A stretch of 64,000 nt of DNA, taken from positions 2,480,001 through 2,544,000 of the forward strand of contig NZ_LN868939.1 in assembly GCF_001182745.1 (NCBI RefSeq), read 5' to 3'. Below the pieces are notes generated by a model. The model was not told where the DNA came from and did not search any database. It was given only the letters and a program-made list of their open reading frames with translations. A program made the translations under genes and the position numbers. This DNA comes from Nocardia farcinica. Its GTDB lineage: Bacteria > Actinomycetota > Actinomycetes > Mycobacteriales > Mycobacteriaceae. This document shows, piece after piece, positions 1 through 64,000 of this stretch. The first letter of the stretch is position 1, and every line of letters begins with the position of its first letter.

Positions 1-1
1 G

Positions 2-736
2 GCGCTGCACGGCTGGGTCTGCTACAGCGCACCGATCAAGAGCCCCGACGGGCGCAAACTCGGCGTGCTGGACCTGTCCTCCACCTGGGACCGCGCGCAT
101 CCGCTGGTGTTGTCCACCGTGCGCACGCTGGTGAGCGCGATCGAGGCACGGCTGCCGATGGCGTCCGCACCCGACACGGTGCGGTTGACCTGTCTCGGTG
201 CGGGCCGGTTGGTGCGCGAGGGCCGGCCGGTGCGGCTGCGGCCGCGGCAGCTCGAGATCCTCACGCTGCTGGCGCTGGAGCCGGAGGGCTTCACCCCCGA
301 ACGGCTGCAGTGGGCCATCTACGGCGATCGTCCGGCCACCCTGACCACGGTGAAGGCCGACGTCTCGCATCTGCGCCGCGTCACCGGCGAGGAGATCACC
401 AGCCGGGTCTACCAGTTGTCGGCGCCGCTGGCCTGCGACGCCGTCGAACTGCTCGCCGCGCTGCGCACCGGCGACACCGCCTCGGCGGTGCGGCTGTACC
501 AGGGCCCGCTGCTGCCGGATTCGGAGGCGCCGGGCATCGTCGAATGGCGCGAGCATCTCGAGGTGGGCGTGCGCACCGCCGTCCTGGCGAGCCTCGAACC
601 CGAACACGCGCTGCGCTTCGGCGAGCGCGCCCCCGACGACATCGAGGTGCACGAGCACGCGCTGGCGCTGCTCCCGCGCGACGACGCCCGTCGGGCGGTG
701 GCCGCCGCCCGCCTGCACACAGCCCTGCGCGGCTGA
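2..736 (+). CDS. GAF-domain transcriptional regulator, C-terminal part
   Basis: The reading frame is open from the window edge, so the 5' end is missing; 244 codons are visible. The first ~50 residues (GRKLGVLDLS, then a helix rich in V/L/A) look like the end of a GAF sensor domain. The rest (RLRPRQLEILTLLALEPEGF followed by TTVKADVSHLRRV) looks like a winged-helix DNA-binding segment with a basic recognition helix, followed by a short helical tail. Actinobacterial GAF regulators of this layout control nearby oxidoreductase or catabolic genes, but the target cannot be read here. The stop is followed by about 300 bp without a gene. The regulator call is fairly firm; the ligand is unknown. Confidence 0.7.
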   Translation, partial: ALHGWVCYSAPIKSPDGRKLGVLDLSSTWDRAHPLVLSTVRTLVSAIEARLPMASAPDTVRLTCLGAGRLVREGRPVRLRPRQLEILTLLALEPEGFTPERLQWAIYGDRPATLTTVKADVSHLRRVTGEEITSRVYQLSAPLACDAVELLAALRTGDTASAVRLYQGPLLPDSEAPGIVEWREHLEVGVRTAVLASLEPEHALRFGERAPDDIEVHEHALALLPRDDARRAVAAARLHTALRG

Positions 737-1044
737 TCCATCGTCCACAGCACCGACCCGCGCTGGAAAGCCCTCTTACACATACCCTTCGGCATGTCGT
801 GCGAGTCGCTCGCGGCTTCCGGCCGCATGACCACGGTTTTCGTCCGGCCCGCCCGCGCGGTGCCGTGCATGGATCCGAACGCACTATTGCGTTCGGCGTT
901 GCGTTCTTGCATCTGCACGCGCATGATCCAGCTAGCCGGTGTCGCCGCTCCAGCGGCGGCGGCGCCCGGAACGCCGGACAATCGAATCGAGAAGCCGATC
1001 ATGCCGAGATTTGCGATGACCGTGGCGGATGCGGGGGCGCGGGG
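737..1044. other. 308-bp intergenic region with a 9-bp-arm hairpin
   Basis: No convincing gene on either strand. At 875-896 there is a perfect inverted repeat with arms CCGAACGCA and TGCGTTCGG around CTAT. It could be a terminator for the upstream regulator gene or an operator for the gene at 1045; no T-run follows it, so I cannot decide. Confidence 0.4.
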
Positions 1045-1488
1045 ATGAGCGCACCGACGATAGGGGTGCTGCCGACGGCGCCACAGCTGCTGAGCGCCTT
1101 CCAGGGCAGGCGGTTCGAGGATCGGGAGCTGTTGCGCTCCGCGCACGCCCTCGCCGAGCTGCACGCGCGCCGCGCCCAACTGGCCGACGCCCACCTGCTC
1201 GCCGAAATCGACTGCCGTCGTAGCGAACTGGTCGACGACATCGACGAGTGGATCGCGCACGAGGTGCCGGTGCACCGGCCAGACGCCGCCCTGCACACCG
1301 AGAGCCTGGGCGCCGTGGTGGACCGGATGGCGCGTAGCTGGGTCGATGCCAACCAGGCCATCGACAGTGCGGGCCCGCGCAGCGACACCACCCATAAACA
1401 CTGGTATCACCTGGCCGAACTCGTCGACGGCTACACTGATCTGGTCACCGACGTGGCGGGCGGCCGTCGCCGCCTCCCCGGCCGGTAG
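1045..1488 (+). CDS. DUF4254 domain protein
   Basis: 147 residues from an ATG at 1045. A longer in-frame extension upstream is low-complexity Arg/Ala/Gly sequence and is not credible. The protein is helical and hydrophilic, with paired helices (ELLRSAHALAELHARRAQLA, then the motif HWYHLAELVDGYTDL near the C terminus) as in the DUF4254 family, whose members are often near glycosyltransferase genes. There is no signal peptide or membrane segment. The family assignment is from recall of the motif; biochemical function is unknown. No partner gene is adjacent; the next gene is convergent. Confidence 0.6.
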   Translation: MSAPTIGVLPTAPQLLSAFQGRRFEDRELLRSAHALAELHARRAQLADAHLLAEIDCRRSELVDDIDEWIAHEVPVHRPDAALHTESLGAVVDRMARSWVDANQAIDSAGPRSDTTHKHWYHLAELVDGYTDLVTDVAGGRRRLPGR

Positions 1489-1698
1489 CCCGGGCGACCC
1501 GCATCGAGGTCACCGCGCGATCCGCCGGGCCTGCCGCGTCGCAGGCGCAGGGACGGCGGGCGCAACGGCGCGTCTCGCCCGGCGTACCGCGTCGACCGGC
1601 GCGGTACGCCCGGCCCGCGCCGCGCCGTCCTTCTCCCGACGCTCAGCAAGAGCCCTTATGCCCTCCCCAGGGGCTGCCCTCCCCATGGCCTCAGGCCC

Positions 1699-2295
1699 TC
1701 AGGCCGTCGGCAGCGTCCGGCGCTCCCGCCGCTCGCGCCACCGCCGCCGGTACCGGCGGATCCGCCCGGCCAGCAGGACGACCACCGTCAGCCCGATCAG
1801 CAGCAGCAGTGCCGCCACGAGCGCCGCGGCCAGCGGATGGAAGATCGCCAGCGTGATCACCGCCGCCACCCCGACGTCCTCGGCGGCGCTGGTGACGATG
1901 TTGCTGGCGGGTTCCGGTGAGGTGTTGATCGCCATCCGGAGACCGGCCTTGACCAGGTGACTCACCAGCGCCGTGGTACCGCCCACCGCGGCGGCGGCCA
2001 GTTGCGTGAGCGATTCGTCGGAGCCCGCGATGAGCGCGGCGACCACCGCGCCCGCCGCCGGACGCACGACCGTGTGCAGGGAATCCCAGAAGGAGTCCAG
2101 GTAGGGGATCTTGTCGGCCACCGCCTCGATCGCGAACAGCACCGCCGCCGCGATCAGCACATCGGCGCGTTGCAGGCCCGCGGGCACCTCGTCGGACAGG
2201 CCGGTGACGCCGAACAGCCCGAGCAACAGCACCACCGCGTAGGCGTTGATCCCGCTGGCCCAGCCCGCGGTGAAGATCAGGGGGAGCAGTGACAC
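1699..2295 (-). CDS. DUF4126 family integral membrane protein
   Basis: 198 residues starting at a GTG (2295); the frame extends further upstream but that part is Arg/His/Pro-rich and unlike membrane protein. Sequence begins SLLPLIFTAGWASGINAYA, a typical DUF4126 opening, and continues with several hydrophobic helices (VLLLGLFGV, DVLIAAAVLFAIEAVADK, GAVVAALIAG, AAALVAALLLLIGLTVVVLL) and a strongly basic cytoplasmic tail (RIRRYRRRWRERRERR). Four to five transmembrane segments are likely. Function of the family is not established. It is divergent from the hypothetical gene at 2441, with about 145 bp between them for two promoters. Confidence 0.7.
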   Translation of the reverse strand: MSLLPLIFTAGWASGINAYAVVLLLGLFGVTGLSDEVPAGLQRADVLIAAAVLFAIEAVADKIPYLDSFWDSLHTVVRPAAGAVVAALIAGSDESLTQLAAAAVGGTTALVSHLVKAGLRMAINTSPEPASNIVTSAAEDVGVAAVITLAIFHPLAAALVAALLLLIGLTVVVLLAGRIRRYRRRWRERRERRTLPTA

Positions 2296-2440
2296 CCTGC
2301 GATGGTAGTGGCGAATCGTGCCGTCCGGCCGTGCGCGGCGACACGGCCGTGACCGGACACGCCCACTCGGGGGACAATGCAGGGGTGAGTGACGTGACCA
2401 GCCCGACCGACCGGTGCCGTGGCCGCCGGCTGCCCGCACC

Positions 2441-2917
2441 ATGACGGACAGGGAAGCACCCGGACCGCCGGAGGCGGGAAAGCGCACGGTGCGCGATCAG
2501 CTGCGCCGCAAACTGGACGAATTGAAGCCCGCGAGGAACGACCCGGCGCGCGGCGCGGAGGAGCCGTCCACGGTCGTTCGGCTGCCGCGGCAGCCGCGGC
2601 GGGTGGTCGAGGAACCCGCGGGACGCCGGGACAAGCCCTGGCGGGACAACGCACCGGGCGATCCCCCGCCGACCCGGCCGGTGCTGCGCTCGGAACTGCA
2701 GGCCGAGACCGGGGCGTGGCAGGCCGGGGCGGACGGGCCGGTCGGGTCCGCGGCGGAGCCGGGTAAGGCCGAGCGCGGCGGCGAACTCGTCGAGCTGCAC
2801 GCCTGGCAGCGGAAACGCGCGAGCGGCAAGCCCCCCGCCCCGCGCCGGATCCGGCCACGCCGGATCGACCGGAACGCGGGTGACCGGGGCGGCGCCGACC
2901 GCGACGGTGACGCCTGA
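2441..2917 (+). CDS. Hypothetical hydrophilic protein
   Basis: 158 residues from ATG 2441 (a longer start at 2414 is possible). The product is low-complexity, rich in Arg, Pro, Glu and Gly, with no hydrophobic segment and no recognisable domain; the N-terminal stretch TVRDQLRRKLDELKPARND may form one amphipathic helix. It lies divergent from the DUF4126 gene and convergent with the LLM gene. Codon use follows the high-GC third-position pattern of its neighbours, which is the main support for it being real. It could be a disordered actinobacterial protein or a spurious frame. Confidence 0.4.
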   Translation: MTDREAPGPPEAGKRTVRDQLRRKLDELKPARNDPARGAEEPSTVVRLPRQPRRVVEEPAGRRDKPWRDNAPGDPPPTRPVLRSELQAETGAWQAGADGPVGSAAEPGKAERGGELVELHAWQRKRASGKPPAPRRIRPRRIDRNAGDRGGADRDGDA

Positions 2918-2962
2918 TCGCGGACGACCCCGTCGCCTGCGGTTGCCGCGCCAAGCCGCAGG

Positions 2963-3973
2963 TCACCGCAGGTGCGGCGCGACCTTCTCGCCCAGCAGCT
3001 CGATGGTGTGCCGCACCTTCTCCGGCGGTAGCGTGCCGACGCTGGTGTGCAGCATGAAGCGGTCCAGCCCGAGGGTGTCGCGGATGCCGGCGATCTTCTC
3101 CGTCACCTGCTCGGGATCGCCGAGGACCAGGGAGCCCGCCGGTGCGCGCAACTGGTCGAAGTGCGCCCTGGTCATCGCGCCCCAGCCGCGTTCGCGGCCG
3201 AGCCTGCTCATCGCCACCGCGTAGGAGTCGTAGAAGTCGGCGACCGCCTGTTCCTCGGTGTCGGCGACGTAGCCGTGCGCGTGCACCGCCACCGGCTGCC
3301 GCTCGTGTCCACCCTCGGCCAACGCGCGGTGATAGAGCTCCACCAGCGGCTTGAACCGCGCGGGTTCGCCGCCGATGATGGCGAGCGCGAGCGGCAGGCC
3401 GAGCAGCCCCGCGCGGATCACCGATTCGGGACTGCCGCCCACCGCGATCCACACCGGCAACGGCCTGCCCTCGGTGCGCGGGTACACGATCGTGCTGCGC
3501 AGCGGCGGCCGGAACTTGCCCGACCAGGTGACCGGCCCGTCCTCGCGCAGCCGCAACAGCAGGTCCAGCTTCTCCTCGAAGAGTTCGTCGTAGTCGGCTA
3601 GGTCGTAGCCGAACAGCGGGAACGATTCGGTGAACGAGCCGCGACCCGCCATCAGCTCGGCCCGGCCGTTCGACAGTCCGTCGAGGGTGGCGAACTGCTG
3701 GTAGGCGCGGACCGGGTCGTCGGAGCTGAGGACGGTGACCGCGCTGGTGAGCCGGATGCGCTCGGTGCGCGCGGCGATCGCGGCCAGGACGACCGCGGGC
3801 GCGGACGCGGCGAAGTCGACGCGGTGGTGCTCGCCGACGCCGTAGACGTCCAGGCCGGCCTGCTCGGTGGCCACGGCCTCGTCGACCACCTGGCGCAGCC
3901 GCTCGGCGGCGGTCGGGGCCGGGCGGTCGCCGACCGGGTAGCGCTCGGCGAAGGTTGTCAATCCCAGTTCCAC
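2963..3973 (-). CDS. LLM-class flavin-dependent oxidoreductase
   Basis: 336 residues, GTG start at 3973 behind GAGGGG. It is a complete bacterial-luciferase-like TIM barrel: N-terminal strand MELGLTTFAERYP, the GVGEHHRVDFAASAPAVVLA segment typical of the family near residues 46-65, RIRLTSAVTVLSSDDPVRAYQQFATLDGLSNGRAELMAGRGSF-type strands (here split over residues 72-115), and PVWIAVGGSPESV around residue 175. Such enzymes use FMNH2 or F420 with a small organic substrate. Substrate cannot be inferred and no flavin reductase is adjacent. Monocistronic; it ends convergent with the gene at 2441. Confidence 0.85.
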   Translation of the reverse strand: MELGLTTFAERYPVGDRPAPTAAERLRQVVDEAVATEQAGLDVYGVGEHHRVDFAASAPAVVLAAIAARTERIRLTSAVTVLSSDDPVRAYQQFATLDGLSNGRAELMAGRGSFTESFPLFGYDLADYDELFEEKLDLLLRLREDGPVTWSGKFRPPLRSTIVYPRTEGRPLPVWIAVGGSPESVIRAGLLGLPLALAIIGGEPARFKPLVELYHRALAEGGHERQPVAVHAHGYVADTEEQAVADFYDSYAVAMSRLGRERGWGAMTRAHFDQLRAPAGSLVLGDPEQVTEKIAGIRDTLGLDRFMLHTSVGTLPPEKVRHTIELLGEKVAPHLR

Positions 3974-4060
3974 GGCGTGTCCCCTCGGAGAAGTTTCTAT
4001 GTCAACTACTCGACTGAACCGGGCGGCGGGGTGCGGTATTCCGGGCCGGATCGGCGCCGG

Positions 4061-4198
4061 TCACTCGGCCCGGCCGGGATCGGGGTGGCCCGGGCACCAC
4101 TGGTCGGCGGGGACCTGGGCGCGGACCTGGTCGACGTGCTGACCGCATCCGGTCCAGGTGATCTTGCCGCAGGTCGAGCAGCGGATCGGCTGGCACAC
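4061..4198 (-). CDS. Small Cys-rich protein, 45 aa
   Basis: A short gene easily missed: GTG at 4198 preceded by GAAAGGAAATCACC, a good ribosome binding site, and ending in TGA at 4061. The product starts MCQPIRCSTCGKITWTGCG and continues with HVDQVR and a final Cys in QWCPGH: five Cys and two His in 45 residues, in the pattern CX5-CX2-CX7-C, consistent with a small metal-binding or redox protein. It is divergent from the DUF302/CsoR-type operon, and the palindrome at 4243-4262 lies between the two starts, so shared control is plausible. I recall similar small actinobacterial proteins of unknown function. Confidence 0.6.
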   Translation of the reverse strand: MCQPIRCSTCGKITWTGCGQHVDQVRAQVPADQWCPGHPDPGRAE

Positions 4199-4242
4199 GG
4201 TGATTTCCTTTCGGTGCTGGGTCGGGATTCTCGGTCAGCAGC

Positions 4243-4267
4243 ATATCCCCCTGGGGGGATGTAGGCT
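4243..4267 (+). promoter_or_regulatory. CsoR-type operator and -10 box
   Basis: Core ATCCCCCTGGGGGGAT (4245-4260) is a near-perfect dyad of the A/T-C5-6-G5-6-A/T type bound by CsoR-family repressors. A TAGGCT -10 hexamer follows at 4262-4267, so the dyad fills the space between -35 and -10 and its occupation would block transcription of the DUF302 gene. The repressor gene is the second gene of that operon, implying autoregulation. Confidence 0.65.
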
Positions 4268-4293
4268 CGACGGTGGAGGAAAGGAGACAGCCG

Positions 4294-4713
4294 ATGGACT
4301 TCACACTCGAGGCCACGGTGGCCGAGCCGTACGAGCAGACGCTGGCGCGGGTGCGGGCCGGGCTGGCCGACGCCGGGTTCGGCGTGCTCACCGAGATCGA
4401 TCTGAGTGCGACGCTGCGTGCGAAGCTGGGGGTCGAGACCCCGCCGCAGGTGATCCTCGGCGCGTGCCGCCCCCAGCTCGCCCATCGGGCGGTGCAGGCC
4501 GATCCGCGGGTGGCGGCGCTGCTGCCGTGCAATGTGGTGGTCCGCAGCGCGGGCGAATCGGCGACCGCGGTCACCGTGATGGATCCGGATGTGCTGACTT
4601 CGCTCAGCGACCGGCCCGGACTGTCGGAGGTCGTGGCCGACGCCAGGACCCGGCTCACCGGCCTGCTCGCCGATCTCACCGAGGCGGAGGCCGGGCATGC
4701 GCCTCGAAGCTGA
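4294..4713 (+). CDS. DUF302 domain protein
   Basis: 139 residues from ATG 4294, with AGGAAAGGAG just upstream; an in-frame GTG at 4273 lies inside that ribosome binding site and is less likely. The layout FTLEATVAEPYEQTLARVRA, GFGVLTEIDLSATLRAKLG, LGACRPQLAHRAVQADPRVA and LLPCNVVVR matches the DUF302 fold (an alpha/beta single domain with conserved Cys in ACRP and LPCN). DUF302 genes often accompany CsoR-type repressors and sulfur or copper stress genes. The stop overlaps the next gene by 17 bp, indicating translational coupling. Biochemical role is unknown. Confidence 0.8.
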   Translation: MDFTLEATVAEPYEQTLARVRAGLADAGFGVLTEIDLSATLRAKLGVETPPQVILGACRPQLAHRAVQADPRVAALLPCNVVVRSAGESATAVTVMDPDVLTSLSDRPGLSEVVADARTRLTGLLADLTEAEAGHAPRS

Positions 4714-4957
4714 GGAGATGAAGGCGGTGACCACCCGCCTCAAACGGGCACACGGTCACCTCGCCTCCGTCATCCGGATGATGGAGGCGGGCGCCGACTG
4801 CGAGGACGTGCTCACTCAGCTCGCCGCGGTCGACAAGGCCATCAGCCGCAGCGGCTACGCCCTGGTCGCCACCGGCCTGCAACGCTGCCTGGCCGAGGGC
4901 GACCTCGACTCGGTGGACGTGAAGAAGATGGAGAAACTGTTCCTCGCCCTGGCCTGA
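4697..4957 (+). CDS. CsoR/CstR-family (DUF156) transcriptional repressor
   Basis: 86 residues, all-helical DUF156 fold with the typical RLKRAHGHLASVIRMMEAG first helices. Conserved Cys sit at 35 and 64, the spacing of Cu(I)-CsoR Cys36/Cys65 of M. tuberculosis, but the intervening Cu ligand His (expected near residue 60) is Gly. A Cys-Cys pair without the His is the pattern of CstR persulfide sensors rather than copper sensors. That, plus the DUF302 neighbour, points to sulfane-sulfur or thiol sensing; this is inference. ATG 4697 overlaps the DUF302 gene; ATG 4718 is an alternative that would still keep both Cys. It probably binds the dyad at 4243-4262. Confidence 0.8.
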   Translation: MRLEAEEMKAVTTRLKRAHGHLASVIRMMEAGADCEDVLTQLAAVDKAISRSGYALVATGLQRCLAEGDLDSVDVKKMEKLFLALA

Positions 4958-5109
4958 GGCCGGTGCCGGAACCCGCCCGCTGGAGCAGATGCCGTCCCGA
5001 TCAGCGAGACGAGCGGGCTCAGCCGCCCCCCTGACCGCCGTAGCCTTCCCGCATCCCGGGCCTGATCCACACGCCCCGGGTCGCGATTCGAGAGGGCTCA
5101 GGAGGGCGG

Positions 5110-6192
5110 ATGACCGCGGAGACCAGTGTCGGCCTCAGGGCTGCCGGGGGCCCGGCTGCGCCGGATTCGCGCGCACGCGTGGTTCGCGTGGTCGAGGTGA
5201 TCGACGAAACCGCCGATGCGCGGTCGTTCGTCGTGGAGCCGCATCCGGACCACGCCGCGTCCTTCGGCTACCGGCCCGGTCAGTTCCTGACGGTCCGGGT
5301 GCCGGACGTGGGCAGCGGGTCGGGGCGCTGCTACTCGCTGGCGAGTTCGCCGCACAGCGACACCGCCATGAAGTTCACCGTGAAGCGGGTCGAGGGCGGC
5401 CACGGCTCCAACTGGCTGTGTGACACCGTCGCCGCGGGCGACGAACTCGAGGTGCTGGCACCGGCGGGCACCTTCACGCCGCGCTCGCTGGACGAGTCGG
5501 TGGTGCTGGTGGCCGGGGGCAGCGGCATCACCCCGGTCATCGCGATCGCCAAATCGATCCTGTTCGGCGGTGCCGGCGAGGTCGTGCTGATCTACGCCAA
5601 CCGGGACGAGGCCTCGGTGATCTTCGCCGCGGAACTGCGCGCGCTCGAGGCCCGCTTCGGTGACCGGTTCACGGTGATCCACGTGCTCGAGTCGGTGCAG
5701 GGCTACCCGTCCCGCCGGTTGTTGTCGACCCTGCTGCGGCCCTTCCTCGACCGCAGCGTCTTCCTCTGCGGACCGGCCCCGCTGATGGACCTCACCGCGC
5801 AGGTGTGCGAGACGCTCGGATTCCCCGGCGCCCGAGTGCATTCCGAACGGTTCCTGTCGTTGCAGGCCGACCCGTTCGCCGCCGACACCGAACCCGCCGA
5901 CGGAAGCGACGGCGGCGAGGTGGTGTGCCAGGTGGACGTCGCCATCGACGGGGACGAGCGCCGGGTGCCGTGGGCGGCTGGGCGCACCCTGCTCGACGCG
6001 CTGCTCGCCGCGGGGGTGGACGCGCCGTACTCGTGCCGGGAAGGTGCCTGCAGCGCCTGCGTGTGCACGTTGAAATCCGGCCGGGTCCGGTTGGCGCACA
6101 ACGAGATCCTCACCGAGGACGACCTCGCCGACGGCTACATCCTGGCCTGCCAGGCCGAGCCCGTCACCGACGAGATCGCCATCGAGTACTGA
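5110..6192 (+). CDS. Ferredoxin-NADP reductase-type oxygenase reductase (KshB-like)
   Basis: 360 residues from ATG 5110 behind CAGGAGGGCGG. Three domains: FAD-binding barrel with RCYSLASSP (about residues 78-86), NAD(P)-binding domain with GGSGITPVIAI, and a C-terminal plant-type [2Fe-2S] domain with Cys309, Cys314, Cys317 and Cys347. This is the electron-transfer component of a class-IA ring-hydroxylating or 3-ketosteroid 9-alpha-hydroxylase system (KshB, HmpX-like). No Rieske oxygenase component is encoded here, so its partner must be elsewhere or its role differs. It is first in a co-oriented run of six catabolic genes; an 85-bp gap precedes the dioxygenase gene. Confidence 0.85.
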   Translation: MTAETSVGLRAAGGPAAPDSRARVVRVVEVIDETADARSFVVEPHPDHAASFGYRPGQFLTVRVPDVGSGSGRCYSLASSPHSDTAMKFTVKRVEGGHGSNWLCDTVAAGDELEVLAPAGTFTPRSLDESVVLVAGGSGITPVIAIAKSILFGGAGEVVLIYANRDEASVIFAAELRALEARFGDRFTVIHVLESVQGYPSRRLLSTLLRPFLDRSVFLCGPAPLMDLTAQVCETLGFPGARVHSERFLSLQADPFAADTEPADGSDGGEVVCQVDVAIDGDERRVPWAAGRTLLDALLAAGVDAPYSCREGACSACVCTLKSGRVRLAHNEILTEDDLADGYILACQAEPVTDEIAIEY

Positions 6193-6277
6193 ACGCCCCG
6201 AGTACTGACAGCAACCCATCGTCCCCCATCTCCGGCACGTCACCGGCGGTCGGTTCGGAAAGGAAACACGAGCAACC

Positions 6278-7231
6278 ATGACCGAAATCAAAGGACTCGG
6301 CTACGTCCGGGTGTACGCCACCGACATGGAGCGCTGGCGCGAACTCGGTTTCGAGGTGTTGGGTTTCGCCCCCGGCTTCGGCGTCGAGGAGGACGCCCTG
6401 CACTTCCGGATGGACGAGCGCCCCGCGCGCATCACCGTCGAACACGGTGAGGTGGACCGGGTGACCGCCGTCGGCTGGGAGGTGCGGGACGCGCCCGCGC
6501 TGCGCAGGCTGGCGGCCACCCTGGAGGCCGCGGGGGTGGAATACACCGAGATGTCGCAGGAACTGGCCGATCGCCGCAAGGTCGAGGCGGGTATCTGCGC
6601 CAAGGACCCCGGCGGCACACCGCTGGAGTTCTTCTACGGGCCCGTGCTCGAACACAGCCCGGTGCTGACCAAGTGGGGCCAGCGTTTCGTCACCGGCGAG
6701 CAGGGCCTCGGCCATGTGGTGATGCCCACGACCAACTTCGACGAGTCGTTCGCCTTCTACACCGAGACGCTGGGCTTCCTCGCGCGCGGGGCGTTCCGGA
6801 TGCCGTCGCCGCCGGACGCGCCGCCGCAGCGGATCCGGTTCCTCGGCGTCAACCAGCGCCACCACAGCCTGGCCATCATGCCGAGCCTGGAGGGCCGCGA
6901 CCCCGGCCTGATCCACGTGATGGTCGAGGTCGACGAACTGGACGCGGTCGGCCGCGCCTACGACCAGGTGATGGCGCGCGACTTCCCGGTGTCCTCGACG
7001 CTGGGCCGCCACACCAACGACAAGATGATCTCCTTCTACGTCCGGGTGCCCGGCGGCTGGGACATCGAGTACGGCACCGGCGGCAAGCTCGTCGACGAGA
7101 CCTACTACACCGCCGAGGAGATCACCGCCGACAGCTACTGGGGCCACGAGTGGATGTGGATGCGGGAGATGAAGCAGGCGCAGCAGGAGGCCGCCGCGCA
7201 GACCGCCGAGCCGCGGGAAGTGGCGTCGTGA
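6278..7231 (+). CDS. Type I extradiol (catechol 2,3-) dioxygenase, two-domain VOC
   Basis: 317 residues, ATG 6278 behind AAAGGAAAC. Two tandem VOC modules as in BphC/HsaC. Candidate Fe(II) ligands are His146 (GLGHVV), His196 (RHHSLAI) and Glu264 (WDIEYG), at nearly the canonical BphC positions. The long NDKMISFYVRVPGGWDIEYG block is family-diagnostic. The reaction expected is meta cleavage of a catechol to a ring-opened hydroxymuconate-type product. The C-terminal tail (MKQAQQEAAAQTAEP) is a short hydrophilic extension. Its TGA overlaps the GTG of the monooxygenase gene by four bases, so they are co-translated. The actual catechol is not determinable. Confidence 0.88.
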   Translation: MTEIKGLGYVRVYATDMERWRELGFEVLGFAPGFGVEEDALHFRMDERPARITVEHGEVDRVTAVGWEVRDAPALRRLAATLEAAGVEYTEMSQELADRRKVEAGICAKDPGGTPLEFFYGPVLEHSPVLTKWGQRFVTGEQGLGHVVMPTTNFDESFAFYTETLGFLARGAFRMPSPPDAPPQRIRFLGVNQRHHSLAIMPSLEGRDPGLIHVMVEVDELDAVGRAYDQVMARDFPVSSTLGRHTNDKMISFYVRVPGGWDIEYGTGGKLVDETYYTAEEITADSYWGHEWMWMREMKQAQQEAAAQTAEPREVAS

Positions 7232-8838
7232 GCACCGAATTCGATGCCGTGGTGGTCGGAGCCGGGATCTCGGGCCTGTACGCGGTGTACAAACTGCGGC
7301 AGCGCGGGATGCGGGTGCGGGGCTTCGAGTCCGCCGAGGGGCTGGGTGGCACCTGGTACCACAACCGGTATCCGGGCGCCCGGTGCGATGTGGAGAGCAT
7401 CGACTACTCGTATTCGTTCGACGAGGAGTTGCAGCAGGAGTGGACCTGGTCGGAGCGGTTCGCGACGCAGGAAGAGATCCTGCGGTATCTCGAGCACGTC
7501 GCCGACCGGCACGATCTGCGCTCGGCCTACGAGTTCTCGACCCGGGTGACCGCGGCGGTCTTCGACGAACAGACGGCGCGGTGGACGGTCTCCACCGACA
7601 CCGGCCGAACGGTGACGGCCCGCTACTGCGTGCTCGCCACGGGTGTGTTGTCGGCGACGAACAAACCCGACATCCCCGGCCGAGACAGTTTCGGCGGGGA
7701 GCTGTACCACACCGGTGAGTGGCCGCACGAGCCGGTGCGTTTCGCCGGCAAGCGCGTGGGCGTGATCGGCACCGGATCGTCGGGGATCCAGGCGATTCCG
7801 GTGATCGCCGAGGAGGCCGCGCAGGTGGTGGTGTTCCAGCGCAGCCCGAACTATTCGATCCCGGCGGGCAACCGGCGGTTGGATCCGGAGTTCGTGGCCG
7901 AGGTGAAGGCCAATTACGCGGAGCGGCGGCGATTGTCGCGGATCAGCGGGGGCGGCACGCCGAACAGTCCGTATCCCAAGGGTGCGCTCGAGGTCGACGA
8001 GGCCGAGCGCAGGCGGATCTACGACCAGTGGTGGCAGCGGGGCGGCTACCTGTTCGCCAAGGCGTTCCCGGACCAGACGACGAACCCGGCGGCGAACGAC
8101 ACCGCGCGCGAGTACGTCGAGGCCAAGATCCGGGAGATGGTGGCCGACCCGGAGATCGCCGAGCAGTTGATCCCGACCGACCATCCGATCGGCACCAAGC
8201 GGATCGTCACCGACACCGGCTATTTCCAGACCTACAACCGCGACAACGTCACCCTGGTGAACCTGCGGCGGACTCCGATCGAGGAGATCACCGCGACCGG
8301 TGTGCGCACCAGCGGCGGGTCCTACGAGTTGGACATGCTGATCTTCGCGACCGGGTTCGACGCGATGACCGGCTCGCTGCTGCGGATCGACATCCGCGGC
8401 CGCGGCGGGCGGGAGTTGCGGCAGGAATGGGCGGCAGGCCCGCGCACCTACCTGGGCCTGGCGGTGGCGGGCTTCCCGAACATGTTCATCCTGGCCGGGC
8501 CGGGCAGCCCCAGCGTGCTGGCGAACATGGTGTTGGTGGCCGAGCAGCACGTGGACTGGATCGCGCGCTGCCTGGATCATCTCGACGAGCACAACGTGAC
8601 CACCATCGAGGCCGGTGCCGAGGCGGTGGACCAGTGGGTGGCCGAGTGCAACACCAAGGCCGCGGCCACGTTGTTCCCGCAGGCCAACTCCTGGTATCTG
8701 GGCGCCAACATCCCCGGGAAGCCGCGGGTGTTCATGCCCTACATCGGCGGGTTCGGCAACTACAGCCAGATCTGCGACGAGGTGGCCGCCGCCGGGTACA
8801 AGGGCTTCGTCCTCGACGGCGCCGCGGCGGACGAGTGA
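7228..8838 (+). CDS. Baeyer-Villiger flavin monooxygenase (CHMO-like)
   Basis: 536 residues from GTG 7228, the start coupled to the preceding stop. First Rossmann motif GAGISG (11-16), then GGTWYHNRYPGARCD (40-54), the Baeyer-Villiger fingerprint FGGELYHTGEWP (155-166), and a second Rossmann motif GTGSSG (181-186) for NADPH. This is a complete type I BVMO, inserting oxygen next to a ketone to give an ester or lactone. The gene directly downstream encodes an esterase, the classical partner that opens the ester. Substrate may be a cyclic, aryl or steroid-derived ketone; the sequence alone does not decide. Confidence 0.9.
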   Translation: MSTEFDAVVVGAGISGLYAVYKLRQRGMRVRGFESAEGLGGTWYHNRYPGARCDVESIDYSYSFDEELQQEWTWSERFATQEEILRYLEHVADRHDLRSAYEFSTRVTAAVFDEQTARWTVSTDTGRTVTARYCVLATGVLSATNKPDIPGRDSFGGELYHTGEWPHEPVRFAGKRVGVIGTGSSGIQAIPVIAEEAAQVVVFQRSPNYSIPAGNRRLDPEFVAEVKANYAERRRLSRISGGGTPNSPYPKGALEVDEAERRRIYDQWWQRGGYLFAKAFPDQTTNPAANDTAREYVEAKIREMVADPEIAEQLIPTDHPIGTKRIVTDTGYFQTYNRDNVTLVNLRRTPIEEITATGVRTSGGSYELDMLIFATGFDAMTGSLLRIDIRGRGGRELRQEWAAGPRTYLGLAVAGFPNMFILAGPGSPSVLANMVLVAEQHVDWIARCLDHLDEHNVTTIEAGAEAVDQWVAECNTKAAATLFPQANSWYLGANIPGKPRVFMPYIGGFGNYSQICDEVAAAGYKGFVLDGAAADE

Positions 8839-8841
8839 GGG

Positions 8842-9816
8842 GTGACCGAGATGGGCGCACAGCGACGGTCCGATCTGCACCCCGACGTGGCGGCGATGCT
8901 CGCGGCACTGGAGTCGTTTCCGGATGTCACCCGCTACGAGGCCGCCGAACTCCGCGAGATCATCGCCGCCCGGCGCGCGCCGCTGACCCGTCAGCCGGAC
9001 ATGCGGACGGCGCGGGATCACGTGATACCCGGTCCGGGCGGGGATCTCACGGTGCGGGTGTACGTCCCGCACGGTGACGCCCTGCGGCCGGTGGTGGTGT
9101 TCGCCCACGGCGGCGGATTCGTCTTCTGCGATCTGGACAGCCACGACGAGTTCTGCCGCAGCACCGCGCAGGCGGTGGACGCGGTGGTCGTCTCGGTCGA
9201 CTACCGCCGCGCGCCCGAGCACCCCGGTCCGGCGGCGATGGAGGACCTCTACGCCGCGGTGACCTGGGTGCACCGGCACGCGGGCGAGTTCGGCGGCGAC
9301 CCGGAGCGGATCGCGGTGGCCGGTGACAGCGCGGGCGGGAACCTCGCCGCCACGGTGAGCCTGGCCGCGCGCGACCGGGGCGGCCCGCCGATCGCGGCGC
9401 AGGTGCTGATCTATCCGGTGATCGACGACGACTTCGACACCGAGTCCTACCGCCGTTACGGCGCGGGGTACTACAACACCACCGAGGCCATGCGGTGGTA
9501 CTGGCAGCAGTACGCCCCGCACGGCACCGACAGTCCGTATCTGGTGCCCACCAGGGCCGACAGCCTCGCCGGGCTGCCGCCCGCGGTGGTCGTCACCGCC
9601 GAACTCGACCCGCCCTGCTCGGCGGGGGAGGACTACGCCCGGCGGCTGGCCGCGGCGGGCGTGCCGGTCACCGCGCACCGCTTCGACGGTCTGTTCCACG
9701 GGTTCCTGACCTTCCCGAAGCTCTCGCTCACCGGACCTGCCCGCGCGGAACTCTGGCAGATGATGCGCGCGGTCCTCGCCTCGCCGCGCCCCGCGGTCGG
9801 CGAGGGCACGGCATGA
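8842..9816 (+). CDS. HSL-family alpha/beta hydrolase (esterase)
   Basis: 324 residues if GTG 8842 is used (ATG 8851 is also possible). Oxyanion-hole motif HGGGF at 89-93, nucleophile elbow GDSAGGN with Ser163, and Asp256 (AELDPP) and His286 (LFHGF) complete the triad of hormone-sensitive-lipase-type carboxylesterases. Cytoplasmic, no signal peptide. It lies 3 bp after the Baeyer-Villiger monooxygenase stop, so it most likely hydrolyses the ester that enzyme makes, as in acetophenone and cyclic ketone degradation operons. That pairing is inference from context; the enzyme class is clear. Confidence 0.88.
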   Translation: MTEMGAQRRSDLHPDVAAMLAALESFPDVTRYEAAELREIIAARRAPLTRQPDMRTARDHVIPGPGGDLTVRVYVPHGDALRPVVVFAHGGGFVFCDLDSHDEFCRSTAQAVDAVVVSVDYRRAPEHPGPAAMEDLYAAVTWVHRHAGEFGGDPERIAVAGDSAGGNLAATVSLAARDRGGPPIAAQVLIYPVIDDDFDTESYRRYGAGYYNTTEAMRWYWQQYAPHGTDSPYLVPTRADSLAGLPPAVVVTAELDPPCSAGEDYARRLAAAGVPVTAHRFDGLFHGFLTFPKLSLTGPARAELWQMMRAVLASPRPAVGEGTA

Positions 9817-9886
9817 GCCGGCGGCCGACGGTCAGGCCGCGCGACACCCACGCCCGCACGGGCGCCGCACTCCTGGAAGGTGACCC

Positions 9887-10402
9887 ATGACCGACACCCT
9901 CACCGGCACCGACCTGCCGGAGCTCGACCCCACCCTGATGCGGCATGTGCTGGGGCATTTCGCCACCGGCGTCGTCGCGATCACCGGTATCGACCCCGAG
10001 ACCGGGCAACCCACCGGGCTGGCGGCCAACTCGTTCACCTCGGTCTCGCTCGACCCGCCGCTGATCGCGTTCTGTGTGGCCGCGACGAGCACATCGTGGC
10101 CACGGGTGCGCGCGGCGGGGCGGTACGTGGTCAACATCCTGGCCGCGGCGCAGGAGCCGGTGTGCCGCCAACTGGCGGCTCGCGGCGCCGACAAGTTCCA
10201 GGGCCTGGACTGGACGCCGTCGCCGCTCGGCGCTCCGGTGCTCGGCGAGTGCCTGGCCTGGATCGAAGCCGAGCCGCAGGCCGAACACGAGGCGGGTGAC
10301 CACACCATCGTCGTCTCCCGGGTGCGAAGCCTGCACGCCACCGACCGGGACCCGCTGGTGTTCTTCCGCGGCCGCTACGGCAGTCTCGGCACCCCGCGGT
10401 GA
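9887..10402 (+). CDS. Flavin reductase (HpaC/HsaB-like)
   Basis: 171 residues, ATG 9887 with GGAAGGTGACCC upstream. The motif order LMRHVLGHFATGVVAITG, LAANSFTSVSLDPPLIAFC and YVVNILAAAQEPVCRQLA is that of small FMN-binding split-barrel reductases which supply reduced flavin to two-component monooxygenases. The oxygenase partner (an HsaA/HpaB-like hydroxylase) is not in the window, though it would be expected to make the catechol used by the dioxygenase at 6278. It follows the esterase gene by 70 bp in the same orientation, so is probably in the same operon. Confidence 0.85.
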   Translation: MTDTLTGTDLPELDPTLMRHVLGHFATGVVAITGIDPETGQPTGLAANSFTSVSLDPPLIAFCVAATSTSWPRVRAAGRYVVNILAAAQEPVCRQLAARGADKFQGLDWTPSPLGAPVLGECLAWIEAEPQAEHEAGDHTIVVSRVRSLHATDRDPLVFFRGRYGSLGTPR

Positions 10403-10484
10403 ATCCGGCGGCCCCGGCGGAAAGCTGTGCCGGTCACCGGGAATTCGGCCCGGCGGGGCGCCGCTCCGGTGGCAGGCTCGGGGC

Positions 10485-11351
10485 ATGAGTACTCCAGTCG
10501 ATACCCTCGCCGTCCCCGAACTGCGCGAACTCGCCACCGAACACGGGGTGTTGCGCTACCGCGAATGCGGGGACGGGCCGCCGCTGCTGCTGCTGCACGG
10601 CTCCGGCCCCGGCGTCACCGGATGGCGCAACTTCGGCGGCAACGTCCCGGTCTTCGCCGAGCGCTACCGGACGTTGGTCCTGGAGTTCCCCGGGTTCGGC
10701 GTCAGTGACGATTTCGGCGCCGTCCACCCGATGCTGTCGGCGCAGCAGGCCGTGCGCGCCTTCCTCGACGGGCTCGGCCTGGAACAGGTGCGCATCATCG
10801 GCAACTCGATGGGTGGTTTCGTCGCCACCGATTTCGCCATCGCCGCGCCCGAGCGGGTGGAGCGCCTGGTCACCATCGGCGGCATCGGGACCCCGTTGTT
10901 CAGCGCGCAGCCGGGGGAGGGCATCATCCGGCTCGGCGAGTTCGTCGACAACCCCACCCGGGAACGGCTGATCGCGTGGCTGCGGTCGATGGTGTTCGAC
11001 CAGTCGCTGGTGACCGAGGAACTGATCGAGCAGCGCTGGCAGCAGGCGACCGACCCGGCCACGCTGGAGAATTCGCGGCGCATGTACGGCAGTGCCGCGC
11101 TGGCCCGTATGGCCGAGGCGGCGCGCGCCGCCGACACCACCCCGGGGTGGGCGAATCTCGGCCGGATCACCGCCCCGGTCCTGGTCACCTGGGGCCGTGA
11201 CGACCGGGTCAGCCCGGTCGACATGGCGCTGCTCCCGATGCGCACGCTCCGCAACGGCGAAGTGCACATCTTCCCCAACTGCGGGCACTGGGTGATGATC
11301 GAGCAGAAGCGCGCCTGGGAGGCCGTGGTGCTGGCCTTCCTCGGCCGCTAG
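10485..11351 (+). CDS. Meta-cleavage product hydrolase (alpha/beta hydrolase)
   Basis: 288 residues from ATG 10485; the open frame upstream overlaps the flavin reductase and is not coding. Motifs LLLLHGSGPGVTGW (oxyanion region), GNSMGG (nucleophile Ser) and NCGHW (catalytic His) are those of carbon-carbon bond hydrolases BphD, HsaD and MhpC. HGSGPG is especially typical of that group. It would cleave the ring-fission product of the dioxygenase at 6278. An 82-bp gap with a CAGGCT box seven bases before the start suggests it may also have its own leaderless promoter. Confidence 0.85.
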   Translation: MSTPVDTLAVPELRELATEHGVLRYRECGDGPPLLLLHGSGPGVTGWRNFGGNVPVFAERYRTLVLEFPGFGVSDDFGAVHPMLSAQQAVRAFLDGLGLEQVRIIGNSMGGFVATDFAIAAPERVERLVTIGGIGTPLFSAQPGEGIIRLGEFVDNPTRERLIAWLRSMVFDQSLVTEELIEQRWQQATDPATLENSRRMYGSAALARMAEAARAADTTPGWANLGRITAPVLVTWGRDDRVSPVDMALLPMRTLRNGEVHIFPNCGHWVMIEQKRAWEAVVLAFLGR

Positions 11352-11524
11352 CCGGCCGCCGCGACCGGCGCCGCGTCGACCACCGGCGTCGGTCGCGCGC
11401 GAGAGCTGCCGACGCGCGACAGCAGCAGGCGAGAGCTGTCGACGGCCGCGCGGTGCGCGCGCACGTCGCCGCCGTTGCGCGCCTGCGGCAGGGTGCGGGC
11501 GACCGGCCGGGTCACCTCATACAT
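11348..11524 (-). CDS. Possible small protein, 58 aa
   Basis: Frame open from ATG 11524, which overlaps the stop of the gene at 11517-11864 on the same strand in an ATGTATGA arrangement compatible with translational coupling. The product (MYEVTRPVARTLPQARNGG, then Arg/Ser/Ala-rich sequence) has no domain and contains the imperfect internal repeat DSSRLLLSRVGSSR. It ends four bases into the hydrolase stop codon on the other strand. I do not recognise it and it may be a chance frame. Confidence 0.25.
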   Translation of the reverse strand: MYEVTRPVARTLPQARNGGDVRAHRAAVDSSRLLLSRVGSSRARPTPVVDAAPVAAAG

Positions 11525-11864
11525 CGCACAACCCCGCCACATCCTCGTGGTGCGCGGCCGTGGACCGGCTGCGCTCGGCGATCATCGGCGCCATCGATTC
11601 CCACCACCGCGCCGGCCCGGGATCGTGGCGGCCGCGCACGGCCGCCGCCCACCACTCCGACGGGCCGCGCACCGTCCAGGTGGCGGTCACGGTGTTCGGC
11701 TCGCCCTCGATCCACACGGGCGGACTCACCAGGATCCGCTCCAGCGTCAGCCCCCGCTCGCGCGCCCCGGGCACGTACCCGGTCAGATAGGCGTCGAGGA
11801 AAGCGCGAGCGGTCCCGGGTTTCAGCACCACCCGGTCGATGATGTAGAGCGTGCGATCGTCCAT
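11517..11864 (-). CDS. Hypothetical dimeric alpha/beta-barrel-like protein
   Basis: 115 residues from ATG 11864. The order LYIIDRVVLKPGTARAFLDA, then helix, then PPVWIEGEPNTVTATWTVRG, and the final helix WWESMAPMIAERSRS resembles small dimeric alpha/beta-barrel proteins (NIPSNAP/antibiotic-monooxygenase-like), often found beside catabolic oxidoreductases. No catalytic residue can be named. It is divergent from the KstD-like gene at 12066; the 200-bp gap holds two similar short direct repeats (GGTACTCCCGC at about 11929, GGATACTCCCGC at about 11951) that might be regulatory. Confidence 0.55.
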   Translation of the reverse strand: MDDRTLYIIDRVVLKPGTARAFLDAYLTGYVPGARERGLTLERILVSPPVWIEGEPNTVTATWTVRGPSEWWAAAVRGRHDPGPARWWESMAPMIAERSRSTAAHHEDVAGLCDV

Positions 11865-12046
11865 GTACCCGAACGTAGGTGGGGACCGCGTGGGCGGCGG
11901 GGCGATCTCCCGGTGGCCGGGAGCGCCGCGGTACTCCCGCGCACCGGACGCCGGATACTCCCGCTGAATGGACACGCGCGGCGGCGGCGCGCCCGCGACG
12001 TTCTACGTTACGTCCACTCGCGTCCCGACCCCCGGAGTGGAGTCCG

Positions 12047-12074
12047 AACTGATGGTGAACAACTGATGGTGAAC
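12047..12074 (+). repeat. Perfect 14-bp tandem duplication across a start codon
   Basis: AACTGATGGTGAAC occurs twice in immediate succession (12047-12060 and 12061-12074). The second copy holds the ATG (12066) of the KstD-like gene. The first holds another ATG (12052) that would be read as a four-codon peptide ending in TGA at 12064-12066, overlapping the true start as TGATG. Confidence 0.85.
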
Positions 12075-13772
12075 AAGACGATGCCCCCGCGCACGCCCGC
12101 CCACGATGTGACCGTCGATCTGCTGGTCGTCGGCTCGGGCACGGGCATGGCGGCCGCGCTGGCCGCACACGAACTCGGACTCTCGGTCGTCATCGCCGAG
12201 AAGACCGCCCACGTGGGCGGTTCCACCGCGCGTTCGGGCGGTGCGTTCTGGATTCCGGGCAGCTCGATACTGCCCGACCAGGGCGCGCAGGCGCTGGCGG
12301 AGGCGGGCACGTATGTCCGGTCGGTGGTCGGTGATTCGGCGCCCGCCGAGCGCGGTCAGGCGTTCCTGGACAACGGCCCCGCGGCGGTCGCCATGCTGGA
12401 GCGCACCACCCCGATGCGGTTCTTCTGGGCCGAGGGCTATTCGGACTACCACCCCGAGCAGCCCGGCGGCCGCGCGGAAGGCCGCACCTGCGAATGCCGT
12501 CCGTTCGACGCCTCCGTCCTCGGCGCGGAACGGCCCCGGCTGCGGCCCGGCGTCATGGAGGCGCCGGTGCCGATGCCGGTCACCGGCGCCGACTACAAGT
12601 GGATGAATCTGCTGGCGCGCAAACCGCTGAAGGCGCTGCCGCGCATCGTCAAACGCGCCTCCCTCGGCCTCGGCGGCATGCTGATCGGCCGGGAGTACAT
12701 GGCCGGCGGTCAGGCGCTCGCGGCCGGCCTGTTCGCCGGTGTGCTGCGCGCGGGCATCCCGGTCTGGACCGAGACCAGCCTGGTGCGCCTGGTCATGACC
12801 GGCGACCGGGTGACCGGTGCCGTGCTGGTGCAGGGCGACCGCGAGGTCACCGTGACAGCCCGCCGCGGTGTCGTCCTCGCCGCGGGAGGCTTCGACCACG
12901 ACATGGCGGCCCGCCGCAAGTACCAGTCCCCGGCGCTGCCCGAACACGCCAGCCTCGGCGCGGAAGGCAACACCGGTGACGCCATCGAGGCCGCCCAGCA
13001 GCTCGGCGCGGGCATCGCGTCGATGGATCAGGCGTGGTGGTTCCCGGCGTTCGCGCCGCTGCCCGGCGCCGCGCCCGCGGTGATGCTCGCCGAGCGTTCG
13101 CTGCCCGGCTCGTTCATCGTCGACCAGACCGGCAAGCGGTTCGTCAACGAGGCCGTCGACTACATGTCCTTCGGGCAGCAGCTGCTGGCCAGGGAACGCG
13201 CGGGCGACCCGGTCACCGACATGTGGCTGGTGTTCGATCAGCGCTACCGCAACAGCTACATCCTGGCCGGGCAGTTCTACCCGCGCCAGCCGCTGGCGAA
13301 GTCATGGTACGAGGCGGGCATCGCGCACAAGGCGGCCGATCCGGCCGCGCTGGCCCGGGCGATGGGGGTGCCCGAGGAGACCTTCACCGCCACCTTCCGG
13401 CAGTTCAACGACCTCGCCGGAACGGGTGTGGACACCGAATTCGACCGCGGCGCCAGCGCGTACGACCGCTACTACGGCGACCCGACGGTGTCGCCGAACC
13501 CCAACCTGGCCGCGCTGGCCAAGGCCCCGTACTACGCGGTGAAGATGATCCTCAGCGATCTGGGCACCTGCGGCGGCGTCGTCGCCGACGAACACGCGCG
13601 GGTCCTGCGCGAGGACGGCAGCGCCATCGACGGCCTCTACGCGATCGGCAACACCGCCGCCAACGCCTTCGGCGCCACCTACCCCGGTGCGGGCGCGACC
13701 ATCGGCCAGGGACTCGTCTACGGCTACATCGCGGCCCAGCACGCGGCACAGACGCGCGGGGACGGCGGATAG
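12066..13772 (+). CDS. KstD-like FAD-dependent dehydrogenase
   Basis: 568 residues from ATG 12066. The FAD motif GSGTGMAAALAAHELG near the N terminus, GGSTARSGGAFWIPGS shortly after, and the C-terminal YPGAGATIGQGLVYGYIAA are those of 3-ketosteroid delta1-dehydrogenases and related fumarate-reductase-type flavoproteins. Length (KstDs are about 510-565) agrees. It would introduce a ring double bond in a ketosteroid or similar cyclic ketone. An upstream extension of the frame is Arg/Pro-rich and overlaps the divergent gene, so I reject it. It ends before a strong hairpin at 13800. Steroid substrate is inference; the flavoprotein family is clear. Confidence 0.82.
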   Translation: MVNKTMPPRTPAHDVTVDLLVVGSGTGMAAALAAHELGLSVVIAEKTAHVGGSTARSGGAFWIPGSSILPDQGAQALAEAGTYVRSVVGDSAPAERGQAFLDNGPAAVAMLERTTPMRFFWAEGYSDYHPEQPGGRAEGRTCECRPFDASVLGAERPRLRPGVMEAPVPMPVTGADYKWMNLLARKPLKALPRIVKRASLGLGGMLIGREYMAGGQALAAGLFAGVLRAGIPVWTETSLVRLVMTGDRVTGAVLVQGDREVTVTARRGVVLAAGGFDHDMAARRKYQSPALPEHASLGAEGNTGDAIEAAQQLGAGIASMDQAWWFPAFAPLPGAAPAVMLAERSLPGSFIVDQTGKRFVNEAVDYMSFGQQLLARERAGDPVTDMWLVFDQRYRNSYILAGQFYPRQPLAKSWYEAGIAHKAADPAALARAMGVPEETFTATFRQFNDLAGTGVDTEFDRGASAYDRYYGDPTVSPNPNLAALAKAPYYAVKMILSDLGTCGGVVADEHARVLREDGSAIDGLYAIGNTAANAFGATYPGAGATIGQGLVYGYIAAQHAAQTRGDGG

Positions 13773-13799
13773 ATACCGGCTGCGCCGTCCCCGAGCGAC

Positions 13800-13831
13800 A
13801 AGGCCCGCCACCGGATCCGGTGGCGGGCCTT
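13800..13831. terminator. Bidirectional hairpin terminator
   Basis: Perfect inverted repeat with 16-bp arms centred on GGATCC: AAGGCCCGCCACCGGA pairs fully with its complement, with no loop in the DNA symmetry. It separates the convergent KstD-like (+) and SDR (-) genes and could serve both; a short T-rich stretch (TTCCTT) follows on the plus strand. Confidence 0.8.
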
Positions 13832-13862
13832 CCTTGGTGCGTTCGGTTGCCGGGGACGGCGA

Positions 13863-14669
13863 TCACATGTGCGAGCCGCCGTCGACGCGCACCTCGGTGC
13901 CGGTCATGAAATAGGCGTCCGGGGAACCGAGCATGGCCACCACCGCGGCCACCGAGTCCGGCCCGGCGAAGATCGCGCCGCCGGGCAGCGGCAGCGCGGG
14001 GGAGGCCTTGGCGAACAGCGCGAAGTCGGCGTCGGCGGGCAGGCCGGGGCCCACACTCTGCTTGGCGGCGCCGCTGCCGTCGGTCATGCCCGAGGAGATC
14101 GAGCCGGGCTGCACCGAATTGAAGCGGATCCCCTCCTTGCTGAACTCCGAGGCCAGCGCGTGGGTCATCGCCTGCACACCGGCCTTGGACGCGGCATAGG
14201 CCGACATGTACGGGTGCGCGAACGCGGCCGAGGTGGAGCTGAAATTGACCACCGCCGGGCTGGTGCCCGCCCGCAGTGCCGCGATCGACTCCCGCGTCAC
14301 CAGGAAGGTGCCCACCAGGTTGATCCGCAGCACCTGCTCGAAATCGGCCAGGCTGGTCTGCTCGAAATGCGCCGAGCGCAGCACGCCCGCCGCGTTGACC
14401 AGCGTGTCGAGGCCGCCGAGGTGCCGCACCGCCTCGGCGACACCGGACCGCACCGACTCCTCGTCGGCGATGTTCATCACGACGGTGGTCAGGTTCTCCG
14501 CGTGCTCGCCGGCCTTGGCGACGGTGTCCTGCAAACCGGCCTCGCTGATGTCCGCGGCGACGACACGGCCACCCTCGGCAAGGATGCGCAGCACCGTGGC
14601 CTGGCCGATGCCGCTGCCGCCCCCGGTGACAAGGACCCGTCGGTTGTCATAACGCTGGAGGTGGGGCAT
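13863..14669 (-). CDS. Short-chain dehydrogenase/reductase
   Basis: 268 residues, ATG 14669 behind AGGAGCTCACTCGT. Classical SDR: cofactor motif TGGGSGIG (15-22), Asp40 after the second strand favouring NAD(H), NAAG at 92-95, catalytic Ser144/145 and Tyr158-X3-Lys162. The C-terminal block ends GTEVRVDGGSHM as usual. It would oxidise or reduce a secondary alcohol/ketone. Placed convergent to the KstD-like gene and close to the Baeyer-Villiger cluster, it could produce the ketone substrate of that cluster; this is inference from position only. Confidence 0.85.
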   Translation of the reverse strand: MPHLQRYDNRRVLVTGGGSGIGQATVLRILAEGGRVVAADISEAGLQDTVAKAGEHAENLTTVVMNIADEESVRSGVAEAVRHLGGLDTLVNAAGVLRSAHFEQTSLADFEQVLRINLVGTFLVTRESIAALRAGTSPAVVNFSSTSAAFAHPYMSAYAASKAGVQAMTHALASEFSKEGIRFNSVQPGSISSGMTDGSGAAKQSVGPGLPADADFALFAKASPALPLPGGAIFAGPDSVAAVVAMLGSPDAYFMTGTEVRVDGGSHM

Positions 14670-14837
14670 ACGAGTGAGCTCCTGTTCTGGTGACGGCGGC
14701 GCTCACCCGATGCGGCGCCGCCCGGCACCCCAGGATGCCGCGCCACCTGGTCGGGAGTACACGAGTGTCTCACTCAGCGGGTCGCCGCGGCGCCTTCCCG
14801 CGGTCGTCACCACCGCCGCTGCCGATAGGCTGTCGGC

Positions 14838-15701
14838 ATGTCCGTGCGCACTCGTCAGCCCCTCGTTCCCGGCACACCGACCCCGATCCGGGAGGTGCCG
14901 CGCTCCATCGAGCGACCGGAGTACGCGTGGAAGAAGACCGCGAAAGAGGGCAGCGAACCGTGGGTGCAGACCCCGGAGACCATCGAGAAGATGCGGATCG
15001 CCTGCCGCATCGCCGCGCAGGCGCTGGAGGAGGCCGGTAAGGCCGTCGCACCGGGGGTGACCACCGACGAACTGGACCGGATCGCGCACGAGTACATGTG
15101 CGATCACGGCGCCTACCCGTCCACGCTCGGCTACAAGGGCTTCCCGAAGTCCTGCTGCACCTCGCTGAACGAGGTGATCTGCCACGGCATCCCGGATTCG
15201 ACGGTCATCCAGGACGGCGACATCGTCAACATCGACGTCACCGCCTACATCCACGGCGTGCACGGCGACACCAACAAGACCTTCCTGGCCGGCGACGTCG
15301 ACGAGGAGGTCCGGCTGCTGGTCGAGCGCACCGAGGAGGCCACCAACCGGGCCATCAAGGCGGTGCGGCCGGGCCGGGCGCTCAACGTCATCGGGCGGGT
15401 CATCGAGGCCTACGCCAACCGTTTCGGCTACGGCGTGGTGCGCGACTTCACCGGGCACGGCGTCGGCCCCACCTTCCACAACGGCCTGGTGATCCTGCAC
15501 TACGACCAGCCCGCGGTGGAGACCGTCATCGAGCCCGGGATGACCTTCACCATCGAGCCGATGATCAACCTCGGCGGCATCGACTACGAGATCTGGGACG
15601 ACGGCTGGACCGTGGTGACCAAGGACCGCAAGTGGACCGCGCAGTTCGAGCACACGCTGGTCGTCACCGAGACCGGCGCGGAAGTGCTCACTCTGCCGTG
15701 A
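14838..15701 (+). CDS. map: Methionine aminopeptidase, type I
   Basis: 287 residues from ATG 14838; a TAGGCT -10 box lies at 14826-14831, six bases before the start, so the mRNA is probably leaderless. An N-terminal ~40-residue extension ([20 protein letters not shown]) before the pita-bread catalytic domain matches the longer actinobacterial paralogue MapB (285 aa in M. tuberculosis). Metal-ligand motifs are all present: [19 protein letters not shown] (two Asp), GHGVG (His), TIEPM (Glu) and the final QFEHT (Glu). It removes initiator Met from nascent proteins. It is followed 19 bp later by cobQ, perhaps co-transcribed. Confidence 0.95.
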
Positions 15702-15720
15702 CCGCGGCCGGACACCGCCG

Positions 15721-17283
15721 GTGAAGGGCGCGCTGCTGGTCGCGGGCACCACCTCCGACGCGGGAAAGAGCGTGGTGGTGGCCGGGCTGTGCCGGATGCT
15801 GGCGCGCCGTGGCGTGCGGGTGGCGCCGTTCAAGGCGCAGAACATGTCCAACAACTCCGTGGTCACCCTCGACGGCGGGGAGATCGGCCGCGCCCAGGCG
15901 TTGCAGGCCCGCGCGTGCGGGCTCGAACCCAGCGTGCGGTTCAACCCGGTGTTGTTGAAACCCGGCAGCGACCGGCGCTCGCAACTGGTGGTGCGCGGTC
16001 AGGCCGTCGACACCGTCGGCGCCGCCGACTACTTCCGCCACCGCACCGCCCTGCGCGAGGTCGTCGCCGCCGAATTGGCTTCGCTGCGGGCCGAATTCGA
16101 CGTGGTGCTCTGCGAGGGCGCCGGTTCGCCCGCGGAGATCAACCTGCGCGCCACCGATCTGGCGAACATGGGGCTGGCCCGCGCCGCGGACCTGCCGGTG
16201 CTCGTCGTCGGCGACATCGACCGCGGCGGCGTGCTGGCCCACCTGTTCGGCACCGTGGCCGTGCTCGAGCCCGACGACCAGCGGTTGATCGCCGGCTTCG
16301 TGGTCAACAAGTTCCGCGGCGACGTCGACCTGTTACGGCCCGGGCTCGACCGGCTCGCCGAACTCACCGGCAGGCCCACTCTCGGCGTCCTGCCGTTTGC
16401 CGAGGAGCTGTGGCTGGACGCCGAGGATTCGCTCGGCACCGTCGCCGACGCGCCGGTCGGCCGGCCGCGCCCGCCGGTGGGGACCGAGTGGCTGACGGTC
16501 GCGGCGGTGCGGTTGCCGCGCATCTCCAACTCCACCGACGTGGAGGCGCTGGCCTGCGAACCCGGCGTCGCGGTGCGCTGGGTGAGCGAGCCCTCCCGGC
16601 TCGCCGACGCCGATCTCGTCGTGGTGCCCGGCAGCAAGTCGACCGTCTCGGATCTGGCGTGGTTGCGCCGCACCGGTCTCGGCGAGGCGTTACGGGCGCG
16701 GGTGGCCGCGGGCCGGCCGGTGCTCGCGATCTGCGGCGGGTACCAGATGCTCGGGCGGCGCATCGTGGACGAGGTCGAGTCCGGGGCGGGCGAGGTCGCC
16801 GGGCTGGGCGTGTTCGACCTGGAGACCGAGTTCGCCGCGCCGAAGGTGCTGCGGCGGGTGACCGGGGTGGGCGCGGGAAACCCGGTGCGCGGGTACGAGA
16901 TCCACCACGGCCGGGTGCGCCGGTCCGGCGATGCGCCGTGGCTCGGGCTCGTCGACGCACCGGAGGCGGCGGTCGACGGGGGCGAGGACGCCGTGCCGCT
17001 GTCGCCGGAAGGGTCCGTGACGGGCGGGGCCTGGGGCACCCACGTGCACGGGCTGTTGGAGAGCGACGGGTTCCGCCGCGCCTGGTTGCGGGAGGTCGCC
17101 GCGCGCGCCGGTCGCCACGGCTTCCAGGTGGCGCCCGACACCTCGGTGGCCGCCGTGCGCGCCGGACAACTGGACCTGCTCGCCGATCTGGTCGAGAAGC
17201 ACCTCGATCAGGACGCGCTCGAGCGGATCCTCACCGATGGTGCGCCCACCGGGCTCCCGGTGCTCACCGTCGGGCAGGCGTAG
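15721..17283 (+). CDS. cobQ: Cobyric acid synthase
   Basis: 520 residues from GTG 15721. N-terminal P-loop-like domain begins [20 protein letters not shown] and includes [12 protein letters not shown] and DIDRGG, followed by a C-terminal class-I glutamine amidotransferase domain with the nucleophile in [10 protein letters not shown] and a HVHGLLES His motif. CobQ amidates four side chains of adenosylcobyrinic acid a,c-diamide using glutamine. It is separate from the cobO-cobB-cobE block 6-8 kb downstream but serves the same pathway. No cobalamin riboswitch could be identified upstream; only 19 bp separate it from map. Confidence 0.95.
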
Positions 17284-17341
17284 CGGCATCGGTGTGACGC
17301 GACCCCTTCGACGCCACCCCGCGCCGGTGTACCGTCTCGAC

Positions 17342-17905
17342 ATGGAGTCTCGCCGGATCACGGTCGGCGACCGGACGTTCACCGTCCGCGTCGACGGCCC
17401 CGAAACGCGACACACGGTGCTGCTGCTGCCCGACGTGGGCGACCCGGTCGACGTGTTCGACCAGGTGGTGGCCCGGCTGACGACCTCGGATCTGCGCACG
17501 CTCGCGGTGGAGTCGGTCGAGGGCCTCGAACCCGCCGATGTGCATGCCCTGCTCGACGCCCTCGGTGTCCCGTACGCGCACGTCGCCGGGCGTGGCGCGG
17601 GCGCCGAGATCGGCTGGCAGCTGTGCTCGGGCCCGTTCGGACGGTTCATCAGCCTCGTCGTCGCCGACCGCGCCCACCCCGCCGTCCCCGGCCCGGACGG
17701 CACCGTCGCCGACACCCACTGCCGCCCGCTGGAACTGCCGGTGACCGTGCTGGTCACCAAGGGGCTGCCGCGGCCGGTGGCCGACGCCTCCGGCCGCCAC
17801 GTCTACGGCGAATTCCGGGTGGTGGAGGTCGACGTCGACAATGTCGCCACCGAGGCCGACCACGAAATGGCCACCGAGATCGTGCTACGCACCAGTCTCT
17901 GGTGA
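17342..17905 (+). CDS. Degenerate alpha/beta-hydrolase-like protein
   Basis: 187 residues from ATG 17342, six bases after a TACCGT -10 box (17330-17335), suggesting leaderless translation. The hydrolase fold is visible (VLLLPDVGDPVDVFDQVVARL, LDALGVPYAHVAGRGAGAEIGWQLC, then strands) but the nucleophile elbow reads GRGAG where hydrolases have GXSXG: the serine is Gly/Ala. The oxyanion HG motif is LPDVGD. It is also shorter than the usual 250-300 residues. Probably catalytically inactive, perhaps a binding or scaffold protein. Its 3' end overlaps the convergent hydrolase gene by 21 bp. Confidence 0.6.
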   Translation: MESRRITVGDRTFTVRVDGPETRHTVLLLPDVGDPVDVFDQVVARLTTSDLRTLAVESVEGLEPADVHALLDALGVPYAHVAGRGAGAEIGWQLCSGPFGRFISLVVADRAHPAVPGPDGTVADTHCRPLELPVTVLVTKGLPRPVADASGRHVYGEFRVVEVDVDNVATEADHEMATEIVLRTSLW

Positions 17906-18949
17906 GGCCGCCGCGCGCCGGTATTCGGCGAGCCAGTCCAGCCACCGGTCCAGCTCGGCGAACGCCTGCGCCCGCGGCTGCTCCGACGACAGGAACACGT
18001 CGTGGCGGGCGCCGTCGATCGGCACGATGTTGGTGCGGTCGCCCAGGCAGCCCGACCAGCGCTGGATCTGCTTGACATCGAGCACCGTGTCGGCCACGTC
18101 GGCGGCGGGACCGTACTTGCGCAGGAACTTCGTCAGCCGTGAGCGCAGGATCAGCGAGGGCACCCCCACGTCCAGGCCCTGGTGCAGCCGGAAGTGCCCG
18201 CGCCGGATCGCGCGCAGCCAGCCGAACCGCACCGGCGCACCGGCCAGCGGCTTCCAGTCCAGGTTGTAGTCCCATTCCCCGGCCACGCTCTTGTGCAGGC
18301 TGTCGCCGTAGGTGCTGATCCCCGCGCCGGGCAGCCGGGAGGTGGCCCGGAACCGGCCGAGCGCGTCGATCAGCGGCGTGCCGATGGTGCGGTAGTACGA
18401 GGGCCCCTGCAGATCGAACCAGGGGCTGTTGAGCACCAGCCCGATCACGCCGGCGGCGGCGGTGCCCCCGGCCCGATTGCGCCGGTCCAGCCACAGCGGC
18501 ACGATCAACCCGCCGGTGGAGTGCGCGACCAGCAGCACCGGCGCGCCCGTCTCGGCGCGCACGATGCGCAGCGCCTCGTCCAGTTCGGCGTCATAGAAGG
18601 CCAGGTCGGTGACGTAGTGCGGGCTCTGGCCGGAGCGCAGCGAGCGGCCGCACTTGCGCAGGTCAAGCGCATAGAACCGGTGCCCCCGCGCGGCGAAGTG
18701 CTCGGCGAGGTGGCGTTGGAAGAAGTAGTCGGTGAACCCGTGCACGTAGAGCACGGCGCAGTCGGTGGCCTCGCTTGCCGAGCCCGGCACGTGCCGCACC
18801 AGCGTCGCCGCGATGTCACCTTCCCCGTCGGGGTCGGCGCCCAGCTCGATGGTGTGCTGTTCGTAGTCCGCGCCAAGGACGTCCGGCCGCCACCGCGCCC
18901 CGCTCGCCGCAGTGATATCGGACACGCCCGCGGAGGATTCTTTCGTCAC
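17885..18949 (-). CDS. Alpha/beta hydrolase (monoacylglycerol-lipase-like)
   Basis: 354 residues from GTG 18949. A TAGATT -10 box on the minus strand (18962-18957) lies seven bases upstream, making that GTG a likely leaderless start; a TTG nine bases further out is an alternative. Motifs: LYVHGFTDYFFQ (oxyanion), DLRKCGRS, nucleophile AHSTGG, and DGARHDVF with the catalytic His. The family acts on lipid esters, lysophospholipids or monoglycerides. As I recall, a hydrolase gene (Rv2854) lies at the same place near mqo in M. tuberculosis, supporting orthology. Convergent with and overlapping the degenerate hydrolase gene. Confidence 0.82.
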   Translation of the reverse strand: MTKESSAGVSDITAASGARWRPDVLGADYEQHTIELGADPDGEGDIAATLVRHVPGSASEATDCAVLYVHGFTDYFFQRHLAEHFAARGHRFYALDLRKCGRSLRSGQSPHYVTDLAFYDAELDEALRIVRAETGAPVLLVAHSTGGLIVPLWLDRRNRAGGTAAAGVIGLVLNSPWFDLQGPSYYRTIGTPLIDALGRFRATSRLPGAGISTYGDSLHKSVAGEWDYNLDWKPLAGAPVRFGWLRAIRRGHFRLHQGLDVGVPSLILRSRLTKFLRKYGPAADVADTVLDVKQIQRWSGCLGDRTNIVPIDGARHDVFLSSEQPRAQAFAELDRWLDWLAEYRRAAASPETGA

Positions 18950-19184
18950 GAGAGCCAATCTAGGCCAGCGCTACCCAGGAAAGTAGACCCCACACGACCA
19001 GCGGCGCAGGAGGAATCTTTGTCACATTCACCGGGTCCGCTGCCGGGATCGCAGGAGATGAGGTGCACAATTGGCCTCAGGTGAACGGCGGGTAACCTAC
19101 CCCCGCCGAGTCACGCCAGGCTCGTTACAACCCAGGCAGGCCACGGTGGCCGCGCCAGACAGTGACAAGGAAGTCGATCTACCC

Positions 19185-20708
19185 GTGCCGAACGCTGCCA
19201 GGACTGAAAAGACCGATGTGGTACTCATCGGTGCCGGAATCATGAGTGCCACCCTCGGCGCGCTGCTCCGCCGGCTCCAGCCGGAGTGGTCGATCTCGTT
19301 GTTCGAGCGACTCGACGCCGCCGCCGCCGAGAGCAGCGACCCGTGGAACAACGCGGGCACCGGCCACTCGGCACTGTGCGAGCTCAACTACAGCCCGCAG
19401 CGCCCCGACGGCTCGGTGGACGTGAGCAAGGCGATCGACATCAACGAGCGCTTTCAGGTCTCGCGGCAGTTCTGGGCCTACGCGGTGGAGAACGGCATCC
19501 TCGGTGATCCGTCCCGCTTCATCAACCCCATCCCGCACGTCAGCTTCGTGCACGGCGCCGACGACGTGCAGTACCTACGCAAGCGCTACGACGCGCTCGC
19601 GCCGCACCCGCTGTTCGAGGGCATGGAGTTCATCGACAGCCCCGACGAGTTCAGCCGCAGGCTGCCGCTGATGGCCAAGGGCCGCGACTTCTCCGACCCG
19701 ATCGCGCTGAACTGGACCGACGGCGGCACCGACATCGACTTCGGTTCGCTCACCAAGGAACTGCTCGCCTACCTCGGCGCCACCGGCGCGGACCTGGCCT
19801 TCGGCCACGAGGTGCGCAACCTGTCCAAGGAGTCCGACGGCAGCTGGACGGTCACCGTGCGCAACACCCGTACCCGCCGGACCCGCACCATCTCGGCCAA
19901 GTTCGTCTTCGTCGGCGCGGGTGGCGGCGCGCTGCCGCTGCTGCAGAAGTCCGGCATCAAGGAGATCAAGGGCTTCGCCGGGTTCCCGGTCAGCGGCCAG
20001 TTCCTGCGCTGCACCAACCCCGAGCTGATCGACAAGCACGAAGCCAAGGTCTACGGCAAGGCCGCCGTGGGCGCGCCGCCGATGTCGGTGCCGCACCTGG
20101 ACACCCGCGTCATCAACGGCAAGCCCGGCCTGCTGTTCGGCCCCTACGCGGGCTGGACCCCGAAGTTCCTCAAGGACGGCAGCAACGCCGACCTGTTCAA
20201 GTCGGTGCGCCCCGGCAACATCGCGCCCATGCTCGGCGTCGGCGTCACCGAGTTGTCGCTGGTGAAGTACCTGGTCTCGGAGCTGCTCAAGTCGCAGGCG
20301 GGCAAGGTCTACACGATGGAGGAGTTCATCCCGCGCGCCAACGGCCGCGACTGGGAACTCATCACCGCGGGCCAGCGCGTGCAGATCATCCGCCGCAAGG
20401 GCGTGGGTGGGGTGCTGGAGCTGGGCACCGCCGTCATCGCGGCCCAGGACGGCACCATCGCCGGTCTGCTCGGCGCCTCGCCGGGCGCGTCCACCTGCGT
20501 CACCGCCATGCTGGACGTGTTGCAGCGCTGCTTCCCGCGCGAATACGCCGACTGGACCCCGCGACTGCGCGAGATGATCCCCTCGCTCGGGGTGAAGCTG
20601 TCCGAGGACAAGGCCCTGTTCCACGAGGTGTGGGACTGGACGACCAAGGCGCTGCACCTGTCGGAGTCGAACACGCCGCAGGCGGCCGGGGTCGGTTCCG
20701 CCGTCTGA
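19185..20708 (+). CDS. mqo: Malate:quinone oxidoreductase
   Basis: 507 residues from GTG 19185. The frame continues upstream to 19071, but homologues begin about ten residues before [16 protein letters not shown], which fits the GTG. FAD-binding [30 protein letters not shown] and [16 protein letters not shown] are family signatures; total length matches the usual ~495. Membrane-associated flavoenzyme oxidising malate to oxaloacetate with quinone as acceptor in the TCA cycle. The orthologue in M. tuberculosis (Rv2852c) begins the same conserved block. The 230-bp gap upstream separates it from the divergent hydrolase gene. Confidence 0.95.
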
Positions 20709-20839
20709 GCCGTCCGAGCCGTCCGCGCCGTCTGCCGTACGGCCGTGACCTGCTCGGAGCCCGGCGACGGCGCGCTGTGCGACCGCGCAGCGCGCCGCAG
20801 ATGTGGCGGGCAGCGGCCCGGGTGTGATAGCAAAGCGCG

Positions 20840-21289
20840 ATGATGTCGACAGTTGTTCTCAAACGTTCCTGGGCCGCGGATCTCGACACCGCCACCCTGT
20901 ACCAGCTGTTGAAACTCCGCGTCGAAGTGTTCGTCGTCGAACAGAAGTGCGCGTACCCGGAGTTGGACGGGCTCGACCTGCTGCCGGAGACCCGCCACTT
21001 CTGGCTCGACGACGAGGGTGAGGTCATCTGCACCCTGCGCCTGCTCGAAGAGCACAACGACGGCGTCAAGTCCTTCCGCATCGGCCGCCTCTGCACCGCC
21101 CCCGCCGCCCGCGGCCACGGCTACACCACCCGCCTGCTCCAGGCCGCCCTCGCCGAGGCCGGTTCCGCCACCGTCCGCCTCAACGCCCAGACCTACCTCG
21201 TGGACATGTACGCCAAGCACGGCTTCCAGCCCGACGGCGCGGAATTCGTCGAAGACGGCATCCGCCACGTTCCCATGCGCCGCGGATAG
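20840..21289 (+). CDS. GNAT acetyltransferase, ElaA family
   Basis: 149 residues; starts at ATG 20840 or the adjacent ATG 20843. ElaA hallmarks are visible: LYQLLKLRVEVFVVEQKCAY followed by ELDGLDLLPETRHF, then the acetyl-CoA loop GRLCTAPAARGHGYTTRLL and QTYLVDMYAKHGFQPDG. It transfers acetyl to an unidentified amine or peptide N terminus. It sits between mqo and the chelatase gene as its presumed orthologue Rv2851c does in M. tuberculosis, so its position is conserved although no functional link is known. It ends about 145 bp before the chelatase start. Confidence 0.88.
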   Translation: MMSTVVLKRSWAADLDTATLYQLLKLRVEVFVVEQKCAYPELDGLDLLPETRHFWLDDEGEVICTLRLLEEHNDGVKSFRIGRLCTAPAARGHGYTTRLLQAALAEAGSATVRLNAQTYLVDMYAKHGFQPDGAEFVEDGIRHVPMRRG

Positions 21290-21434
21290 ACCGACTCCGG
21301 ATCGACCGGCTGCTTCGGCATCGACGGCCGGTGGATCGGCGATCCGGCAGACATACCGTCCGCCGCCGCCGTCGCGGGGGAGCGGCGGCGGGGTGGTGGT
21401 CCGGGGGTGGTGGCGGCGTGCTTAGGGTGGGGGT

Positions 21435-23392
21435 GTGTCGTTGTCCCACGCTGAAAGAGCGCATGCCGGTGGTTCGTCGGTGACGGAGGAGGCGGGGTTT
21501 CCGTTCTCGGCCGTGGTCGGGCAGGAGCGGCTGCAGTTGGCGCTGATCCTGTGTGCGGTGCATCCGGGGATCGGCGGGGTGTTGGTGCGCGGCGAGAAGG
21601 GCACCGCGAAGTCGACGGTGGTGCGGGCGCTGGCGCAGCTGTTGCCGCCGGTGGTGGACGAGACCGGGGCGCGGCCCGCGCGACTGGTGGAGCTGCCGGT
21701 CGGCGCGACCGAGGACCGGGTGGTCGGCTCACTGGATCTGGAGCGGGTGCTGCGCGACGGCGAACAGGCGTTCCGGCCCGGGCTGCTGGCCGCCGCCCAC
21801 CACGGCGTGCTCTACGTCGACGAGGTCAATCTGCTGCACGACCACCTGGTGGACGTGCTGCTCGACGCGGCCGCGATGGGCCGGGTGCACGTCGAACGCG
21901 ACGGCGTCTCGCATTCGCATCCGGCGCGCTTCGTGCTGGTCGGCACCATGAACCCGGAGGAGGGCGAGCTGCGTCCGCAGCTGCTGGACCGTTTCGGCCT
22001 CACCGTCGACGTGGCCGCCTCCCGTGACGTGGACGTCCGCATGACCGTGGTGCGGCGCAGGCTCGACTACGAGGCCGACCCGGCCGGGTTCGCCGCGCGC
22101 TACGCCGCCGCCGACCGGGAGATCGCCGACCGCATTCTCGCCGCTCGCGAGCGGGTCGCCTGCGTCGAACTCGACGACACCGAATTGCGCCGGATCGCCG
22201 CCCTGTGCGCGGCTTTCGACGTCGACGGCATGCGCGCGGACCTGGTGGTCGCGCGCACGGCCACCGCGCACGCCGCGTGGCGTGGGGCCGACGCGGTCGA
22301 GGTCGAGGACGTGCGGGTGGCGGCGGAACTGGCGCTGCCGCATCGCCGTCGCCGTGACCCCTTCGACGAGCCGGGCATCAGCGAGGACCAACTCGACCAG
22401 GCCATGCGCGACGCGGCCGAGCAGGCCGAACCGCCTGCCACGGACGAGCCGGACCAGCCGCCGCGCTCCGCGGACCGCGGCGAGGATCCCGGCGACGGCC
22501 CCGACGACCCCGGCACACCGCCCGAGGGCGGGCCGGGTGGCGGGCAGGCCCCGAAGGCCGGACCGGCACCCCGGCGCCCGGCGCCGCGAAACCGCCGCGC
22601 TGGGAGGTGCCCGGCGTCGGCGAGGGCGCCCCCGGCCGCCGTTCCCGCGCCCAGACCCGCACCGGCCGGGTGGTCCGCTCCACCACCGAGCCGGGCACCG
22701 GCCTGCACCTGCTCGGCACCGTCTTCGCCGCCGCGCCGCACCAGCGCACGCGCGGCCGCCTCGCCGGGCCGCTCGCGCTCGCCCCGGAAGATCTGCGCGG
22801 CGCGTATCGCGAAGGCCGCGAAGGCAATCTGGTCGTGTTCGTGGTCGATGCCTCCGGCTCGATGGCCGCCAGGGACCGGCTGTCGGCGGTGACCGGCGCG
22901 ATCGTCACCTTGCTGCGCGACGCCTATCAGCGCCGCGACAAGGTGGCGGTGGTGAGCGTGCGCGGCGCGACCGCGGACCTGGTGCTGCCGCCGACCTCCT
23001 CGGTGGACATCGCGGTCCGCAGGCTCGCGGGCCTGCGCACCGGCGGCAAGACCCCGCTGGCGGCGGGTCTGCTGCGGGCGCGCGAGATCGTCGCCCGCGA
23101 GCGCGTCCGCGACCCGCGCAGGCGGCCGATGCTGGTGTTGCTCACCGACGGCCGCGCCACCGGCGGCGCCGATCCGGTGGGCCGGGCGAAGACGGCGGCG
23201 GGGCTGCTGGCCCGCGACGGCGTCACCGCGATGGTGGTCGACTGCGAGCGCGGCATGGTCCGCCTCGGGCTGGCCGCCGACCTGGCGCGGGCGCTGGGCG
23301 GCACGCTGGTGCGGCTCGGCGAGCTGACCGGAGCGGCGGTCGCCGACGTCGTGCGCGCGGCCGACCCCGCCCGATCGCCGCGCGCCGCCTGA
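21435..23392 (+). pseudogene. Mg/Co-chelatase ChlI-ChlD-type protein, frameshifted
   Basis: The gene is one AAA+/vWA chelatase subunit broken by a -1 frame change. Part 1 (GTG 21435, TAGGGT -10 at 21423-21428) carries the AAA+ domain with GEKGTAKST (Walker A), [10 protein letters not shown] (Walker B) and [19 protein letters not shown]. Part 2, in the frame of 22607-23392, starts [18 protein letters not shown] and carries the vWA domain with MIDAS motif DASGSM. The frames join naturally at the CCCC run 22569-22572 in a Pro/Gly linker: adding one C gives a ~653-residue protein like M. tuberculosis Rv2850c (about 629). The intact protein would assist CobN in cobalt insertion for B12. Sequencing error is a real possibility; without correction the first frame ends at 22892. 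Confidence 0.8.
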
Positions 23393-23494
23393 GCGGGTCA
23401 GCGGCCGGAGGTGGTAGCGCAGCTGGCCGCCCGCTCGACGGATCGGGTGGTGAAGTGAAAGTGCCTGTGCGGCACGGGAATACGAGGAGTGAGG

Positions 23495-24109
23495 ATGCCT
23501 AAGGGTGTGCCGGAGACGGTGCCCGACGACGGGCTGACCACGCGGCAGCGCCGCAACCAGCCGGTGCTGGCCGTGCACACCGGTCCGGGCAAGGGCAAAT
23601 CCACCGCGGCTTTCGGGATGGCGTTGCGCGCCTGGAACCAGGGCTTCGATGTGGCGGTGTTCCAGTTCGTCAAGAGCGCCAAATGGAAGGTGGGGGAGGA
23701 GGCCGCCTTCCGCACGCTCGGAAAGCTGCACGAGGAGACCGGCGTCGGCGGCCCCGTGCAGTGGCACAAGATGGGCGAGGGCTGGTCCTGGACCCGCAAG
23801 CACGGCAGCGAGGAGGACCACGCCGCCGCCGCGCTGGCCGGGTGGCGGGAGATCGCGCGCAGACTCGCCGCCGAGGAGCACCGGTTCTACGTGCTCGACG
23901 AGTTCACCTATCCGCTCAAATGGGGCTGGGTCGACGTGGACGAGGTGGTCGCCACCCTGGTCGACCGGCCGGGCAACCAGCACGTGGTGATCACCGGCCG
24001 GGACGCGCCGCCCGCGCTGCTGGAGGCCGCCGACCTGGTGACCGAGATGACGAAGGTGAAGCATCCGATGGACGCGGGCCGCAAGGGCCAGCGGGGCATC
24101 GAGTGGTGA
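23495..24109 (+). CDS. cobO: Cob(I)yrinic acid a,c-diamide adenosyltransferase
   Basis: 204 residues from ATG 23495, behind ACGAGGAGTGAGG. P-loop HTGPGKGKSTAAFGMALRA, DVAVFQFVKSAKWKVGEE, EGWSWTRK and LDEFTYPLKWGW are CobO/BtuR-specific. It transfers the adenosyl group from ATP to reduced corrinoid. It overlaps cobB by four bases (GTGA), and follows the chelatase gene by about 100 bp, so the chelatase-cobO-cobB-cobE genes are likely one operon in the aerobic B12 pathway. Confidence 0.95.
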   Translation: MPKGVPETVPDDGLTTRQRRNQPVLAVHTGPGKGKSTAAFGMALRAWNQGFDVAVFQFVKSAKWKVGEEAAFRTLGKLHEETGVGGPVQWHKMGEGWSWTRKHGSEEDHAAAALAGWREIARRLAAEEHRFYVLDEFTYPLKWGWVDVDEVVATLVDRPGNQHVVITGRDAPPALLEAADLVTEMTKVKHPMDAGRKGQRGIEW

Positions 24110-25530
24110 ACGGCCCGGTCCCCGCGGTGGTCGTCGCCGCGCCCGCCTCGGGGAGCGGCAAGACCACGCTGGCCACCGGCTTGATCGGCGCGCTGCGCCG
24201 CGCCGGGCACCGGGTCGCGCCGTTCAAGGTCGGGCCCGACTACATCGATCCCGGCTATCACGGTCTGGCGGCGGGACGGCCCGGCCGCAACCTCGACCCG
24301 GTGCTGGTGGGCGCCGAGCGGATCGCGCCGCTGTACCGCCACGGCACGGCGGGCTGCGACCTGGCCGTGGTGGAGGGGGTGATGGGCCTGTTCGACGGCC
24401 GCATCGACGAGGGCGATCCGGCCCCGGTCGCGGAGGGCTCCACCGCCCAGGTGGCCGGGCTGCTCGGCGCGCCGGTGGTGCTGGTCGTCGATGCCCGCGG
24501 CCACAGTCAGAGCCTGGCCGCGCTGCTGCACGGCTTCGCCACCTTCGACAGCGGCGTGCGGCTCGGCGGTGTGATCCTCAACCGGGTGGGCAGCGAACGG
24601 CACGAACAGGTGCTGCGCGCGGCCTGCGCCCGCGTGGGGCTGCCCGTGCTCGGCGCGCTGCCGCGGATGGGGGCACTCGAGGTCCCGTCCCGGCACCTGG
24701 GTCTCATCCCGGCCGTGGAGCACGGTCGCGCCGCCACCGACGCCGTGGCGGCGATGACCGATCTCGTCGCCGCCCACGTGGACCTGGGCGCCGTCGCGGC
24801 CCTGGCCCGGTGCGCGGTGGCCGAGCCCGCGTGGGATCCGGCGGACGTGGTCCGCACTGCGCCGGCCGGCCACCGGGGGACCACCGATGCGCAGCCTGCC
24901 GCGGCGGACGGACCGGTGATCGCGATGGCCGGTGGAGCCGCCTTCACCTTCGGCTACGCCGAGCACCGCGAGCTGCTCGCGGCGGCAGGCGCGCGGGTGG
25001 TCGTGTTCGATCCCTTGCGTGACGAATTACCCACGGGCACAGCGGGTCTGGTGTTGCCCGGCGGGTTCCCCGAGGAGCACGCCGCGGCGCTGGCGGCCAA
25101 CACCCCGTTGCTCACCGAGGTGCGGGAACGCGCCGCCGCCGGGCTGCCGATCCACGCCGAATGCGCGGGCCTGCTGTATCTCACCCGATCCTTGGACGGC
25201 CACGCGCTGGCCGGGGTGGTCGACGCCGAGGCCGAATTCGGTCCGCGCCTGACCCTCGGGTACCGCGAGGCCGTCGCGCTGGCCGATTCCCCGCTGTGGC
25301 AGGCCGGCGAACGCGTCCGCGGCCACGAATTCCACCGCACCCGCCTGACCACCGCCGTGGTCGACCGGCCCGCCTGGGGCTGGCGCGACCCCGCCGGTGC
25401 CACCGTCCGCGAAGGGCTGCTCACCCGCCGCGTGCACGCCTCGTACCTGCACACCCATCCCGCCGGAAACCCGAGCGCGACGGTCCGGTTCGTCGCGGCG
25501 GCCGCCGACCACGCCCGGATGCCGCGGTGA
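24106..25530 (+). CDS. cobB: Hydrogenobyrinic/cobyrinic acid a,c-diamide synthase
   Basis: 474 residues from GTG 24106, coupled to the cobO stop (GTGA); another GTG lies one codon upstream. N-terminal ATPase domain with AAPASGSGKTTLATGLIGAL, APFKVGPDYIDPGYH and VVEGVMGLFDG; C-terminal glutamine amidotransferase domain with AECAGLLYLTRSL and the HTHPAGNP region. It amidates the a and c side chains of the corrin. Length fits the M. tuberculosis orthologue Rv2848c (457). The stop overlaps the next start by four bases. Confidence 0.95.
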   Translation: MNGPVPAVVVAAPASGSGKTTLATGLIGALRRAGHRVAPFKVGPDYIDPGYHGLAAGRPGRNLDPVLVGAERIAPLYRHGTAGCDLAVVEGVMGLFDGRIDEGDPAPVAEGSTAQVAGLLGAPVVLVVDARGHSQSLAALLHGFATFDSGVRLGGVILNRVGSERHEQVLRAACARVGLPVLGALPRMGALEVPSRHLGLIPAVEHGRAATDAVAAMTDLVAAHVDLGAVAALARCAVAEPAWDPADVVRTAPAGHRGTTDAQPAAADGPVIAMAGGAAFTFGYAEHRELLAAAGARVVVFDPLRDELPTGTAGLVLPGGFPEEHAAALAANTPLLTEVRERAAAGLPIHAECAGLLYLTRSLDGHALAGVVDAEAEFGPRLTLGYREAVALADSPLWQAGERVRGHEFHRTRLTTAVVDRPAWGWRDPAGATVREGLLTRRVHASYLHTHPAGNPSATVRFVAAAADHARMPR

Positions 25531-25916
25531 CCACCGCCGGTGCCGCCGGGCTGTCGGCGCGGGAACTCGCGGTCGGCGTCGGGTGCCGCCCCGGCACCCC
25601 CGCCGCCGACATCGTCGCGGCGGTGCGCGCCGTGCTGGGCGAGCACCGCTGCCGTCGGCTGGCCACCCTCGACCGCCGGGTGGCCGACAGCGGGTTGCCG
25701 GACGCCGCGGTACAGCTCGGTGTTCCGCTGCTGGCCTACCCACCCGACCGGCTGGCCGCCGTCTCGGTGCCGAACCCGTCGGCCCGCGTGGCCGCGGCGA
25801 CCGGCGCGACCGGCATCGCCGAAGCCGCCGCGCGCCTCGCCGCGGCGGGCGGGCCGCTGGTCCTGGCCAAGACCGTGGTCGGCGGGGTCACCGTCGCGGC
25901 GGCGGCGTGCGCCTGA
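25527..25916 (+). CDS. cobE: Cobalamin biosynthesis protein CobE / CbiG C-terminal type
   Basis: 129 residues from GTG 25527 (GTGA overlap with cobB). The sequence ELAVGVGCRPGTPAADIVAA, RLATLDRRVADSGL, PLLAYPPDRLAAVSVPNPS and GPLVLAKTVVGGVTVAAA follows the CobE/CbiG-C fold, where the first loop (GVGCRPGT) and the K-x-G-near-C-terminus are conserved. CobE is needed for corrin ring synthesis in the aerobic pathway, with a role possibly in ring contraction. Last gene of this operon and convergent with the lipocalin-like gene. It is not part of the M. tuberculosis block as I remember it. Confidence 0.75.
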   Translation: MTTAGAAGLSARELAVGVGCRPGTPAADIVAAVRAVLGEHRCRRLATLDRRVADSGLPDAAVQLGVPLLAYPPDRLAAVSVPNPSARVAAATGATGIAEAAARLAAAGGPLVLAKTVVGGVTVAAAACA

Positions 25917-25955
25917 TCGTCCAGGGCTGCGGTTCGTGCCGGGCCGAGGGCTCGG

Positions 25956-27083
25956 TCACGGCGCGACCGCGCCCCAGTCGGCGAAGCCGGTGGGATCGTG
26001 CCGTCCGATGCTCGCGTGTTCGAACAACCCCCAGCCCTCCGCGTCCCCGCAGCGGGCGTGCGCGACATGGTCGGTGACACCGAACGGGATGCGGGGGACG
26101 ATCGCCGGATCGGTGAGGTCGTAGCGACGGAACTCCGCCCAGCCGCGCCCCTTCCACTGGCCGTGCTGCCAGTCCGGGTCGCCGCCGTACCCACAGCCGA
26201 CATGCAGGGGAATGCCGGTCCCGGTGCGGATCTCCACCTCGAGCGGTTTACCGTCGGGTGTGGTCATCGACAGCCGGGCGCCGACCGGATGCCGCGATCC
26301 GGACCGGTAGTCGATGTCGACGCGCGGCCAGCCCAGCTGCTCGACGCGTCCGTCCGGCCAGACCCGCACCGCGTCGTTGAGGGTGCGGTAGCCGTCCGGG
26401 TTCTCCTGCACGATCACCACCACGGCGAAGTCGTCGAACCGCAACGGCACGTACAGCCACCAGAAGCCACCGGAGGGCTCGGCGGCGGCCCGTCCGGGCG
26501 GCTCGGCCTCCCCGACCGGGCGGATGCCCCAGGACCGGTCGCGGGTGCCGGTCCACACCTGCTCGTCCACGGTGATGTCGGTGCCCTCGACACTGAGCGT
26601 GCCCGACCACGCGCCCACCTGCGCGAACCGGGACGCATCGATGATCGGGCGGGCGCCGTTGAGGATCAGGTGCGGCTGCTCGGCCACCGTGGGGAACGCG
26701 CCGGTCCAGGTGAGGTCGCAGGCGAGGTCGTCGTGCTCGCAGACCACCCGCAGCCGGTGCAGCGGTTCGAGCACCTCGATGCGGTAGCCGCCGACCCGCA
26801 TGTCCAGTCCACGATCGCCCAGCGCGTCGGAGAAGCGCACCGACCGCACCAGGTCGCCGCGCCGCACCGCCAGGTAGGCGTCGGTGACGCCGAGATTGGG
26901 GTACACCCCGAACCCGGTGATCGCCAGGGTGCCGCCGTCGCGGTCGTGGGCGTTGAAATAGCTGCGGTCGTAGAAGTTCCGGTCGCTGCCGGCCACCCGG
27001 GCCAGCGAGAGCGGGGTCTGGTGGACGGGATATTCGTCCAGGGGTACCGGCGCCGAGCCGGGCACGCGCGTGGCTGCGCTCAT
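25956..27083 (-). CDS. Hypothetical lipocalin/CrtC-like protein
   Basis: 375 residues, ATG 27083, preceded by GAGGACACG. Beta-rich throughout, two repeated half-barrels suggested by SYFNAHDRDGGTLAITGFGVYPN, a central ITVDEQVWTGTRDRSWGIRP motif and C-terminal GQWKGRGWAEFRRYDL. This DRSWGxR signature is typical of the carotenoid 1,2-hydratase/AttH lipocalin-like group and related DUF7064/7065 proteins. It lies 7 bp downstream of a phosphotransferase gene on the same strand, a pair I recall from actinobacterial lipid or steroid catabolic loci. The ligand is unknown. Confidence 0.6.
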   Translation of the reverse strand: MSAATRVPGSAPVPLDEYPVHQTPLSLARVAGSDRNFYDRSYFNAHDRDGGTLAITGFGVYPNLGVTDAYLAVRRGDLVRSVRFSDALGDRGLDMRVGGYRIEVLEPLHRLRVVCEHDDLACDLTWTGAFPTVAEQPHLILNGARPIIDASRFAQVGAWSGTLSVEGTDITVDEQVWTGTRDRSWGIRPVGEAEPPGRAAAEPSGGFWWLYVPLRFDDFAVVVIVQENPDGYRTLNDAVRVWPDGRVEQLGWPRVDIDYRSGSRHPVGARLSMTTPDGKPLEVEIRTGTGIPLHVGCGYGGDPDWQHGQWKGRGWAEFRRYDLTDPAIVPRIPFGVTDHVAHARCGDAEGWGLFEHASIGRHDPTGFADWGAVAP

Positions 27084-27090
27084 CGTGTCC

Positions 27091-28221
27091 TCAATCCCAT
27101 TCGTAGGTGCCGTCGAGCATCGCGGCCAGCACCGCGCGGTGCATGACGTAGTCGTCGCGGTCGGCGCAGTCGGTGTCCTCGCCGAAGTGCAGCATCCGCC
27201 GCTTGATCCTGGCCATCACGATGGCGTGTCGCAGCGCGGCGTAGACCAGGTAGAAGTCCAGGTCGCGCACGGTGTGGCCGGTGATCCGCTGGTAGGTGGC
27301 GACCACATCGGAGCGGCGCAGGAAATCGGGCAGGCCGGGCTGGTCGAAGCGGGTGGCGATGTCCTGGAAGAAGCGATGGATGAACACCGTCCAGGCCACG
27401 TCGATCTCGCGGGGGCCGAGCGCGGCCATCTCCCAGTCCAGCACCGCGACCGGTTCGAAGCCGTCGAAGATGATGTTGCCGGGCCGGGCATCGCCCCAGG
27501 AGAGCACTTCCGGGCCGGGATCGGCGGGCCAGTGCGCCTCGAGCCAGTCGAAGCCGCGCTCGATGATCGGGATGCGGTAGCCGTCGTCGGCCAGCGCCCA
27601 GTCGTACCAGGCGCGATGCCAGTCCACGTGCCTGCGCAACGCCGGGCCGGGACCGTCCAGCATCGGGAACCTGGCGGCGGCGTCGGGGATGGCGTGGACG
27701 GCGGCGATCGTCTCGACCGTGCGGGTGGCCAGTAGCGCCCGTTCCTCGGGGGTGGCGTCGAAGAGCCAGCCGAGGAAGACGTAGGGCGGATTGTCGGTGG
27801 GAATACGGCCCTCCACCCGTCGCATCACGAAGAACTCGGTGCCCAGCACCGCCGGGTCGGTCTCGAGCCAGTACAGCTGCGGCACCGGCACGTCGGTGGC
27901 CGCGGCGACCCCGGCCATCACGTGGTACTGGGTGGCCAGGTCGTAGGTGTGGAAGACGGGGAAGTCGCGCGGGTCCGGCGCCAGCCGCGCCACGAACGCG
28001 CCCTGCTCGGATCGCCCGCCGACCTGCCAGGCGGCGTCGAAAAGCACCGAGGTACTCGACATTCCGGAGTTCTGCGGTCTGCTGAGTCCCGTCACCACCG
28101 GTGCCGAATCCGCGCCGGTCCGCTCGTGCAGCCAGGCCGACAGGTCGGCGGCGAGGCCGTCGAGATCCCGCTCGCTGACCGTCAACTGCCGCCGCTGCGC
28201 GGGATCTGCCTCGCCTGCCAT
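27091..28221 (-). CDS. Phosphotransferase (APH/choline-kinase-like) family protein
   Basis: 376 residues, ATG 28221 with a strong CAGGAGGTTCACG ribosome site; the further upstream frame is Arg-rich and not needed. Kinase-like fold: catalytic loop LSWGDARPGNIIFDG (His replaced by Trp-Gly before the Asp) and metal-binding VLDWEMAALGPREIDVAW. The N-terminal SRPQNSGMSSTSVLFDA corresponds to the nucleotide-binding loop. The family phosphorylates small molecules or acts in acyl-CoA metabolism (ACAD10-like). It forms an operon with the lipocalin-like gene and is preceded by the perfect palindrome at 28303. Confidence 0.82.
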   Translation of the reverse strand: MAGEADPAQRRQLTVSERDLDGLAADLSAWLHERTGADSAPVVTGLSRPQNSGMSSTSVLFDAAWQVGGRSEQGAFVARLAPDPRDFPVFHTYDLATQYHVMAGVAAATDVPVPQLYWLETDPAVLGTEFFVMRRVEGRIPTDNPPYVFLGWLFDATPEERALLATRTVETIAAVHAIPDAAARFPMLDGPGPALRRHVDWHRAWYDWALADDGYRIPIIERGFDWLEAHWPADPGPEVLSWGDARPGNIIFDGFEPVAVLDWEMAALGPREIDVAWTVFIHRFFQDIATRFDQPGLPDFLRRSDVVATYQRITGHTVRDLDFYLVYAALRHAIVMARIKRRMLHFGEDTDCADRDDYVMHRAVLAAMLDGTYEWD

Positions 28222-28302
28222 CGTGAACCTCCTGAGGCTGTGCTTCATCGCCCGAGCGGGACGCCCACGGGGGCCGGCGCGCCGTCGCATCGAGTGAGGC
28301 CG

Positions 28303-28320
28303 ACTGTAACGCGTTACAGT
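28303..28320. promoter_or_regulatory. Perfect 18-bp palindromic operator (KstR-like)
   Basis: ACTGTAACGCGTTACAGT is fully self-complementary and lies 82 bp upstream of the phosphotransferase start and 118 bp upstream of cysG. Its inner 14 bases fit the TNNAACNNGTTNNA consensus of the TetR-type steroid regulator KstR. A TetR-family site is likely; the identity of the regulator is inference. Confidence 0.6.
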
Positions 28321-28437
28321 TCTCTCGCGGGGGTGAAATCGTCGGAAACCGCGAGCGACACGCCGAGAATCGACCGGCCGGGAAGGTTCCCGGTCTGCGT
28401 GCGAACGCCGGGCGGGCAGGCCGTAGGCTCGACCACT

Positions 28438-29709
28438 GTGCCGAACACGTCAGACACCACCGAGGACCAGGTAGCCGAGCCGCATTATCTCGTCGGACTC
28501 GATCTGCGCGGCCGCCGCGTCGTCGTGGTCGGCGGCGGGACGGTCGCCGCGCGCAGGCTCGGGCTGCTCATCGCCGCGGGCGCGGACGTGCACGTCATCA
28601 GCCGGGAGGTGACACCGACCGTCGAGGGCATGGCGAGCTCCGGCCAGATCCGGGTGACGCTGCGCCCTTACGCCGACGGCGACCTCGCCGAGGCCTGGTA
28701 CGCCATCGCCTGCACCGACGAACCGGAGACCAACGCCGCCGTCGTCGCCGAGGCCGAACGGCGCCGGGTGTTCTGCGTGCGCGCCGACAACGCCCGCCTC
28801 GGCACCGCCGTCACCCCCGCCACCGCCCGCTACGAGGGCCTGACCCTGGGCGTGCTGGCCCGCGGCGCGCATCGCCGCTCGGCCGCGGTCCGCACCGGGC
28901 TGCTCGAGGCGCTGCAATCCGGTGTGGTGGCCGACGATTCGGTGCCGGTCACCCCCGGCGTCGCCCTCGTCGGCGGCGGTCCCGGTGACCCGGACCTCAT
29001 CACCGTGCGCGGCCGCAGGCTGCTGGCCCGCGCCGACATGGTGGTCGCCGACCGGCTCGCGCCGCCGGAACTACTCGCCGAACTCGGCCCGCACGTGGAA
29101 GTCGTGGACGCGGCGAAGATCCCCTACGGCCGGGCGATGGCGCAGGAGGCGATCAACACCGCACTCGTCGAGGGCGCCCAGGCGGGCAAGTTCGTGGTGC
29201 GACTCAAGGGCGGCGACCCGTACGTGTTCGGCCGCGGCTACGAGGAGGTGCAGGCCTGCGTGGCGGCGGGCGTGCCGGTCACCGTGGTGCCCGGCGTCAC
29301 CAGCCCGATCTCGGTGCCCGCGGCGGCGGGCATCCCGGTCACCCATCGCGGCGTGACGCACGAATTCGTCGTCGTCAGCGGTCACGTCGCGCCCGATCAC
29401 CCCGATTCGCTGGTGGACTGGTCCGCGCTGGCGCAGTTGCGCGGCACACTCGTGCTGATGATGGCCGTCGAACGCATCGAACAGTTCGCCGACGCGCTGC
29501 TGGCGGGCGGCCGACCGGCCGACACCCCGGCAGCGGTCGTCCAAGAGGGCACCCTGCGCACCCAGCGCGTGCTGCGCGCCGACCTCGGCACGGTCGCCGC
29601 GCGGGTGCGGGCCGAGGGGATCCGGCCGCCCGCCATCATCGTCATCGGACCGACCGCCGCCTTCGCGCTCGCGGACATCGGCGCCCTCACCGGTTCGGCC
29701 GGTCAGTAG
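28438..29709 (+). CDS. cysG: Siroheme synthase / uroporphyrinogen-III C-methyltransferase
   Basis: 423 residues from GTG 28438, eight bases after TAGGCT (28424-28429). N-terminal CysG/Met8-type NAD domain (LRGRRVVVVGGGTVAARRLG) for precorrin-2 oxidation and iron insertion, followed by the SUMT methyltransferase domain beginning ALVGGGPGDPDLITVRG, with YGRAMAQEAIN, VVRLKGGDPYVFGRGYEE and VVPGVTSPISVPAAAGIPVTHRG. It makes precorrin-2, shared by siroheme and B12 synthesis. Orthologue by position and length of Rv2847c (405 aa). Its 3' neighbour is the exporter gene. Confidence 0.92.
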   Translation: MPNTSDTTEDQVAEPHYLVGLDLRGRRVVVVGGGTVAARRLGLLIAAGADVHVISREVTPTVEGMASSGQIRVTLRPYADGDLAEAWYAIACTDEPETNAAVVAEAERRRVFCVRADNARLGTAVTPATARYEGLTLGVLARGAHRRSAAVRTGLLEALQSGVVADDSVPVTPGVALVGGGPGDPDLITVRGRRLLARADMVVADRLAPPELLAELGPHVEVVDAAKIPYGRAMAQEAINTALVEGAQAGKFVVRLKGGDPYVFGRGYEEVQACVAAGVPVTVVPGVTSPISVPAAAGIPVTHRGVTHEFVVVSGHVAPDHPDSLVDWSALAQLRGTLVLMMAVERIEQFADALLAGGRPADTPAAVVQEGTLRTQRVLRADLGTVAARVRAEGIRPPAIIVIGPTAAFALADIGALTGSAGQ

Positions 29710-29761
29710 CCGTACCCGTGCGTACCGGAAACCGTCGAGCCGTCCACTACAGTGGCTCACT

Positions 29762-31246
29762 GTGCTCGAGAACCCCGCTGCGACGACGCAGTTTCCGGTG
29801 ACGCAGCGCGCCTTCGGGCTCGCCATCCTCGTGTTGAGCGGGCTGCAGCTGATGGTCGTGCTCGACGGCACGGTGGTGATCTTCGCGCTGCCGCGGCTGC
29901 AGGACCAGATGGGGCTGTCCAGCGCGGGCAGCGCCTGGATCGTCACCGCCTACGGCCTGACCTTCGCCGGGCTGATGCTGCTCGGCGGGCGCCTCGGCGA
30001 CGCGTTCGGCCGCAAACGCATGCTCATCGCCGGCGTCGGGCTGTTCACGGTCGCCTCGCTGCTGTGCGGCCTCGCCCACTGGCAGGCGATGCTCATCGCG
30101 GCGCGCGCGCTGCAGGGCGCGGGCGCGGCCATCGCGGCCCCCGTCGCCTTCGCACTGGTCGCCACCACCTTCGCACCCGGTAAGGCCCGCAACCAGGCGA
30201 TCGCCATCGTCGGCTCGATGGTCGGCATCGGTTCGGTGGGCGGGCTGGTGGTCGGCGGCGCGCTGACCCAGCTGTCGTGGCGCTGGATCTTCCTGATCAA
30301 CGTGCCGATCGGCGCCCTGATCATCCTCGGCGCGATCTACTGCCTGGCCGACACCGGCCACCACCGGGTCGCTCTCGACGCGCGCGGCGCGGTGCTCGGC
30401 ACGCTGGCCTGCGCGGCGATCGTCTTCGGCGCCACCGAGGGCCCGGAGCTGGGCTGGTCGCATCCGGCCGTGATCGGCGCGCTGATCGGCGGCGCGATCC
30501 TGCTCGTGGTCTTCGTGATCGCCGAACGCAACGTCGACGATCCGCTGCTGCCCTGGTCGCTGTTCGACAGCCGCGACAGGGTCACCACCTTCGTGCTGAT
30601 CCTGCTCGCCGGCGGTGTGCTCGGCGCGATGACCTACTTCGTCGCCCAGTTCCTGCAGAACGTGCTCGGCTACGGTCCGCTGCAAGCGGGCGTGGCCTCC
30701 ATCCCGTTCACCGTCGGCATCGGCATCGGCGGCGCGCTGGCCTCCAAACTGGCCATGACGGTCGCGCCGCGCTGGCTGCTGTTCGGCGCCGCGCTGGTGC
30801 TGGCCGTCGGCCTGCTGTTCGGTTCCACCCTCGACGGCGAGGTGTCCTACCTGCCGACGCTGCTGCCGCTGCTGATCGTGATCGGCTTCGGCGTCGGTGT
30901 CGCGATGGTCGTCACCCCGCTGTGCGTGCTCGTCGGCGTACCGCCCTCCGACATCGGCCCGCTCTCGGCGGTCGGCCAGATGTTCATGAACCTCGGCACC
31001 CCGATGGCGATCGGCATCCTCACCCCGGTCGCGGTCTCGCGCACGCTGTCGCTGGGCGGCACCACCGGCAAGGTCTCGGCGATGACCGACGCCCAGATCG
31101 TCGCGCTCGGCGAGGGCTACACACTGGTGCTTGCGGTGTGCGCGGGCGTGGCCGCCGTCATCGGCCTGATCGCGCTCACCCTGCGCTTCACCCCCGAACA
31201 GATCGCCAGGGCCCAGCACGCCCAGGAGGAAGCGCAGCGGAGCTGA
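29762..31246 (+). CDS. efpA: MFS drug exporter, EfpA-like
   Basis: 494 residues from GTG 29762. TACAGT at 29748-29753 lies eight bases before it, again a leaderless layout. 14 membrane segments of the DHA2 type, with motif A GGRLGDAFGRKRMLIAGVG after helix 2 and GTLACAAIVFGATEGPELGW in the middle. EfpA in mycobacteria (Rv2846c) exports drugs and lipids and follows cysG as here, but is longer (530). The stop codon falls inside the 18-bp direct repeat that marks the left end of the accessory island (31242-31259), so the gene is intact up to its last codon. Confidence 0.85.
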   Translation: MLENPAATTQFPVTQRAFGLAILVLSGLQLMVVLDGTVVIFALPRLQDQMGLSSAGSAWIVTAYGLTFAGLMLLGGRLGDAFGRKRMLIAGVGLFTVASLLCGLAHWQAMLIAARALQGAGAAIAAPVAFALVATTFAPGKARNQAIAIVGSMVGIGSVGGLVVGGALTQLSWRWIFLINVPIGALIILGAIYCLADTGHHRVALDARGAVLGTLACAAIVFGATEGPELGWSHPAVIGALIGGAILLVVFVIAERNVDDPLLPWSLFDSRDRVTTFVLILLAGGVLGAMTYFVAQFLQNVLGYGPLQAGVASIPFTVGIGIGGALASKLAMTVAPRWLLFGAALVLAVGLLFGSTLDGEVSYLPTLLPLLIVIGFGVGVAMVVTPLCVLVGVPPSDIGPLSAVGQMFMNLGTPMAIGILTPVAVSRTLSLGGTTGKVSAMTDAQIVALGEGYTLVLAVCAGVAAVIGLIALTLRFTPEQIARAQHAQEEAQRS

Positions 31247-31259
31247 CCCGGCTCAGAGG
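31242..31259. repeat. Left attachment-site copy (attL-like)
   Basis: First copy of GCTGACCCGGCTCAGAGG. It begins in the Ser codon before the efpA-like TGA. Flanking bases differ from the right copy (A before, G after; right: C before, C after), so the identity is exactly 18 bp. Confidence 0.8.
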
Positions 31260-31268
31260 GCCGCGGAG

Positions 31269-31801
31269 TGGGGGCGGTCGCTGACCACCCGCAGCGGGCG
31301 GTCGCTGCGCCCGGATGTGCTGTCGCAGCAGGACGCGGTCGGTCAGCTGTCGCGGTGGTCGCAGTACATGCGCGCGATTCCGGTCGAGGACCGCGACGCG
31401 TGGACGCAGGCGGCGTCGCAGACAGTGGGATTGTTCGCCGCGCCAGTGTGCGCACCGAGACCGCGCCGGGCCCGCTGGACCAGCTGTCGCGGCAGCTCGC
31501 GCGGGCCGGGCAGTTGCCCGCGCACCGGCGCCGCCCGCACGGAGTGCACGGGCCGGGAATGCGGGCGGCGGCGCGGATGCTCTGGTCGACCACCTCACCG
31601 GTCACCGCGAATCTGGCGTTGATGGAGGCGCTGGTCGAGTGTCTGCTCACGGTGCGCGACATGCTTGCCGCGGTCGACCGCGCGCACGCCGCGCGGGTGA
31701 TGGCCGGGCACGCCCGCGCCGCGCTGACCGAGGTCCACATGCGGTATCAGGGCCTCGACCCGGCGAAGCGGTACGTGCGCGACTACGGGTCGCCGGTGTG
31801 A
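31269..31801 (+). pseudogene. Decayed relaxase-like C-terminal remnant
   Basis: Coding-like sequence split over two frames. One frame reads VGQLSRWSQYMRAIPVEDRD and AWTQAASQTVGLFAA (from about 31340 to 31440); the next continues ASVRTETAPGPLDQLSRQLA, HGPGMRAAARMLWSTTSP and an Ala/Arg-rich helix to the stop at 31801. Adding one base near 31443 restores a single product resembling the C-terminal part of actinobacterial relaxase/mobilisation proteins. No catalytic part remains and no start can be assigned. It begins immediately after the left attachment repeat, as expected for a truncated mobilisation gene. Confidence 0.5.
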
Positions 31802-32861
31802 GCGGCCCAGCAGCGGGCGCGGGTGATCGTCGACCGTGTCGATGCGCCGGCCGCGCGGAGGTGGAGAACGAGATCGCCCACGCCCGGGACGGATGGAATG
31901 CCCGCCGGATTGCCCGCAGCGGGTTCGAGGGCCGCCGCATCGACGAGCACGGCCAGATCCTCGAGCTCCCACTCCACTAGGAAGTCGACTGCGCAGCGTG
32001 CCGCCGGACCGCTGACGCCGCCCTCGACCGGCACCGCCAACCGGCGCGGTGCCGGGGCGGGGGAAAATGCCGCGCATGACCCGCGATCGGTTGGCGTGGA
32101 TGGAGGAAGATCCCGACTTCGCCCTGAGCACGGCCCGGCCGGGGAGCCGCCGGCGAAGAAGCAGCAGAAGAAGCCGTCACGGCCGGCTACGGATCCGTTC
32201 GGCGGGCACGTGACGCCGCAGATCCGCCCTCGCACGATCCCGGAAGGGAGCGCGGCCGCGGTCTGGAACACTGAACGCCGAGCTGCCGCGCCCTCCCTCA
32301 GCGGGAGGGCTTGCCTTCTGCCCCCCGGGCCGTCGGGCGGGACACGATCCGGCCACCACGTCGCCGATGAGCGGTTACAGCGCGGCTCCCCACGGAGGTT
32401 CTCAACCAGGCCCGCAAGCTGGCCGCCGAACGGGGAATGACCACGGGTGCTTTGGGGGCGGAGTTGTTTGATTTCGTCGACCGCGCTGTGGTTCTCGTAG
32501 TTCCGACAAAACACCTTCCGGAGGGGGACACACCTTCTGCATCTCCACCCCCTCAAGGCGCGTATTTCGTCCGCCGAAACTCGGTAGTGAGAATGACCCG
32601 TCCGGAGGCTCCCGAACTGGGCCCGCGCTGCACCGAGCCCATCGTGCAGCTTCCGTTGGGCCGCCGCCGCAAGTGGTGCTCGTACTACTGCCGGCGCTGC
32701 GTCGACGAAAAGGGTCAGAAGTATTGGCGGTTTGCTGCGCTTCGCTTGCCTCCGCACTCAGTGCGGAGGCCTGTCACTGACACCTCTGCCGTCCCCGGGC
32801 TCACGCCAGAACCCGGGGTTTGGGATATCTTGCTCACCCGTTGACGGACTGAATCCGGGCG
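31802..32861. other. Decayed region without an intact gene (about 1.06 kb)
   Basis: Only fragments are seen on the plus strand: EVENEIAHARDGWNARRIAR near 31863-31980, MTRDRLAWMEEDPDFALSTA from ATG 32077 that loses frame near 32140 and seems to continue as EPPAKKQQKKPSRPATDPFG, and VLNQARKLAAERGMTTGALG near 32400-32450. Each looks like former protein-coding sequence interrupted by frameshifts. Near 32740-32775 a short inverted repeat around CGCACTCAGTGCG is present. I cannot assign a function. Confidence 0.4.
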
Positions 32862-33320
32862 TCATCGGCGTGGGAAGCGCCAGCGCGTGGCCAGATAGGC
32901 GATGGCGTTGAGAATGGCTTCATCGCGCCCGCTTCGTGGTTCTCCTGCGTCGAGCCGGTCGGTGACGCGGTTGATGACGCTGGTGGTCGAGTGAGGTGAG
33001 GACAGAATGCTCACTGTCAGCGCCGCGCTAAGGCGGGGTGAAGCTCAGCGTGCAAGGAACAGCCAGCCTTTCTGGCGGGTGACCGATGCAGCAGTGTGGA
33101 GATTGAGCCGACCAAGATGCTGAGTTCCTCGGTGATCTGTCGGAGGCGGCGCGGGCCCGGAGCTGCTGCGCTCGTGTCTGCTTGGCGTGTCGGCCACGAT
33201 CTTCCGGATCGTTCGCTCGCTGACACCGAGTTGCTCGGCCATCTCGCGCCGCCGAGTCCGGCGCCTGTGCCCACGCGAAGCGCTACGCTCACACCCCGAC
33301 CCCGGGGAGAGAGGGTGAGC
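32862..33320 (-). pseudogene. Broken HTH (replication/plasmid-type) gene remnant
   Basis: On the minus strand one frame gives TRRREMAEQLGVSERTIRKI followed by VADTPSRHE, a clear helix-turn-helix of the type opening actinobacterial plasmid replication or regulatory proteins. Further downstream another frame reads SVINRVTDRLDAGEPRSGRD and EAILNAIAYLATRWRFPRR up to TGA at 32862. The middle is disrupted, so these are two ends of one or two decayed genes. Start undefined. The small membrane protein gene at 33326 is divergent. Confidence 0.45.
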
Positions 33321-33325
33321 ACGCG

Positions 33326-33586
33326 ATGACGTACTACCCGCCGCCGAGGTACCGGTGTCTGAACCTGCGCTGCCCGGAGACCTACCACCCGCTGCCGACC
33401 TGCCCGTACACGCCGCTGACCACCGTGGTACCGCCGCGAACACGGCCGCTGACCCCACGCGAACGCGACGTCGTCGACCACATCTACCGGCTCGGCCAGG
33501 CCGGCGAGCTACGCATCCTGCCCACGCACCGGAAGTGGTGGGTCACCGCGGCCGTGGCCTTCGTCCTGCTGCTCATCATCTTCTGA
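33326..33586 (+). CDS. Small Cys-rich single-pass membrane protein, 86 aa
   Basis: ATG 33326 behind GAGAGAGGGTGAG. The N-terminal half is Pro/Tyr/Cys-rich with Cys11, Cys16 and Cys26 (YRCLNLRCPETYHPLPTC); the middle is basic and helical (LTPRERDVVDHIYRLGQAGE); the C terminus is one hydrophobic segment (WWVTAAVAFVLLLIIF) running to the end, a tail-anchored layout. Not recognised as a known family. Its neighbours are decayed mobilisation remnants upstream and an HTH-like hypothetical gene downstream. Confidence 0.5.
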   Translation: MTYYPPPRYRCLNLRCPETYHPLPTCPYTPLTTVVPPRTRPLTPRERDVVDHIYRLGQAGELRILPTHRKWWVTAAVAFVLLLIIF

Positions 33587-33752
33587 CCTGCATCACCGGT
33601 TCGCGGCTGGGAGTCTGTGTGGTTCGCGCGCCGGTTCCCGCGCTGCGCGAGTGGATCTGATCGGGGTTGGTCTGTCGGTGGTCGGCGTCATCATGGGTGT
33701 GCGCCGGGAACAGGATGTGGCGCAGGGGATTCGGTCAGGGAGGGATCTGTCG

Positions 33753-34565
33753 ATGCCGGAAACACCGAGACGACGCCGCCGCAGCGGTGAACTGTGGACC
33801 GACGAGTGCAATGCCGAGCTGGTGGAGTTGCTGCGTGCCGGGCTGCCGGTCGAGGCGATCGCGGAGCAGGCCGGTCGGAGCGTGAGCGCGCTCGCCACGC
33901 AGTGCCGCAAGATGCTCCCGCCGGACTTCGACACCAGACCCACCGCTGTCGAGGCCCTGCGCGGGGTGCTGGCCGACCCGGACTACGACTGGCGGTCGCC
34001 GCTGCGCGAGCTGGCTCGCCGTGCCCGCACCGTCTACTGGGACGCGGGAATGGTGGATCGACTGCGGCAGGGCTGGGAGCAGGCGACACCGCTGGATGAT
34101 CTGTGCGAGGAGTTCGAGGCCTCCGAGATCGACGTCGCGCGCCAGCTGCTGCGGCTGGGAGCGGCCGAGAGCATGTTCGACGTCGCCGAGCGGCTCGGCT
34201 GCGACCCGCACGGCACCCTGGCCGGGCGGCTGCGGATCGCGGCGGACCGTTGCGCGGCCGCGGTCTGGATCCTGATCGTCGATGGCGCGCTCACCGGCGC
34301 CAAGACCCAGTTCGGTTCCGCCGGTCCGGGTCTGCGGCACGTCTCGGTCCACCACGACTACGACACCGCCGATCTGCGCCTGGCCGAAGTCCTGCTCGAC
34401 CACGTCGTCGCCGGCGGCCGCATCCAGGACGTGACCACGACCATCGTTGAACGCACCATCGGCGACGGCGCCATCGGCTTCAACCGGTTCCTCACCGGCT
34501 CCGAATCCCTCCCCACACCCGCGGTAGCGGTTGTCGACCTCGACGACTCCACCCCCACCATGTAA
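33753..34565 (+). CDS. Hypothetical protein with two HTH/SANT-like segments
   Basis: 270 residues from ATG 33753, chosen because GGGAGGG lies ten bases upstream; the frame is open from 33651. After a basic start (PETPRRRRRSG) come two helical segments of the pattern WTDECNAELVELLRAGLPVE / AIAEQAGRSVSALATQCRKM and MVDRLRQGWEQATPLDDLCE / EFEASEIDVARQLLRLG, each like a three-helix DNA-binding repeat of the SANT/GcrA type. The C-terminal half is mixed alpha/beta without motifs. A DNA- or chromatin-associated role is possible but unproven. Good high-GC codon pattern. Confidence 0.5.
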   Translation: MPETPRRRRRSGELWTDECNAELVELLRAGLPVEAIAEQAGRSVSALATQCRKMLPPDFDTRPTAVEALRGVLADPDYDWRSPLRELARRARTVYWDAGMVDRLRQGWEQATPLDDLCEEFEASEIDVARQLLRLGAAESMFDVAERLGCDPHGTLAGRLRIAADRCAAAVWILIVDGALTGAKTQFGSAGPGLRHVSVHHDYDTADLRLAEVLLDHVVAGGRIQDVTTTIVERTIGDGAIGFNRFLTGSESLPTPAVAVVDLDDSTPTM

Positions 34566-34739
34566 TCCGCGAACGCGGTCCCGCTCGGACGCCCCTGCGT
34601 CGAGCCACGATGCCAGGTGTGACGGCCCTTCGTGTGGCGCCTGGGCGGGTCCGGTGAAACACATCGGCCGCGGATGCGCTGCCTCTATCCTGGGCGGTGA
34701 CGGCGGGCAGAGCTCGCCCTGATCTTCCCGGGGGACAGT

Positions 34740-35390
34740 ATGGGAGCACCCGTTCCGCCGCCGAGCGCAGGCTCGCCGGGCCCGGCGGGCCTGCCGCCGG
34801 TCGACGCGGTCGAGGTGACCGCTTTGGCTGCGCTCTACCAGGCCGATCGGGCCGATCAGTCCCAGCACAACACCTCGGCGCTGACCCTCATCGCCGGTGC
34901 AGTCGCATACCTGGGCTTGGTCGTGACCGCGTGGAAAGACGTCAAAGCCGCTGCGATGTGGCCGGTCCTGTTGCCGGTGCCGCTGTGGATGGTCGCTGCC
35001 TTCCACGTGCTGATCATGGGCGCGGTCCTGACCCGCAACCAGTCCATCCGCATCCTGGAAGTTCGCCTGCATTCGGCCACGAAACTCCCGATGCTCGGCG
35101 TCGCCTCCCACGAACTCGGCGGCGCCCGTGCCCGGCAGGTGATGGACCTCGACCGGCAACCGATCCTGCTCAAGGTGCAGACCCTGGTGACCTACATGGG
35201 CATCGGCTGCGTGCTGTTCGGCTTCACCGCCTACGCGGTCTGGAACACCTGGCACCACCACGGCTGGGACGCGCAGGTCCGCATCGCCGCCGGCGCCTAC
35301 AGCATCGCCGCAGCCCTGGTACTGGCCGCCTGGATCCGCATCCTGCTCTACCTGGAAGAACCCCTGCCCGCATGGGCGCAGCTGCCCTAA
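34740..35390 (+). CDS. Hypothetical four-helix membrane protein
   Basis: 216 residues from ATG 34740. Pro/Gly-rich N-terminal 20 residues, then a hydrophilic helix ending in QHNTSALTLI. Likely membrane segments: ALTLIAGAVAYLGLVVTAW, AAMWPVLLPVPLWMVAAFHV, LVTYMGIGCVLFGFTAYAVW and AAGAYSIAAALVLAAWIRIL, arranged as two hairpins around a cytoplasmic middle region (RILEVRLHSATKLPMLGVAS) of about 55 residues. The layout resembles small membrane effector proteins linked to conflict systems, but no family is recognised. It is followed by the hairpin at 35408. Confidence 0.55.
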   Translation: MGAPVPPPSAGSPGPAGLPPVDAVEVTALAALYQADRADQSQHNTSALTLIAGAVAYLGLVVTAWKDVKAAAMWPVLLPVPLWMVAAFHVLIMGAVLTRNQSIRILEVRLHSATKLPMLGVASHELGGARARQVMDLDRQPILLKVQTLVTYMGIGCVLFGFTAYAVWNTWHHHGWDAQVRIAAGAYSIAAALVLAAWIRILLYLEEPLPAWAQLP

Positions 35391-35407
35391 CGGGCCGAAG
35401 GCCGTCC

Positions 35408-35451
35408 CGCCGAACCATTCGCCTTGTAAGCGAAAGGTCGACGGTTCGGCG
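35408..35451 (+). other. Two-level hairpin resembling part of tRNA-Thr(UGU)
   Basis: Inner stem TTCGC / GCGAA (35418-35434) closes a seven-base loop CTTGTAA with a UGU anticodon, followed by AGGTC and GACGGTTCG as in the variable loop and T-arm of a threonine tRNA. The 5' half and acceptor stem are missing. An outer 9-bp pair CGCCGAACC / GGTTCGGCG encloses it. It could be an old tRNA-derived attachment site or simply a structured terminator after the gene at 34740. Confidence 0.35.
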
Positions 35452-35681
35452 ACACCGGACTCACCTGCCAGGCCGAGTTCGGCGGCTGGCGTCACCGCGG
35501 GCTACCCCCGAATGTCTTTGGGCCCCTTGCCATCGCGGATGCGGGCGATGTACTCGCGGGTGAAGTCGCTGTATCGGGCGATCGCGGACGGGCCGACCTG
35601 CGCACCAGCACCGCCGCGTCCGCGGTCCGGCGCGAGCTCACCGGCGCGGTCGAGCAGGTCCTCACCGACCACCAGGCCGCG

Positions 35682-36146
35682 GTGCCCGCCCAGGCCGCCG
35701 CCGCGGCCCGCGACGCCGCACGCGAGCTCGGCCACACCGTCTACACCGTGGCCAGCGGCATGACCCAGGGCGTCAAGCTCGCCCGCGAGCAGTTCCTCGT
35801 CCAGCGCGCGGCGCTGGGCCGCAGTCTGGCCGGCACCGGCATCGACGCCGAGACCAAACAGCAGCTCCGCGGTGCGGTCAACGCCAGCGCGGCCCGCTCG
35901 GCCGAGCTGGGGCAGGTCGCCGACCAGCGCCGCCGCGGCTGGGAGTCGCGCACCGCCGCTGTGGTCGCTCAGCGCGATGACCGCCTGGCCCAGCGCCAGG
36001 CCGTCGCCGCCACCCGGGGCGGACGCAGCCCGCGCATCGGCCACCAGGCCGCCGCCCGCGAGGGCGCCGAGAAGACCGCCTCACCCGCGCAACCCCGACG
36101 GACCCCGGCCCAGCGGCCGGTGAGCTCGGCGGAGGTCGGGCGATGA
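35682..36146 (+). CDS. 5'-truncated copy of the island coiled-coil protein
   Basis: 154 residues from GTG 35682; the frame is open upstream to about 35460 without a convincing start, so this is probably a fragment. Residues 15-110 (HTVYTVASGM, then LGRSLAGTGIDAETKQQLRG and WESRTAAVVAQRDDRLAQRQ) match the C-terminal third of the 318-aa protein encoded at 61572-62528 on the other strand: shared Y-VASG, LGR-L--G---ETK, R-W--RT and RDD--AQ. The tail is Arg/Ala/Pro-rich. ATGA overlap with the next gene is also as in that copy. Helical; function unknown, possibly linked to conjugation. Confidence 0.5.
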   Translation: MPAQAAAAARDAARELGHTVYTVASGMTQGVKLAREQFLVQRAALGRSLAGTGIDAETKQQLRGAVNASAARSAELGQVADQRRRGWESRTAAVVAQRDDRLAQRQAVAATRGGRSPRIGHQAAAREGAEKTASPAQPRRTPAQRPVSSAEVGR

Positions 36147-36442
36147 CCGAGCTGGTCGACCTGTATGTGATCGCGCGCCTCGACGACGGGGACGCCGCCG
36201 CCGACCTCTACTCCTGCGAGGTCTACTACGACGCCGAGACCGGCACCTTCCACGGGCGCACCGTCGCGTCCTGGTGGGAGTCGGTGCGCCTCGACGGCGA
36301 GGTCGTGGCCAGCCTGGACGCCCTCGACCGGGCGCTGAGCGTGGCCGGGTACGCGCGGGTGGGGGACTGGCGCAAGCGGGTCACCAGCTCCGGCGCGGTC
36401 CGCTACTTCGCCGACGCGACCACCGGCATCGAGGAGCTGTAG
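36143..36442 (+). CDS. Small conserved island protein, 99 aa (copy 1)
   Basis: ATG 36143 overlaps the upstream stop (ATGA). The product is a compact alpha/beta protein: LVDLYVIARLDDGDAAADLY, SCEVYYDAETGTFHG, a WWESVRLDGE segment, a helix SLDALDRALSVAGYARVGDW and RKRVTSSGAVRYFADAT. It is clearly paralogous to the 102-aa protein at 61267-61575 (same order, shared VIAR-D, SC--YYDA-TGT, LD-LD-AL---GY, WRKRVT--GA-RYFA-AT). No family recognised. It precedes a terminator hairpin at 36470. Confidence 0.6.
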   Translation: MTELVDLYVIARLDDGDAAADLYSCEVYYDAETGTFHGRTVASWWESVRLDGEVVASLDALDRALSVAGYARVGDWRKRVTSSGAVRYFADATTGIEEL

Positions 36443-36469
36443 CCGCACCTTGACCGGTCGAAAGACTGG

Positions 36470-36501
36470 GCCCTCACCCGGAGCGGAATTCGGGTGAGGG
36501 C
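36470..36501 (+). terminator. Hairpin terminator
   Basis: Perfect 11-bp arms GCCCTCACCCG (36470-36480) and CGGGTGAGGGC (36491-36501) with a ten-base loop, 28 bp after the stop of the 99-aa gene. Confidence 0.75.
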
Positions 36502-36635
36502 TCAGCTATGGTCTCAGGTGCTGTAGGCCACTGAGGGGCTGCTTGCACGGAAATTCGCGCTGCCCCTTCTGTATTGGCGAGCTGTCTGCTGGGGATCACA
36601 GCGGCCCTGTCTGCAGGCAGTTCTAGGATTGCTCG

Positions 36636-37316
36636 GTGGATCAGAACGCGGCGAAACGCGCCATCGTGGATGACGCCTACCGACGTAGCCGCGGGCCGGT
36701 AGCCTTCCTCGACGAGTCGTACCAGGTCCCGGATCCGGTAGTCGCGCCAGCAGAGACGTTCTACATCTTCACCGCCGTGGTTGTGGAGTTCGACCAGATG
36801 GACGAGCTGCGCGAAGGCCTGGTCGAGATCGCCGATAGCACCTGGTGGCACACCACCAAGGCACTGATGGACGACGACGGCCGCGCCAGGACCCGCGACA
36901 TGCTCGAATTCCTCGGCGAAGGACCCGAGACCTGCATCATCGCGTTCCAGGTCCCTGTCGACGGTGGCGATCATGACGGAGAGATAGCACGCCGCGCGTG
37001 CTACCGGGGCCTGGCGATCGAGCTGGCCGCCGGCCGCGCCAACGCATGGGATCCGGTGGATCTGTTCGTGCTGGAGGAACGCAACCAGCAAAACTTCCGC
37101 TCCAAGGACAAGCTCAACCACAAGGAGCTGATCGCGGAGAAGCAGATCCCGCAGCCGACCCGGCTGCTGCAGACCTCACCAGCGGTGGAGCGGCTGCTGT
37201 GGCTTCCGGACCTGGTCTCTTCGGCCTATCGCCGCTCGCTCACCCATTCCGACGAGACGAAGACACTGTTCGAGGTGGTCAGGGATCACGTGCACTTCGT
37301 GAACCCCGTCGACTGA
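36636..37316 (+). CDS. DUF3800-like protein
   Basis: 226 residues from GTG 36636. The FLDESY motif at 24-29 after a short N-terminal helix is the hallmark of DUF3800, an RNase H-like fold found next to restriction and defence genes; later acidic/basic blocks (VDLFVLEERNQQNFRSKDKL, then WLPDLVSSAYRRSL with the family's D-x-x-SSA-type motif) agree. Probably a nuclease or nuclease-like effector, but activity is not established. About 190 bp of AT-richer non-coding sequence follows, up to the DUF6011 gene on the other strand. Confidence 0.65.
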   Translation: MDQNAAKRAIVDDAYRRSRGPVAFLDESYQVPDPVVAPAETFYIFTAVVVEFDQMDELREGLVEIADSTWWHTTKALMDDDGRARTRDMLEFLGEGPETCIIAFQVPVDGGDHDGEIARRACYRGLAIELAAGRANAWDPVDLFVLEERNQQNFRSKDKLNHKELIAEKQIPQPTRLLQTSPAVERLLWLPDLVSSAYRRSLTHSDETKTLFEVVRDHVHFVNPVD

Positions 37317-37508
37317 AGCGGCCTCAGATACGGAGCAGCCCCCGGCTGCCGTAGCTACACCGAGGGCCAGACCAGCTATCGCGACCTAGGTCGGGAACAC
37401 CAGTTCCTTGCTCACGTACACCATAACACTGTTTCCGTGCGTTTTATTGCCGAGTTCTGCTGATCGCATCACAATCTATTTCCCCAGGTAGATGCCCTGG
37501 GCAGGTGT

Positions 37509-37691
37509 TCACGCAGCAAAGTCGAACAGTGTCAGCTCGACTGCGGCCGCAGCGCGATGCTCGGCGCGCTCGCGGATCGCACAGGTTGGGCCAATGCCGT
37601 CTGCAATCGACTTCGCGGACAGAAGCCAACCCCGGCAGCGGCGGCAGTGTGCCACGAGTCTGACCTCTGGACGATCCTCAGATCTGGGCAT
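37509..37691 (-). CDS. DUF6011-type small zinc-binding protein, 60 aa
   Basis: ATG 37691. The core HCRRCRGWLLSAKSIADGIG followed by PTCAIRER has the CX2C...GIGPxC pattern of DUF6011, a small Zn-ribbon common on actinobacterial plasmids and phages. Leu/Phe-rich C terminus (LTLFDFAA). The region around it is lower in GC than the core genes, in keeping with transfer. Function unknown. Confidence 0.55.
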   Translation of the reverse strand: MPRSEDRPEVRLVAHCRRCRGWLLSAKSIADGIGPTCAIRERAEHRAAAAVELTLFDFAA

Positions 37692-37764
37692 GCATACCCC
37701 TCACCTCCGAGCGCGATGCAGAGAAAGCGTGACATGGGGCACCGACAGATCCGTGCTAGAGCAC

Positions 37765-38130
37765 CTACTTGCGCGAGGGTCCGACCGAGGGGAGATAGGT
37801 GCACCACTGTTCCAGGACCTCGTTGTCAAGCAGCTTCCTGGCGACCGGCATGTCCACGTCGTGAGGAACCGCGGTCACGACAGTCTCGCGATGATCCGGA
37901 TCGTTCGCGGGTGCGTAGAACCAGTGCGCGACGTCGACGACCTTCACTGACAGCGGCAACTGCGGGACCTCGAAGTACAAACGCTCACCGATTCGAGGAG
38001 CTGTCAACCCGTTCACCGTGATGGTGACGACCTCGTCGGTCTCGTGAGAGATGACGATCGTGAGCGAGTAGCGGACAGGTCCGCTCGGCGTCGGATCGGT
38101 GCTGGCGGTATCAGTTGCGTCAGAGGTCAT
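37765..38130 (-). CDS. Hypothetical protein, 121 aa
   Basis: ATG 38130 behind GAGGATAGCCAG. Thr/Asp/Pro-rich N-terminal 20 residues, then a beta-rich domain (VRYSLTIVISHETDEVVTIT, GERLYFEVPQLPLSVKVVDV, HRETVVTAVPHDVDMPVARK) and a final helix LLDNEVLEQWCTYL. The pattern of alternating hydrophobic residues suggests a small beta-sandwich. Not assigned to any family. Flanked by DUF6011 and TIGR02391 genes on the same strand, about 70 and 145 bp away. Confidence 0.5.
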   Translation of the reverse strand: MTSDATDTASTDPTPSGPVRYSLTIVISHETDEVVTITVNGLTAPRIGERLYFEVPQLPLSVKVVDVAHWFYAPANDPDHRETVVTAVPHDVDMPVARKLLDNEVLEQWCTYLPSVGPSRK

Positions 38131-38274
38131 CTGGCTATCCTCGCGTGCCAGTGCGCACTTACACAGCGATTTTCACGAGCACTCGGCAGGCCACCCGGCC
38201 AATCGTGGTTGCCCGGCAAGTTCGTCACCGCCCGGCTCGGTCCGGGCAGTGACTCGCCAGGCGCGCCGACGGCC

Positions 38275-39162
38275 TTAGGTCTGACCGGTTTCGATCTGCG
38301 GCGCTTCGACTCGATCACAGGTGTCGACCCATCTGGCGAGCAGGCTCAGGGCTCCGAGCCGTTCGAGTGCGTCCTGCTCGGACATCTTCTCCGTCGAGTG
38401 GGCTGCGCTGTTCCGAATTGTCATCTGGGCGCCGGGCGCGAATTGCCTCAGCCCGTCGTTCATCGACTTAACATCGCGGTCATCAGGTTCACCCGGCCAG
38501 CGCAGACGGATCTCTCCTGGTTTGGCAGGTGCGTTGGAGAACGCCTGCTGCCACAGCGGGGTTTCTGCGATGTCCCGACGTTTGACGAGGGTCTTCACCT
38601 TGTCGACCAGCGCCTCTGCAGCCGCAGCTACTGCCTCGCGATAGTGCCCGTCATTCCACAGAGGTCGAGCCGCACCCCAAACCGTGGGGTGCATGCCGGC
38701 GGGACCGGCCGGGCGCGGCTGCTCTACCTTTGCTGCCTCGATCATCTCGTCGAGCGCACCGATGATCTGTCCGCAGGCGATCAGCACATTCTCCGGTTCC
38801 AGCACGGGTTTGGGCTGAGAGACAGAGGACCACGCGGCGATCGGGTCGATAGTGTGGGAACTGCCCTCGACGGCGAACACGACACCGGTGAGGCGTGCAG
38901 CCCGCCGAGCACGGCCTGCGGCCTCGGCGACTCGCTCCGCGACTTCGGTCACCCGCTCGGGAGCGACATCATTACGCCGCGTGACAGCGGGAACTAGCCC
39001 GCGACCGAATGCGGACTCGTTCGGAACATGTAACGCGAGGAACTCTCGAAACTCGCTCCGGAACTCGCGCACCGCGTCTTGGGTGGTGCGCAGGTAGTCA
39101 GGATCTTGTGCTGCGTCCATGGTGCCCACGATCATGCCTCTTCCGGTGAGCGAAACCATCAT
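38275..39162 (-). CDS. TIGR02391 family protein
   Basis: 295 residues if the ATG at 39162 is used; ATG 39135 (directly behind GGAAGAGG) and 39120 are alternatives. The C-terminal ~130 residues carry the TIGR02391 signature: MHPTVWGAARPLWNDGHYRE, AVAAAAEALVDKVKTLVKRR, MNDGLRQFAPGAQMTIRNSA and AHSTEKMSEQDALERLGALS. These proteins (Ymh-like) accompany restriction-modification or abortive infection loci and may be HEPN-like (note RNSAAH, an RNxxxH motif). The N-terminal part is helical and Arg/Ala-rich. A defence role is inference from the family and the island setting. Confidence 0.65.
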   Translation of the reverse strand: MMVSLTGRGMIVGTMDAAQDPDYLRTTQDAVREFRSEFREFLALHVPNESAFGRGLVPAVTRRNDVAPERVTEVAERVAEAAGRARRAARLTGVVFAVEGSSHTIDPIAAWSSVSQPKPVLEPENVLIACGQIIGALDEMIEAAKVEQPRPAGPAGMHPTVWGAARPLWNDGHYREAVAAAAEALVDKVKTLVKRRDIAETPLWQQAFSNAPAKPGEIRLRWPGEPDDRDVKSMNDGLRQFAPGAQMTIRNSAAHSTEKMSEQDALERLGALSLLARWVDTCDRVEAPQIETGQT

Positions 39163-39330
39163 AGTTTTGGCTGGACGAAGCGGCTGTTGCAGAACGGATC
39201 CTCCTGGGCGACTAGGCCGAGAGCAGATCAGAACCCCGGCCCGCAGCCCAACTGGATTCGGGGCCGACATCCGCGTCGGTCCCGATATGGTTGGCGCGCA
39301 GCGACCTCTGCTGATGACTGGAGTGATCGG

Positions 39331-39642
39331 ATGCTGTGTGCGCATCGCCAGGGCTGGATCCTGTGTGCGGTGAGTGGCGCCACCCAGCAGGAAGTCCCGA
39401 CCTGCTGGGACTGCGCCAACGCGGTCCGCGACGCCCTGGCGAGCGTGACCGGTGAGCACGTCGTCCTCGAGTCCACGGCCGGCGACGACCACGAACCGCC
39501 GGGGCCGGGACCGAAACCGCTCGCACGGTCCCGCCCCGGCGGCACCCCGCCCCCGCCACGCGCCGCAGGGCGCCGAGGGGATCGCCGGTTCGACGGTGGC
39601 CTGCCCGCACCGGCCCCGCCGGAGGTCGGCCTGCCGTCCTGA
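39331..39642 (+). CDS. Hypothetical Cys-containing protein, 103 aa
   Basis: ATG 39331, with GGAGTGATCGG directly upstream. The first half is compact, with a possible zinc site: Cys3, His5, Cys12 and the CWDC pair at 29-32 (MLCAHRQGWILCAVSG, then EVPTCWDCANAVRDALA). The second half is Pro/Arg/Gly-rich and probably disordered. Unknown family. It is divergent from the TIGR02391 gene and convergent with the membrane protein gene at 39730. Confidence 0.45.
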   Translation: MLCAHRQGWILCAVSGATQQEVPTCWDCANAVRDALASVTGEHVVLESTAGDDHEPPGPGPKPLARSRPGGTPPPPRAAGRRGDRRFDGGLPAPAPPEVGLPS

Positions 39643-39729
39643 TGTGGCCGGCGATGTTCGGCTGCGCGAGCAGCTTCCGGGTCCCGTGCGGACGGCGGTG
39701 TACCGCCGTCCGCGAGCCTCGGTTCGATG

Positions 39730-40119
39730 TCAGCGGGCGTTCGCGCGCTTGCGCCAGGCCCGGAAGGCGACCGCGATCGCGGCGCCGAGGGCGGAGATGA
39801 CCGCGGCGCTGGGGCTGGCGCACAGCACGATCGCCACGAACGTGGTCAGGATCAGCGCGAGGGCGACCAGGTCCGCGACCATCACCGCCACCGGTGCGCC
39901 ACCAGCGGGGTCCGTCTCGTGCGCGGACCCGGCCGGGTCCCCGCTGGCGGCGGTGGCGACCTCGAGCAGGCGCAGCGGTGCGGTATCGGTGCGCGCGAGT
40001 GCCGGGTAGCCGGGTGCGTGGCATTTTTCGCATCCGGCCGCGGGCTGCAGCCGCGGCCCCGCCGCCTGGTCGGGGCGCGGATTTTTGCCGTCTCTGCGAC
40101 GGTTCTTCGAACTAGGCAT
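39730..40119 (-). CDS. Hypothetical membrane protein with CEKC motif, 129 aa
   Basis: ATG 40119. Basic N terminus (SSKNRRRDGKNPRPDQ), a CEKCHAPGYPALA motif that could bind zinc or heme, a helix, then one or two membrane segments (VAVMVADLVALALILTTFVA and AAVISALGAAIAVAF) and a basic tail (RAWRKRANAR). Not recognised. It is divergent from the HTH+S1 gene at 40289, with about 170 bp between the starts; they may share regulation. Confidence 0.5.
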   Translation of the reverse strand: MPSSKNRRRDGKNPRPDQAAGPRLQPAAGCEKCHAPGYPALARTDTAPLRLLEVATAASGDPAGSAHETDPAGGAPVAVMVADLVALALILTTFVAIVLCASPSAAVISALGAAIAVAFRAWRKRANAR

Positions 40120-40288
40120 GCAACCACCATGCGCACTCTGACCTGCGAAAATGCTCGTCGGAGGCGCGCGGGAGGCACGCTGGAGGCGGGCGCGTGCCTC
40201 AATGGCTGCTCACGGGATCCGCGGCTCGGGCAACATGTTGAGCCGCAGCGGCAGCCGTGCGGCAGCGTCGCGAAAGGTGGGTATCTGG

Positions 40289-41680
40289 ATGGAGCACTCC
40301 AACGGGCGGGAGACCCTGTCGCGGGAGCTGCGGACGCTGCGAGATCTGCTTGGTCGCCGGGTCACCGAAACCGATTTGGTCGACATGGCCAACGAGGTGT
40401 TGAACGCCGACCACCGCGAGGAGTTCCGTCGGATCCAGGCGGCCAGGACCGCCGGGGGCTTGCCGCCGGCCAGGCCCAAACCCTTGCCCGTGCCGATCAG
40501 GACCCGCCGTGCCATCAACAACTGGATCAACAAGGGCACGGTGCCGAAGTGGCCGCATCTGTGGGCCGTGGTCCGGGTGATACACCGGGAGCTGCTGCCG
40601 CCGCGCAACCCTGACGAAGGGTTCTGGAAGACCCTGCACGCCGACGCCATCGCCACACCCCGGCAGCCGCGCAACGACCCACCATCGCCACCGCCACCGC
40701 TGTCACCGGGTCGGCAGGACCAGACCGAGGACGAATCTCTGCCGCCGTTGCCTCAGCCGGTCGAGCCAGCACCGGAACCCATCGCGCCGACGACGCACGA
40801 TGCTGCCGGTGCGAGCAAACGTGACCGGCGGGCTGCGGCGGCACGGCAACGGCGCCTGCTGCCCCCGCGTGTGGTCGACGCGCGGGCGCGGCTGCGTCAA
40901 CTGCGGTTCGGGGATGTTGTCGACGGCATCGTCACCAGCGTTCAAGCCGAAGGCATCCACCTCGTCACCAGCGGCGGGATCCAGGGGTTCGTGCCGTGCT
41001 TCGAGATCAACGCCGCACGCGATGCCGACCTGCGCGGCCACCTGGTGCCGGGTGCGGGAATCACCGCGTCCTTTCTGAGGGAGACCGACGGCTACGTCGC
41101 CGAACTGTCGGTGCGCCGATACCGGTGTGAGCAGATCTGGGAGCAGATCGAGCGGCTCCACCAGATTCGCGGCATCGTCCAGGGTGAGGTGATCCATGTC
41201 GCCGCCAACGGTCTGCACCTGGCCGTACACGGGGATGTGCGGGGAGTCCTTCCCTGGGCACACGTGCTGCTCAACGACCGCGATGAAGTACCGGCCCTCG
41301 GTGAGACCGTTTCGGCCCGGGTCCGCGGCGCGAATCGGCAGCGCCACACGGTGCTGCTCACCCGGCGGCGCATCCTCGACTACGGCGGGGTCCGAAAGGC
41401 CGCCGACACCTACGACCCCGAAGTCGAGCGGGCCGCGCAACAACTCCAGGCCGAGCTCGGCGACACCGTCGAGCTCCCACACATGTTCGGGGACCTGTAC
41501 GTCATCTCCCCCGACCAGGTCGCAGACTTACTGCCGCTGATCACCCCCGCCGAGGTGCGGCTCCTCTGCGCGGCCATGCCCCAGGAGTGGAGCGGAGATG
41601 TAGACCTCGAGGAAGTGGTCGTCCGGCTCGAACGCGCCAGACAGAGGCTCCTGCCACGATCCGCTGATCACAGGCCCTGA
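40289..41680 (+). CDS. Novel-architecture HTH plus double S1-domain protein
   Basis: 463 residues from ATG 40289 (AAAGGTGG upstream). Residues 1-120 are helical and resemble an XRE/DnaB-like HTH module (ETLSRELRTLRDLLGRRVTE ... TRRAINNWINKGTVPKWPHL). A Pro-rich linker follows (130-200). Two OB-fold S1-like repeats come next: GDVVDGIVTSVQAEGIHLVT with GFVPCFEI, and RGIVQGEVIHVAANGLHLAV with GVLPWAHV. The C terminus is an acidic helical domain (EVERAAQQLQAELGDTVELP). S1 repeats bind RNA, so a regulator or effector acting on RNA or ribosomes is possible. No known protein of this layout comes to mind. Confidence 0.6.
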   Translation: MEHSNGRETLSRELRTLRDLLGRRVTETDLVDMANEVLNADHREEFRRIQAARTAGGLPPARPKPLPVPIRTRRAINNWINKGTVPKWPHLWAVVRVIHRELLPPRNPDEGFWKTLHADAIATPRQPRNDPPSPPPPLSPGRQDQTEDESLPPLPQPVEPAPEPIAPTTHDAAGASKRDRRAAAARQRRLLPPRVVDARARLRQLRFGDVVDGIVTSVQAEGIHLVTSGGIQGFVPCFEINAARDADLRGHLVPGAGITASFLRETDGYVAELSVRRYRCEQIWEQIERLHQIRGIVQGEVIHVAANGLHLAVHGDVRGVLPWAHVLLNDRDEVPALGETVSARVRGANRQRHTVLLTRRRILDYGGVRKAADTYDPEVERAAQQLQAELGDTVELPHMFGDLYVISPDQVADLLPLITPAEVRLLCAAMPQEWSGDVDLEEVVVRLERARQRLLPRSADHRP

Positions 41681-42056
41681 TCACGCGGTGAATCAGATGG
41701 TCGGATGCGGACCGGTATGTCCGTCGATCCGTATCCGACGTCTGACTTTCTGCCATTACGGCGTGCCCGCTAAGGCACCCTGAGTATATCGCCTGCGTCC
41801 GTTGGAGGGCTGAGAGACCGACCTGCGCCGGGCGTGCCTCGCGGCCCGGCACGGCCGGGTTCGGCTGACCGAATGGCTCAGTGGACTTCACCCTGCGCGT
41901 GCCGCCCAGCAGGGGGTCGGGGAACATCGGCGACAAAAGTCACGGTAAGACGTTGCCGCAAATAGCCGCACACTATGTGCGGCATCGCGGCGGCCGAGCT
42001 GGAGAAGCGGCCGAGCAGCCAGTGGTCGACTCGCGAAACTATGTGCGGTAGGACTC
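41681..42056. other. Intergenic region ending at the transposon; orphan recombination site
   Basis: No gene found in 376 bp. At 41954-42050 it contains a site built like the one in the tnpI leader: inverted half-sites TGCCGCAAATAG (41954-41965) and CTATGTGCGGCA (41973-41984), and a third half-site CTATGTGCGGTA (42039-42050) in direct orientation 66 bp from the second. The transposon inverted repeat starts six bases further on, where a recombinase gene would be expected. Confidence 0.6.
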
Positions 42057-42110
42057 GGGGTCCCGGTAGTAATGGCGCAAAAAACAACGAGGTTCGCGTA
42101 GCGCCTGGTC
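42057..42110 (+). repeat. Transposon left inverted repeat
   Basis: 54 bases starting GGGGTCCCGGTAGTAATGGC and ending GCGCCTGGTC; one mismatch (T versus C at the 11th base) to the reverse complement of 47828-47881. The GGGG start is typical of Tn3-family ends. Confidence 0.9.
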
Positions 42111-42206
42111 GGCGGTGATTTCTCGGTTCGGGCTGCTGGGGCCGGGGTGGTTGGTGCTTGGCTTGGCTGCCGATGAGGTTGGTCGGCGTTTTGGAGGCTG
42201 GGGTTC

Positions 42207-45200
42207 GTGGCGACGCGGGTATTCGCGGACGAGGAGTTGCAGCGCCTGCGGGAGTTCCCGGAGATCAGTCGTGAGGAGTTGTTCCGGTACTTCACGCTGA
42301 CCCCGGCGGATCTGGCGTTCGTTGCTCCGCAGGGCAGGGGCCCTGCGGTCCGTCTGGGCCTGGCGGTGGCGTTGTGCACCTTGCCGTGGCTGGGGTTCGT
42401 GCCGGACAAGGTGTCGTCGGCGCCGCCGGTGGCGGTGGCCCGGTTGGCGGATCAGCTGAATGTCGATGCGGTGCAGCTTCGTTCGTATGGCAAGCGGGCG
42501 CAGACGCGGACCGAGCATGTGCGGCTGGTGGCCCAGTATCTGGGGTGGCGGCCTGCCGGGTCGATGGAGTTGAAGGAGCTGGATGAGTTCCTTCTGGCGC
42601 GGGCGATGGAGCACGATTCGCCGACGCTGTTGTTCCGGCTGGCGTGTGAGTACCTGATCTCGGCGCGGGTGATCCGGCCGGGCCCGGACACGGTGGTCCG
42701 CCGGGTCGCGCATGCTCGCACGCAGGCGCAGCGGGAGACCTATGACCGGTTGGCGCGCGAGTTCACGCCGCAGCGGTGTAAGGAACTGGATGCGTTGCTG
42801 GTCGCCGACCCGTCTATCGGGATGTCGCGGTTGCGGTGGTTGTCGACCGGCCCGGTGGAGGCGTCGGCGACCGCGGTGAAGGCCGAGGTCGAGAAGCTGG
42901 TGTTCCTGCGCAACCTGGGCGCGGATGAGCTGGATATGTCGGTGCTGCCGGCGGAGCGGCGGCGGTTCCTGGCGACTGTGGGCCGACGCTTGACGGGCCA
43001 AGCCTTGGAACGCCGGGATCCGCAACGCCGCTACCCGATCCTGCTCACGGTGTTGGCTCAGTCGGCCACCGATGTGCTCGACGAGGTGGTGCAGCTGTTC
43101 GATCAGGCGATCTCGGCCAGGTTGAGCAAAGCCGAACGCCGGATGCGCGACGAGCTCGCCGAGCGCGGTAAGGCCGGAGAGGATCGGCAGGGGTTGCTCG
43201 ACGACTTGCTGGCCATCATCACCGACACGCAGATCCCTGACGAGGAGATCGGCGGCCTGATCCGGGGCGATCGGATCGGATGGGAGCGGTTGCGGGCCGC
43301 GGTCGCGCAGGCCAAACCTCGGCTGCCGCGCGATCACGGGCACCTGGCCGCTCTGGACAGCTCGTACTCCTATCTGCGGCAGTTCACCCCGCAGGTGCTG
43401 TCGACAGTCCGGTTCGCCGGCGGCACCGCGGCGATCGAGCTGCTGATCGGGGTGCACATGCTGCGGGAGCTGAATGCGACCGGTACCCGCAAGGTGCCCG
43501 ACGACGCGCCGACGGGGTTCGTGCCGACGAAGTGGCGCGGCTACCTCGACGAGGCCCGCAAAGCCGGCAACACCACCGCCTATCGGCACTACTGGGAGCT
43601 GTGCGTGCTGCTGGGGCTGCGGGACGGGTTGCGCAGCGGCGACGTGTTCGTGCCGGGGTCGCGCCGCTACGCCGACCCGGCCGCTTACCTGCTGACCCCG
43701 CAGGCGTGGGAGCCGCAGCGTGACGAGTTCTGCCGCCTGGTCGGCAAGTCCGCTGATCCGGCCCGCGCCCTGGCGACCGCCACCGACGAGCTGCACGACG
43801 CTATGAGCGAGTTGGAGAAGGTGCTCGCCGACGGCGACGGCCCGGTCCGTCTCGATGAGGCCGGTGACCTGGTGGTCTCGCCGCTGTCGGCAGAAGACGT
43901 TCCGGCCGAAGCGGTGGCGTTGAAGCAGGAGTTGACGGAGATGCTGCCGTTCGCGCCGATCGTGTCGCTGTTGATCGAGCTGGACAAACGCACCGGCTAC
44001 CTGGACTGCTTCACCCACGCCGGCGGTAAGCAGTCCCGCACCCCGGAGTTGAAGCGCAACCTCATCGCGGTGCTGCTGGCCTACTCCACCAACCTGGGTC
44101 TCACCCGTATGGCGGAGGCCTCCGGCATCTCCTACGACATCCTGGCCTGGACTTCGGAGTGGTATGTGCGGGAGGAGACGCTGCGGGCGGCGAACCTGAC
44201 GATCATCGACTACCACCAACGCCTGCCGCTGACCCCGATCTTCGGGGCCCCGGCACCCTGTCCTCCAGTGATGGGCAGCGGTTCCCGACCCGTGGCAAAT
44301 CGGTCACCGCCAGAGCGTTGAGCCGCTATTTCGCGAACGAAGGACTGAGCACGTATACCCATGTCACCGATCAGCACGCCACCTACGGCACGAAGGTCAT
44401 CGTCGCGACGAGACGTGAAGCTCACTACGTGCTGGACGAAATCCTCGGCAATGCAACGGATCTGCCGATCACCGAGCATGCGACCGACACGCACGGCGTC
44501 ACCCTGGTGAACTTCGGGCTGTTCGACCTGCTCGGGTTGCAGCTCTCGCCCCGCATCCGGGACCTGGGCCGGATCACCCTGTACCGGGCGGCGCCGCGAG
44601 CCCAGGTCGAGTCCGCGTTCCCGCACGCGGGCCCGCTTTTGACCCGGCGGTGCAATCTCGATCTGATCGCCGAGCACTACGACGACCTGCTCCGGCTGGC
44701 CGGGTCGCTGAAGTTCGGGCACGCCACCGCGTCGCTGCTGGTCGGCAAGCTGTCGGCGTCGGGCCGGCAGAACGCCCTCGCGGCGGCGCTCAAGGAGTAC
44801 GGGGCGCTGCGGCGCACGATCTACGCCGCCCGGTATCTGTCCGACCCGGGCTATCGACGCAAGATCTCCCGCCAGCTCAACAAGGGCGAATCCCTGCACG
44901 CGCTCCGCCGCGACCTGCTCTACGCGCATGAAGGAACCGTGCGCGCGAGGCACCTGGAGGGACAGACCGAACAGGCATGGTGCCTCACGTTGGCGACCAA
45001 CGCCGTCATCGCCTGGACCACAGAGTATTACGGTCTGGCGACCGAACAGATGCGGCGGGCCGGGCGGCGCATCGACGACGAGGTGCTGACGCACATCTCC
45101 CCGGCCCACAGCGAGAACATCAACTTCTTCGGCGCCATCGAGGTCGACATCGACGCCGAACTCGCCCAGCTCGGCCCCACCGGGTACCGGCCGCTGCGCG

Positions 45201-45220
45201 TGCGCGACACCCTGTTCTGA
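42207..45220 (+). pseudogene. tnpA: Tn3-family transposase TnpA, one frameshift
   Basis: Two frames together give a normal ~1000-residue Tn3 transposase. Frame A (GTG 42207 to 44321) runs from the DUF4158 N-terminal domain (ATRVFADEELQRLREFPEIS) to LTIIDYHQRLPLTPIFG. Frame B then continues GTLSSSDGQRFPTRGKSVTA to NFFGAIEVDIDAELAQLGPT and the stop at 45220. The switch, a -1 change, lies in the GGGGCCCCGG run near 44247-44256, just before the first catalytic Asp (in SSSDGQ); the second Asp and Glu follow in frame B. One added base restores the protein. It may be a sequencing error, a real inactivating mutation or, less likely, programmed frameshifting. Confidence 0.85.
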
Positions 45221-45273
45221 CCCGGGGGAAACCGAGAGACACCCAGCCGAGAGGATCCGGCGGCTGCGCGGCC

Positions 45274-45305
45274 TTGACCCTGTACTCGGGTACAGGGTTG
45301 AGAAT
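45274..45305 (+). promoter_or_regulatory. MerR-type operator-promoter
   Basis: TTGACC (-35, 45274-45279) and GAGAAT (-10, 45300-45305) are separated by 20 bp, the stretched spacing that MerR activators correct by DNA distortion. Between them is the dyad CCCTGTAC (45278-45285) / GTACAGGG (45290-45297), close to known mer operators. The merR ATG is six bases after the -10, so transcription and translation start together. Confidence 0.8.
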
Positions 45306-45311
45306 GTGTGC

Positions 45312-45713
45312 ATGCGGACCGGTGAGCTGGCAGCCAGGGCGGGGATCAACGCGCAGACCCTGCGCTATTACGAGCGCCGTGGTCTGCTCGCGCGACCGGC
45401 GCGGTCCCCGGCAGGCTACCGCAGCTACCCCGACGAGGCGGTCGCGGTGGTCAGGTTCGTCAAACGATCCCAGGAGCTGGGGTTCACCCTCGACGAGGTC
45501 GCCGAACTGCTGCGGCTGGCCGACGGCGGCCCCGACGACTGCGACACCGCCCGCGCACTGGCCGAGTCGAGGGTTGCCGAGCTGGAACGGCGTATCGCGG
45601 ACCTGCAGCGCATGCGCGGCTCGCTGGCAGAGTTGATCGCGACGTGCGAGCTGCCCCGCAACCGCCGGTCCTGTCCGATCCTGACCTCGCTGCACGAAGG
45701 AGACCACCCGTGA
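45312..45713 (+). CDS. merR: MerR-family Hg(II)-responsive regulator
   Basis: 133 residues from ATG 45312 (GTG 45306 is an alternative inside the promoter). N-terminal HTH and wing RTGELAARAGINAQTLRYYE / RRGLLARPARSPAGYRSY, then a long dimer helix. Cys77, Cys112 and Cys121 have exactly the 35 and 9 spacing of the Hg ligands Cys82, Cys117 and Cys126 in Tn501 MerR, so this is a mercury sensor rather than a generic MerR protein. Its stop overlaps the merB start (GTGA). Being in the same direction as merB, it is autoregulated through the dyad at 45278-45297. Confidence 0.9.
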   Translation: MRTGELAARAGINAQTLRYYERRGLLARPARSPAGYRSYPDEAVAVVRFVKRSQELGFTLDEVAELLRLADGGPDDCDTARALAESRVAELERRIADLQRMRGSLAELIATCELPRNRRSCPILTSLHEGDHP

Positions 45714-46711
45714 AACTGGAAATCCTCCAGGTCCCCGACTGCCCCAACGTGGCGGTACTCGAACAGCGCATCCGGCAGGCGACCGCCGGCCAGCCGGTGC
45801 AGCTCGAGATCACCCGCCGTGTGATTGACGATCCCGGCCGGGCCGCCACCGCGGGTATGACCGGATCACCCACCCTGCTGGTCGACGGCTGCGACCCGTT
45901 CGCAACGCCGGGCCAGGTCCCGAGCCTGTCGTGCCGCCTCTACCCCTCCGACACCGGGCGGCTCGACGGCGCACCCTCGGTCGCCGCGTTGCGCGCCGCG
46001 TTGCGGCTCGTCCCGGACGGCACCGCGGCACTCGGGGACGACACCGCATCCTCATGCTGCACCCCACCCGCCGCCGAATCTCCGGCAACAGTGCTCCGCG
46101 CCTGGCGCGCCGCCGCGCAACCGGCAGACCCCACCGAAAAGGCTGTGCACCAGGCGATCCTGCGTGCCTTCGCCACCGATGGGCAGGCGCCGACCGGTGA
46201 CGATCTGACCGAGATGGCCGCCGGGCCCGACGTGCCGGTCGAGCAGCTACTGCGCCGCCTGCACGACGCCGACATCGTCCGCCTCGACGCGACCGGGAGC
46301 ATCGCGGCGGCGTATCCATTCTCGGCCACACCGACGCCGCATCGAGTCCGGATCGCTGGTGGAGCCACGGTTTCGGCCATGTGCGCGGTCGACGCGCTCG
46401 GTATGGCCGCGATGCTCGACACGCCGGTGACGATCACCTCCGCCGACCCGGTGACCGCCGACCCGATCACGGTCACCGTTGACGGCGGGCACGTCACCGC
46501 CGACCCGGCCACCACGGTCGTCTTCGTCGGCGCACAGGCCGGCCCAGGCCCGTCCGCCGACACCTGCTGCCACTACCTCAACTTCTTCACCGACCGCGCC
46601 AGCGCCCAGGGCTGGGCAGACACCCACCCCGGCATCGGCGGCGTTATCGTCGAACTCCCCGACGCCCACCACCTCGGCACCACCATTTTCGGGCACCTGC
46701 TGCACAGCTGA
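45710..46711 (+). CDS. merB: Organomercurial lyase with N-terminal thioredoxin-like domain
   Basis: 333 residues from GTG 45710, ribosome site GAAGGAGACC. Residues 1-110 form a thioredoxin/glutaredoxin-like domain (KLEILQVPDCPNVAVLEQRI ... GMTGSPTLLVDGCDPFA). Residues 135-333 are MerB: catalytic Cys225 and Asp228 in SAMCAVDALGMAAML and the second Cys at 286/287 in SADTCCHYLNFF, plus AYPFSATPTPHRV before them. MerB cleaves the carbon-mercury bond and releases Hg(II). Usual MerB proteins are ~215 residues, so this is a fusion. No mercuric reductase (merA) or transporter gene is in the element; the product Hg(II) would need another sink. Confidence 0.88.
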   Translation: MKLEILQVPDCPNVAVLEQRIRQATAGQPVQLEITRRVIDDPGRAATAGMTGSPTLLVDGCDPFATPGQVPSLSCRLYPSDTGRLDGAPSVAALRAALRLVPDGTAALGDDTASSCCTPPAAESPATVLRAWRAAAQPADPTEKAVHQAILRAFATDGQAPTGDDLTEMAAGPDVPVEQLLRRLHDADIVRLDATGSIAAAYPFSATPTPHRVRIAGGATVSAMCAVDALGMAAMLDTPVTITSADPVTADPITVTVDGGHVTADPATTVVFVGAQAGPGPSADTCCHYLNFFTDRASAQGWADTHPGIGGVIVELPDAHHLGTTIFGHLLHS

Positions 46712-46723
46712 CCGCACCCGGGC

Positions 46724-46821
46724 GTGCCACGGATAACACCCTGTTATCTGTGGCACCATGAAACCCGGCCTGCGACGACTCCGCTCCGGCGGTGCGCGAA
46801 GCGGCCCTGTTATCTGTGGCA
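46724..46821 (+). promoter_or_regulatory. TnpI resolution site (inverted core plus direct half-site)
   Basis: Core half-sites GTGCCACGGATAAC (46724-46737) and GTTATCTGTGGCAC (46743-46756) are inverted with 13 of 14 bases matching and a 5-bp spacer. A 16-base exact copy of the right half-site region, CCTGTTATCTGTGGCA, recurs in direct orientation at 46806-46821 (first copy 46740-46755), 66 bp apart. This is the arrangement of the Tn4430 internal resolution site (IR core plus DR accessory). The recombinase ATG is 20 bp further on. Confidence 0.8.
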
Positions 46822-46841
46822 AGCAGGCCAGGGAGGTCACA

Positions 46842-47795
46842 ATGTTGTCGTCCGGGATCACCGTCCGCGCCGCCGGCGACGGCTTCCTCGACTCGATCCG
46901 CTCCCCGAACACCCGCCGCTCCTACGCCATCGCCGTCGATAAGACCACCGCCAGGCTCGGCGAGGCCCGGCCGCTGGCCAATGTCGCCGACGACGAGATC
47001 GGCGAAACCCTGGAAACTTTGTGGGGCGAGGCGGCGGTCAACACCTGGAACGCCCGCCGCGCCGCGGTCGCGTCTTGGCTGGCGTGGTGCCGCGAGCACG
47101 GACACCTCGCCCCGGCGGTCCCCGCGTGGGTGAAACGCTCCACCCCGCCGGACTCGGCCACCCCGGTGCGCTCGCGCACCGCGATCGACCGGCTCATCAC
47201 CCGCCGCGACATCGACCTGCGGGATAAGACGCTGTGGCGGATGCTCTACGAAACATGCGCCCGCACCGAGGAACTGCTCCAGGTCAACATCGAAGACCTC
47301 GACCTGGCCGGGCGGTGCTGCCCGGTGAAGTCCAAGGGCGCCAAGCCCCGCACCCGCCGCCGCGGCGCCGCCCATCACGAGTACGCGCACGAGCTCGTGT
47401 ACTGGGACGCGGGTACCGCCCGGCTCCTGCCACGCCTCACCAAGGGCCGCACCCGCGGACCGCTGTTCGTCACCCACCGCCGACCCGGACCCCGCAAAGC
47501 CGTCGCCGACCGCGACATCTGCCCCCACACCGGCCTGGCCAGGTTGTCCTACGGCCAGGCCCGCGCCCTGCTCGATGCCGCCACCGCCACCAACGGACCC
47601 GGCACCGGCTGGGACCTGCACGAACTCCGGCATTCTGGCCTGACGCATCTCGGCGAGGCCGGAGCCAGCCTGCTCGAGCTAATGGCCAAGTCCCGCCACC
47701 GCAAACCCGACAACCTGCGCCGCTACTTCAAACCCTCACCGGCGGCCATGCGCGGCATCACCAGCCTCCTCGGTCCCGACCGCGGCCACCGATAG
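46842..47795 (+). CDS. tnpI: TnpI-like tyrosine recombinase (transposon resolvase)
   Basis: 317 residues from ATG 46842 behind GGGAGGTCACA; the frame extends upstream through the resolution site and is not needed. N-terminal SAM-like domain ([20 protein letters not shown]) and catalytic domain with Arg141 (CARTEEL), Lys165, His260-X2-Arg263 ([10 protein letters not shown]), His286 (SRHRKPD) and nucleophile Tyr295 (NLRRYFKP). All six catalytic positions are present, so it should be active. It would resolve cointegrates at the site just upstream and may repress its own promoter there. The stop is 32 bp before the right inverted repeat. Confidence 0.85.
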
Positions 47796-47827
47796 CGGCC
47801 ACCAACAACGACTCGTCCGTCTACCCG

Positions 47828-47881
47828 GACCAGGCGCTACGCGAACCTCGTTGTTTTTTGCGCCATTACTGCCGGGACCCC
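47828..47881 (-). repeat. Transposon right inverted repeat
   Basis: Reverse complement of the left repeat over 54 bases with a single mismatch; read inward on the minus strand it starts GGGGTCCCGGCAGTAATGGC. It begins 32 bp after the tnpI-like stop codon. Confidence 0.9.
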
Positions 47882-47932
47882 TACTACCGTGAGCACGGGC
47901 GTGCCTTCCCGCCAGCGCGCCAACGCTGGTCT

Positions 47933-48006
47933 TGATCAGAATCCTGTGACTTCGTCGATCATCTTCCGGGAAGGCGCGCCCTCCCGGGATCCACAGGTTC
48001 TGATCA
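47933..48006. repeat. Nested imperfect palindrome
   Basis: Outer arms TGATCAGAATCCTGTG and CACAGGTTCTGATCA pair with one extra base; inside lies CCGGGAAGGCGCGCCCTCCCGG (47966-47987; one mismatch pair). It sits between the transposon and the end of the arsenic operon (minus strand), and could be its terminator or a remnant of another element. No gene fills 47882-48050. Confidence 0.5.
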
Positions 48007-48050
48007 TTGCTCGACGAGGGCTTCGCCGGTTCCAAGCCGACAGCGACCCG

Positions 48051-48485
48051 TCAGCGCGCCGCCGTTCCGGTCGTTGATGCTCGGGTGGTGAGCGCGACGG
48101 CGACGAGCAGCAGCGCCAGCATGACAGTGGCCAGGAGTAGCTGCGGGTGTAGGCCGAGGAGCAGGGGGTTGTCCGGTCGGGGTTTGTGCAAGGAGGTGCC
48201 GGGAAACAGTGGTGCAGCCAGCAGGCCCAGCCATGGCGTGGCCAGGATCGAGCAGGCCGTGATCACGGGTGTTCGTGCCCCGCTTCCGCGCTGCCACAGC
48301 AGGACCATCGCGATCACACTGAGCCCGACCGTGACGAGGATGTATTGGGCGGCATGGAGTTTCGCGTGTGGGGGCCATGCGTCGTCGCGCAGCTCGGACA
48401 GTGCTGCGGTGAGCGCTGTGGCTACGGCGACGTAGGTGACGAGAATGCGTGCAGTGCTGTGGTGACGGTTGCGCTGAGTGGTCAT
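48051..48485 (-). CDS. Hypothetical membrane protein at the end of the ars operon
   Basis: 144 residues, ATG 48485. Four hydrophobic segments: ILVTYVAVATALTAALSEL, AQYILVTVGLSVIAMVLLW, VITACSILATPWLGLLAAPL and LLLATVMLALLLVAVALTT. The loops contain HKPRPDNPLL. No family recognised. It lies 90 bp downstream of the last arsenate reductase gene in the same direction, so is likely the distal gene of the operon, but its role in arsenic resistance is only suggested by position. Confidence 0.55.
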   Translation of the reverse strand: MTTQRNRHHSTARILVTYVAVATALTAALSELRDDAWPPHAKLHAAQYILVTVGLSVIAMVLLWQRGSGARTPVITACSILATPWLGLLAAPLFPGTSLHKPRPDNPLLLGLHPQLLLATVMLALLLVAVALTTRASTTGTAAR

Positions 48486-48575
48486 CTCACGAGTTCCTAC
48501 AGCCCTGTAGTGGATCGGACTCCCGCCCGGAGGCCGGCAGCCGTGTGTGGCCGCGGCCTCCGGGCGGGGCGGGCC

Positions 48576-48986
48576 TCAGGCGCGCGCGGGCAGGAGTTCG
48601 GCGACGAGGGCTTCCACGCGAGCCTTGATTTCGTCGCGGATCGGCCGGACGGATTCGACTCCCTTGCCTGCGGGGTCTTCGAGCACCCAGTCGCGGTAGC
48701 TGACGCCGGGGAAGGTCGGGCAGGTGTCCCCGCAGCCCATGGTGATCACGACGTCGGAGGTTTCCACGGCGTCGTAGGTGAGGATCTTCGGGGTCTGGTC
48801 GGAGATGTCGATGCCGAGTTCGGCCATTGCCGCGACCGCGGCCGGGTTGATCTGATCGGCGGGTGCGCTGCCGGCGGAGCGGACCTCGATGGCGTCGCCG
48901 GCGAGGTGGGACAGGAATCCGGCGGCCATCTGGGAGCGTCCGGCGTTGTGGACGCAGACGAACAGGACGCTGGGCTTGGTGGTCAT
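48576..48986 (-). CDS. arsC: Arsenate reductase, LMW-phosphatase type
   Basis: 136 residues, ATG 48986. P-loop C11VHNAGR17S followed by SAGSAPADQINPAAVAAMAE and TMGCGDTCPTFPG with Cys85 and Cys89, giving the three redox Cys of thioredoxin-type ArsC. It reduces arsenate to arsenite. Separated by 15 bp from the longer arsenate reductase gene upstream on the same strand. A second ArsC in one operon suggests different thiol partners or sub-functionalisation. Confidence 0.92.
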   Translation of the reverse strand: MTTKPSVLFVCVHNAGRSQMAAGFLSHLAGDAIEVRSAGSAPADQINPAAVAAMAELGIDISDQTPKILTYDAVETSDVVITMGCGDTCPTFPGVSYRDWVLEDPAGKGVESVRPIRDEIKARVEALVAELLPARA

Positions 48987-49001
48987 GTGCGGGTGGGCCT
49001 T

Positions 49002-49661
49002 TCAGTGGGCGGGGAGGTCGAGTTCGGCGAGCAGGTATCGGACGCGGGTTTCGATCTCGTCGCGAATGGGGCGGATCGCGGCGAGGTCGAGGTCGGCGGG
49101 GTCGTCGATGTCCCATTCCTCATACCGGCGCCCCGGGTAGAGCGGGCAGGCATCACCGCAGCCCATCGTGATGACGACGTCGGCGGCCTGGATGATCTCC
49201 TCGGTCCAGGGCTTGGGGAACTCGGTGGTGATGTCGATGCCGACCTCGGCCATCGCGGCGATCGCGGCGGGATTGATTTCGTCGCCGGGTTCGCTGCCGC
49301 CGGACCACGCGACCGCGCGGTCCCCGGCAAGGTGGGTGAAGAACCCGAGGGCCATTTGGGAGCGTCCGGCGTTGTGGGTGCACAGGAACAGCACCGTGGG
49401 GGTGCCGGTGTGGGCTTTGCCTTCGACGCGGGCCAGGGCGTGCAGGCGTTGGCGGGCGAAGCGTTCGGCCAGCAGCGGCAGGTAGTTGACCACGGTCGCG
49501 CGTCCGGCGAACTGGTCGTAGGAGGAGTGCAGGAACCGCTCGATGGTCTCGACGCCGAAGGTTCCGTTGAACTCACGTTGCAAGTGGGTGGCCGCGGTTT
49601 TCAGCGCGAGTTGCTGGTCGATGGTCAGGTCGTGGCGGGTGTGGGAGGGGCTGTCGGTCAT
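49002..49661 (-). CDS. arsC: Arsenate reductase with N-terminal helical domain
   Basis: 219 residues, ATG 49661, overlapping the preceding stop by four bases. Residues 1-85 form an all-helical domain ([55 protein letters not shown]), the accessory domain seen in actinobacterial arsenate reductases. The catalytic domain carries C94THNAGR100, [20 protein letters not shown] and [13 protein letters not shown]. It likely couples to mycothiol or thioredoxin. Cytoplasmic. Confidence 0.9.
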
Positions 49662-50092
49662 GGGTGTGTCCGTTGCTCGATGGGGGTGGTGAGTTCGGTG
49701 AGCAGGTTGTTGACGCGGGTGGTGATGTCGTCGCGGACCAGGCGCATGCGTTCGATGCCGTCGATGCCGCGTTCGGAGGGTTCGTCGGTGTCCCAGTTGA
49801 GGATCCGCACCCCGTCGACCGGGCCGATGTGGGCTTCGCGGCCGAGGGTGACGACCAGGTCGACCGAGGCCAGCAGGGCCGGGTCGATCGGTTTCGGGGT
49901 CTCGCCGCTGATGTCGATACCGACTTCGAGCAGCGATTCGGCCGACAGGGCGTTGATCGCGGTGCCGGGTTTCGTTCCGGCGGAATGGACCTGCACGAGG
50001 TCACCGGCGGCGGCGCGCATCAGCCCGGCCGCCATCTGGGATTTGCCGCTGTTCTTCACGCATACGAACAGCACCGACGGGGTCGTGCTCAT
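49658..50092 (-). CDS. LMW-phosphatase-like protein (arsenate-mycothiol transferase type)
   Basis: 144 residues, ATG 50092. P-loop C11VKNSGK17SQMAAG has Lys where the LMW phosphatase/ArsC loop normally has Arg (CX5R); the rest follows the fold ([44 protein letters not shown]). Actinobacterial arsenate:mycothiol transferases belong to this group, so it may make the arseno-mycothiol adduct. ATGA overlaps at both ends couple it to acr3 and to the next arsC. Confidence 0.75.
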
Positions 50093-51198
50093 CGCGGCGC
50101 CATCTCCCCGGTGCCCGACGCCGCCGCCGGGGAGATGGTGGCGGGGAAGCGTTTGCGCAGCGCGAGCGAGACGTAGACCAGTCCGACCAGGACGGGGACC
50201 TCGATGAGCGGGCCGACGACCCCGGCGAGGGCCTGGCCGGAGGTGGCGCCGTAGGTGGCGATGGCGACGGCGATGGCGAGTTCGAAGTTGTTGCCCGCGG
50301 CGGTGAACGCCAGGGTGGTGGTGCGCTCGTAGCCCAGACCCAGGACCGCGCCGAGGGCGTAGCCGCCGCCCCACATGATGGCGAAGTAGGCCAGCAGCGG
50401 GATCGCGATCCGCACGACATCGAGAGGATGGGAGGTGATCTGGTCGCCTTGCAGGGCGAACAGGATCACGATGGTGAACAGCAGCCCGTACAGGGCCCAG
50501 GGCCCGATCTTGGGCAGGAAGCTGGATTCGTACCAGGTACGGCCCTTGGCGCGTTCACCGAAGCGGCGGGTGAGGTACCCGGCCAGCAGCGGGATGCCGA
50601 GGAAGATCAGCACCGATTTCGCGATCTGCCACGGCGAGGTGTCGATCGTGGTTTGTTCCAGGCCGAGCCAGCCGGGCAGGACCGAGAGGTAGAACCAGCC
50701 GAGTCCGGCGAACATGATCACCTGGAAAACCGAGTTCAGCGCGACCAGCACGGCGGCGGCTTCGCGGTCGCCGCAGGCGAGGTCGTTCCAGATGATGACC
50801 ATGGCGATGCAGCGGGCAAGGCCGACGATGATCAGCCCGGTGCGGTACTCGGGCAGGTCCGGCAGCAGCAGCCAGGCCAGGGCGAACATCAGAGCCGGGC
50901 CGAGGATCCAGTTCAACAGCAGGGAGCTGAGCAGGAGTTTGCGGTCGCCGGTGACGGTGTCGAGGCGGTCGTAGCGGACCTTGGCCAGCACCGGGTACAT
51001 CATGATCAGCAGCCCGATCGCGATCGGCAGGCTGATGCCGTCGATCTCCACCGCCGACAGGGCATCGCCCAGGCCGGGGATCATGCGTCCGAGCAGCAGG
51101 CCGGCGGCCATGGCCACGCCGATCCAGACGGGCAGGAACCGGTCGAGGGTGGACAGTTTGGCGACCACGGCGGGTTGGTCGGTGGTGTTCACGCTCAT
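50089..51198 (-). CDS. arsB: Arsenite efflux transporter, ACR3 family
   Basis: 369 residues, ATG 51198 (the much longer upstream frame runs antisense to the restriction gene and is rejected). Ten membrane helices; ACR3 signatures are [18 protein letters not shown] with the essential Cys, [13 protein letters not shown], and [20 protein letters not shown] near the C terminus. It extrudes As(III)-thiol or arsenite with the membrane potential. The operon order arsR-acr3-arsC is standard for actinobacteria. Confidence 0.95.
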
Positions 51199-51572
51199 GC
51201 GGGGGCTCCGATCGCGGTGCCGCTCTCCACGAACAGGACTTCCGAAAGCCGTTGCAGCGCTTCGGGGACGACGCGGTAGTACACCCAAGAGGCGCGGCGT
51301 TCGCTGTCGAGCAGCCCGGCTTCGCGCAGCACCTTGAGGTGATGGGAGATGGTCGGCTGGGTCAACTCGATGCCCGCGGACAGGTCGCACACGCAGGCTT
51401 CCTGGCTCTCGCGCGAGGCGATGGCGCTGAGCAGTCGCAGCCGAACCGGGTCCGAGAGTGCTTTGAACACGCTGGCCAGCTCGACGGCGTGGGGTTCGGA
51501 CAGCGGCTCGCGCACCAGGGGCGCGGCCGAGCACGCCTGCACAGGCGTCACCACCAACTTCGACTTCGGCAT
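51195..51572 (-). CDS. arsR: ArsR/SmtB-family arsenic-responsive repressor
   Basis: 125 residues from ATG 51572. Winged helix with recognition helix TQPTISHHLKVLREAGLL (71-88); the As(III) motif is EACVCDLS with Cys60 and Cys62, and an additional Cys14 in the N-terminal arm. On the minus strand a CAATAT -10 (51584-51579) is six bases before the ATG, so translation is probably leaderless, and the AT-rich dyad at 51579-51597 (TATCGATATCGGTCAATATT) overlaps it as the likely operator. First gene of the ars operon. Confidence 0.92.
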   Translation of the reverse strand: MPKSKLVVTPVQACSAAPLVREPLSEPHAVELASVFKALSDPVRLRLLSAIASRESQEACVCDLSAGIELTQPTISHHLKVLREAGLLDSERRASWVYYRVVPEALQRLSEVLFVESGTAIGAPA

Positions 51573-51578
51573 ACGCCA

Positions 51579-51598
51579 ATATTGACCGATATCGATAC
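51579..51598 (-). promoter_or_regulatory. ars operator-promoter
   Basis: Minus-strand GTATCGATATCGGTCAATAT contains overlapping short dyads (TATCGATA and CAATATTG partly) and the -10 CAATAT ending seven bases before the arsR start. Position and composition fit an ArsR operator; the exact contacts cannot be read. Confidence 0.45.
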
Positions 51599-51897
51599 CG
51601 GGAGGCAAACGAACAGCCGGTGAACACCGGCCCGTCCGCCAGGGCTGCGGTTACCGGACCGGGGAGCGGCGTTCGAGCAGGATGGTGTCGTGCCAGACGC
51701 CGTCGCGCTGGGCGGTGCCGTTGCTGGCGGAGGACCTGCTGACGTCGGGCCACCCACCACTTGCGGCTTCGGACCCGAGGTTGCGCGGTACTGTGCCGTA
51801 TACCGTCCTGACCGCCTATGCCGCTCTGGCTGTGGGCGCGGGCCTGGGCAGGATGGTCGGGCTGGGTTTGTTGGCGTGGGGAAGGTGTGAGTGGGTT

Positions 51898-54800
51898 ATG
51901 GGTTCTGTTCACGAGGTCATCGAGGCGTTCCGGCAGGCGCCGTCGAACTCGGAGCGGGGCACCAAGTTCGAGCAGTTGATGGTCCGCTACTTCGAGTTGG
52001 ACCCGATGCTGGCCCAGCAGTACGACAAGGTGTGGCGGTGGACCGACTGGCCCGACCGGGCAGGAAAACCGGATACCGGGATCGATCTGGTCGCCCGGGA
52101 GCGTGATACCGGGGCGTTGACGGCGATCCAGTGCAAGTTTTACGAACCCACTCATGTGCTGGCCAAGGGCGATATCGACTCGTTCTTCACCGCTTCGGGG
52201 AAGAAGCCGTTCACCAACCGGGTGATCATCTCCACCACCGACCGGTGGGGCCGCAACGCCGAGGACGCCCTGCAGGATCAGACGATCCCGGTGCAGCGGA
52301 TCGGGCTGGCCGAGATCGCGGAGTCCCCGATCGACTGGGACATCGCCTGGCCGGCTGGTGAGCTGCAGGTCAGCCTGTCGGAGGCCAAGCGCCACGAGCC
52401 CCGCCTGCATCAGGCCCAGGCCATCGACGCCGTCTTCAACGGTTTCGCCGCCGGCCACGACCGGGGCAAGCTGATCATGGCGTGCGGGACCGGCAAGACG
52501 TTCACGGCGTTGAAGATCGCCGAACGCACCGCCGTCGAGAACGGCGGCAACGCGCGGATTCTGTTCGCGGTGCCGTCGATCTCGCTGCTGTCGCAAACGT
52601 TGCGGGAGTGGACGGCCCAGACCCAGCTGGATCTGCGGGCGTTCGCTGTGTGCTCGGACAATAAGGTCTCCCGCTCGGCCGAGGACGTCTCGGTCCACGA
52701 CGTCGCGATCCCGGTGACCACGAGCTCGGCGGTCCTGGCTGCGGAGATGGAGCGCCGCCGCCATGCGGCGGGGTTGACGGTGGTGTTCACCACCTACCAG
52801 TCCCTGCCCGCCGTGGCCGGCGCGCAGGCTGAGCATGGGGTGGAGCCGTTCGATCTGGTGATCTGCGACGAGGCGCACCGCACCACCGGTGTCACCCTGG
52901 TCGGCGATGACGAGTCGAACTTCGTGCGCGTGCACGACGGCGACTATCTGAAGGCGCAGCGGCGGCTGTATATGACGGCCACGCCGCGGATCTTCGACGA
53001 GACCGTCAAGGACAAGGCCGCCGAACATTCCGCGGAGCTGTCGTCGATGGACGACGAAACCCGCTACGGGCCCGAGTTCCACCGCCTGTCGTTCGGGGAA
53101 GCGGTCGAGCGGGGTTTGCTCACCGATTACAAGGTGATCGTGCTGACCGTCGACGAAGACCTCGTCGCCGCGCCCTTGCAGCAGCAGCTGGCCGGGCAGT
53201 TCAGCGAGCTGCGCCTCGATGACGCCTCCAAGATCGTCGGCTGCTGGAACGGGCTGGCCAAACGCGCCGGGAAAACCCCCGACGGGGTGGGGTTCCCGCC
53301 GGGGCAGCCGCCGATGAAGCGGGCCGTGGTGTTCGCCAAGGACATCGCCGCCTCCAAACAGGTCGCCGAAGTCTTCCCCGCGGTGGTGGATGCCTACCGG
53401 GAGCTGCTCGCCGACCGCGAGGACGACGGCCATGAGGTCGCATCAACCAACCTGGACCTGTCCTGCTCGGTTCACCATGTCGACGGCACGTTCAATGCGC
53501 TGCAGCGCAACGCCGAACTCGCCTGGTTGAAGGCGCCGGTGCCGGAGGGTGAGTGCCGGATCCTGACCAACGCTCGCTGCCTGTCCGAGGGCGTGGATGT
53601 GCCGGCGCTGGATGCGGTGATGTTCCTCAACCCCCGCAACTCCGTCGTCGACGTCGTGCAGTCCGTCGGGCGGGTGATGCGTAAGGCCGACGGCAAGGAC
53701 TACGGCTACATCATCCTGCCCGTCGCCGTGCCCGCCGGTGTCTCACCCGCGAAGGCCTTGTCGGACAACACCCGCTTCAAGGTGGTCTGGCAGGTCCTCA
53801 ACGCCCTGCGCGCCCACGACGACCGGTTCAACGCGATGGTCAACTCCATCGCCCTCAACACCAGCAGCGACGTCCAGAAAACCGGCAAAGGCAGCGACAT
53901 GCTGATGGGCGGGCACATCGGGCCCGTCACCGACGACCACGAAACTCTCTCCGACAGCACCACCAACCACGGCGACAACGCAGCGGAGGGGAGTCCGGCG
54001 CCGGACGAGGGTGCCCAGATGGCGCAGCAGATGGCGTTGTTCTCCCTGTCGGAATGGCAGGAAGCGATCGTGGCGCGCATCGTCGACAAGGTCGGCACCC
54101 GCGCCTACTGGGAAGACTGGGCCGCCGACGTCGCCGACATCGCCAACACCCTCATCACCCGCATCCGCGCCCTGCTCGCCGGCGCCTCCCCCGAGGTCGC
54201 CGCGGAGTTCGAGAAGTTCGTCCAAGGCCTGCGCGACAACCTCAACGACTCCATCAGCCGTGAGGACGCGATCAGCATGCTGGCCCAGCATCTGATCACC
54301 AAACCCGTCTTCGACGCCTTGTTCGCCGAGCACGACTTCGCCTCCCACAACCCGGTCTCCCGGGTGATGCAGGCCATGGTCGGCACCCTCGACGGCTCCG
54401 GCCTGGAAGCCGAAACCATCAAGCTCGAAGGGTTCTACGCCTCGGTGCGGGTCCGCGCCGCCGAGGTCACCACCGCCGACGGCAAGCAGAAGGTCATCGC
54501 CGAGCTCTACGAGAAGTTCTTCCGGCTGGGCTTCCGCAAACAATCCGAAGCCCTCGGCATCGTCTACACCCCCGTCGAGGTCGTCGACTTCATCCTCCAC
54601 GCCGCCGACCAAGCCTCCCGCGACGCGTTCGGGCGCGGCCTCACCGATCAAGACGTCCACATCCTCGACCCCTTCACCGGCACCGGCACCTTCCTGACCC
54701 GGCTACTGCAATCCGGACTCATCACCCCGAAGGATCTGGCCCGCAAATACGCTGGTGAGCTGCACGCCAACGAGATCATGCTCCTGGCCTACTACATCGC

Positions 54801-56859
54801 CGCGGTCAACATCGAAACCACCTACCACGCCCTCACCGGCAAAGAAGCAGCCGCCGAGTACAGCCCGTTCGAAGGCATCGTCCTCGCCGACACCTTCCAG
54901 ATCACCGAGAACGGCGACAGCCTGGATTCGATGATCTTCCCCCAGAACAACGAACGCATCACCCGCCAGAACGCCACCCCGATCAACGTCGTCATCGGCA
55001 ACCCGCCCTACTCGGTCGGGCAGAACTCCGCCAACGACCTCAACGCCAACATCTCCTACCCCACCCTCGACGCCCGGATCGCCGACACCTACGCCAAACA
55101 CTCCACAGCGACAAACAAGAACAGCCTCTACGACTCCTACCTGCGCGCCTTCCGATGGGCCACCGACCGCATCGGCAACAAAGGCATCGTCGCCTTCGTC
55201 TCCAACGGCGGCTGGATCGACGGCAACACCGCGGCGGGACTTCGCCTGTCGCTGGCCGACGAATACTCCCGCATCTACGTCTACAACCTGCGCGGCAACC
55301 AACGCACCGCGGGCGAACTGTCCCGTAAAGAGGGCGGCAAGATCTTCGGCTCCGGCAGCCGCAACACCGTTGCCATCTTCATCGGCATCAAGAACCCCGA
55401 CCACACCGGGCCCTGCGAGATCTACTACCGCGACATCGGCGACTACCTCACCCGCGAAGACAAACTTCGCATCATCGCCGAGGGCACCCTCACCAGCATC
55501 GACTGGCAGACCATCACCCCCAACACCCACGGCGACTGGGCCAACCAACGCAACGACGAGTACCAGGCCTGGCCAGCCATCGGGGAGAAAAACGCCTCCC
55601 GGGAACAGGTCACCGTCTTCTCCAACTTCTCCCGCGGGCTTGAGACGACCAGGGATGCGTGGGTGTACAACTACTCGCGTACCAATCTGGCCGCGAACGT
55701 GCAGCGGCTCATCGGCAACTACAACGACCAGCACATCCCGTTCGCTGACTACTGCCGTACCGCAGGGGTCACCCGGCCGAACGAAGCCGCCGTCACGGAC
55801 TACCTGACCGCCAACCCAACTGCAGCGCAGGCTGACTACATCAAGTGGTCGCGCAGTCTCCGCACCCACCTTGCCCGTCGCACGCAGGTCACATACCGGA
55901 CCGAAGGCCATACCGTCAGCCTCTACCGGCCTTTCGCTAAACAGCACACCTACTTCGACAAGCACCTCAACCATGAGCGGTCGCAGCTCCCGTCGATGTT
56001 CCCGACCCCGCATCACAAAAATCTTGGCTTTTACCAGGTGGGGAATGGCTCCGCTGTGCCGTTCTCGGTGCTCATGCTCAACATGCTTCCTGATCTCCAT
56101 GTCACAGGAGCGGGAAGCGGTGGTCAGTTCTTCCCCCGTTGGACCTACGAGAAGGTCGTCACCCCCGAGGGGGAGCTCGACTTCGGTGCCGCGACGAGCA
56201 GCGATATCGATGACTACGGCTTCCGCAGAATCGACAACATCACCGACGGGATCCTCAAGCTGTATCGCGATGCGCTCGACGACAAGGTCAGCAAGGATGA
56301 CATCTTCTACTACGTCTACGGCCAGCTCCACGATCCGACCTACCGGCAGACCTACGCCGCAGACCTGAAGAAGATGCTGCCGCACATCCCCACCCCGACC
56401 TCACGGGAGCGGTTCGAGCAACTCGCCGATGCCGGCCGCCAGCTGGCGGACCTGCACACCGGCTACGAGACCGTGGAGCCGTACAACCTCGACATACAGG
56501 TCAGAGCCGCTGATCCGGAAGATCGGCAGACGTGGCGGGTGTCGAAGATGAAGTGGGGCAAGAAGAAACATCCCGAGACCGGCAAGAACGTCGAGGACCG
56601 CACCACCATCGTGTACAACCCCAAGGTCACCATCACCGGCATCCCGGATGACGCCGACCGCTACGTGCTCGGATCCCGGTCGGCGTTGGCGTGGATCATC
56701 GAGCGCTACCAGGTCAAGACCGACCCGGCGTCGGGAATTGTCAACGATCCCAACGACTGGTGTGACGAACACGACGATCCAACTTACATCGTCGACCTGA
56801 TCAAACGGGTGACGACGGTCGCGGTCGAGACGATGAGGATCGTGGATTCGCTTGGGTGA
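51898..56859 (+). CDS. Type ISP restriction-modification enzyme (single polypeptide)
   Basis: 1653 residues from ATG 51898; the frame is open to 51682 but sequence similar to known enzymes begins here. Domains in order: Mrr-like nuclease with Asp63 (TGIDLVARE) and Gln78-Cys-Lys80 (IQCKFY); superfamily 2 translocase with ACGTGKT (195-201) and DEAH (324-327); a helical coupler; gamma-type N6-adenine methyltransferase with LDPFTGTGTFL (923-933) and NPPY (1035-1038); and a C-terminal target recognition domain. The layout and length are those of LlaBIII/LlaGI (about 1570). It methylates one DNA strand at an asymmetric site and cuts after head-to-head translocation. All catalytic motifs are intact. 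Confidence 0.92.
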   Translation: MGSVHEVIEAFRQAPSNSERGTKFEQLMVRYFELDPMLAQQYDKVWRWTDWPDRAGKPDTGIDLVARERDTGALTAIQCKFYEPTHVLAKGDIDSFFTASGKKPFTNRVIISTTDRWGRNAEDALQDQTIPVQRIGLAEIAESPIDWDIAWPAGELQVSLSEAKRHEPRLHQAQAIDAVFNGFAAGHDRGKLIMACGTGKTFTALKIAERTAVENGGNARILFAVPSISLLSQTLREWTAQTQLDLRAFAVCSDNKVSRSAEDVSVHDVAIPVTTSSAVLAAEMERRRHAAGLTVVFTTYQSLPAVAGAQAEHGVEPFDLVICDEAHRTTGVTLVGDDESNFVRVHDGDYLKAQRRLYMTATPRIFDETVKDKAAEHSAELSSMDDETRYGPEFHRLSFGEAVERGLLTDYKVIVLTVDEDLVAAPLQQQLAGQFSELRLDDASKIVGCWNGLAKRAGKTPDGVGFPPGQPPMKRAVVFAKDIAASKQVAEVFPAVVDAYRELLADREDDGHEVASTNLDLSCSVHHVDGTFNALQRNAELAWLKAPVPEGECRILTNARCLSEGVDVPALDAVMFLNPRNSVVDVVQSVGRVMRKADGKDYGYIILPVAVPAGVSPAKALSDNTRFKVVWQVLNALRAHDDRFNAMVNSIALNTSSDVQKTGKGSDMLMGGHIGPVTDDHETLSDSTTNHGDNAAEGSPAPDEGAQMAQQMALFSLSEWQEAIVARIVDKVGTRAYWEDWAADVADIANTLITRIRALLAGASPEVAAEFEKFVQGLRDNLNDSISREDAISMLAQHLITKPVFDALFAEHDFASHNPVSRVMQAMVGTLDGSGLEAETIKLEGFYASVRVRAAEVTTADGKQKVIAELYEKFFRLGFRKQSEALGIVYTPVEVVDFILHAADQASRDAFGRGLTDQDVHILDPFTGTGTFLTRLLQSGLITPKDLARKYAGELHANEIMLLAYYIAAVNIETTYHALTGKEAAAEYSPFEGIVLADTFQITENGDSLDSMIFPQNNERITRQNATPINVVIGNPPYSVGQNSANDLNANISYPTLDARIADTYAKHSTATNKNSLYDSYLRAFRWATDRIGNKGIVAFVSNGGWIDGNTAAGLRLSLADEYSRIYVYNLRGNQRTAGELSRKEGGKIFGSGSRNTVAIFIGIKNPDHTGPCEIYYRDIGDYLTREDKLRIIAEGTLTSIDWQTITPNTHGDWANQRNDEYQAWPAIGEKNASREQVTVFSNFSRGLETTRDAWVYNYSRTNLAANVQRLIGNYNDQHIPFADYCRTAGVTRPNEAAVTDYLTANPTAAQADYIKWSRSLRTHLARRTQVTYRTEGHTVSLYRPFAKQHTYFDKHLNHERSQLPSMFPTPHHKNLGFYQVGNGSAVPFSVLMLNMLPDLHVTGAGSGGQFFPRWTYEKVVTPEGELDFGAATSSDIDDYGFRRIDNITDGILKLYRDALDDKVSKDDIFYYVYGQLHDPTYRQTYAADLKKMLPHIPTPTSRERFEQLADAGRQLADLHTGYETVEPYNLDIQVRAADPEDRQTWRVSKMKWGKKKHPETGKNVEDRTTIVYNPKVTITGIPDDADRYVLGSRSALAWIIERYQVKTDPASGIVNDPNDWCDEHDDPTYIVDLIKRVTTVAVETMRIVDSLG

Positions 56860-56905
56860 GCGACACCGGAAACTACCGCCGCGGCGCCGGATCTCAGCCC
56901 GACAA

Positions 56906-56936
56906 GCCCCCGCCGTCAGTGTCCCGGCGGCGGGGC
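56906..56936 (+). terminator. Hairpin terminator after the restriction gene
   Basis: CCCCGCCG (56908-56915) pairs with CGGCGGGG (56928-56935), 12-base loop. It lies between the convergent stops at 56859 and 56941. Confidence 0.6.
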
Positions 56937-56940
56937 CCGC

Positions 56941-57192
56941 TCAGGACCGGAGGTATTCGCCAGTCAGACGCTGCAGTTCCTCTTCCGATACGGAGCTATC
57001 GTTGTCGAGCGCCTCGGTCACCAAGTCCAGGTCAGCGGTCAGTCTTTTGATTTCAGCTGGGGAGTGGATTCGGTTCGTCGAGCTGCCCGGAGCCACGGCG
57101 TAGGCCAGATCCTCCCGTGGGTCGCCACGACGTAGCACGCCGTCGATCGCTGTCTGGAGCTCGGCCAGGAGCTGTCGCCGTTCAGAGTTCAT
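56941..57192 (-). CDS. Hypothetical small protein next to the recombinase, 83 aa
   Basis: ATG 57192, 35 bp after the recombinase stop on the same strand. Helical, acidic: NSERRQLLAELQTAIDGVLR, a middle loop VAPGSSTNRIHS, then PAEIKRLTADLDLVTEALDN and VSEEELQRLTGEYLRS. Good amphipathic heptads suggest a helical hairpin or small dimer. No family recognised; perhaps an accessory (excisionase-like) factor by position, though no HTH is evident. Confidence 0.5.
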   Translation of the reverse strand: MNSERRQLLAELQTAIDGVLRRGDPREDLAYAVAPGSSTNRIHSPAEIKRLTADLDLVTEALDNDSSVSEEELQRLTGEYLRS

Positions 57193-57227
57193 CCGGCGAT
57201 GCTCCCATGGCCAGGCCGCGCCCGCAC

Positions 57228-58166
57228 TTATCGGCGGCTGGCATCGCGCCGGCGCCGGGCAGCGCGGATTTCGGTGTCGGCGACTTGGTCGGCGAGCAGG
57301 GCGTAGATCTGGGTGGTTTCGGTGGAGGCGTGGCCGAGGCGTTTGCGGACGACTTCGATGGAGACGCCGGCGTTGATGAGTTCGGTGGCGTGGGAGTGCC
57401 GGAGCTGGTGGATGTCGATGTCCACCCCGGCCGCGGCGCAGTAGCGGCTCCACCGGTGATGCGCCGCGGAGTAGGAGAGCGGGCCGCCGCGGCCGTTGAT
57501 GCTGGCGCGGAACATGGGTCCGGCGGTGTAGCCGGTGCGGTCGAGGTAGAGCCGGAGCATGGCGACGTAGCCGCGGTCGTCGAGCAGGACGGTGCGTACG
57601 GTGCCGCCCTTGCCGTGTAGCCGGACGTGTTCGTCGTCCAGCCGGAGGTCGAAGTCCTCGACATACAGCTCGCAGACCTCGCTGGCGCGGGCGCCGCAGA
57701 CGTAGGCGGTTTCGAACAGCACCCGGTCCCGCAGCACGTCGAGGGCGACATCTTTGCGGGGCCGGCGAGCGCAGATCGCGGCGAAGACCTTGGCGATGTC
57801 GGCCGCCGGGGCCGGGCGGGGCAGGGTCTTGGGGACGGTGATGGTGTCGACCTTGTCCATCGGATTCGCGGCCAGCAGGTCGTGGCGAACGGCCCACCGG
57901 CAGAACGCGGCGACCGCGGCCCGCTTGCGCTTGCGGGTTGCCGGCGCGAGATCCGCGATCCCCGACAGGAACCCGCGCACCGCCGCCACCGTCACGCCGT
58001 CGAGGCCGCCGTCGACGTGTTCGGCGAAGCCGGTGAGGTCGCCGCGGTAGGCGCGCAGGGTGTTGGTGGGCCGGTTGGCGTTGGCGAGGTCGGTGAGGAA
58101 CTGCTCGATGTGCACCGCCAAGGGCAGTGTCGTCTCGTCGTCGATGTCGGCCGTCTTCGCGCCCAT
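57228..58166 (-). CDS. Tyrosine recombinase, XerC/TnpI-like
   Basis: 312 residues, ATG 58166. N-terminal core-binding domain (VHIEQFLTDLANANRPTNTL / RAYRGDLTGFAEHV) and catalytic domain with Arg160 (CGARASEV), Lys186, His253-X2-Arg256 (IHQLRHSHA), His279 (LGHAS) and Tyr288 (TQIYALL). All residues for activity are present. Its leader has the same site architecture as the tnpI leader (58187-58291), so it probably acts as a resolvase/integrase at that site. No transposase or inverted repeat was found with it. It is the other candidate, besides tnpI, for island mobility. Confidence 0.88.
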   Translation of the reverse strand: MGAKTADIDDETTLPLAVHIEQFLTDLANANRPTNTLRAYRGDLTGFAEHVDGGLDGVTVAAVRGFLSGIADLAPATRKRKRAAVAAFCRWAVRHDLLAANPMDKVDTITVPKTLPRPAPAADIAKVFAAICARRPRKDVALDVLRDRVLFETAYVCGARASEVCELYVEDFDLRLDDEHVRLHGKGGTVRTVLLDDRGYVAMLRLYLDRTGYTAGPMFRASINGRGGPLSYSAAHHRWSRYCAAAGVDIDIHQLRHSHATELINAGVSIEVVRKRLGHASTETTQIYALLADQVADTEIRAARRRRDASRR

Positions 58167-58186
58167 TCCGCTCCCCTTCGCCGAGG

Positions 58187-58291
58187 TTGCCCGATAACCA
58201 GGAATCGAACGTCTCGCGGCGGGCGGTGTTGTGCCAGCTCGCCGGAACCGTTCAGGTCCTATCTTGCCCGATAACCGTAGTTATCAGGCAA
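58187..58291 (-). promoter_or_regulatory. Recombinase core site plus direct half-site
   Basis: Half-sites TTGCCCGATAAC (58264-58275) and GTTATCAGGCAA (58280-58291) are inverted (11 of 12 match, CGTA spacer). A direct copy TTGCCCGATAACC is at 58187-58199, 77 bp from 58264-58276 and 20 bp upstream of the recombinase ATG. The rest of 58167-58642 shows no gene. Confidence 0.75.
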
Positions 58292-58642
58292 AGTTGGAGA
58301 CACGGTTGCGTCGACGAGCTGCTAGCCTCCAGCTACCGCCAGCTCGGGCGCGGTTGCCGCCATCGTCGGGCAGCCTCACCGCCACGGCCACCACTCTGGG
58401 CCAGAGCGCAACCACTAACCTGCCGATTAGCAGTTCCCTACGGGCGAGCTGAGGCGGCCGCCCGCCCGGTGGCCTCGACCGCGGGCAGCTCGCACGCTGC
58501 GGCGACCGAGGCCAGCAGCCCGGTTGCGCCCCTGGTCTCTACCGTGCGCTCCGCGCGCCCGAGCAGGCTCTGATTCACGGTCCGGCAGATCCACCGTGCG
58601 TCGGGCGCGGCCCCAACCGCTGGACCGCACAAGGAGAACAAC

Positions 58643-58837
58643 GTGTTCACATTCGACAAACTGGTGCTGGAATCGGTGAAGGAGTCGCTGCACAAGGTCC
58701 TCGCCGACAGCGGGATCCTCGAGGAGGTCGCCAGGGAGATCCAGCCGGAGATCGACCGGAGGACTGCCCAGTTCCGGAAGGGCATACAGTGCCGTGAGAT
58801 CGAGCTGAGGTTCTTGCGGGGCCACCACGGCGAGTAG
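58643..58837 (+). CDS. Hypothetical small protein, 64 aa
   Basis: GTG 58643 with AAGGAGAACAAC immediately upstream, a strong ribosome site. Product: FTFDKLVLESVKESLHKVLA, DSGILEEVAREIQPEIDRRT, AQFRKGIQCREIELRF. It is an all-helical, charged protein with one Cys and no known domain. Located between the recombinase leader and a convergent membrane protein gene. Possibly a small DNA- or protein-binding factor; nothing more can be said. Confidence 0.45.
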   Translation: MFTFDKLVLESVKESLHKVLADSGILEEVAREIQPEIDRRTAQFRKGIQCREIELRFLRGHHGE

Positions 58838-58918
58838 TGGGCTGTACAGGTGGTGCGTGTCTGCCTAACTCGGAGCATGCACCACCGGGTAGCTCGGTCC
58901 TCGAAGGCAGGCCCGGCG

Positions 58919-59713
58919 CTAGAGCAGGCCGATTCGCTCGGCGCCGAACGCGACGGCGAAGAGTATCGCGAGAGCGGCCCCCATCCAGAACAGCCCGTGG
59001 ACGGCCAGGGCGAAGATAGCCGACACGATTACGGTGGTGAGGAACATCGCGATCCCACACCCCGCCGGAAGCCTCTCCGCTTCAGCCGCCCGACCCACCG
59101 GTTGAACCGGTGGCGGCTCGGCCGCACGCTCGGAGCCTTCGCCGTCTCGGCCGACATCGGTGGACCCAGTAGCAGTGGATGCTCCCGAGGCCGAAGGCTC
59201 AGGCACATCATGGAGTAGCTGCGTCGATACTGCTGGCTGCTGAGGAAGCGGCTGGGAGGTGAAGGCATTGTCTGGACCCGGGGCAAGTGGGCGGCGGATC
59301 ACCATGTGCTTCACCTGCAAAGGACCCGACGCGACCAGGGTGGTGGCGCCAACGAGTTTCCAATCAGCACGCGGGTCACCAAATCCGCCGTGGTACTTGC
59401 CGAAACATGAGCAGACGCACTCGCTGACATCGGTCTCGGTGGCTTCTTGGCAGCGCCGGTCGCACTTCTCGGTCTCGGAGAACTCCATGAACAGGTCGAC
59501 CTCACCGAACCGTTGAGCCATCGCCTCGGCGAGCACCCACAGGTGACGACGGGCGATTTCCCACCGCCGAGCCTGCTTGTTCCACTCTGGCCGCACCCGC
59601 CGACCGAGTTCCCCCAGGATCCACTCCCGGTTCGAGCCGCCCTCGTACGGCATCCAAACCCACAACCTCGCTTGGCCGACTTTGCGCTTGATCCACGGCC
59701 TGCGCTGTGCCAC
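58919..59713 (-). CDS. Hypothetical protein with C-terminal membrane hairpin
   Basis: 264 residues if GTG 59713 (behind GGGGGCGAA) is the start; the frame is open further up. N-terminal domain: WIKRKVGQARLWVWMPYEGG, WILGELGRRVRPEWNKQARR, WEIARRHLWVLAEAMAQRFG, then a cysteine-rich segment CDRRCQEATETDVSECVCSC with five Cys that could bind zinc. After a Pro/Ser-rich linker come two membrane helices (GIAMFLTTVIVSAIFALAVH, FWMGAALAILFAVAFGA). Domain plus linker plus membrane anchor is an effector-like architecture. Family unknown. Confidence 0.55.
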   Translation of the reverse strand: MAQRRPWIKRKVGQARLWVWMPYEGGSNREWILGELGRRVRPEWNKQARRWEIARRHLWVLAEAMAQRFGEVDLFMEFSETEKCDRRCQEATETDVSECVCSCFGKYHGGFGDPRADWKLVGATTLVASGPLQVKHMVIRRPLAPGPDNAFTSQPLPQQPAVSTQLLHDVPEPSASGASTATGSTDVGRDGEGSERAAEPPPVQPVGRAAEAERLPAGCGIAMFLTTVIVSAIFALAVHGLFWMGAALAILFAVAFGAERIGLL

Positions 59714-59916
59714 TTCGCCCCCTACCCCTTTTGCGAACCGACCGACGGAACACCGAGTGTCGCAGTGGATACCGACAACCTGCCCGATTACGGCGGACGA
59801 GGAGCCACAGCGGTCGAGTCGGAAATCGACGCCGGGGTGGCGGCATCTCGAACAGATTTTCGAGGTTTCGGCGTGGCGGTGCGTTCCCGCACACATGCAG
59901 GGCCGACAATCCTCGA

Positions 59917-60345
59917 ATGGAGTGTTTCGTGAAGAACTGTCACAGCCCGGCGGCGGGAACCAAGGACCTCGATCCGCAAAGGATCGGTGGCTGGTCGAGC
60001 TACCCCTATGAAGTTGCCCTCTGCGAGCCTCACTCAGCCGCGATCGACGCAGGCGTCGACTGGGTCTGCCGTGACCAGGAGGACGGCAGCTCGGGGTGGC
60101 TCGTGTTGGTGGGCGACCAGATCAAGAGCCTGGAAAAGTACACGGTGAAGTCGGTGGGCGCCATCACCAGCGGTTCGGTGAACTGGCGCTCCAACGGAGT
60201 CCTGCCCTCGGGCATGCACATCCCTATCGAGGTGCAGCAGGTCGGAAACCGCGAGCCGTCCACGATCGGGCTCTACATCGATCCGGATCAAGCGAGGAGG
60301 CTCATTGACATCCTGAAGTTGCACATCAGGACTCAGGAGAGGTAG
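59917..60345 (+). CDS. Hypothetical protein with N-terminal Cys motif, 142 aa
   Basis: ATG 59917; GACAAT (59905-59910) six to seven bases upstream could be a -10 for a leaderless message. N terminus MECFVKNCHSPAAGTKDLDP and later VALCEPHSAAIDAGVDWVC give Cys/His positions of a small zinc-finger-like fold. The C-terminal half is beta-rich (GSSGWLVLVGDQIKSLEKYT, PIEVQQVGNREPSTIGLYID) ending with helix PDQARRLIDILKLHIRTQ. Unknown family, accessory. It is convergent with the Abi-like gene, 20 bp between stops. Confidence 0.5.
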   Translation: MECFVKNCHSPAAGTKDLDPQRIGGWSSYPYEVALCEPHSAAIDAGVDWVCRDQEDGSSGWLVLVGDQIKSLEKYTVKSVGAITSGSVNWRSNGVLPSGMHIPIEVQQVGNREPSTIGLYIDPDQARRLIDILKLHIRTQER

Positions 60346-60365
60346 CGACGTCGTGTGATCGAGGT

Positions 60366-61034
60366 TCAGGGACGGCTGCCGAGCACTGCCGGGATCCGCG
60401 TGGTGTCTTCGACCCAGGCCGCAGCGGCTGGGTCGATCCAGGCGAGGACTTGCAGCAAGTCGTTGAGCCGTGCGGTGTGATCGACGCCGTGGATTGGTTC
60501 GTGGTGCGCGACTCTGTTGCGCAACTCGTGTAGCTCGACGATTGGATCGTAGACAGCGGTCCGGCTCCGCGGGCGCAGGTGCGGGAAGGCGTGCCGGTAG
60601 GCCTGGGCCCACAGAGTGCTCTGGTAGGTGCCAGCGAGGGTGTACCGCCAGAATCCGAAGTTGAGTTCTGCGATGACTTTTCCGTGGACCTCGGGGATGG
60701 TCTTGTTCAGGGTTGCACGGCTGCGTGCCTTGCGGATGGACTGTGCCAGCCTGGTGCCTGTGCCCCAAGGCATCTTCGGGTCGGCGTACCAATCACCGTT
60801 GCCCTTACGGATGCGCTGGTGGTAGCTGATCAGCTGGGCGTCGAGGGCATTGCGCAGCACGATCTCGAACGAGCCGAGCGTTTCGTGCCAGGCTCCAGAG
60901 GCGAGTTGGTTCCACTCATATAGCTGCTCGCCCGCCGCATCCGAGCCGGCGACCTGCACGTAGCGGTCGAACCGGCCAGCAGACAAGAATCGCCGCAGAT
61001 CCGCAGCTGACCATCGGGCGGGAATTGTCGTCAC
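60366..61034 (-). CDS. Abi-like (abortive infection) HEPN protein
   Basis: 222 residues, GTG 61034. A TATAAC box (61050-61045, minus strand) lies ten bases before it. Abi_2/AbiD-type features: LYEWNQLASGAWHETLGSFE followed by IVLRNALDAQLISYH in the N-terminal half, NFGFWRYTL, and the HEPN RNase motif RNRVAH (172-177) in ELHELRNRVAHHEPIHG. Such proteins are toxins or effectors that cleave RNA upon phage infection. Monocistronic. The family call is firm; the phage target is unknown. Confidence 0.8.
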   Translation of the reverse strand: MTTIPARWSAADLRRFLSAGRFDRYVQVAGSDAAGEQLYEWNQLASGAWHETLGSFEIVLRNALDAQLISYHQRIRKGNGDWYADPKMPWGTGTRLAQSIRKARSRATLNKTIPEVHGKVIAELNFGFWRYTLAGTYQSTLWAQAYRHAFPHLRPRSRTAVYDPIVELHELRNRVAHHEPIHGVDHTARLNDLLQVLAWIDPAAAAWVEDTTRIPAVLGSRP

Positions 61035-61266
61035 GGTCGCTGAGGTTATACTGGGCGCAGAAAACCCCGGAACGATCCCTACCGGCCGCCTCGGCGGTCA
61101 GGCACATCACCGGGGTTCCTTTCATTCCGGCACGTGTTGGGGGCACCCCAACGCTCCCTGCCCAGGAGAAACCCGTGCTGTTGCTCGGGCGGATAGTCGT
61201 CAGCCATCCGTTGACACCAGTCAGCCCCCCAGGTTCGCGCTGGGGGGCTGACTCGCGCCTGCGGGT
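61035..61266. other. Intergenic region with terminator
   Basis: 232 bp without a gene. It holds the Abi promoter at its left end and the strong hairpin at 61219-61253. Confidence 0.6.
61219..61253 (-). terminator. Strong hairpin terminator
   Basis: Perfect 14-bp arms AGTCAGCCCCCCAG and CTGGGGGGCTGACT with a seven-base loop. It lies 14 bp after the stop of the 102-aa gene on the minus strand. Confidence 0.85.
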
Positions 61267-61575
61267 TTAGGGCAGGTCGGGGATCGCGATGGTGGCGTGG
61301 GCGAAGTAGCGGATGGCGCCGGCGGCGGTGACGCGTTTGCGCCAGGCGCTGGTGCGCCGGTAGCCGGAGGTGGTGAGTGCCTGGTCGAGCGAGTCCAGGC
61401 AGACCGGGGCGGCGGGGTCGACGGTCAGCGTCTCCCACATCGCCTCTACGCCGGGTCCGGTTTCGGTCCCGGTGTCGGCGTCGTAGTAGGTCTGGCAGCT
61501 GAACAGGTCAGCGACCGCGGTCGTGGTGTCGACGCGGGCGATGACCAGCAGCTCGACGAGGTCGGTGTCGGTCAC
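61267..61575 (-). CDS. Small conserved island protein, 102 aa (copy 2)
   Basis: GTG 61575 overlaps the upstream stop (GTGA), ribosome site GGTGGAGCG. Alpha/beta protein: TDLVELLVIARVDTTTAVAD, LFSCQTYYDADTGTETG, LDSLDQALTTSGYRRTSAWR, KRVTAAGAIRYFAHATIAIP. Paralogue of the 99-aa protein at 36143-36442 near the other island end; identical order of blocks and the same overlap with the coiled-coil gene. No known family. Confidence 0.62.
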   Translation of the reverse strand: MTDTDLVELLVIARVDTTTAVADLFSCQTYYDADTGTETGPGVEAMWETLTVDPAAPVCLDSLDQALTTSGYRRTSAWRKRVTAAGAIRYFAHATIAIPDLP

Positions 61576-62528
61576 CGCTCCACCCCCGGGGTGTAGTGCC
61601 GCCTGGCCGCTGTCCGGGCGCCGGTTGGGGCGGGGGAGGTGGTCTGAGCCGAGCGGTCCACGCGGGTGGCGCACGTCTTCGTGGAACGAGGTCGTGCGGT
61701 CCGGGCGGCGTGCTGCTGGGCGCGGGCGTCGTCGCGGCGGGCGAGGATCTCGGTGGTGCGGGTCTTCCACCGCTGCTCACGTTCGACGGCGCCGCGCCCG
61801 AGTTTCCCAGCCTGGCGAGCACGGGTATCGACCAGTTCGCGGATGTCGGCCTTGGTCTCGTCGTAGACCCCGGCGGCGGTCAGGGCGCGCCCGAGTTCGG
61901 TGCGGTCCTTGACGAACTGGGTTCGGTGGGCGTCGTCGACGCTGCCGGAGGCGACCGAGTAGAGGTTGTCGCCCACCGTGGACAGCACGCCCTCGAGGGT
62001 CTGGGTGTGGGCGTTGCTGGGCTGGGTTTTGCCGTCGGCGATGACCTGCATCGCCTCGCGGCAGAACGTCTCGGCCAGCCCGGCGCCCTGCTGGTGGCTG
62101 CGGTCGGTGTCGAGCTGGGCTTTGCTGCGCTCGTCGACCCACATCAGTTCGGGTAGTTCGTAGTCCTCGTCGACCCCGGCTTCGACATCGGCGAGGACTG
62201 CCCGGATCTGGTGCCGCTCGGCCGGGGCCAGGCCCTTGGCGGCCTCGGCGGCGGCCAGCAGCTGGTCGTGGCTCACCGACATCCGCTCGATGCGATCCTC
62301 GATGTCGTCGTTGATGCCGACCAGGGCAGCGTCGAAGGGGGCCAGGTCGGTCTCGGCGAGGTAGTCGGCCTCTCGGCCGGCCTCGATGGCGTCGCGGGCG
62401 TAGTTTTCGAGCTGCTCGCGCAGCTGGTCCCGGTCGGCGTAGCCGGGCCACAGCCGCGCATCGACCTCGTCTCCGGCGCGGATGGCGCGGCCGGCCTCGC
62501 GCACGGCCTGCTGATCCTCCACGGTCAT
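61572..62528 (-). CDS. Island coiled-coil protein, 318 aa (full copy)
   Basis: ATG 62528, overlapping the end of the disrupted upstream gene as ATGA. Long, mostly helical and charged: LREQLENYARDAIEAGREAD, MSVSHDQLLAAAEAAKGLAP, then the conserved C-terminal block YSVASGSVDDAHRTQFVKDR / TELGRALTAAGVYDETKADI / RWKTRTTEILARRDDARAQQ, and an Arg/Thr/Ser tail. Its C-terminal third is duplicated in the fragment at 35682-36146. Position next to relaxase-like debris suggests a plasmid or conjugation-associated protein; no enzymatic motif is seen. Confidence 0.6.
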   Translation of the reverse strand: MTVEDQQAVREAGRAIRAGDEVDARLWPGYADRDQLREQLENYARDAIEAGREADYLAETDLAPFDAALVGINDDIEDRIERMSVSHDQLLAAAEAAKGLAPAERHQIRAVLADVEAGVDEDYELPELMWVDERSKAQLDTDRSHQQGAGLAETFCREAMQVIADGKTQPSNAHTQTLEGVLSTVGDNLYSVASGSVDDAHRTQFVKDRTELGRALTAAGVYDETKADIRELVDTRARQAGKLGRGAVEREQRWKTRTTEILARRDDARAQQHAARTARPRSTKTCATRVDRSAQTTSPAPTGARTAARRHYTPGVER

Positions 62529-62944
62529 GACCGAGATCTCGGCGCCAATCTCGGCCGCTGCTCGGCGAAGGCTTGGAGCAGCTGCGGCACCCGCCCGGGC
62601 ACTTCCTGGCCGGGGTCGACCATCACGGGGGTGTCGAGCAGGTCGACCTGGCGCACGTCACGCCACAGGTAGTCGACCGTGAACCTCACTTGGTCGCGTT
62701 CGGGCTGGGCGAGGTCGAGCGCGGACAGGTGGCCGTGCAGCTCCTCGAGGCGCGCGGCCAGGGCGTCGCTGTCGTGCGAGGTTCCTGGTCCAGGCCGCTG
62801 CGTTCGTAGTCGGGCAGGGTGGCCCGCCCGGCGGCGGGGTCGTTCCGGGCGGTCATCACGCGGGTGACGACGTCGCGGGCGCGGTGGGCGGTGCCCGGGG
62901 CGCCTGGTTGGGCGCGAGCAGCTCCCGCTGACCCGGCTCAGAGG
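62525..62944 (-). pseudogene. Truncated and frameshifted gene at the island's right end
   Basis: Minus-strand coding remains begin right at the attachment repeat (GSAGAARAQPGAPGTAHRAR, DVVTRVMTARNDPAAGRATL, PDYERSGLDQEP), lose frame by one base near 62785, and continue as SHDSDALAARLEELHGHLSA, LDLAQPERDQVRFTVDYLWR and DVRQVDLLDTPVMVDPGQEV to TGA at 62525. The 5' part is cut by the attachment site. It was originally the first gene before the 318-aa and 102-aa genes. Confidence 0.5.
62927..62944. repeat. Right attachment-site copy (attR-like)
   Basis: Second exact copy of GCTGACCCGGCTCAGAGG. It contains TCA (62938-62940), the stop codon of the PPOX gene read on the minus strand, and the codon before it, so the core gene is preserved. 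Confidence 0.8.
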
Positions 62945-63351
62945 CGGCCGACCACCTTGCGCGGGGTGACCCGCACGACGATCCGGTCGCCGTCCTGGGC
63001 CGAGGCCGGGTTGAACTCGGCGTAGCGCTGCCCGGTGTACTTCAGCGAGAGCTGGTCGGGCAGCGTCCGATCCGGGTCGGGGGTGAGGGTGGCGGTGCCG
63101 CGGATCTCGGCGTAGACGTAGGGCTTCTCGGGTGGGTTGATCAACACGGTCACCCGGGGGTCGGCGGCGAGGTTCTTGCCCTGCTGCCGGTCCACGGTCG
63201 TGGAGAACAGCAGGTCGTCGCCGTCGCGGGCCAGCCAGACCACGGTCAGGTGGGGCTGGCCGCCGGGCCCGTTCGTGGCCACGGTGGCGAACACCTTCGC
63301 CTCGTCGATGTAGGTCTTCAGCTCGTCGGAGAGCGTCGTGATAGCGGTCAC
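62938..63351 (-). CDS. PPOX-class (F420/FMN) split-barrel oxidoreductase
   Basis: 137 residues, GTG 63351. Blocks KVFATVATNGPGGQPHLTVV, WLARDGDDLLFSTTVDRQQG, KNLAADPRVTVLINPPEKPY and VYAEIRGTATLTPDP are typical of F420-dependent pyridoxamine-oxidase-like enzymes of actinobacteria, which reduce small substrates or xenobiotics. Its last codons lie in the right attachment repeat. In the island-free state it would be convergent with the efpA-like gene, six bases between the two stop codons. Confidence 0.85.
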   Translation of the reverse strand: MTAITTLSDELKTYIDEAKVFATVATNGPGGQPHLTVVWLARDGDDLLFSTTVDRQQGKNLAADPRVTVLINPPEKPYVYAEIRGTATLTPDPDRTLPDQLSLKYTGQRYAEFNPASAQDGDRIVVRVTPRKVVGRL

Positions 63352-63397
63352 GTGAAGGTGGAACCGCGCGGGCGCGCCCGCGCATTCCCGGCACGCC

Positions 63398-64000
63398 TCA
63401 GGTCAGCACGAGAAGTTCGGTCGGCGAGGCGATTTCCACCCGCAACCCGGACTTGGCCGCGACCCTGGCCAGGCCGCGCACGTCGGTGGGCTCGGCGCGG
63501 GTGAGCACCAGCGCGCGCGCCAGCAGGCCCTTGTGGTGCTTGTTGAAGTGGCTGACCACGGTGCGGGAACCGTCCGGGTGCTCGGTGAGCACGGTGGCGG
63601 TGATCGCGCCCGGTACCCGGCCCAGCTGTTGATAGACGCCCGAGCGCAGGTCGACCACGAGCTCGCCGGCGGCCTCCGCGGTCAACGCGTCCGGCAGCAC
63701 GTCGCGCCACATCGCCGAAAGCGTCGGCAGGCCGGGCAGTTTCGAGCCGCCGGAGAGCCGGTAGGCGGGGATGAGGTCACCGGCCCGCACCACGCCGAAC
63801 AACGCGGAACCGATCGCCAGTCGGGCACGGGCCTTGTCCCGTTGGGTGCGGGTGAACGATCGCGCGTCCAGCGCGTCGTAGAGGACGCCGGTGTAGCGCT
63901 CGAGCGCGGGCCGGGTGGGGGAGGTGCGCAGTGCGGCGTTGCGGGCGATCTCGGCCTCGGCGCCCTTGCCGAGCCCGAGCGCGGCGCGGCTGCCCTCGGG
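63398..64000 (-). CDS. yaaA: YaaA family (DUF328) protein, 3' part
   Basis: The frame runs to the window edge, so about 200 C-terminal residues are visible and the start is missing. PALERYTGVLYDALDARSFT, RARLAIGSALFGVVRAGDLI, PAYRLSGGSKLPGLPTLSAM and VSHFNKHHKGLLARAL are YaaA signatures. YaaA limits intracellular iron and DNA damage under peroxide stress in E. coli; the fold binds DNA. It is 46 bp upstream of the PPOX gene on the same strand, possibly one operon. Confidence 0.9.
   Translation of the reverse strand, partial: PEGSRAALGLGKGAEAEIARNAALRTSPTRPALERYTGVLYDALDARSFTRTQRDKARARLAIGSALFGVVRAGDLIPAYRLSGGSKLPGLPTLSAMWRDVLPDALTAEAAGELVVDLRSGVYQQLGRVPGAITATVLTEHPDGSRTVVSHFNKHHKGLLARALVLTRAEPTDVRGLARVAAKSGLRVEIASPTELLVLT

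Follow-up and report, generated by a model that had tools for sequence, protein, structure and literature searches.

Three putative TnpI-type internal resolution sites in a 64-kb Nocardia window

The 64-kb stretch of DNA analyzed here (the window) contains 3 sites that are very probably the internal resolution sites (irs) of 3 different TnpI-type tyrosine recombinases, making up TnpI/irs modules on Tn3 elements and plasmids. This reading of the sequence draws on the anatomy of the sites, their conserved spacing, their linkage to recombinase genes, a Tn3-type end and sequence switches at the core, all of which are seen in the sequence.

Three sites with an inverted core and a direct half-site

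By sequence scan, an inverted core and a directly repeated half-site were found in sites 1, 2, and 3 (Table 1), all at the coordinates given by a sequence-only reading of this DNA. The 8 to 9 bp that this reading had placed between the TAT trinucleotides of the cores were measured as 9, 8, and 9 bp for sites 1, 2, and 3, and the distance between the end of the direct copy and the ATG, proposed to be about 20 bp, is 20 bp in both the tnpI (site 1) and the rec2 (site 2) leaders. The core-to-direct distances that it listed, 66, 66, and 77 bp, were right as values but wrongly assigned: the 77-bp distance is that of the rec2 leader, and the recombinase-less site 3 has 66 bp. Sites 1 and 2 occupy the irs position directly 5′ of a recombinase gene, and site 3 does not within the window.

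Table 1. Positions of the sites, recombinase genes and associated features in the window
Feature	Position	Strand	Description
Tn3-type terminal inverted repeat	41912..41949	+	4 bp left of site 3; repeated with site 3 elsewhere in the genus
Site 3 core (putative)	41954..41984	+	IR1 41954-41965, spacer 7 bp, IR2 41973-41984; half-site CTATGTGCGGCA
Site 3 candidate DR1	41995..42006	+	22 bp from IR2, 44 before DR2; 6/12 matches
Site 3 direct half-site DR2 (putative)	42039..42050	+	66 bp from IR2; mer transposon begins 6 bp on
Tn3-family mer transposon	42057..47881	+	tnpA, merR, merB, tnpI; ends 42057-42110 / 47828-47881
Site 1 core (putative)	46725..46755	+	IR1 46725-46736, spacer 7 bp, IR2 46744-46755; half-site TTATCTGTGGCA
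Site 1 candidate DR1	46766..46777	+	22 bp from IR2, 44 before DR2; weak, 5/12 matches
Site 1 direct half-site DR2 (putative)	46810..46821	+	66 bp from IR2
tnpI	46842..47795	+	317-aa tyrosine recombinase within mer transposon; Pfam Phage_integrase E 1.9e-10
Remnant of third TnpI-like recombinase	48006..48077	+	3′ end only, 23 codons plus stop codon; 65% identity in tblastn over 23 aa (E 1.2e-6 within 501 bp)
rec2	57228..58166	-	312 aa, Xer-like, in pNF2-like plasmid-derived block; 300 aa share 99% identity with the copy on pNF2
Site 2 direct half-site DR2 (putative)	58187..58197	-	77 bp from IR2
Site 2 candidate DR1	58230..58241	-	33 bp from IR2, 44 before DR2; 6/12 matches
Site 2 core (putative)	58264..58291	-	IR1 58281-58291, spacer 6 bp, IR2 58264-58274; half-site TTATCGGGCAA

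Both strands of the 64 kb were scanned for 11-bp inverted arms with at least 9 paired positions and a spacer of 4 to 10 bp, followed 35 to 140 bp on by a direct copy matching in at least 10 of 11 positions. The scan yielded 11 places in the window, and only sites 1, 2, and 3 had a sum of at least 20 (maximum 22). Twelve dinucleotide shuffles of the window produced a mean of 2.2 places, and of 0.33 at sum 20, which rules out chance of the shuffle type as the origin of the 3 sites. As a control on real DNA we used 67 other (rec2) loci outside the leader zone (420,580 bp), in which 33 places were found, 11 of them at sum 20, with distances scattered between 44 and 108 bp. This corresponds to 5.0 places and 1.7 at sum 20 per 64 kb; at such a rate the count of 3 alone is weak evidence and the score alone does not single the sites out, and the case is therefore carried by the spacing common to the sites and by the leaders of homologues.

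Recombinase genes and the leaders of their relatives

Site 1 and tnpI are carried together with tnpA in the Tn3-family mer transposon, the ends of which are 98% paired over 54 nt and the tnpA of which is split over 2 overlapping ORFs (42207-44321 and 44159-45220). No target duplication was found for this transposon; because its flanking 5-mers differ (GACTC and TACTA), a deletion or rearrangement has probably taken place next to it. The TnpI residues R141, K165, H260, R263, H286, and Y295 are invariant in all 9 aligned proteins, and R160, K186, R256, H279, and Y288 of rec2 are invariant in 6 rows, one of which has C for the H of HxxR. We take the R, K, HxxR, H, and Y residues of both proteins to have the catalytic roles assigned to them in the tyrosine recombinase family. 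The rec2 protein scored below both curated cut-offs for the chromosomal XerC and XerD recombinases (146.5 versus 335.15 bits and 141.1 versus 329.6 bits).

On the TnpI side, the core-to-direct distance was 66 bp in 17 of the 24 leaders and 67, 68, 78, or 88 bp in others. Several of these leaders score just 17 to 18, which is within the control range, so that they are supported by the shared distance and not by the score. The leader of locus L184 has only a weak site, at 67 bp, and no convincing site was present in the scored leaders of the TnpI relatives L030, L031, and L186, nor in those of L164 and L153. All 8 viral-contig loci with a leader have 66 or 77 bp. In addition, the 5.9-kb plasmid pFAJ2600, which has genes for replication and ParA and on which no transposase was found, carries a TnpI relative with its own site.

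On the rec2 side, 23 of 48 leaders scored at least 19, every one of them at 76 to 78 bp, compared with 17 of 716 control pieces, in which the distances were scattered; 2 further sites of rec2 relatives are located 5′ of an intervening stretch. The threshold was not reached in 18 of the 48 leaders, and in 8 of these a decayed site is visible by eye at 76 to 77 bp. The L037 leader has no site despite 95% protein identity, and a clear site is absent by eye in the L033 and L036 leaders. Within a leader the half-site varies in step across all copies (TTATCACAGGAA in Rhodococcus and Deinococcus plasmids, TTATATGGCTA in L175). The sequence-only reading had staked its proposal on the three-part spacing being conserved in leaders of homologues. 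Relatives with as little as 42% protein identity do show it, and plan and spacing are kept in Actinomycetota, Chloroflexota, Deinococcota, and one MAG labelled Deltaproteobacteria.

A Tn3 transposase is encoded in the fetched flanks of 23 of 67 rec2 relatives (divergent and directly upstream in 8), which, together with the location of tnpI within a Tn3-family element, makes the comparison with Tn4430 drawn from the sequence alone an apt one. There is no tnpA among the ORFs surrounding rec2 in the window, and Tn3-type ends were not recognised around the window rec2, the recombinase-less pNF2 copy of site 2, or W6977. The block at 31 to 63 kb of the window is plasmid-like DNA inside a 2.66-Mb contig, and in NCBIfam rec2 scores best against XerC/XerD, as would be expected if rec2 were the integrase of a plasmid or island that integrates at these sites; however, sites 2 and 3 are intact on the plasmids pNF2 and W6977 and rec2 relatives adjoin Tn3 transposases, which makes an integrase role highly unlikely.

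Site 3 and its Tn3-type end

The sequence-only reading presented site 3 as a site without a recombinase. None is adjacent to it in the window, but site 3 abuts a Tn3-type end and probably belongs to a third TnpI-like recombinase, of which a stub is found on the opposite side of the mer transposon (Table 1). Of 150 genomes from the genus, 9 contained the site 3 pattern (0 of 150 with the reversed control), as did none of the viral contigs searched. In 2 of the 9 genomes (L106 and L114) it lies directly upstream of a TnpI-like gene, and a site-3-type core, with 66 bp and a 7-bp spacer, precedes TnpI-like genes in L106, L114, and L156. The third, similar half-site at this TnpI spacing, the near-palindromic core, and the position ahead of these genes argue against site 3 being a dif/cer-like site of the chromosomal XerC/XerD, which we regard as extremely unlikely even though the genome that has the window's TnpI as its sole close TnpI homologue carries a copy of site 3 on contig C5.

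The left Tn3-type end of the site 3 element is clear, and its right end was not found in the window. In L119, L150, L151, L152, and L155 this end forms inverted pairs, at one locus with matching 5-bp flanks, and these 5 loci gave no match to 4 transposase queries. A second Tn3-type end near site 3 in pNF2, L107, and L112 is a candidate read by eye, and some site-3 elements retain a half-site-like stretch at their second end. The right half of site 3 is identical over 84 bp in the window, pNF2, and contig C5 of the same genome, and the left 60 bp share 77% (pNF2) and 48% (contig C5) with the window. Homologous recombination is another possible source of these switches at the core.

The repeats could alternatively be operators only, through which the recombinase represses itself via its own leader, with recombination taking place elsewhere. 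The direct copy stops 20 bp ahead of the start codon in both leaders, and binding of Tn5401 TnpI is reported, in the available text of PMC7157771, to modulate tnpI and tnpA expression. Nevertheless, site 3 is not followed by a recombinase gene in most Nocardia loci examined, nor in pNF2, W6977, or C5, it abuts a Tn3-type end, and sequences switch at its core, and a purely regulatory function is very improbable. Regulation may be an added role of what we consider to be resolution sites.

For such sites we infer recombinase binding, synapsis, resolution, and any autoregulation. The inverted core would be bound by a recombinase pair, with strand exchange inside the 6- to 7-bp spacer, and a direct half-site at 66 or 77 bp would be on nearly the same helix face relative to the core. 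Judging from reports on Tn4430, the direct half-site, and perhaps the weaker one 44 bp ahead of it, would bind further protomers, and these would lead to a productive complex of 2 sites located on one molecule in one orientation. TnpI and site 1 would then mediate cointegrate resolution of the mer Tn3 element, and rec2 and site 2 would form a like module, here without a transposase and retained on pNF2-like plasmids, in all likelihood to resolve multimers. Site 3, fused to a Tn3-type end, would be the irs of the third TnpI-like recombinase, this recombinase having been broken up and its 3′ stub left past the mer transposon.

Relation to known resolution systems

As described in the available text on them, the TnpI/irs systems of Tn4430, Tn5401, and TnBth4 (Bacillus thuringiensis) combine a tyrosine recombinase, a site just 5′ of its gene and a Tn3-family transposon, and their irs contains, as here, an IR1-IR2 inverted core and direct repeats. 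The Bacillus plan includes DR1 and DR2, whereas here only one direct repeat is strong and a second is weak at best. The core-to-direct spacing is here 66 to 68, 75 to 78, or 88 bp. Unlike the Bacillus systems, those described here occur in Actinomycetota, Chloroflexota, and Deinococcota, and also on plasmids without a nearby transposase. Tn5401 is said in the accessible part of PMC7157771 to bear a copy of the DR2 site near each end, comparable to the half-site-like stretch at the second end of some site-3 elements, and the same text counts only 3 TnpI derivatives among 190 Tn3 members. Site 3 may also resemble TIMEs (Tn3-derived miniature elements), which in the available portions of PMC4133298 and PMC13367494 have Tn3-type end(s) and a resolution site without a transposase, but it is a putative TnpI-type irs for a tyrosine recombinase and not a serine-resolvase res. 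Tn4430-like elements were not among the 60 matches listed, of at least 5,000, for a Deinococcus transposase query.

Plasmid multimer resolution systems such as Xer/cer, ResD/rfsF, and Cre/loxP comprise a recombinase and a site on the plasmid. The plasmid-borne recombinases and sites found here, with their presumed function in multimer resolution, are similar, and differ in the accessory half-site of the same sequence at a fixed distance and in having relatives beside Tn3 transposases. Tentatively, a large and hardly described class of TnpI-type modules could exist in which the accessory half-site is placed at helical-turn steps (approximately 66, 77, and 88 bp) and gene-plus-site cassettes move among plasmids, Tn3 transposons, and phage-like contigs. 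Copies at Tn3 ends that lack a recombinase would then be crossover points used in trans, where plasmids swap flanks precisely at the core; the mosaics at site 3 suggest as much. For many of the recombinases found here the annotation reads merely 'site-specific integrase' or 'tyrosine-type recombinase/integrase', and a simple sequence test for them is to look 5′ of the gene for a core with a direct half-site at approximately 66, 77, or 88 bp. Since the spacing is kept across several phyla, this little-described class of resolution systems is easily recognised, and its natural spacing variants are material for asking whether helical phase, rather than length, governs the choice of site pairs.

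A possible fourth element of the sites had been missed by the sequence-only reading. Among up to 49 offsets compared, the one 44 bp before DR2 ranked first for an extra half-site in each spacing class (z 3.6 and 2.5), with offset 57 a close second in the 77-bp class (z 2.3) and mean matches at 44 bp of only 5.1 and 4.2 of 12 in the 2 classes. This candidate fails in L085, L087, and L175. This weak element, which lies 44 bp ahead of the direct copy, may correspond to DR1 in the Tn4430 plan.

Anatomy of the three sites and chance expectation

We read and measured each of the three sites directly, and all of them consist of inverted arms of 11–12 bp (IR1 and IR2) around a spacer of 6–7 bp, followed downstream by a copy of the right arm in the same orientation (the direct half-site, DR2), the general plan that the sequence-only reading had described. 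Site 1 lies in the leader of tnpI, the tyrosine recombinase gene of a mer transposon, and site 2 in the leader of rec2, which encodes a second, Xer-like recombinase. The core-to-direct distances of 66, 66 and 77 bp claimed by that reading were all found, but the value of 77 bp had been assigned to the wrong site and belongs to site 2. The direct copy had also been said to stop about 20 bp before the ATG, and we measured 20 bp in both recombinase leaders.

Positions in the window of the three sites and of the features around them
Feature	Position	Strand	Measure
Site 1	right arm 46744, direct copy 46810	+	distance 66 bp
Site 2	right arm 58264, direct copy 58187	minus	distance 77 bp
Site 3	right arm 41973, direct copy 42039	+	distance 66 bp
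Tn3-family mer transposon holding site 1	42057–47881		54-bp ends, 98% paired
mer transposase	42207–45220		two overlapping frames
Alkylmercury lyase ORF	45713–46708		lyase domain 203–327
Transposon end to recombinase stub	47882–48005		124 bp
pNF2-like plasmid mosaic block	31300–62800

For the chance expectation, both strands of the window were scanned for places with at least 9/11 arm bases paired and at least 10/11 direct matches at a distance of 35–140 bp. The 64-kb window holds 11 such places, and only three, sites 1, 2 and 3, have a sum of at least 20. Across twelve dinucleotide shuffles there were 26 places (mean 2.2), with a sum of 20 in 4 (mean 0.33). As a real-DNA control, the same scan was applied to 420,580 bp of 67 rec2 loci outside the leader zone, which yielded 33 places, 11 of them at sum 20 (distances of 44, 45, 45, 48, 48, 61, 63, 75, 84, 100 and 108 bp), or 5.0 and 1.7 per 64 kb, respectively. 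Relative to this control the shuffles flatter the result, and at the real-DNA rate three strong places per window are, alone, unremarkable. The remarkable point is that the distances of all three sites recur in homologous leaders.

Spacing in homologous leaders

Relatives of rec2 were collected by scanning a six-sequence alignment against 84,980 species genomes. From the resulting 67 loci we kept the 48 in which the match begins in the first 33 residues and dropped the 19 with a later start. With 35–140 bp allowed, 23/48 leaders scored at least 19/22, all at 76–78 bp, whereas only 17 of 716 control pieces (360 bp each, same loci) reached 19, 2 of them scoring 20; their distances were scattered, two being 78 bp. 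Conservation of the three-part spacing in homologous leaders, on which the sequence-only reading had made its interpretation depend, was thus not refuted. When the distance was set to 74–80 bp and the score to at least 18, 28/48 leaders (21 at exactly 77 bp) were recovered versus 13/716 controls. Two further loci, L038 (78 bp, score 20) and L082 (77 bp, score 19), have their site upstream of an intervening stretch. A decayed site at 76–77 bp was recognized by eye in 8 of the 18 other leaders (L053, L054, L068, L078, L081, L086, L089 and L090); exact half-site motifs were searched for in L037, L040, L066, L074 and L083 and none was present. Similar distances were measured in relatives on plasmids (76 bp in Rhodococcus pRZP5 and 77 bp in Deinococcus pDrdI). 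Their half-site differs from the others and is altered in all three copies, a joint change that should be expected of a protein-binding site following its recombinase. No clear site was seen by eye in two other Deinococcus loci (L033 and L036).

On the TnpI side, we scanned 24 leaders, some of them near-duplicates of one another: 20 TnpI relatives (window, pNF2, seven from genomes and eleven chosen from 166 plasmid records) plus four loci with a site like site 3. The distance was 66 bp in 17, 67 bp in one, 68 bp in one, 78 bp in L032 and L167, and 88 bp in L105, several with scores of only 17 or 18, a level also reached by controls; in L164 and L153 the scan found nothing convincing. In a forward test, 12 viral-contig loci were fetched, and the scan covered the eight with a match extending into the N-terminal part; these eight fall into about three groups. 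Seven have 66 bp and one 77 bp (scores 17 to 22), the latter with an unrelated A+T-rich half-site and both repeats perfect. A TnpI or rec2 relative is present together with its site on the viral-collection contigs L168–L175. Among genome relatives, L181 has 66 bp (score 21) and L184 67 bp (score 16, weak), and the scan found no site in L186, L030 and L031, the start being unsure for the last two. In the tree the rec2 clade stands apart from the TnpI clade, and the 78- and 88-bp members are deep branches of the latter, which implies few independent distance changes. Steps of 11 bp leave the direct copy facing almost the same side of the helix; at 10.5 bp per turn, each step adds a drift of about 17 degrees.

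We also counted matches to the direct half-site at every offset within the core-direct interval, leaving out five unanchorable loci. In both classes the best extra offset lay 44 bp ahead of the direct copy and 22 or 33 bp past the core, with a mean of 5.1/12 matches (z 3.6) in 15 non-redundant 66-type sites and of 4.2/12 (z 2.5) in 26 77-type sites, where offset 57 was nearly equal (z 2.3). The element fails in L085, L087 and L175. It is plausibly DR1, a fourth element, although it may instead be a site for a host protein. The Tn4430 site is laid out as IR1-IR2-DR1-DR2 (PMC7157771), and a DR1 at offset 44 would complete this plan here.

Surroundings and probable function of sites 1 and 2

The mer transposon carries a transposase, a MerR regulator, an alkylmercury lyase and tnpI, and shows no target duplication, its five flanking bases differing between sides. 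With its transposase broken up into two overlapping frames, the element may need a transposase other than its own. In the lyase ORF, the lyase domain lies behind an N-terminal stretch (3–96) that matches the DF family (seleno)protein model below the cut-off, so that the protein may be a fusion. Site 2 lies upstream of rec2, whose neighbours are a type ISP restriction gene and arsenic genes. Around rec2, two long stretches of the window are 97–98% identical to plasmid pNF2 of Nocardia farcinica, and the 31–63 kb part of the window is a mosaic of pNF2-like DNA inside a 2.66-Mb contig of a 6.46-Mb genome. Another contig of this genome (C5, 41,291 bp) resembles the plasmid of N. farcinica W6977 (41,292 bp) and has another rec2 (90%) together with a site for it, plus a second site 3 copy. 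pNF2 (L007) has at 51997–52112 an extra site 2 copy without recombinase, its core intact and its direct half-site decayed, which is inverted relative to the intact copy of the same plasmid.

A Tn3 transposase was found in the fetched flanks (up to about 4 kb a side) of 23/67 rec2 relatives; eight of these (L075, L077, L084–L087, L089 and L099) have the transposase gene immediately upstream of the site and in divergent orientation. This connects the rec2 clade with cointegrate resolution. On the W6977 plasmid, rec2 is present with its site and no transposase is listed. Four of the Streptomyces plasmid loci of TnpI relatives (L158, L159, L160 and L161) have a Tn3 transposase within 5 kb. None was found on the whole of pFAJ2600 (5.9 kb, with replication and ParA genes) or in the 10.9 kb read of pFP1, where a ParA gene lies two genes on; multimer resolution would be the natural reading for the TnpI relatives of these two plasmids. 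TnpI derivatives were only three among 190 Tn3 transposons in a survey of 2020 (PMC7157771), and full-text searches of open-licence papers listed no title or abstract start pointing to TnpI-type sites in Actinomycetota.

Identity of site 3

The pattern CTATGTGCGGYA, 50–60 bases, CTATGTGCGGYA occurs in 9/150 genomes of the genus, and the reversed control gave 0 in all rows. A TnpI-like gene follows it immediately in L106 and L114, and the L114 gene encodes a protein of 312 aa with 36% identity to the window TnpI and 29% to rec2; no TnpI-like frame stands behind it in L107, L108, L110–L113 and C5. The mer transposon starts 6 bp past the site 3 direct copy, and the last 23 codons of this third recombinase lie 124 bp beyond its other side. 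The site that the sequence-only reading described as having no recombinase is thus one of a type that goes with a recombinase, and part of such a gene is found close to it. pNF2 retains a longer 3' remnant (28136–28486), 85% identical to the L114 protein. It is likely that site 3 and the remnant were once one unit at this position, with the caution that the right half of site 3 agrees in every base with the pNF2 copy, and that no gene follows this copy in pNF2. The 124 bp between transposon end and stub have no long match to the compared pNF2 stretch.

Starting with the right arm of site 3, 84 bp are identical in the window, pNF2 and C5, whereas the 60 bp to its left show 77% identity between window and pNF2, 65% between C5 and pNF2 and 48% between C5 and window. 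The reverse holds for L153 and pNF2, which are 97% identical to the left and 45% to the right. The window/pNF2/C5 pattern fits exchange at the core, and one-sided constraint would explain it poorly; homologous recombination is a possible source of the switches.

The site 3 core lies 4 bp inside of a 38-bp Tn3-type end. With the pNF2 copy as query, 113/148 genomes gave matches, many to a flanking gene; by our own count among the matches listed, with only four candidates scored per genome, the match spans the inner end and core in at least 34 genomes, and many of the matches listed end at the core or direct copy. Inverted pairs of the Tn3-type end are present on five fetched loci (L119, L150, L151, L152 and L155), the flanking five bases agreeing by eye in L152 only (GGCAC). 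At least one of the five carries site 3 between inverted ends. Tn5401 is said to keep a half-site-like stretch near its ends, and the second end of some of the inverted-pair stretches does likewise.
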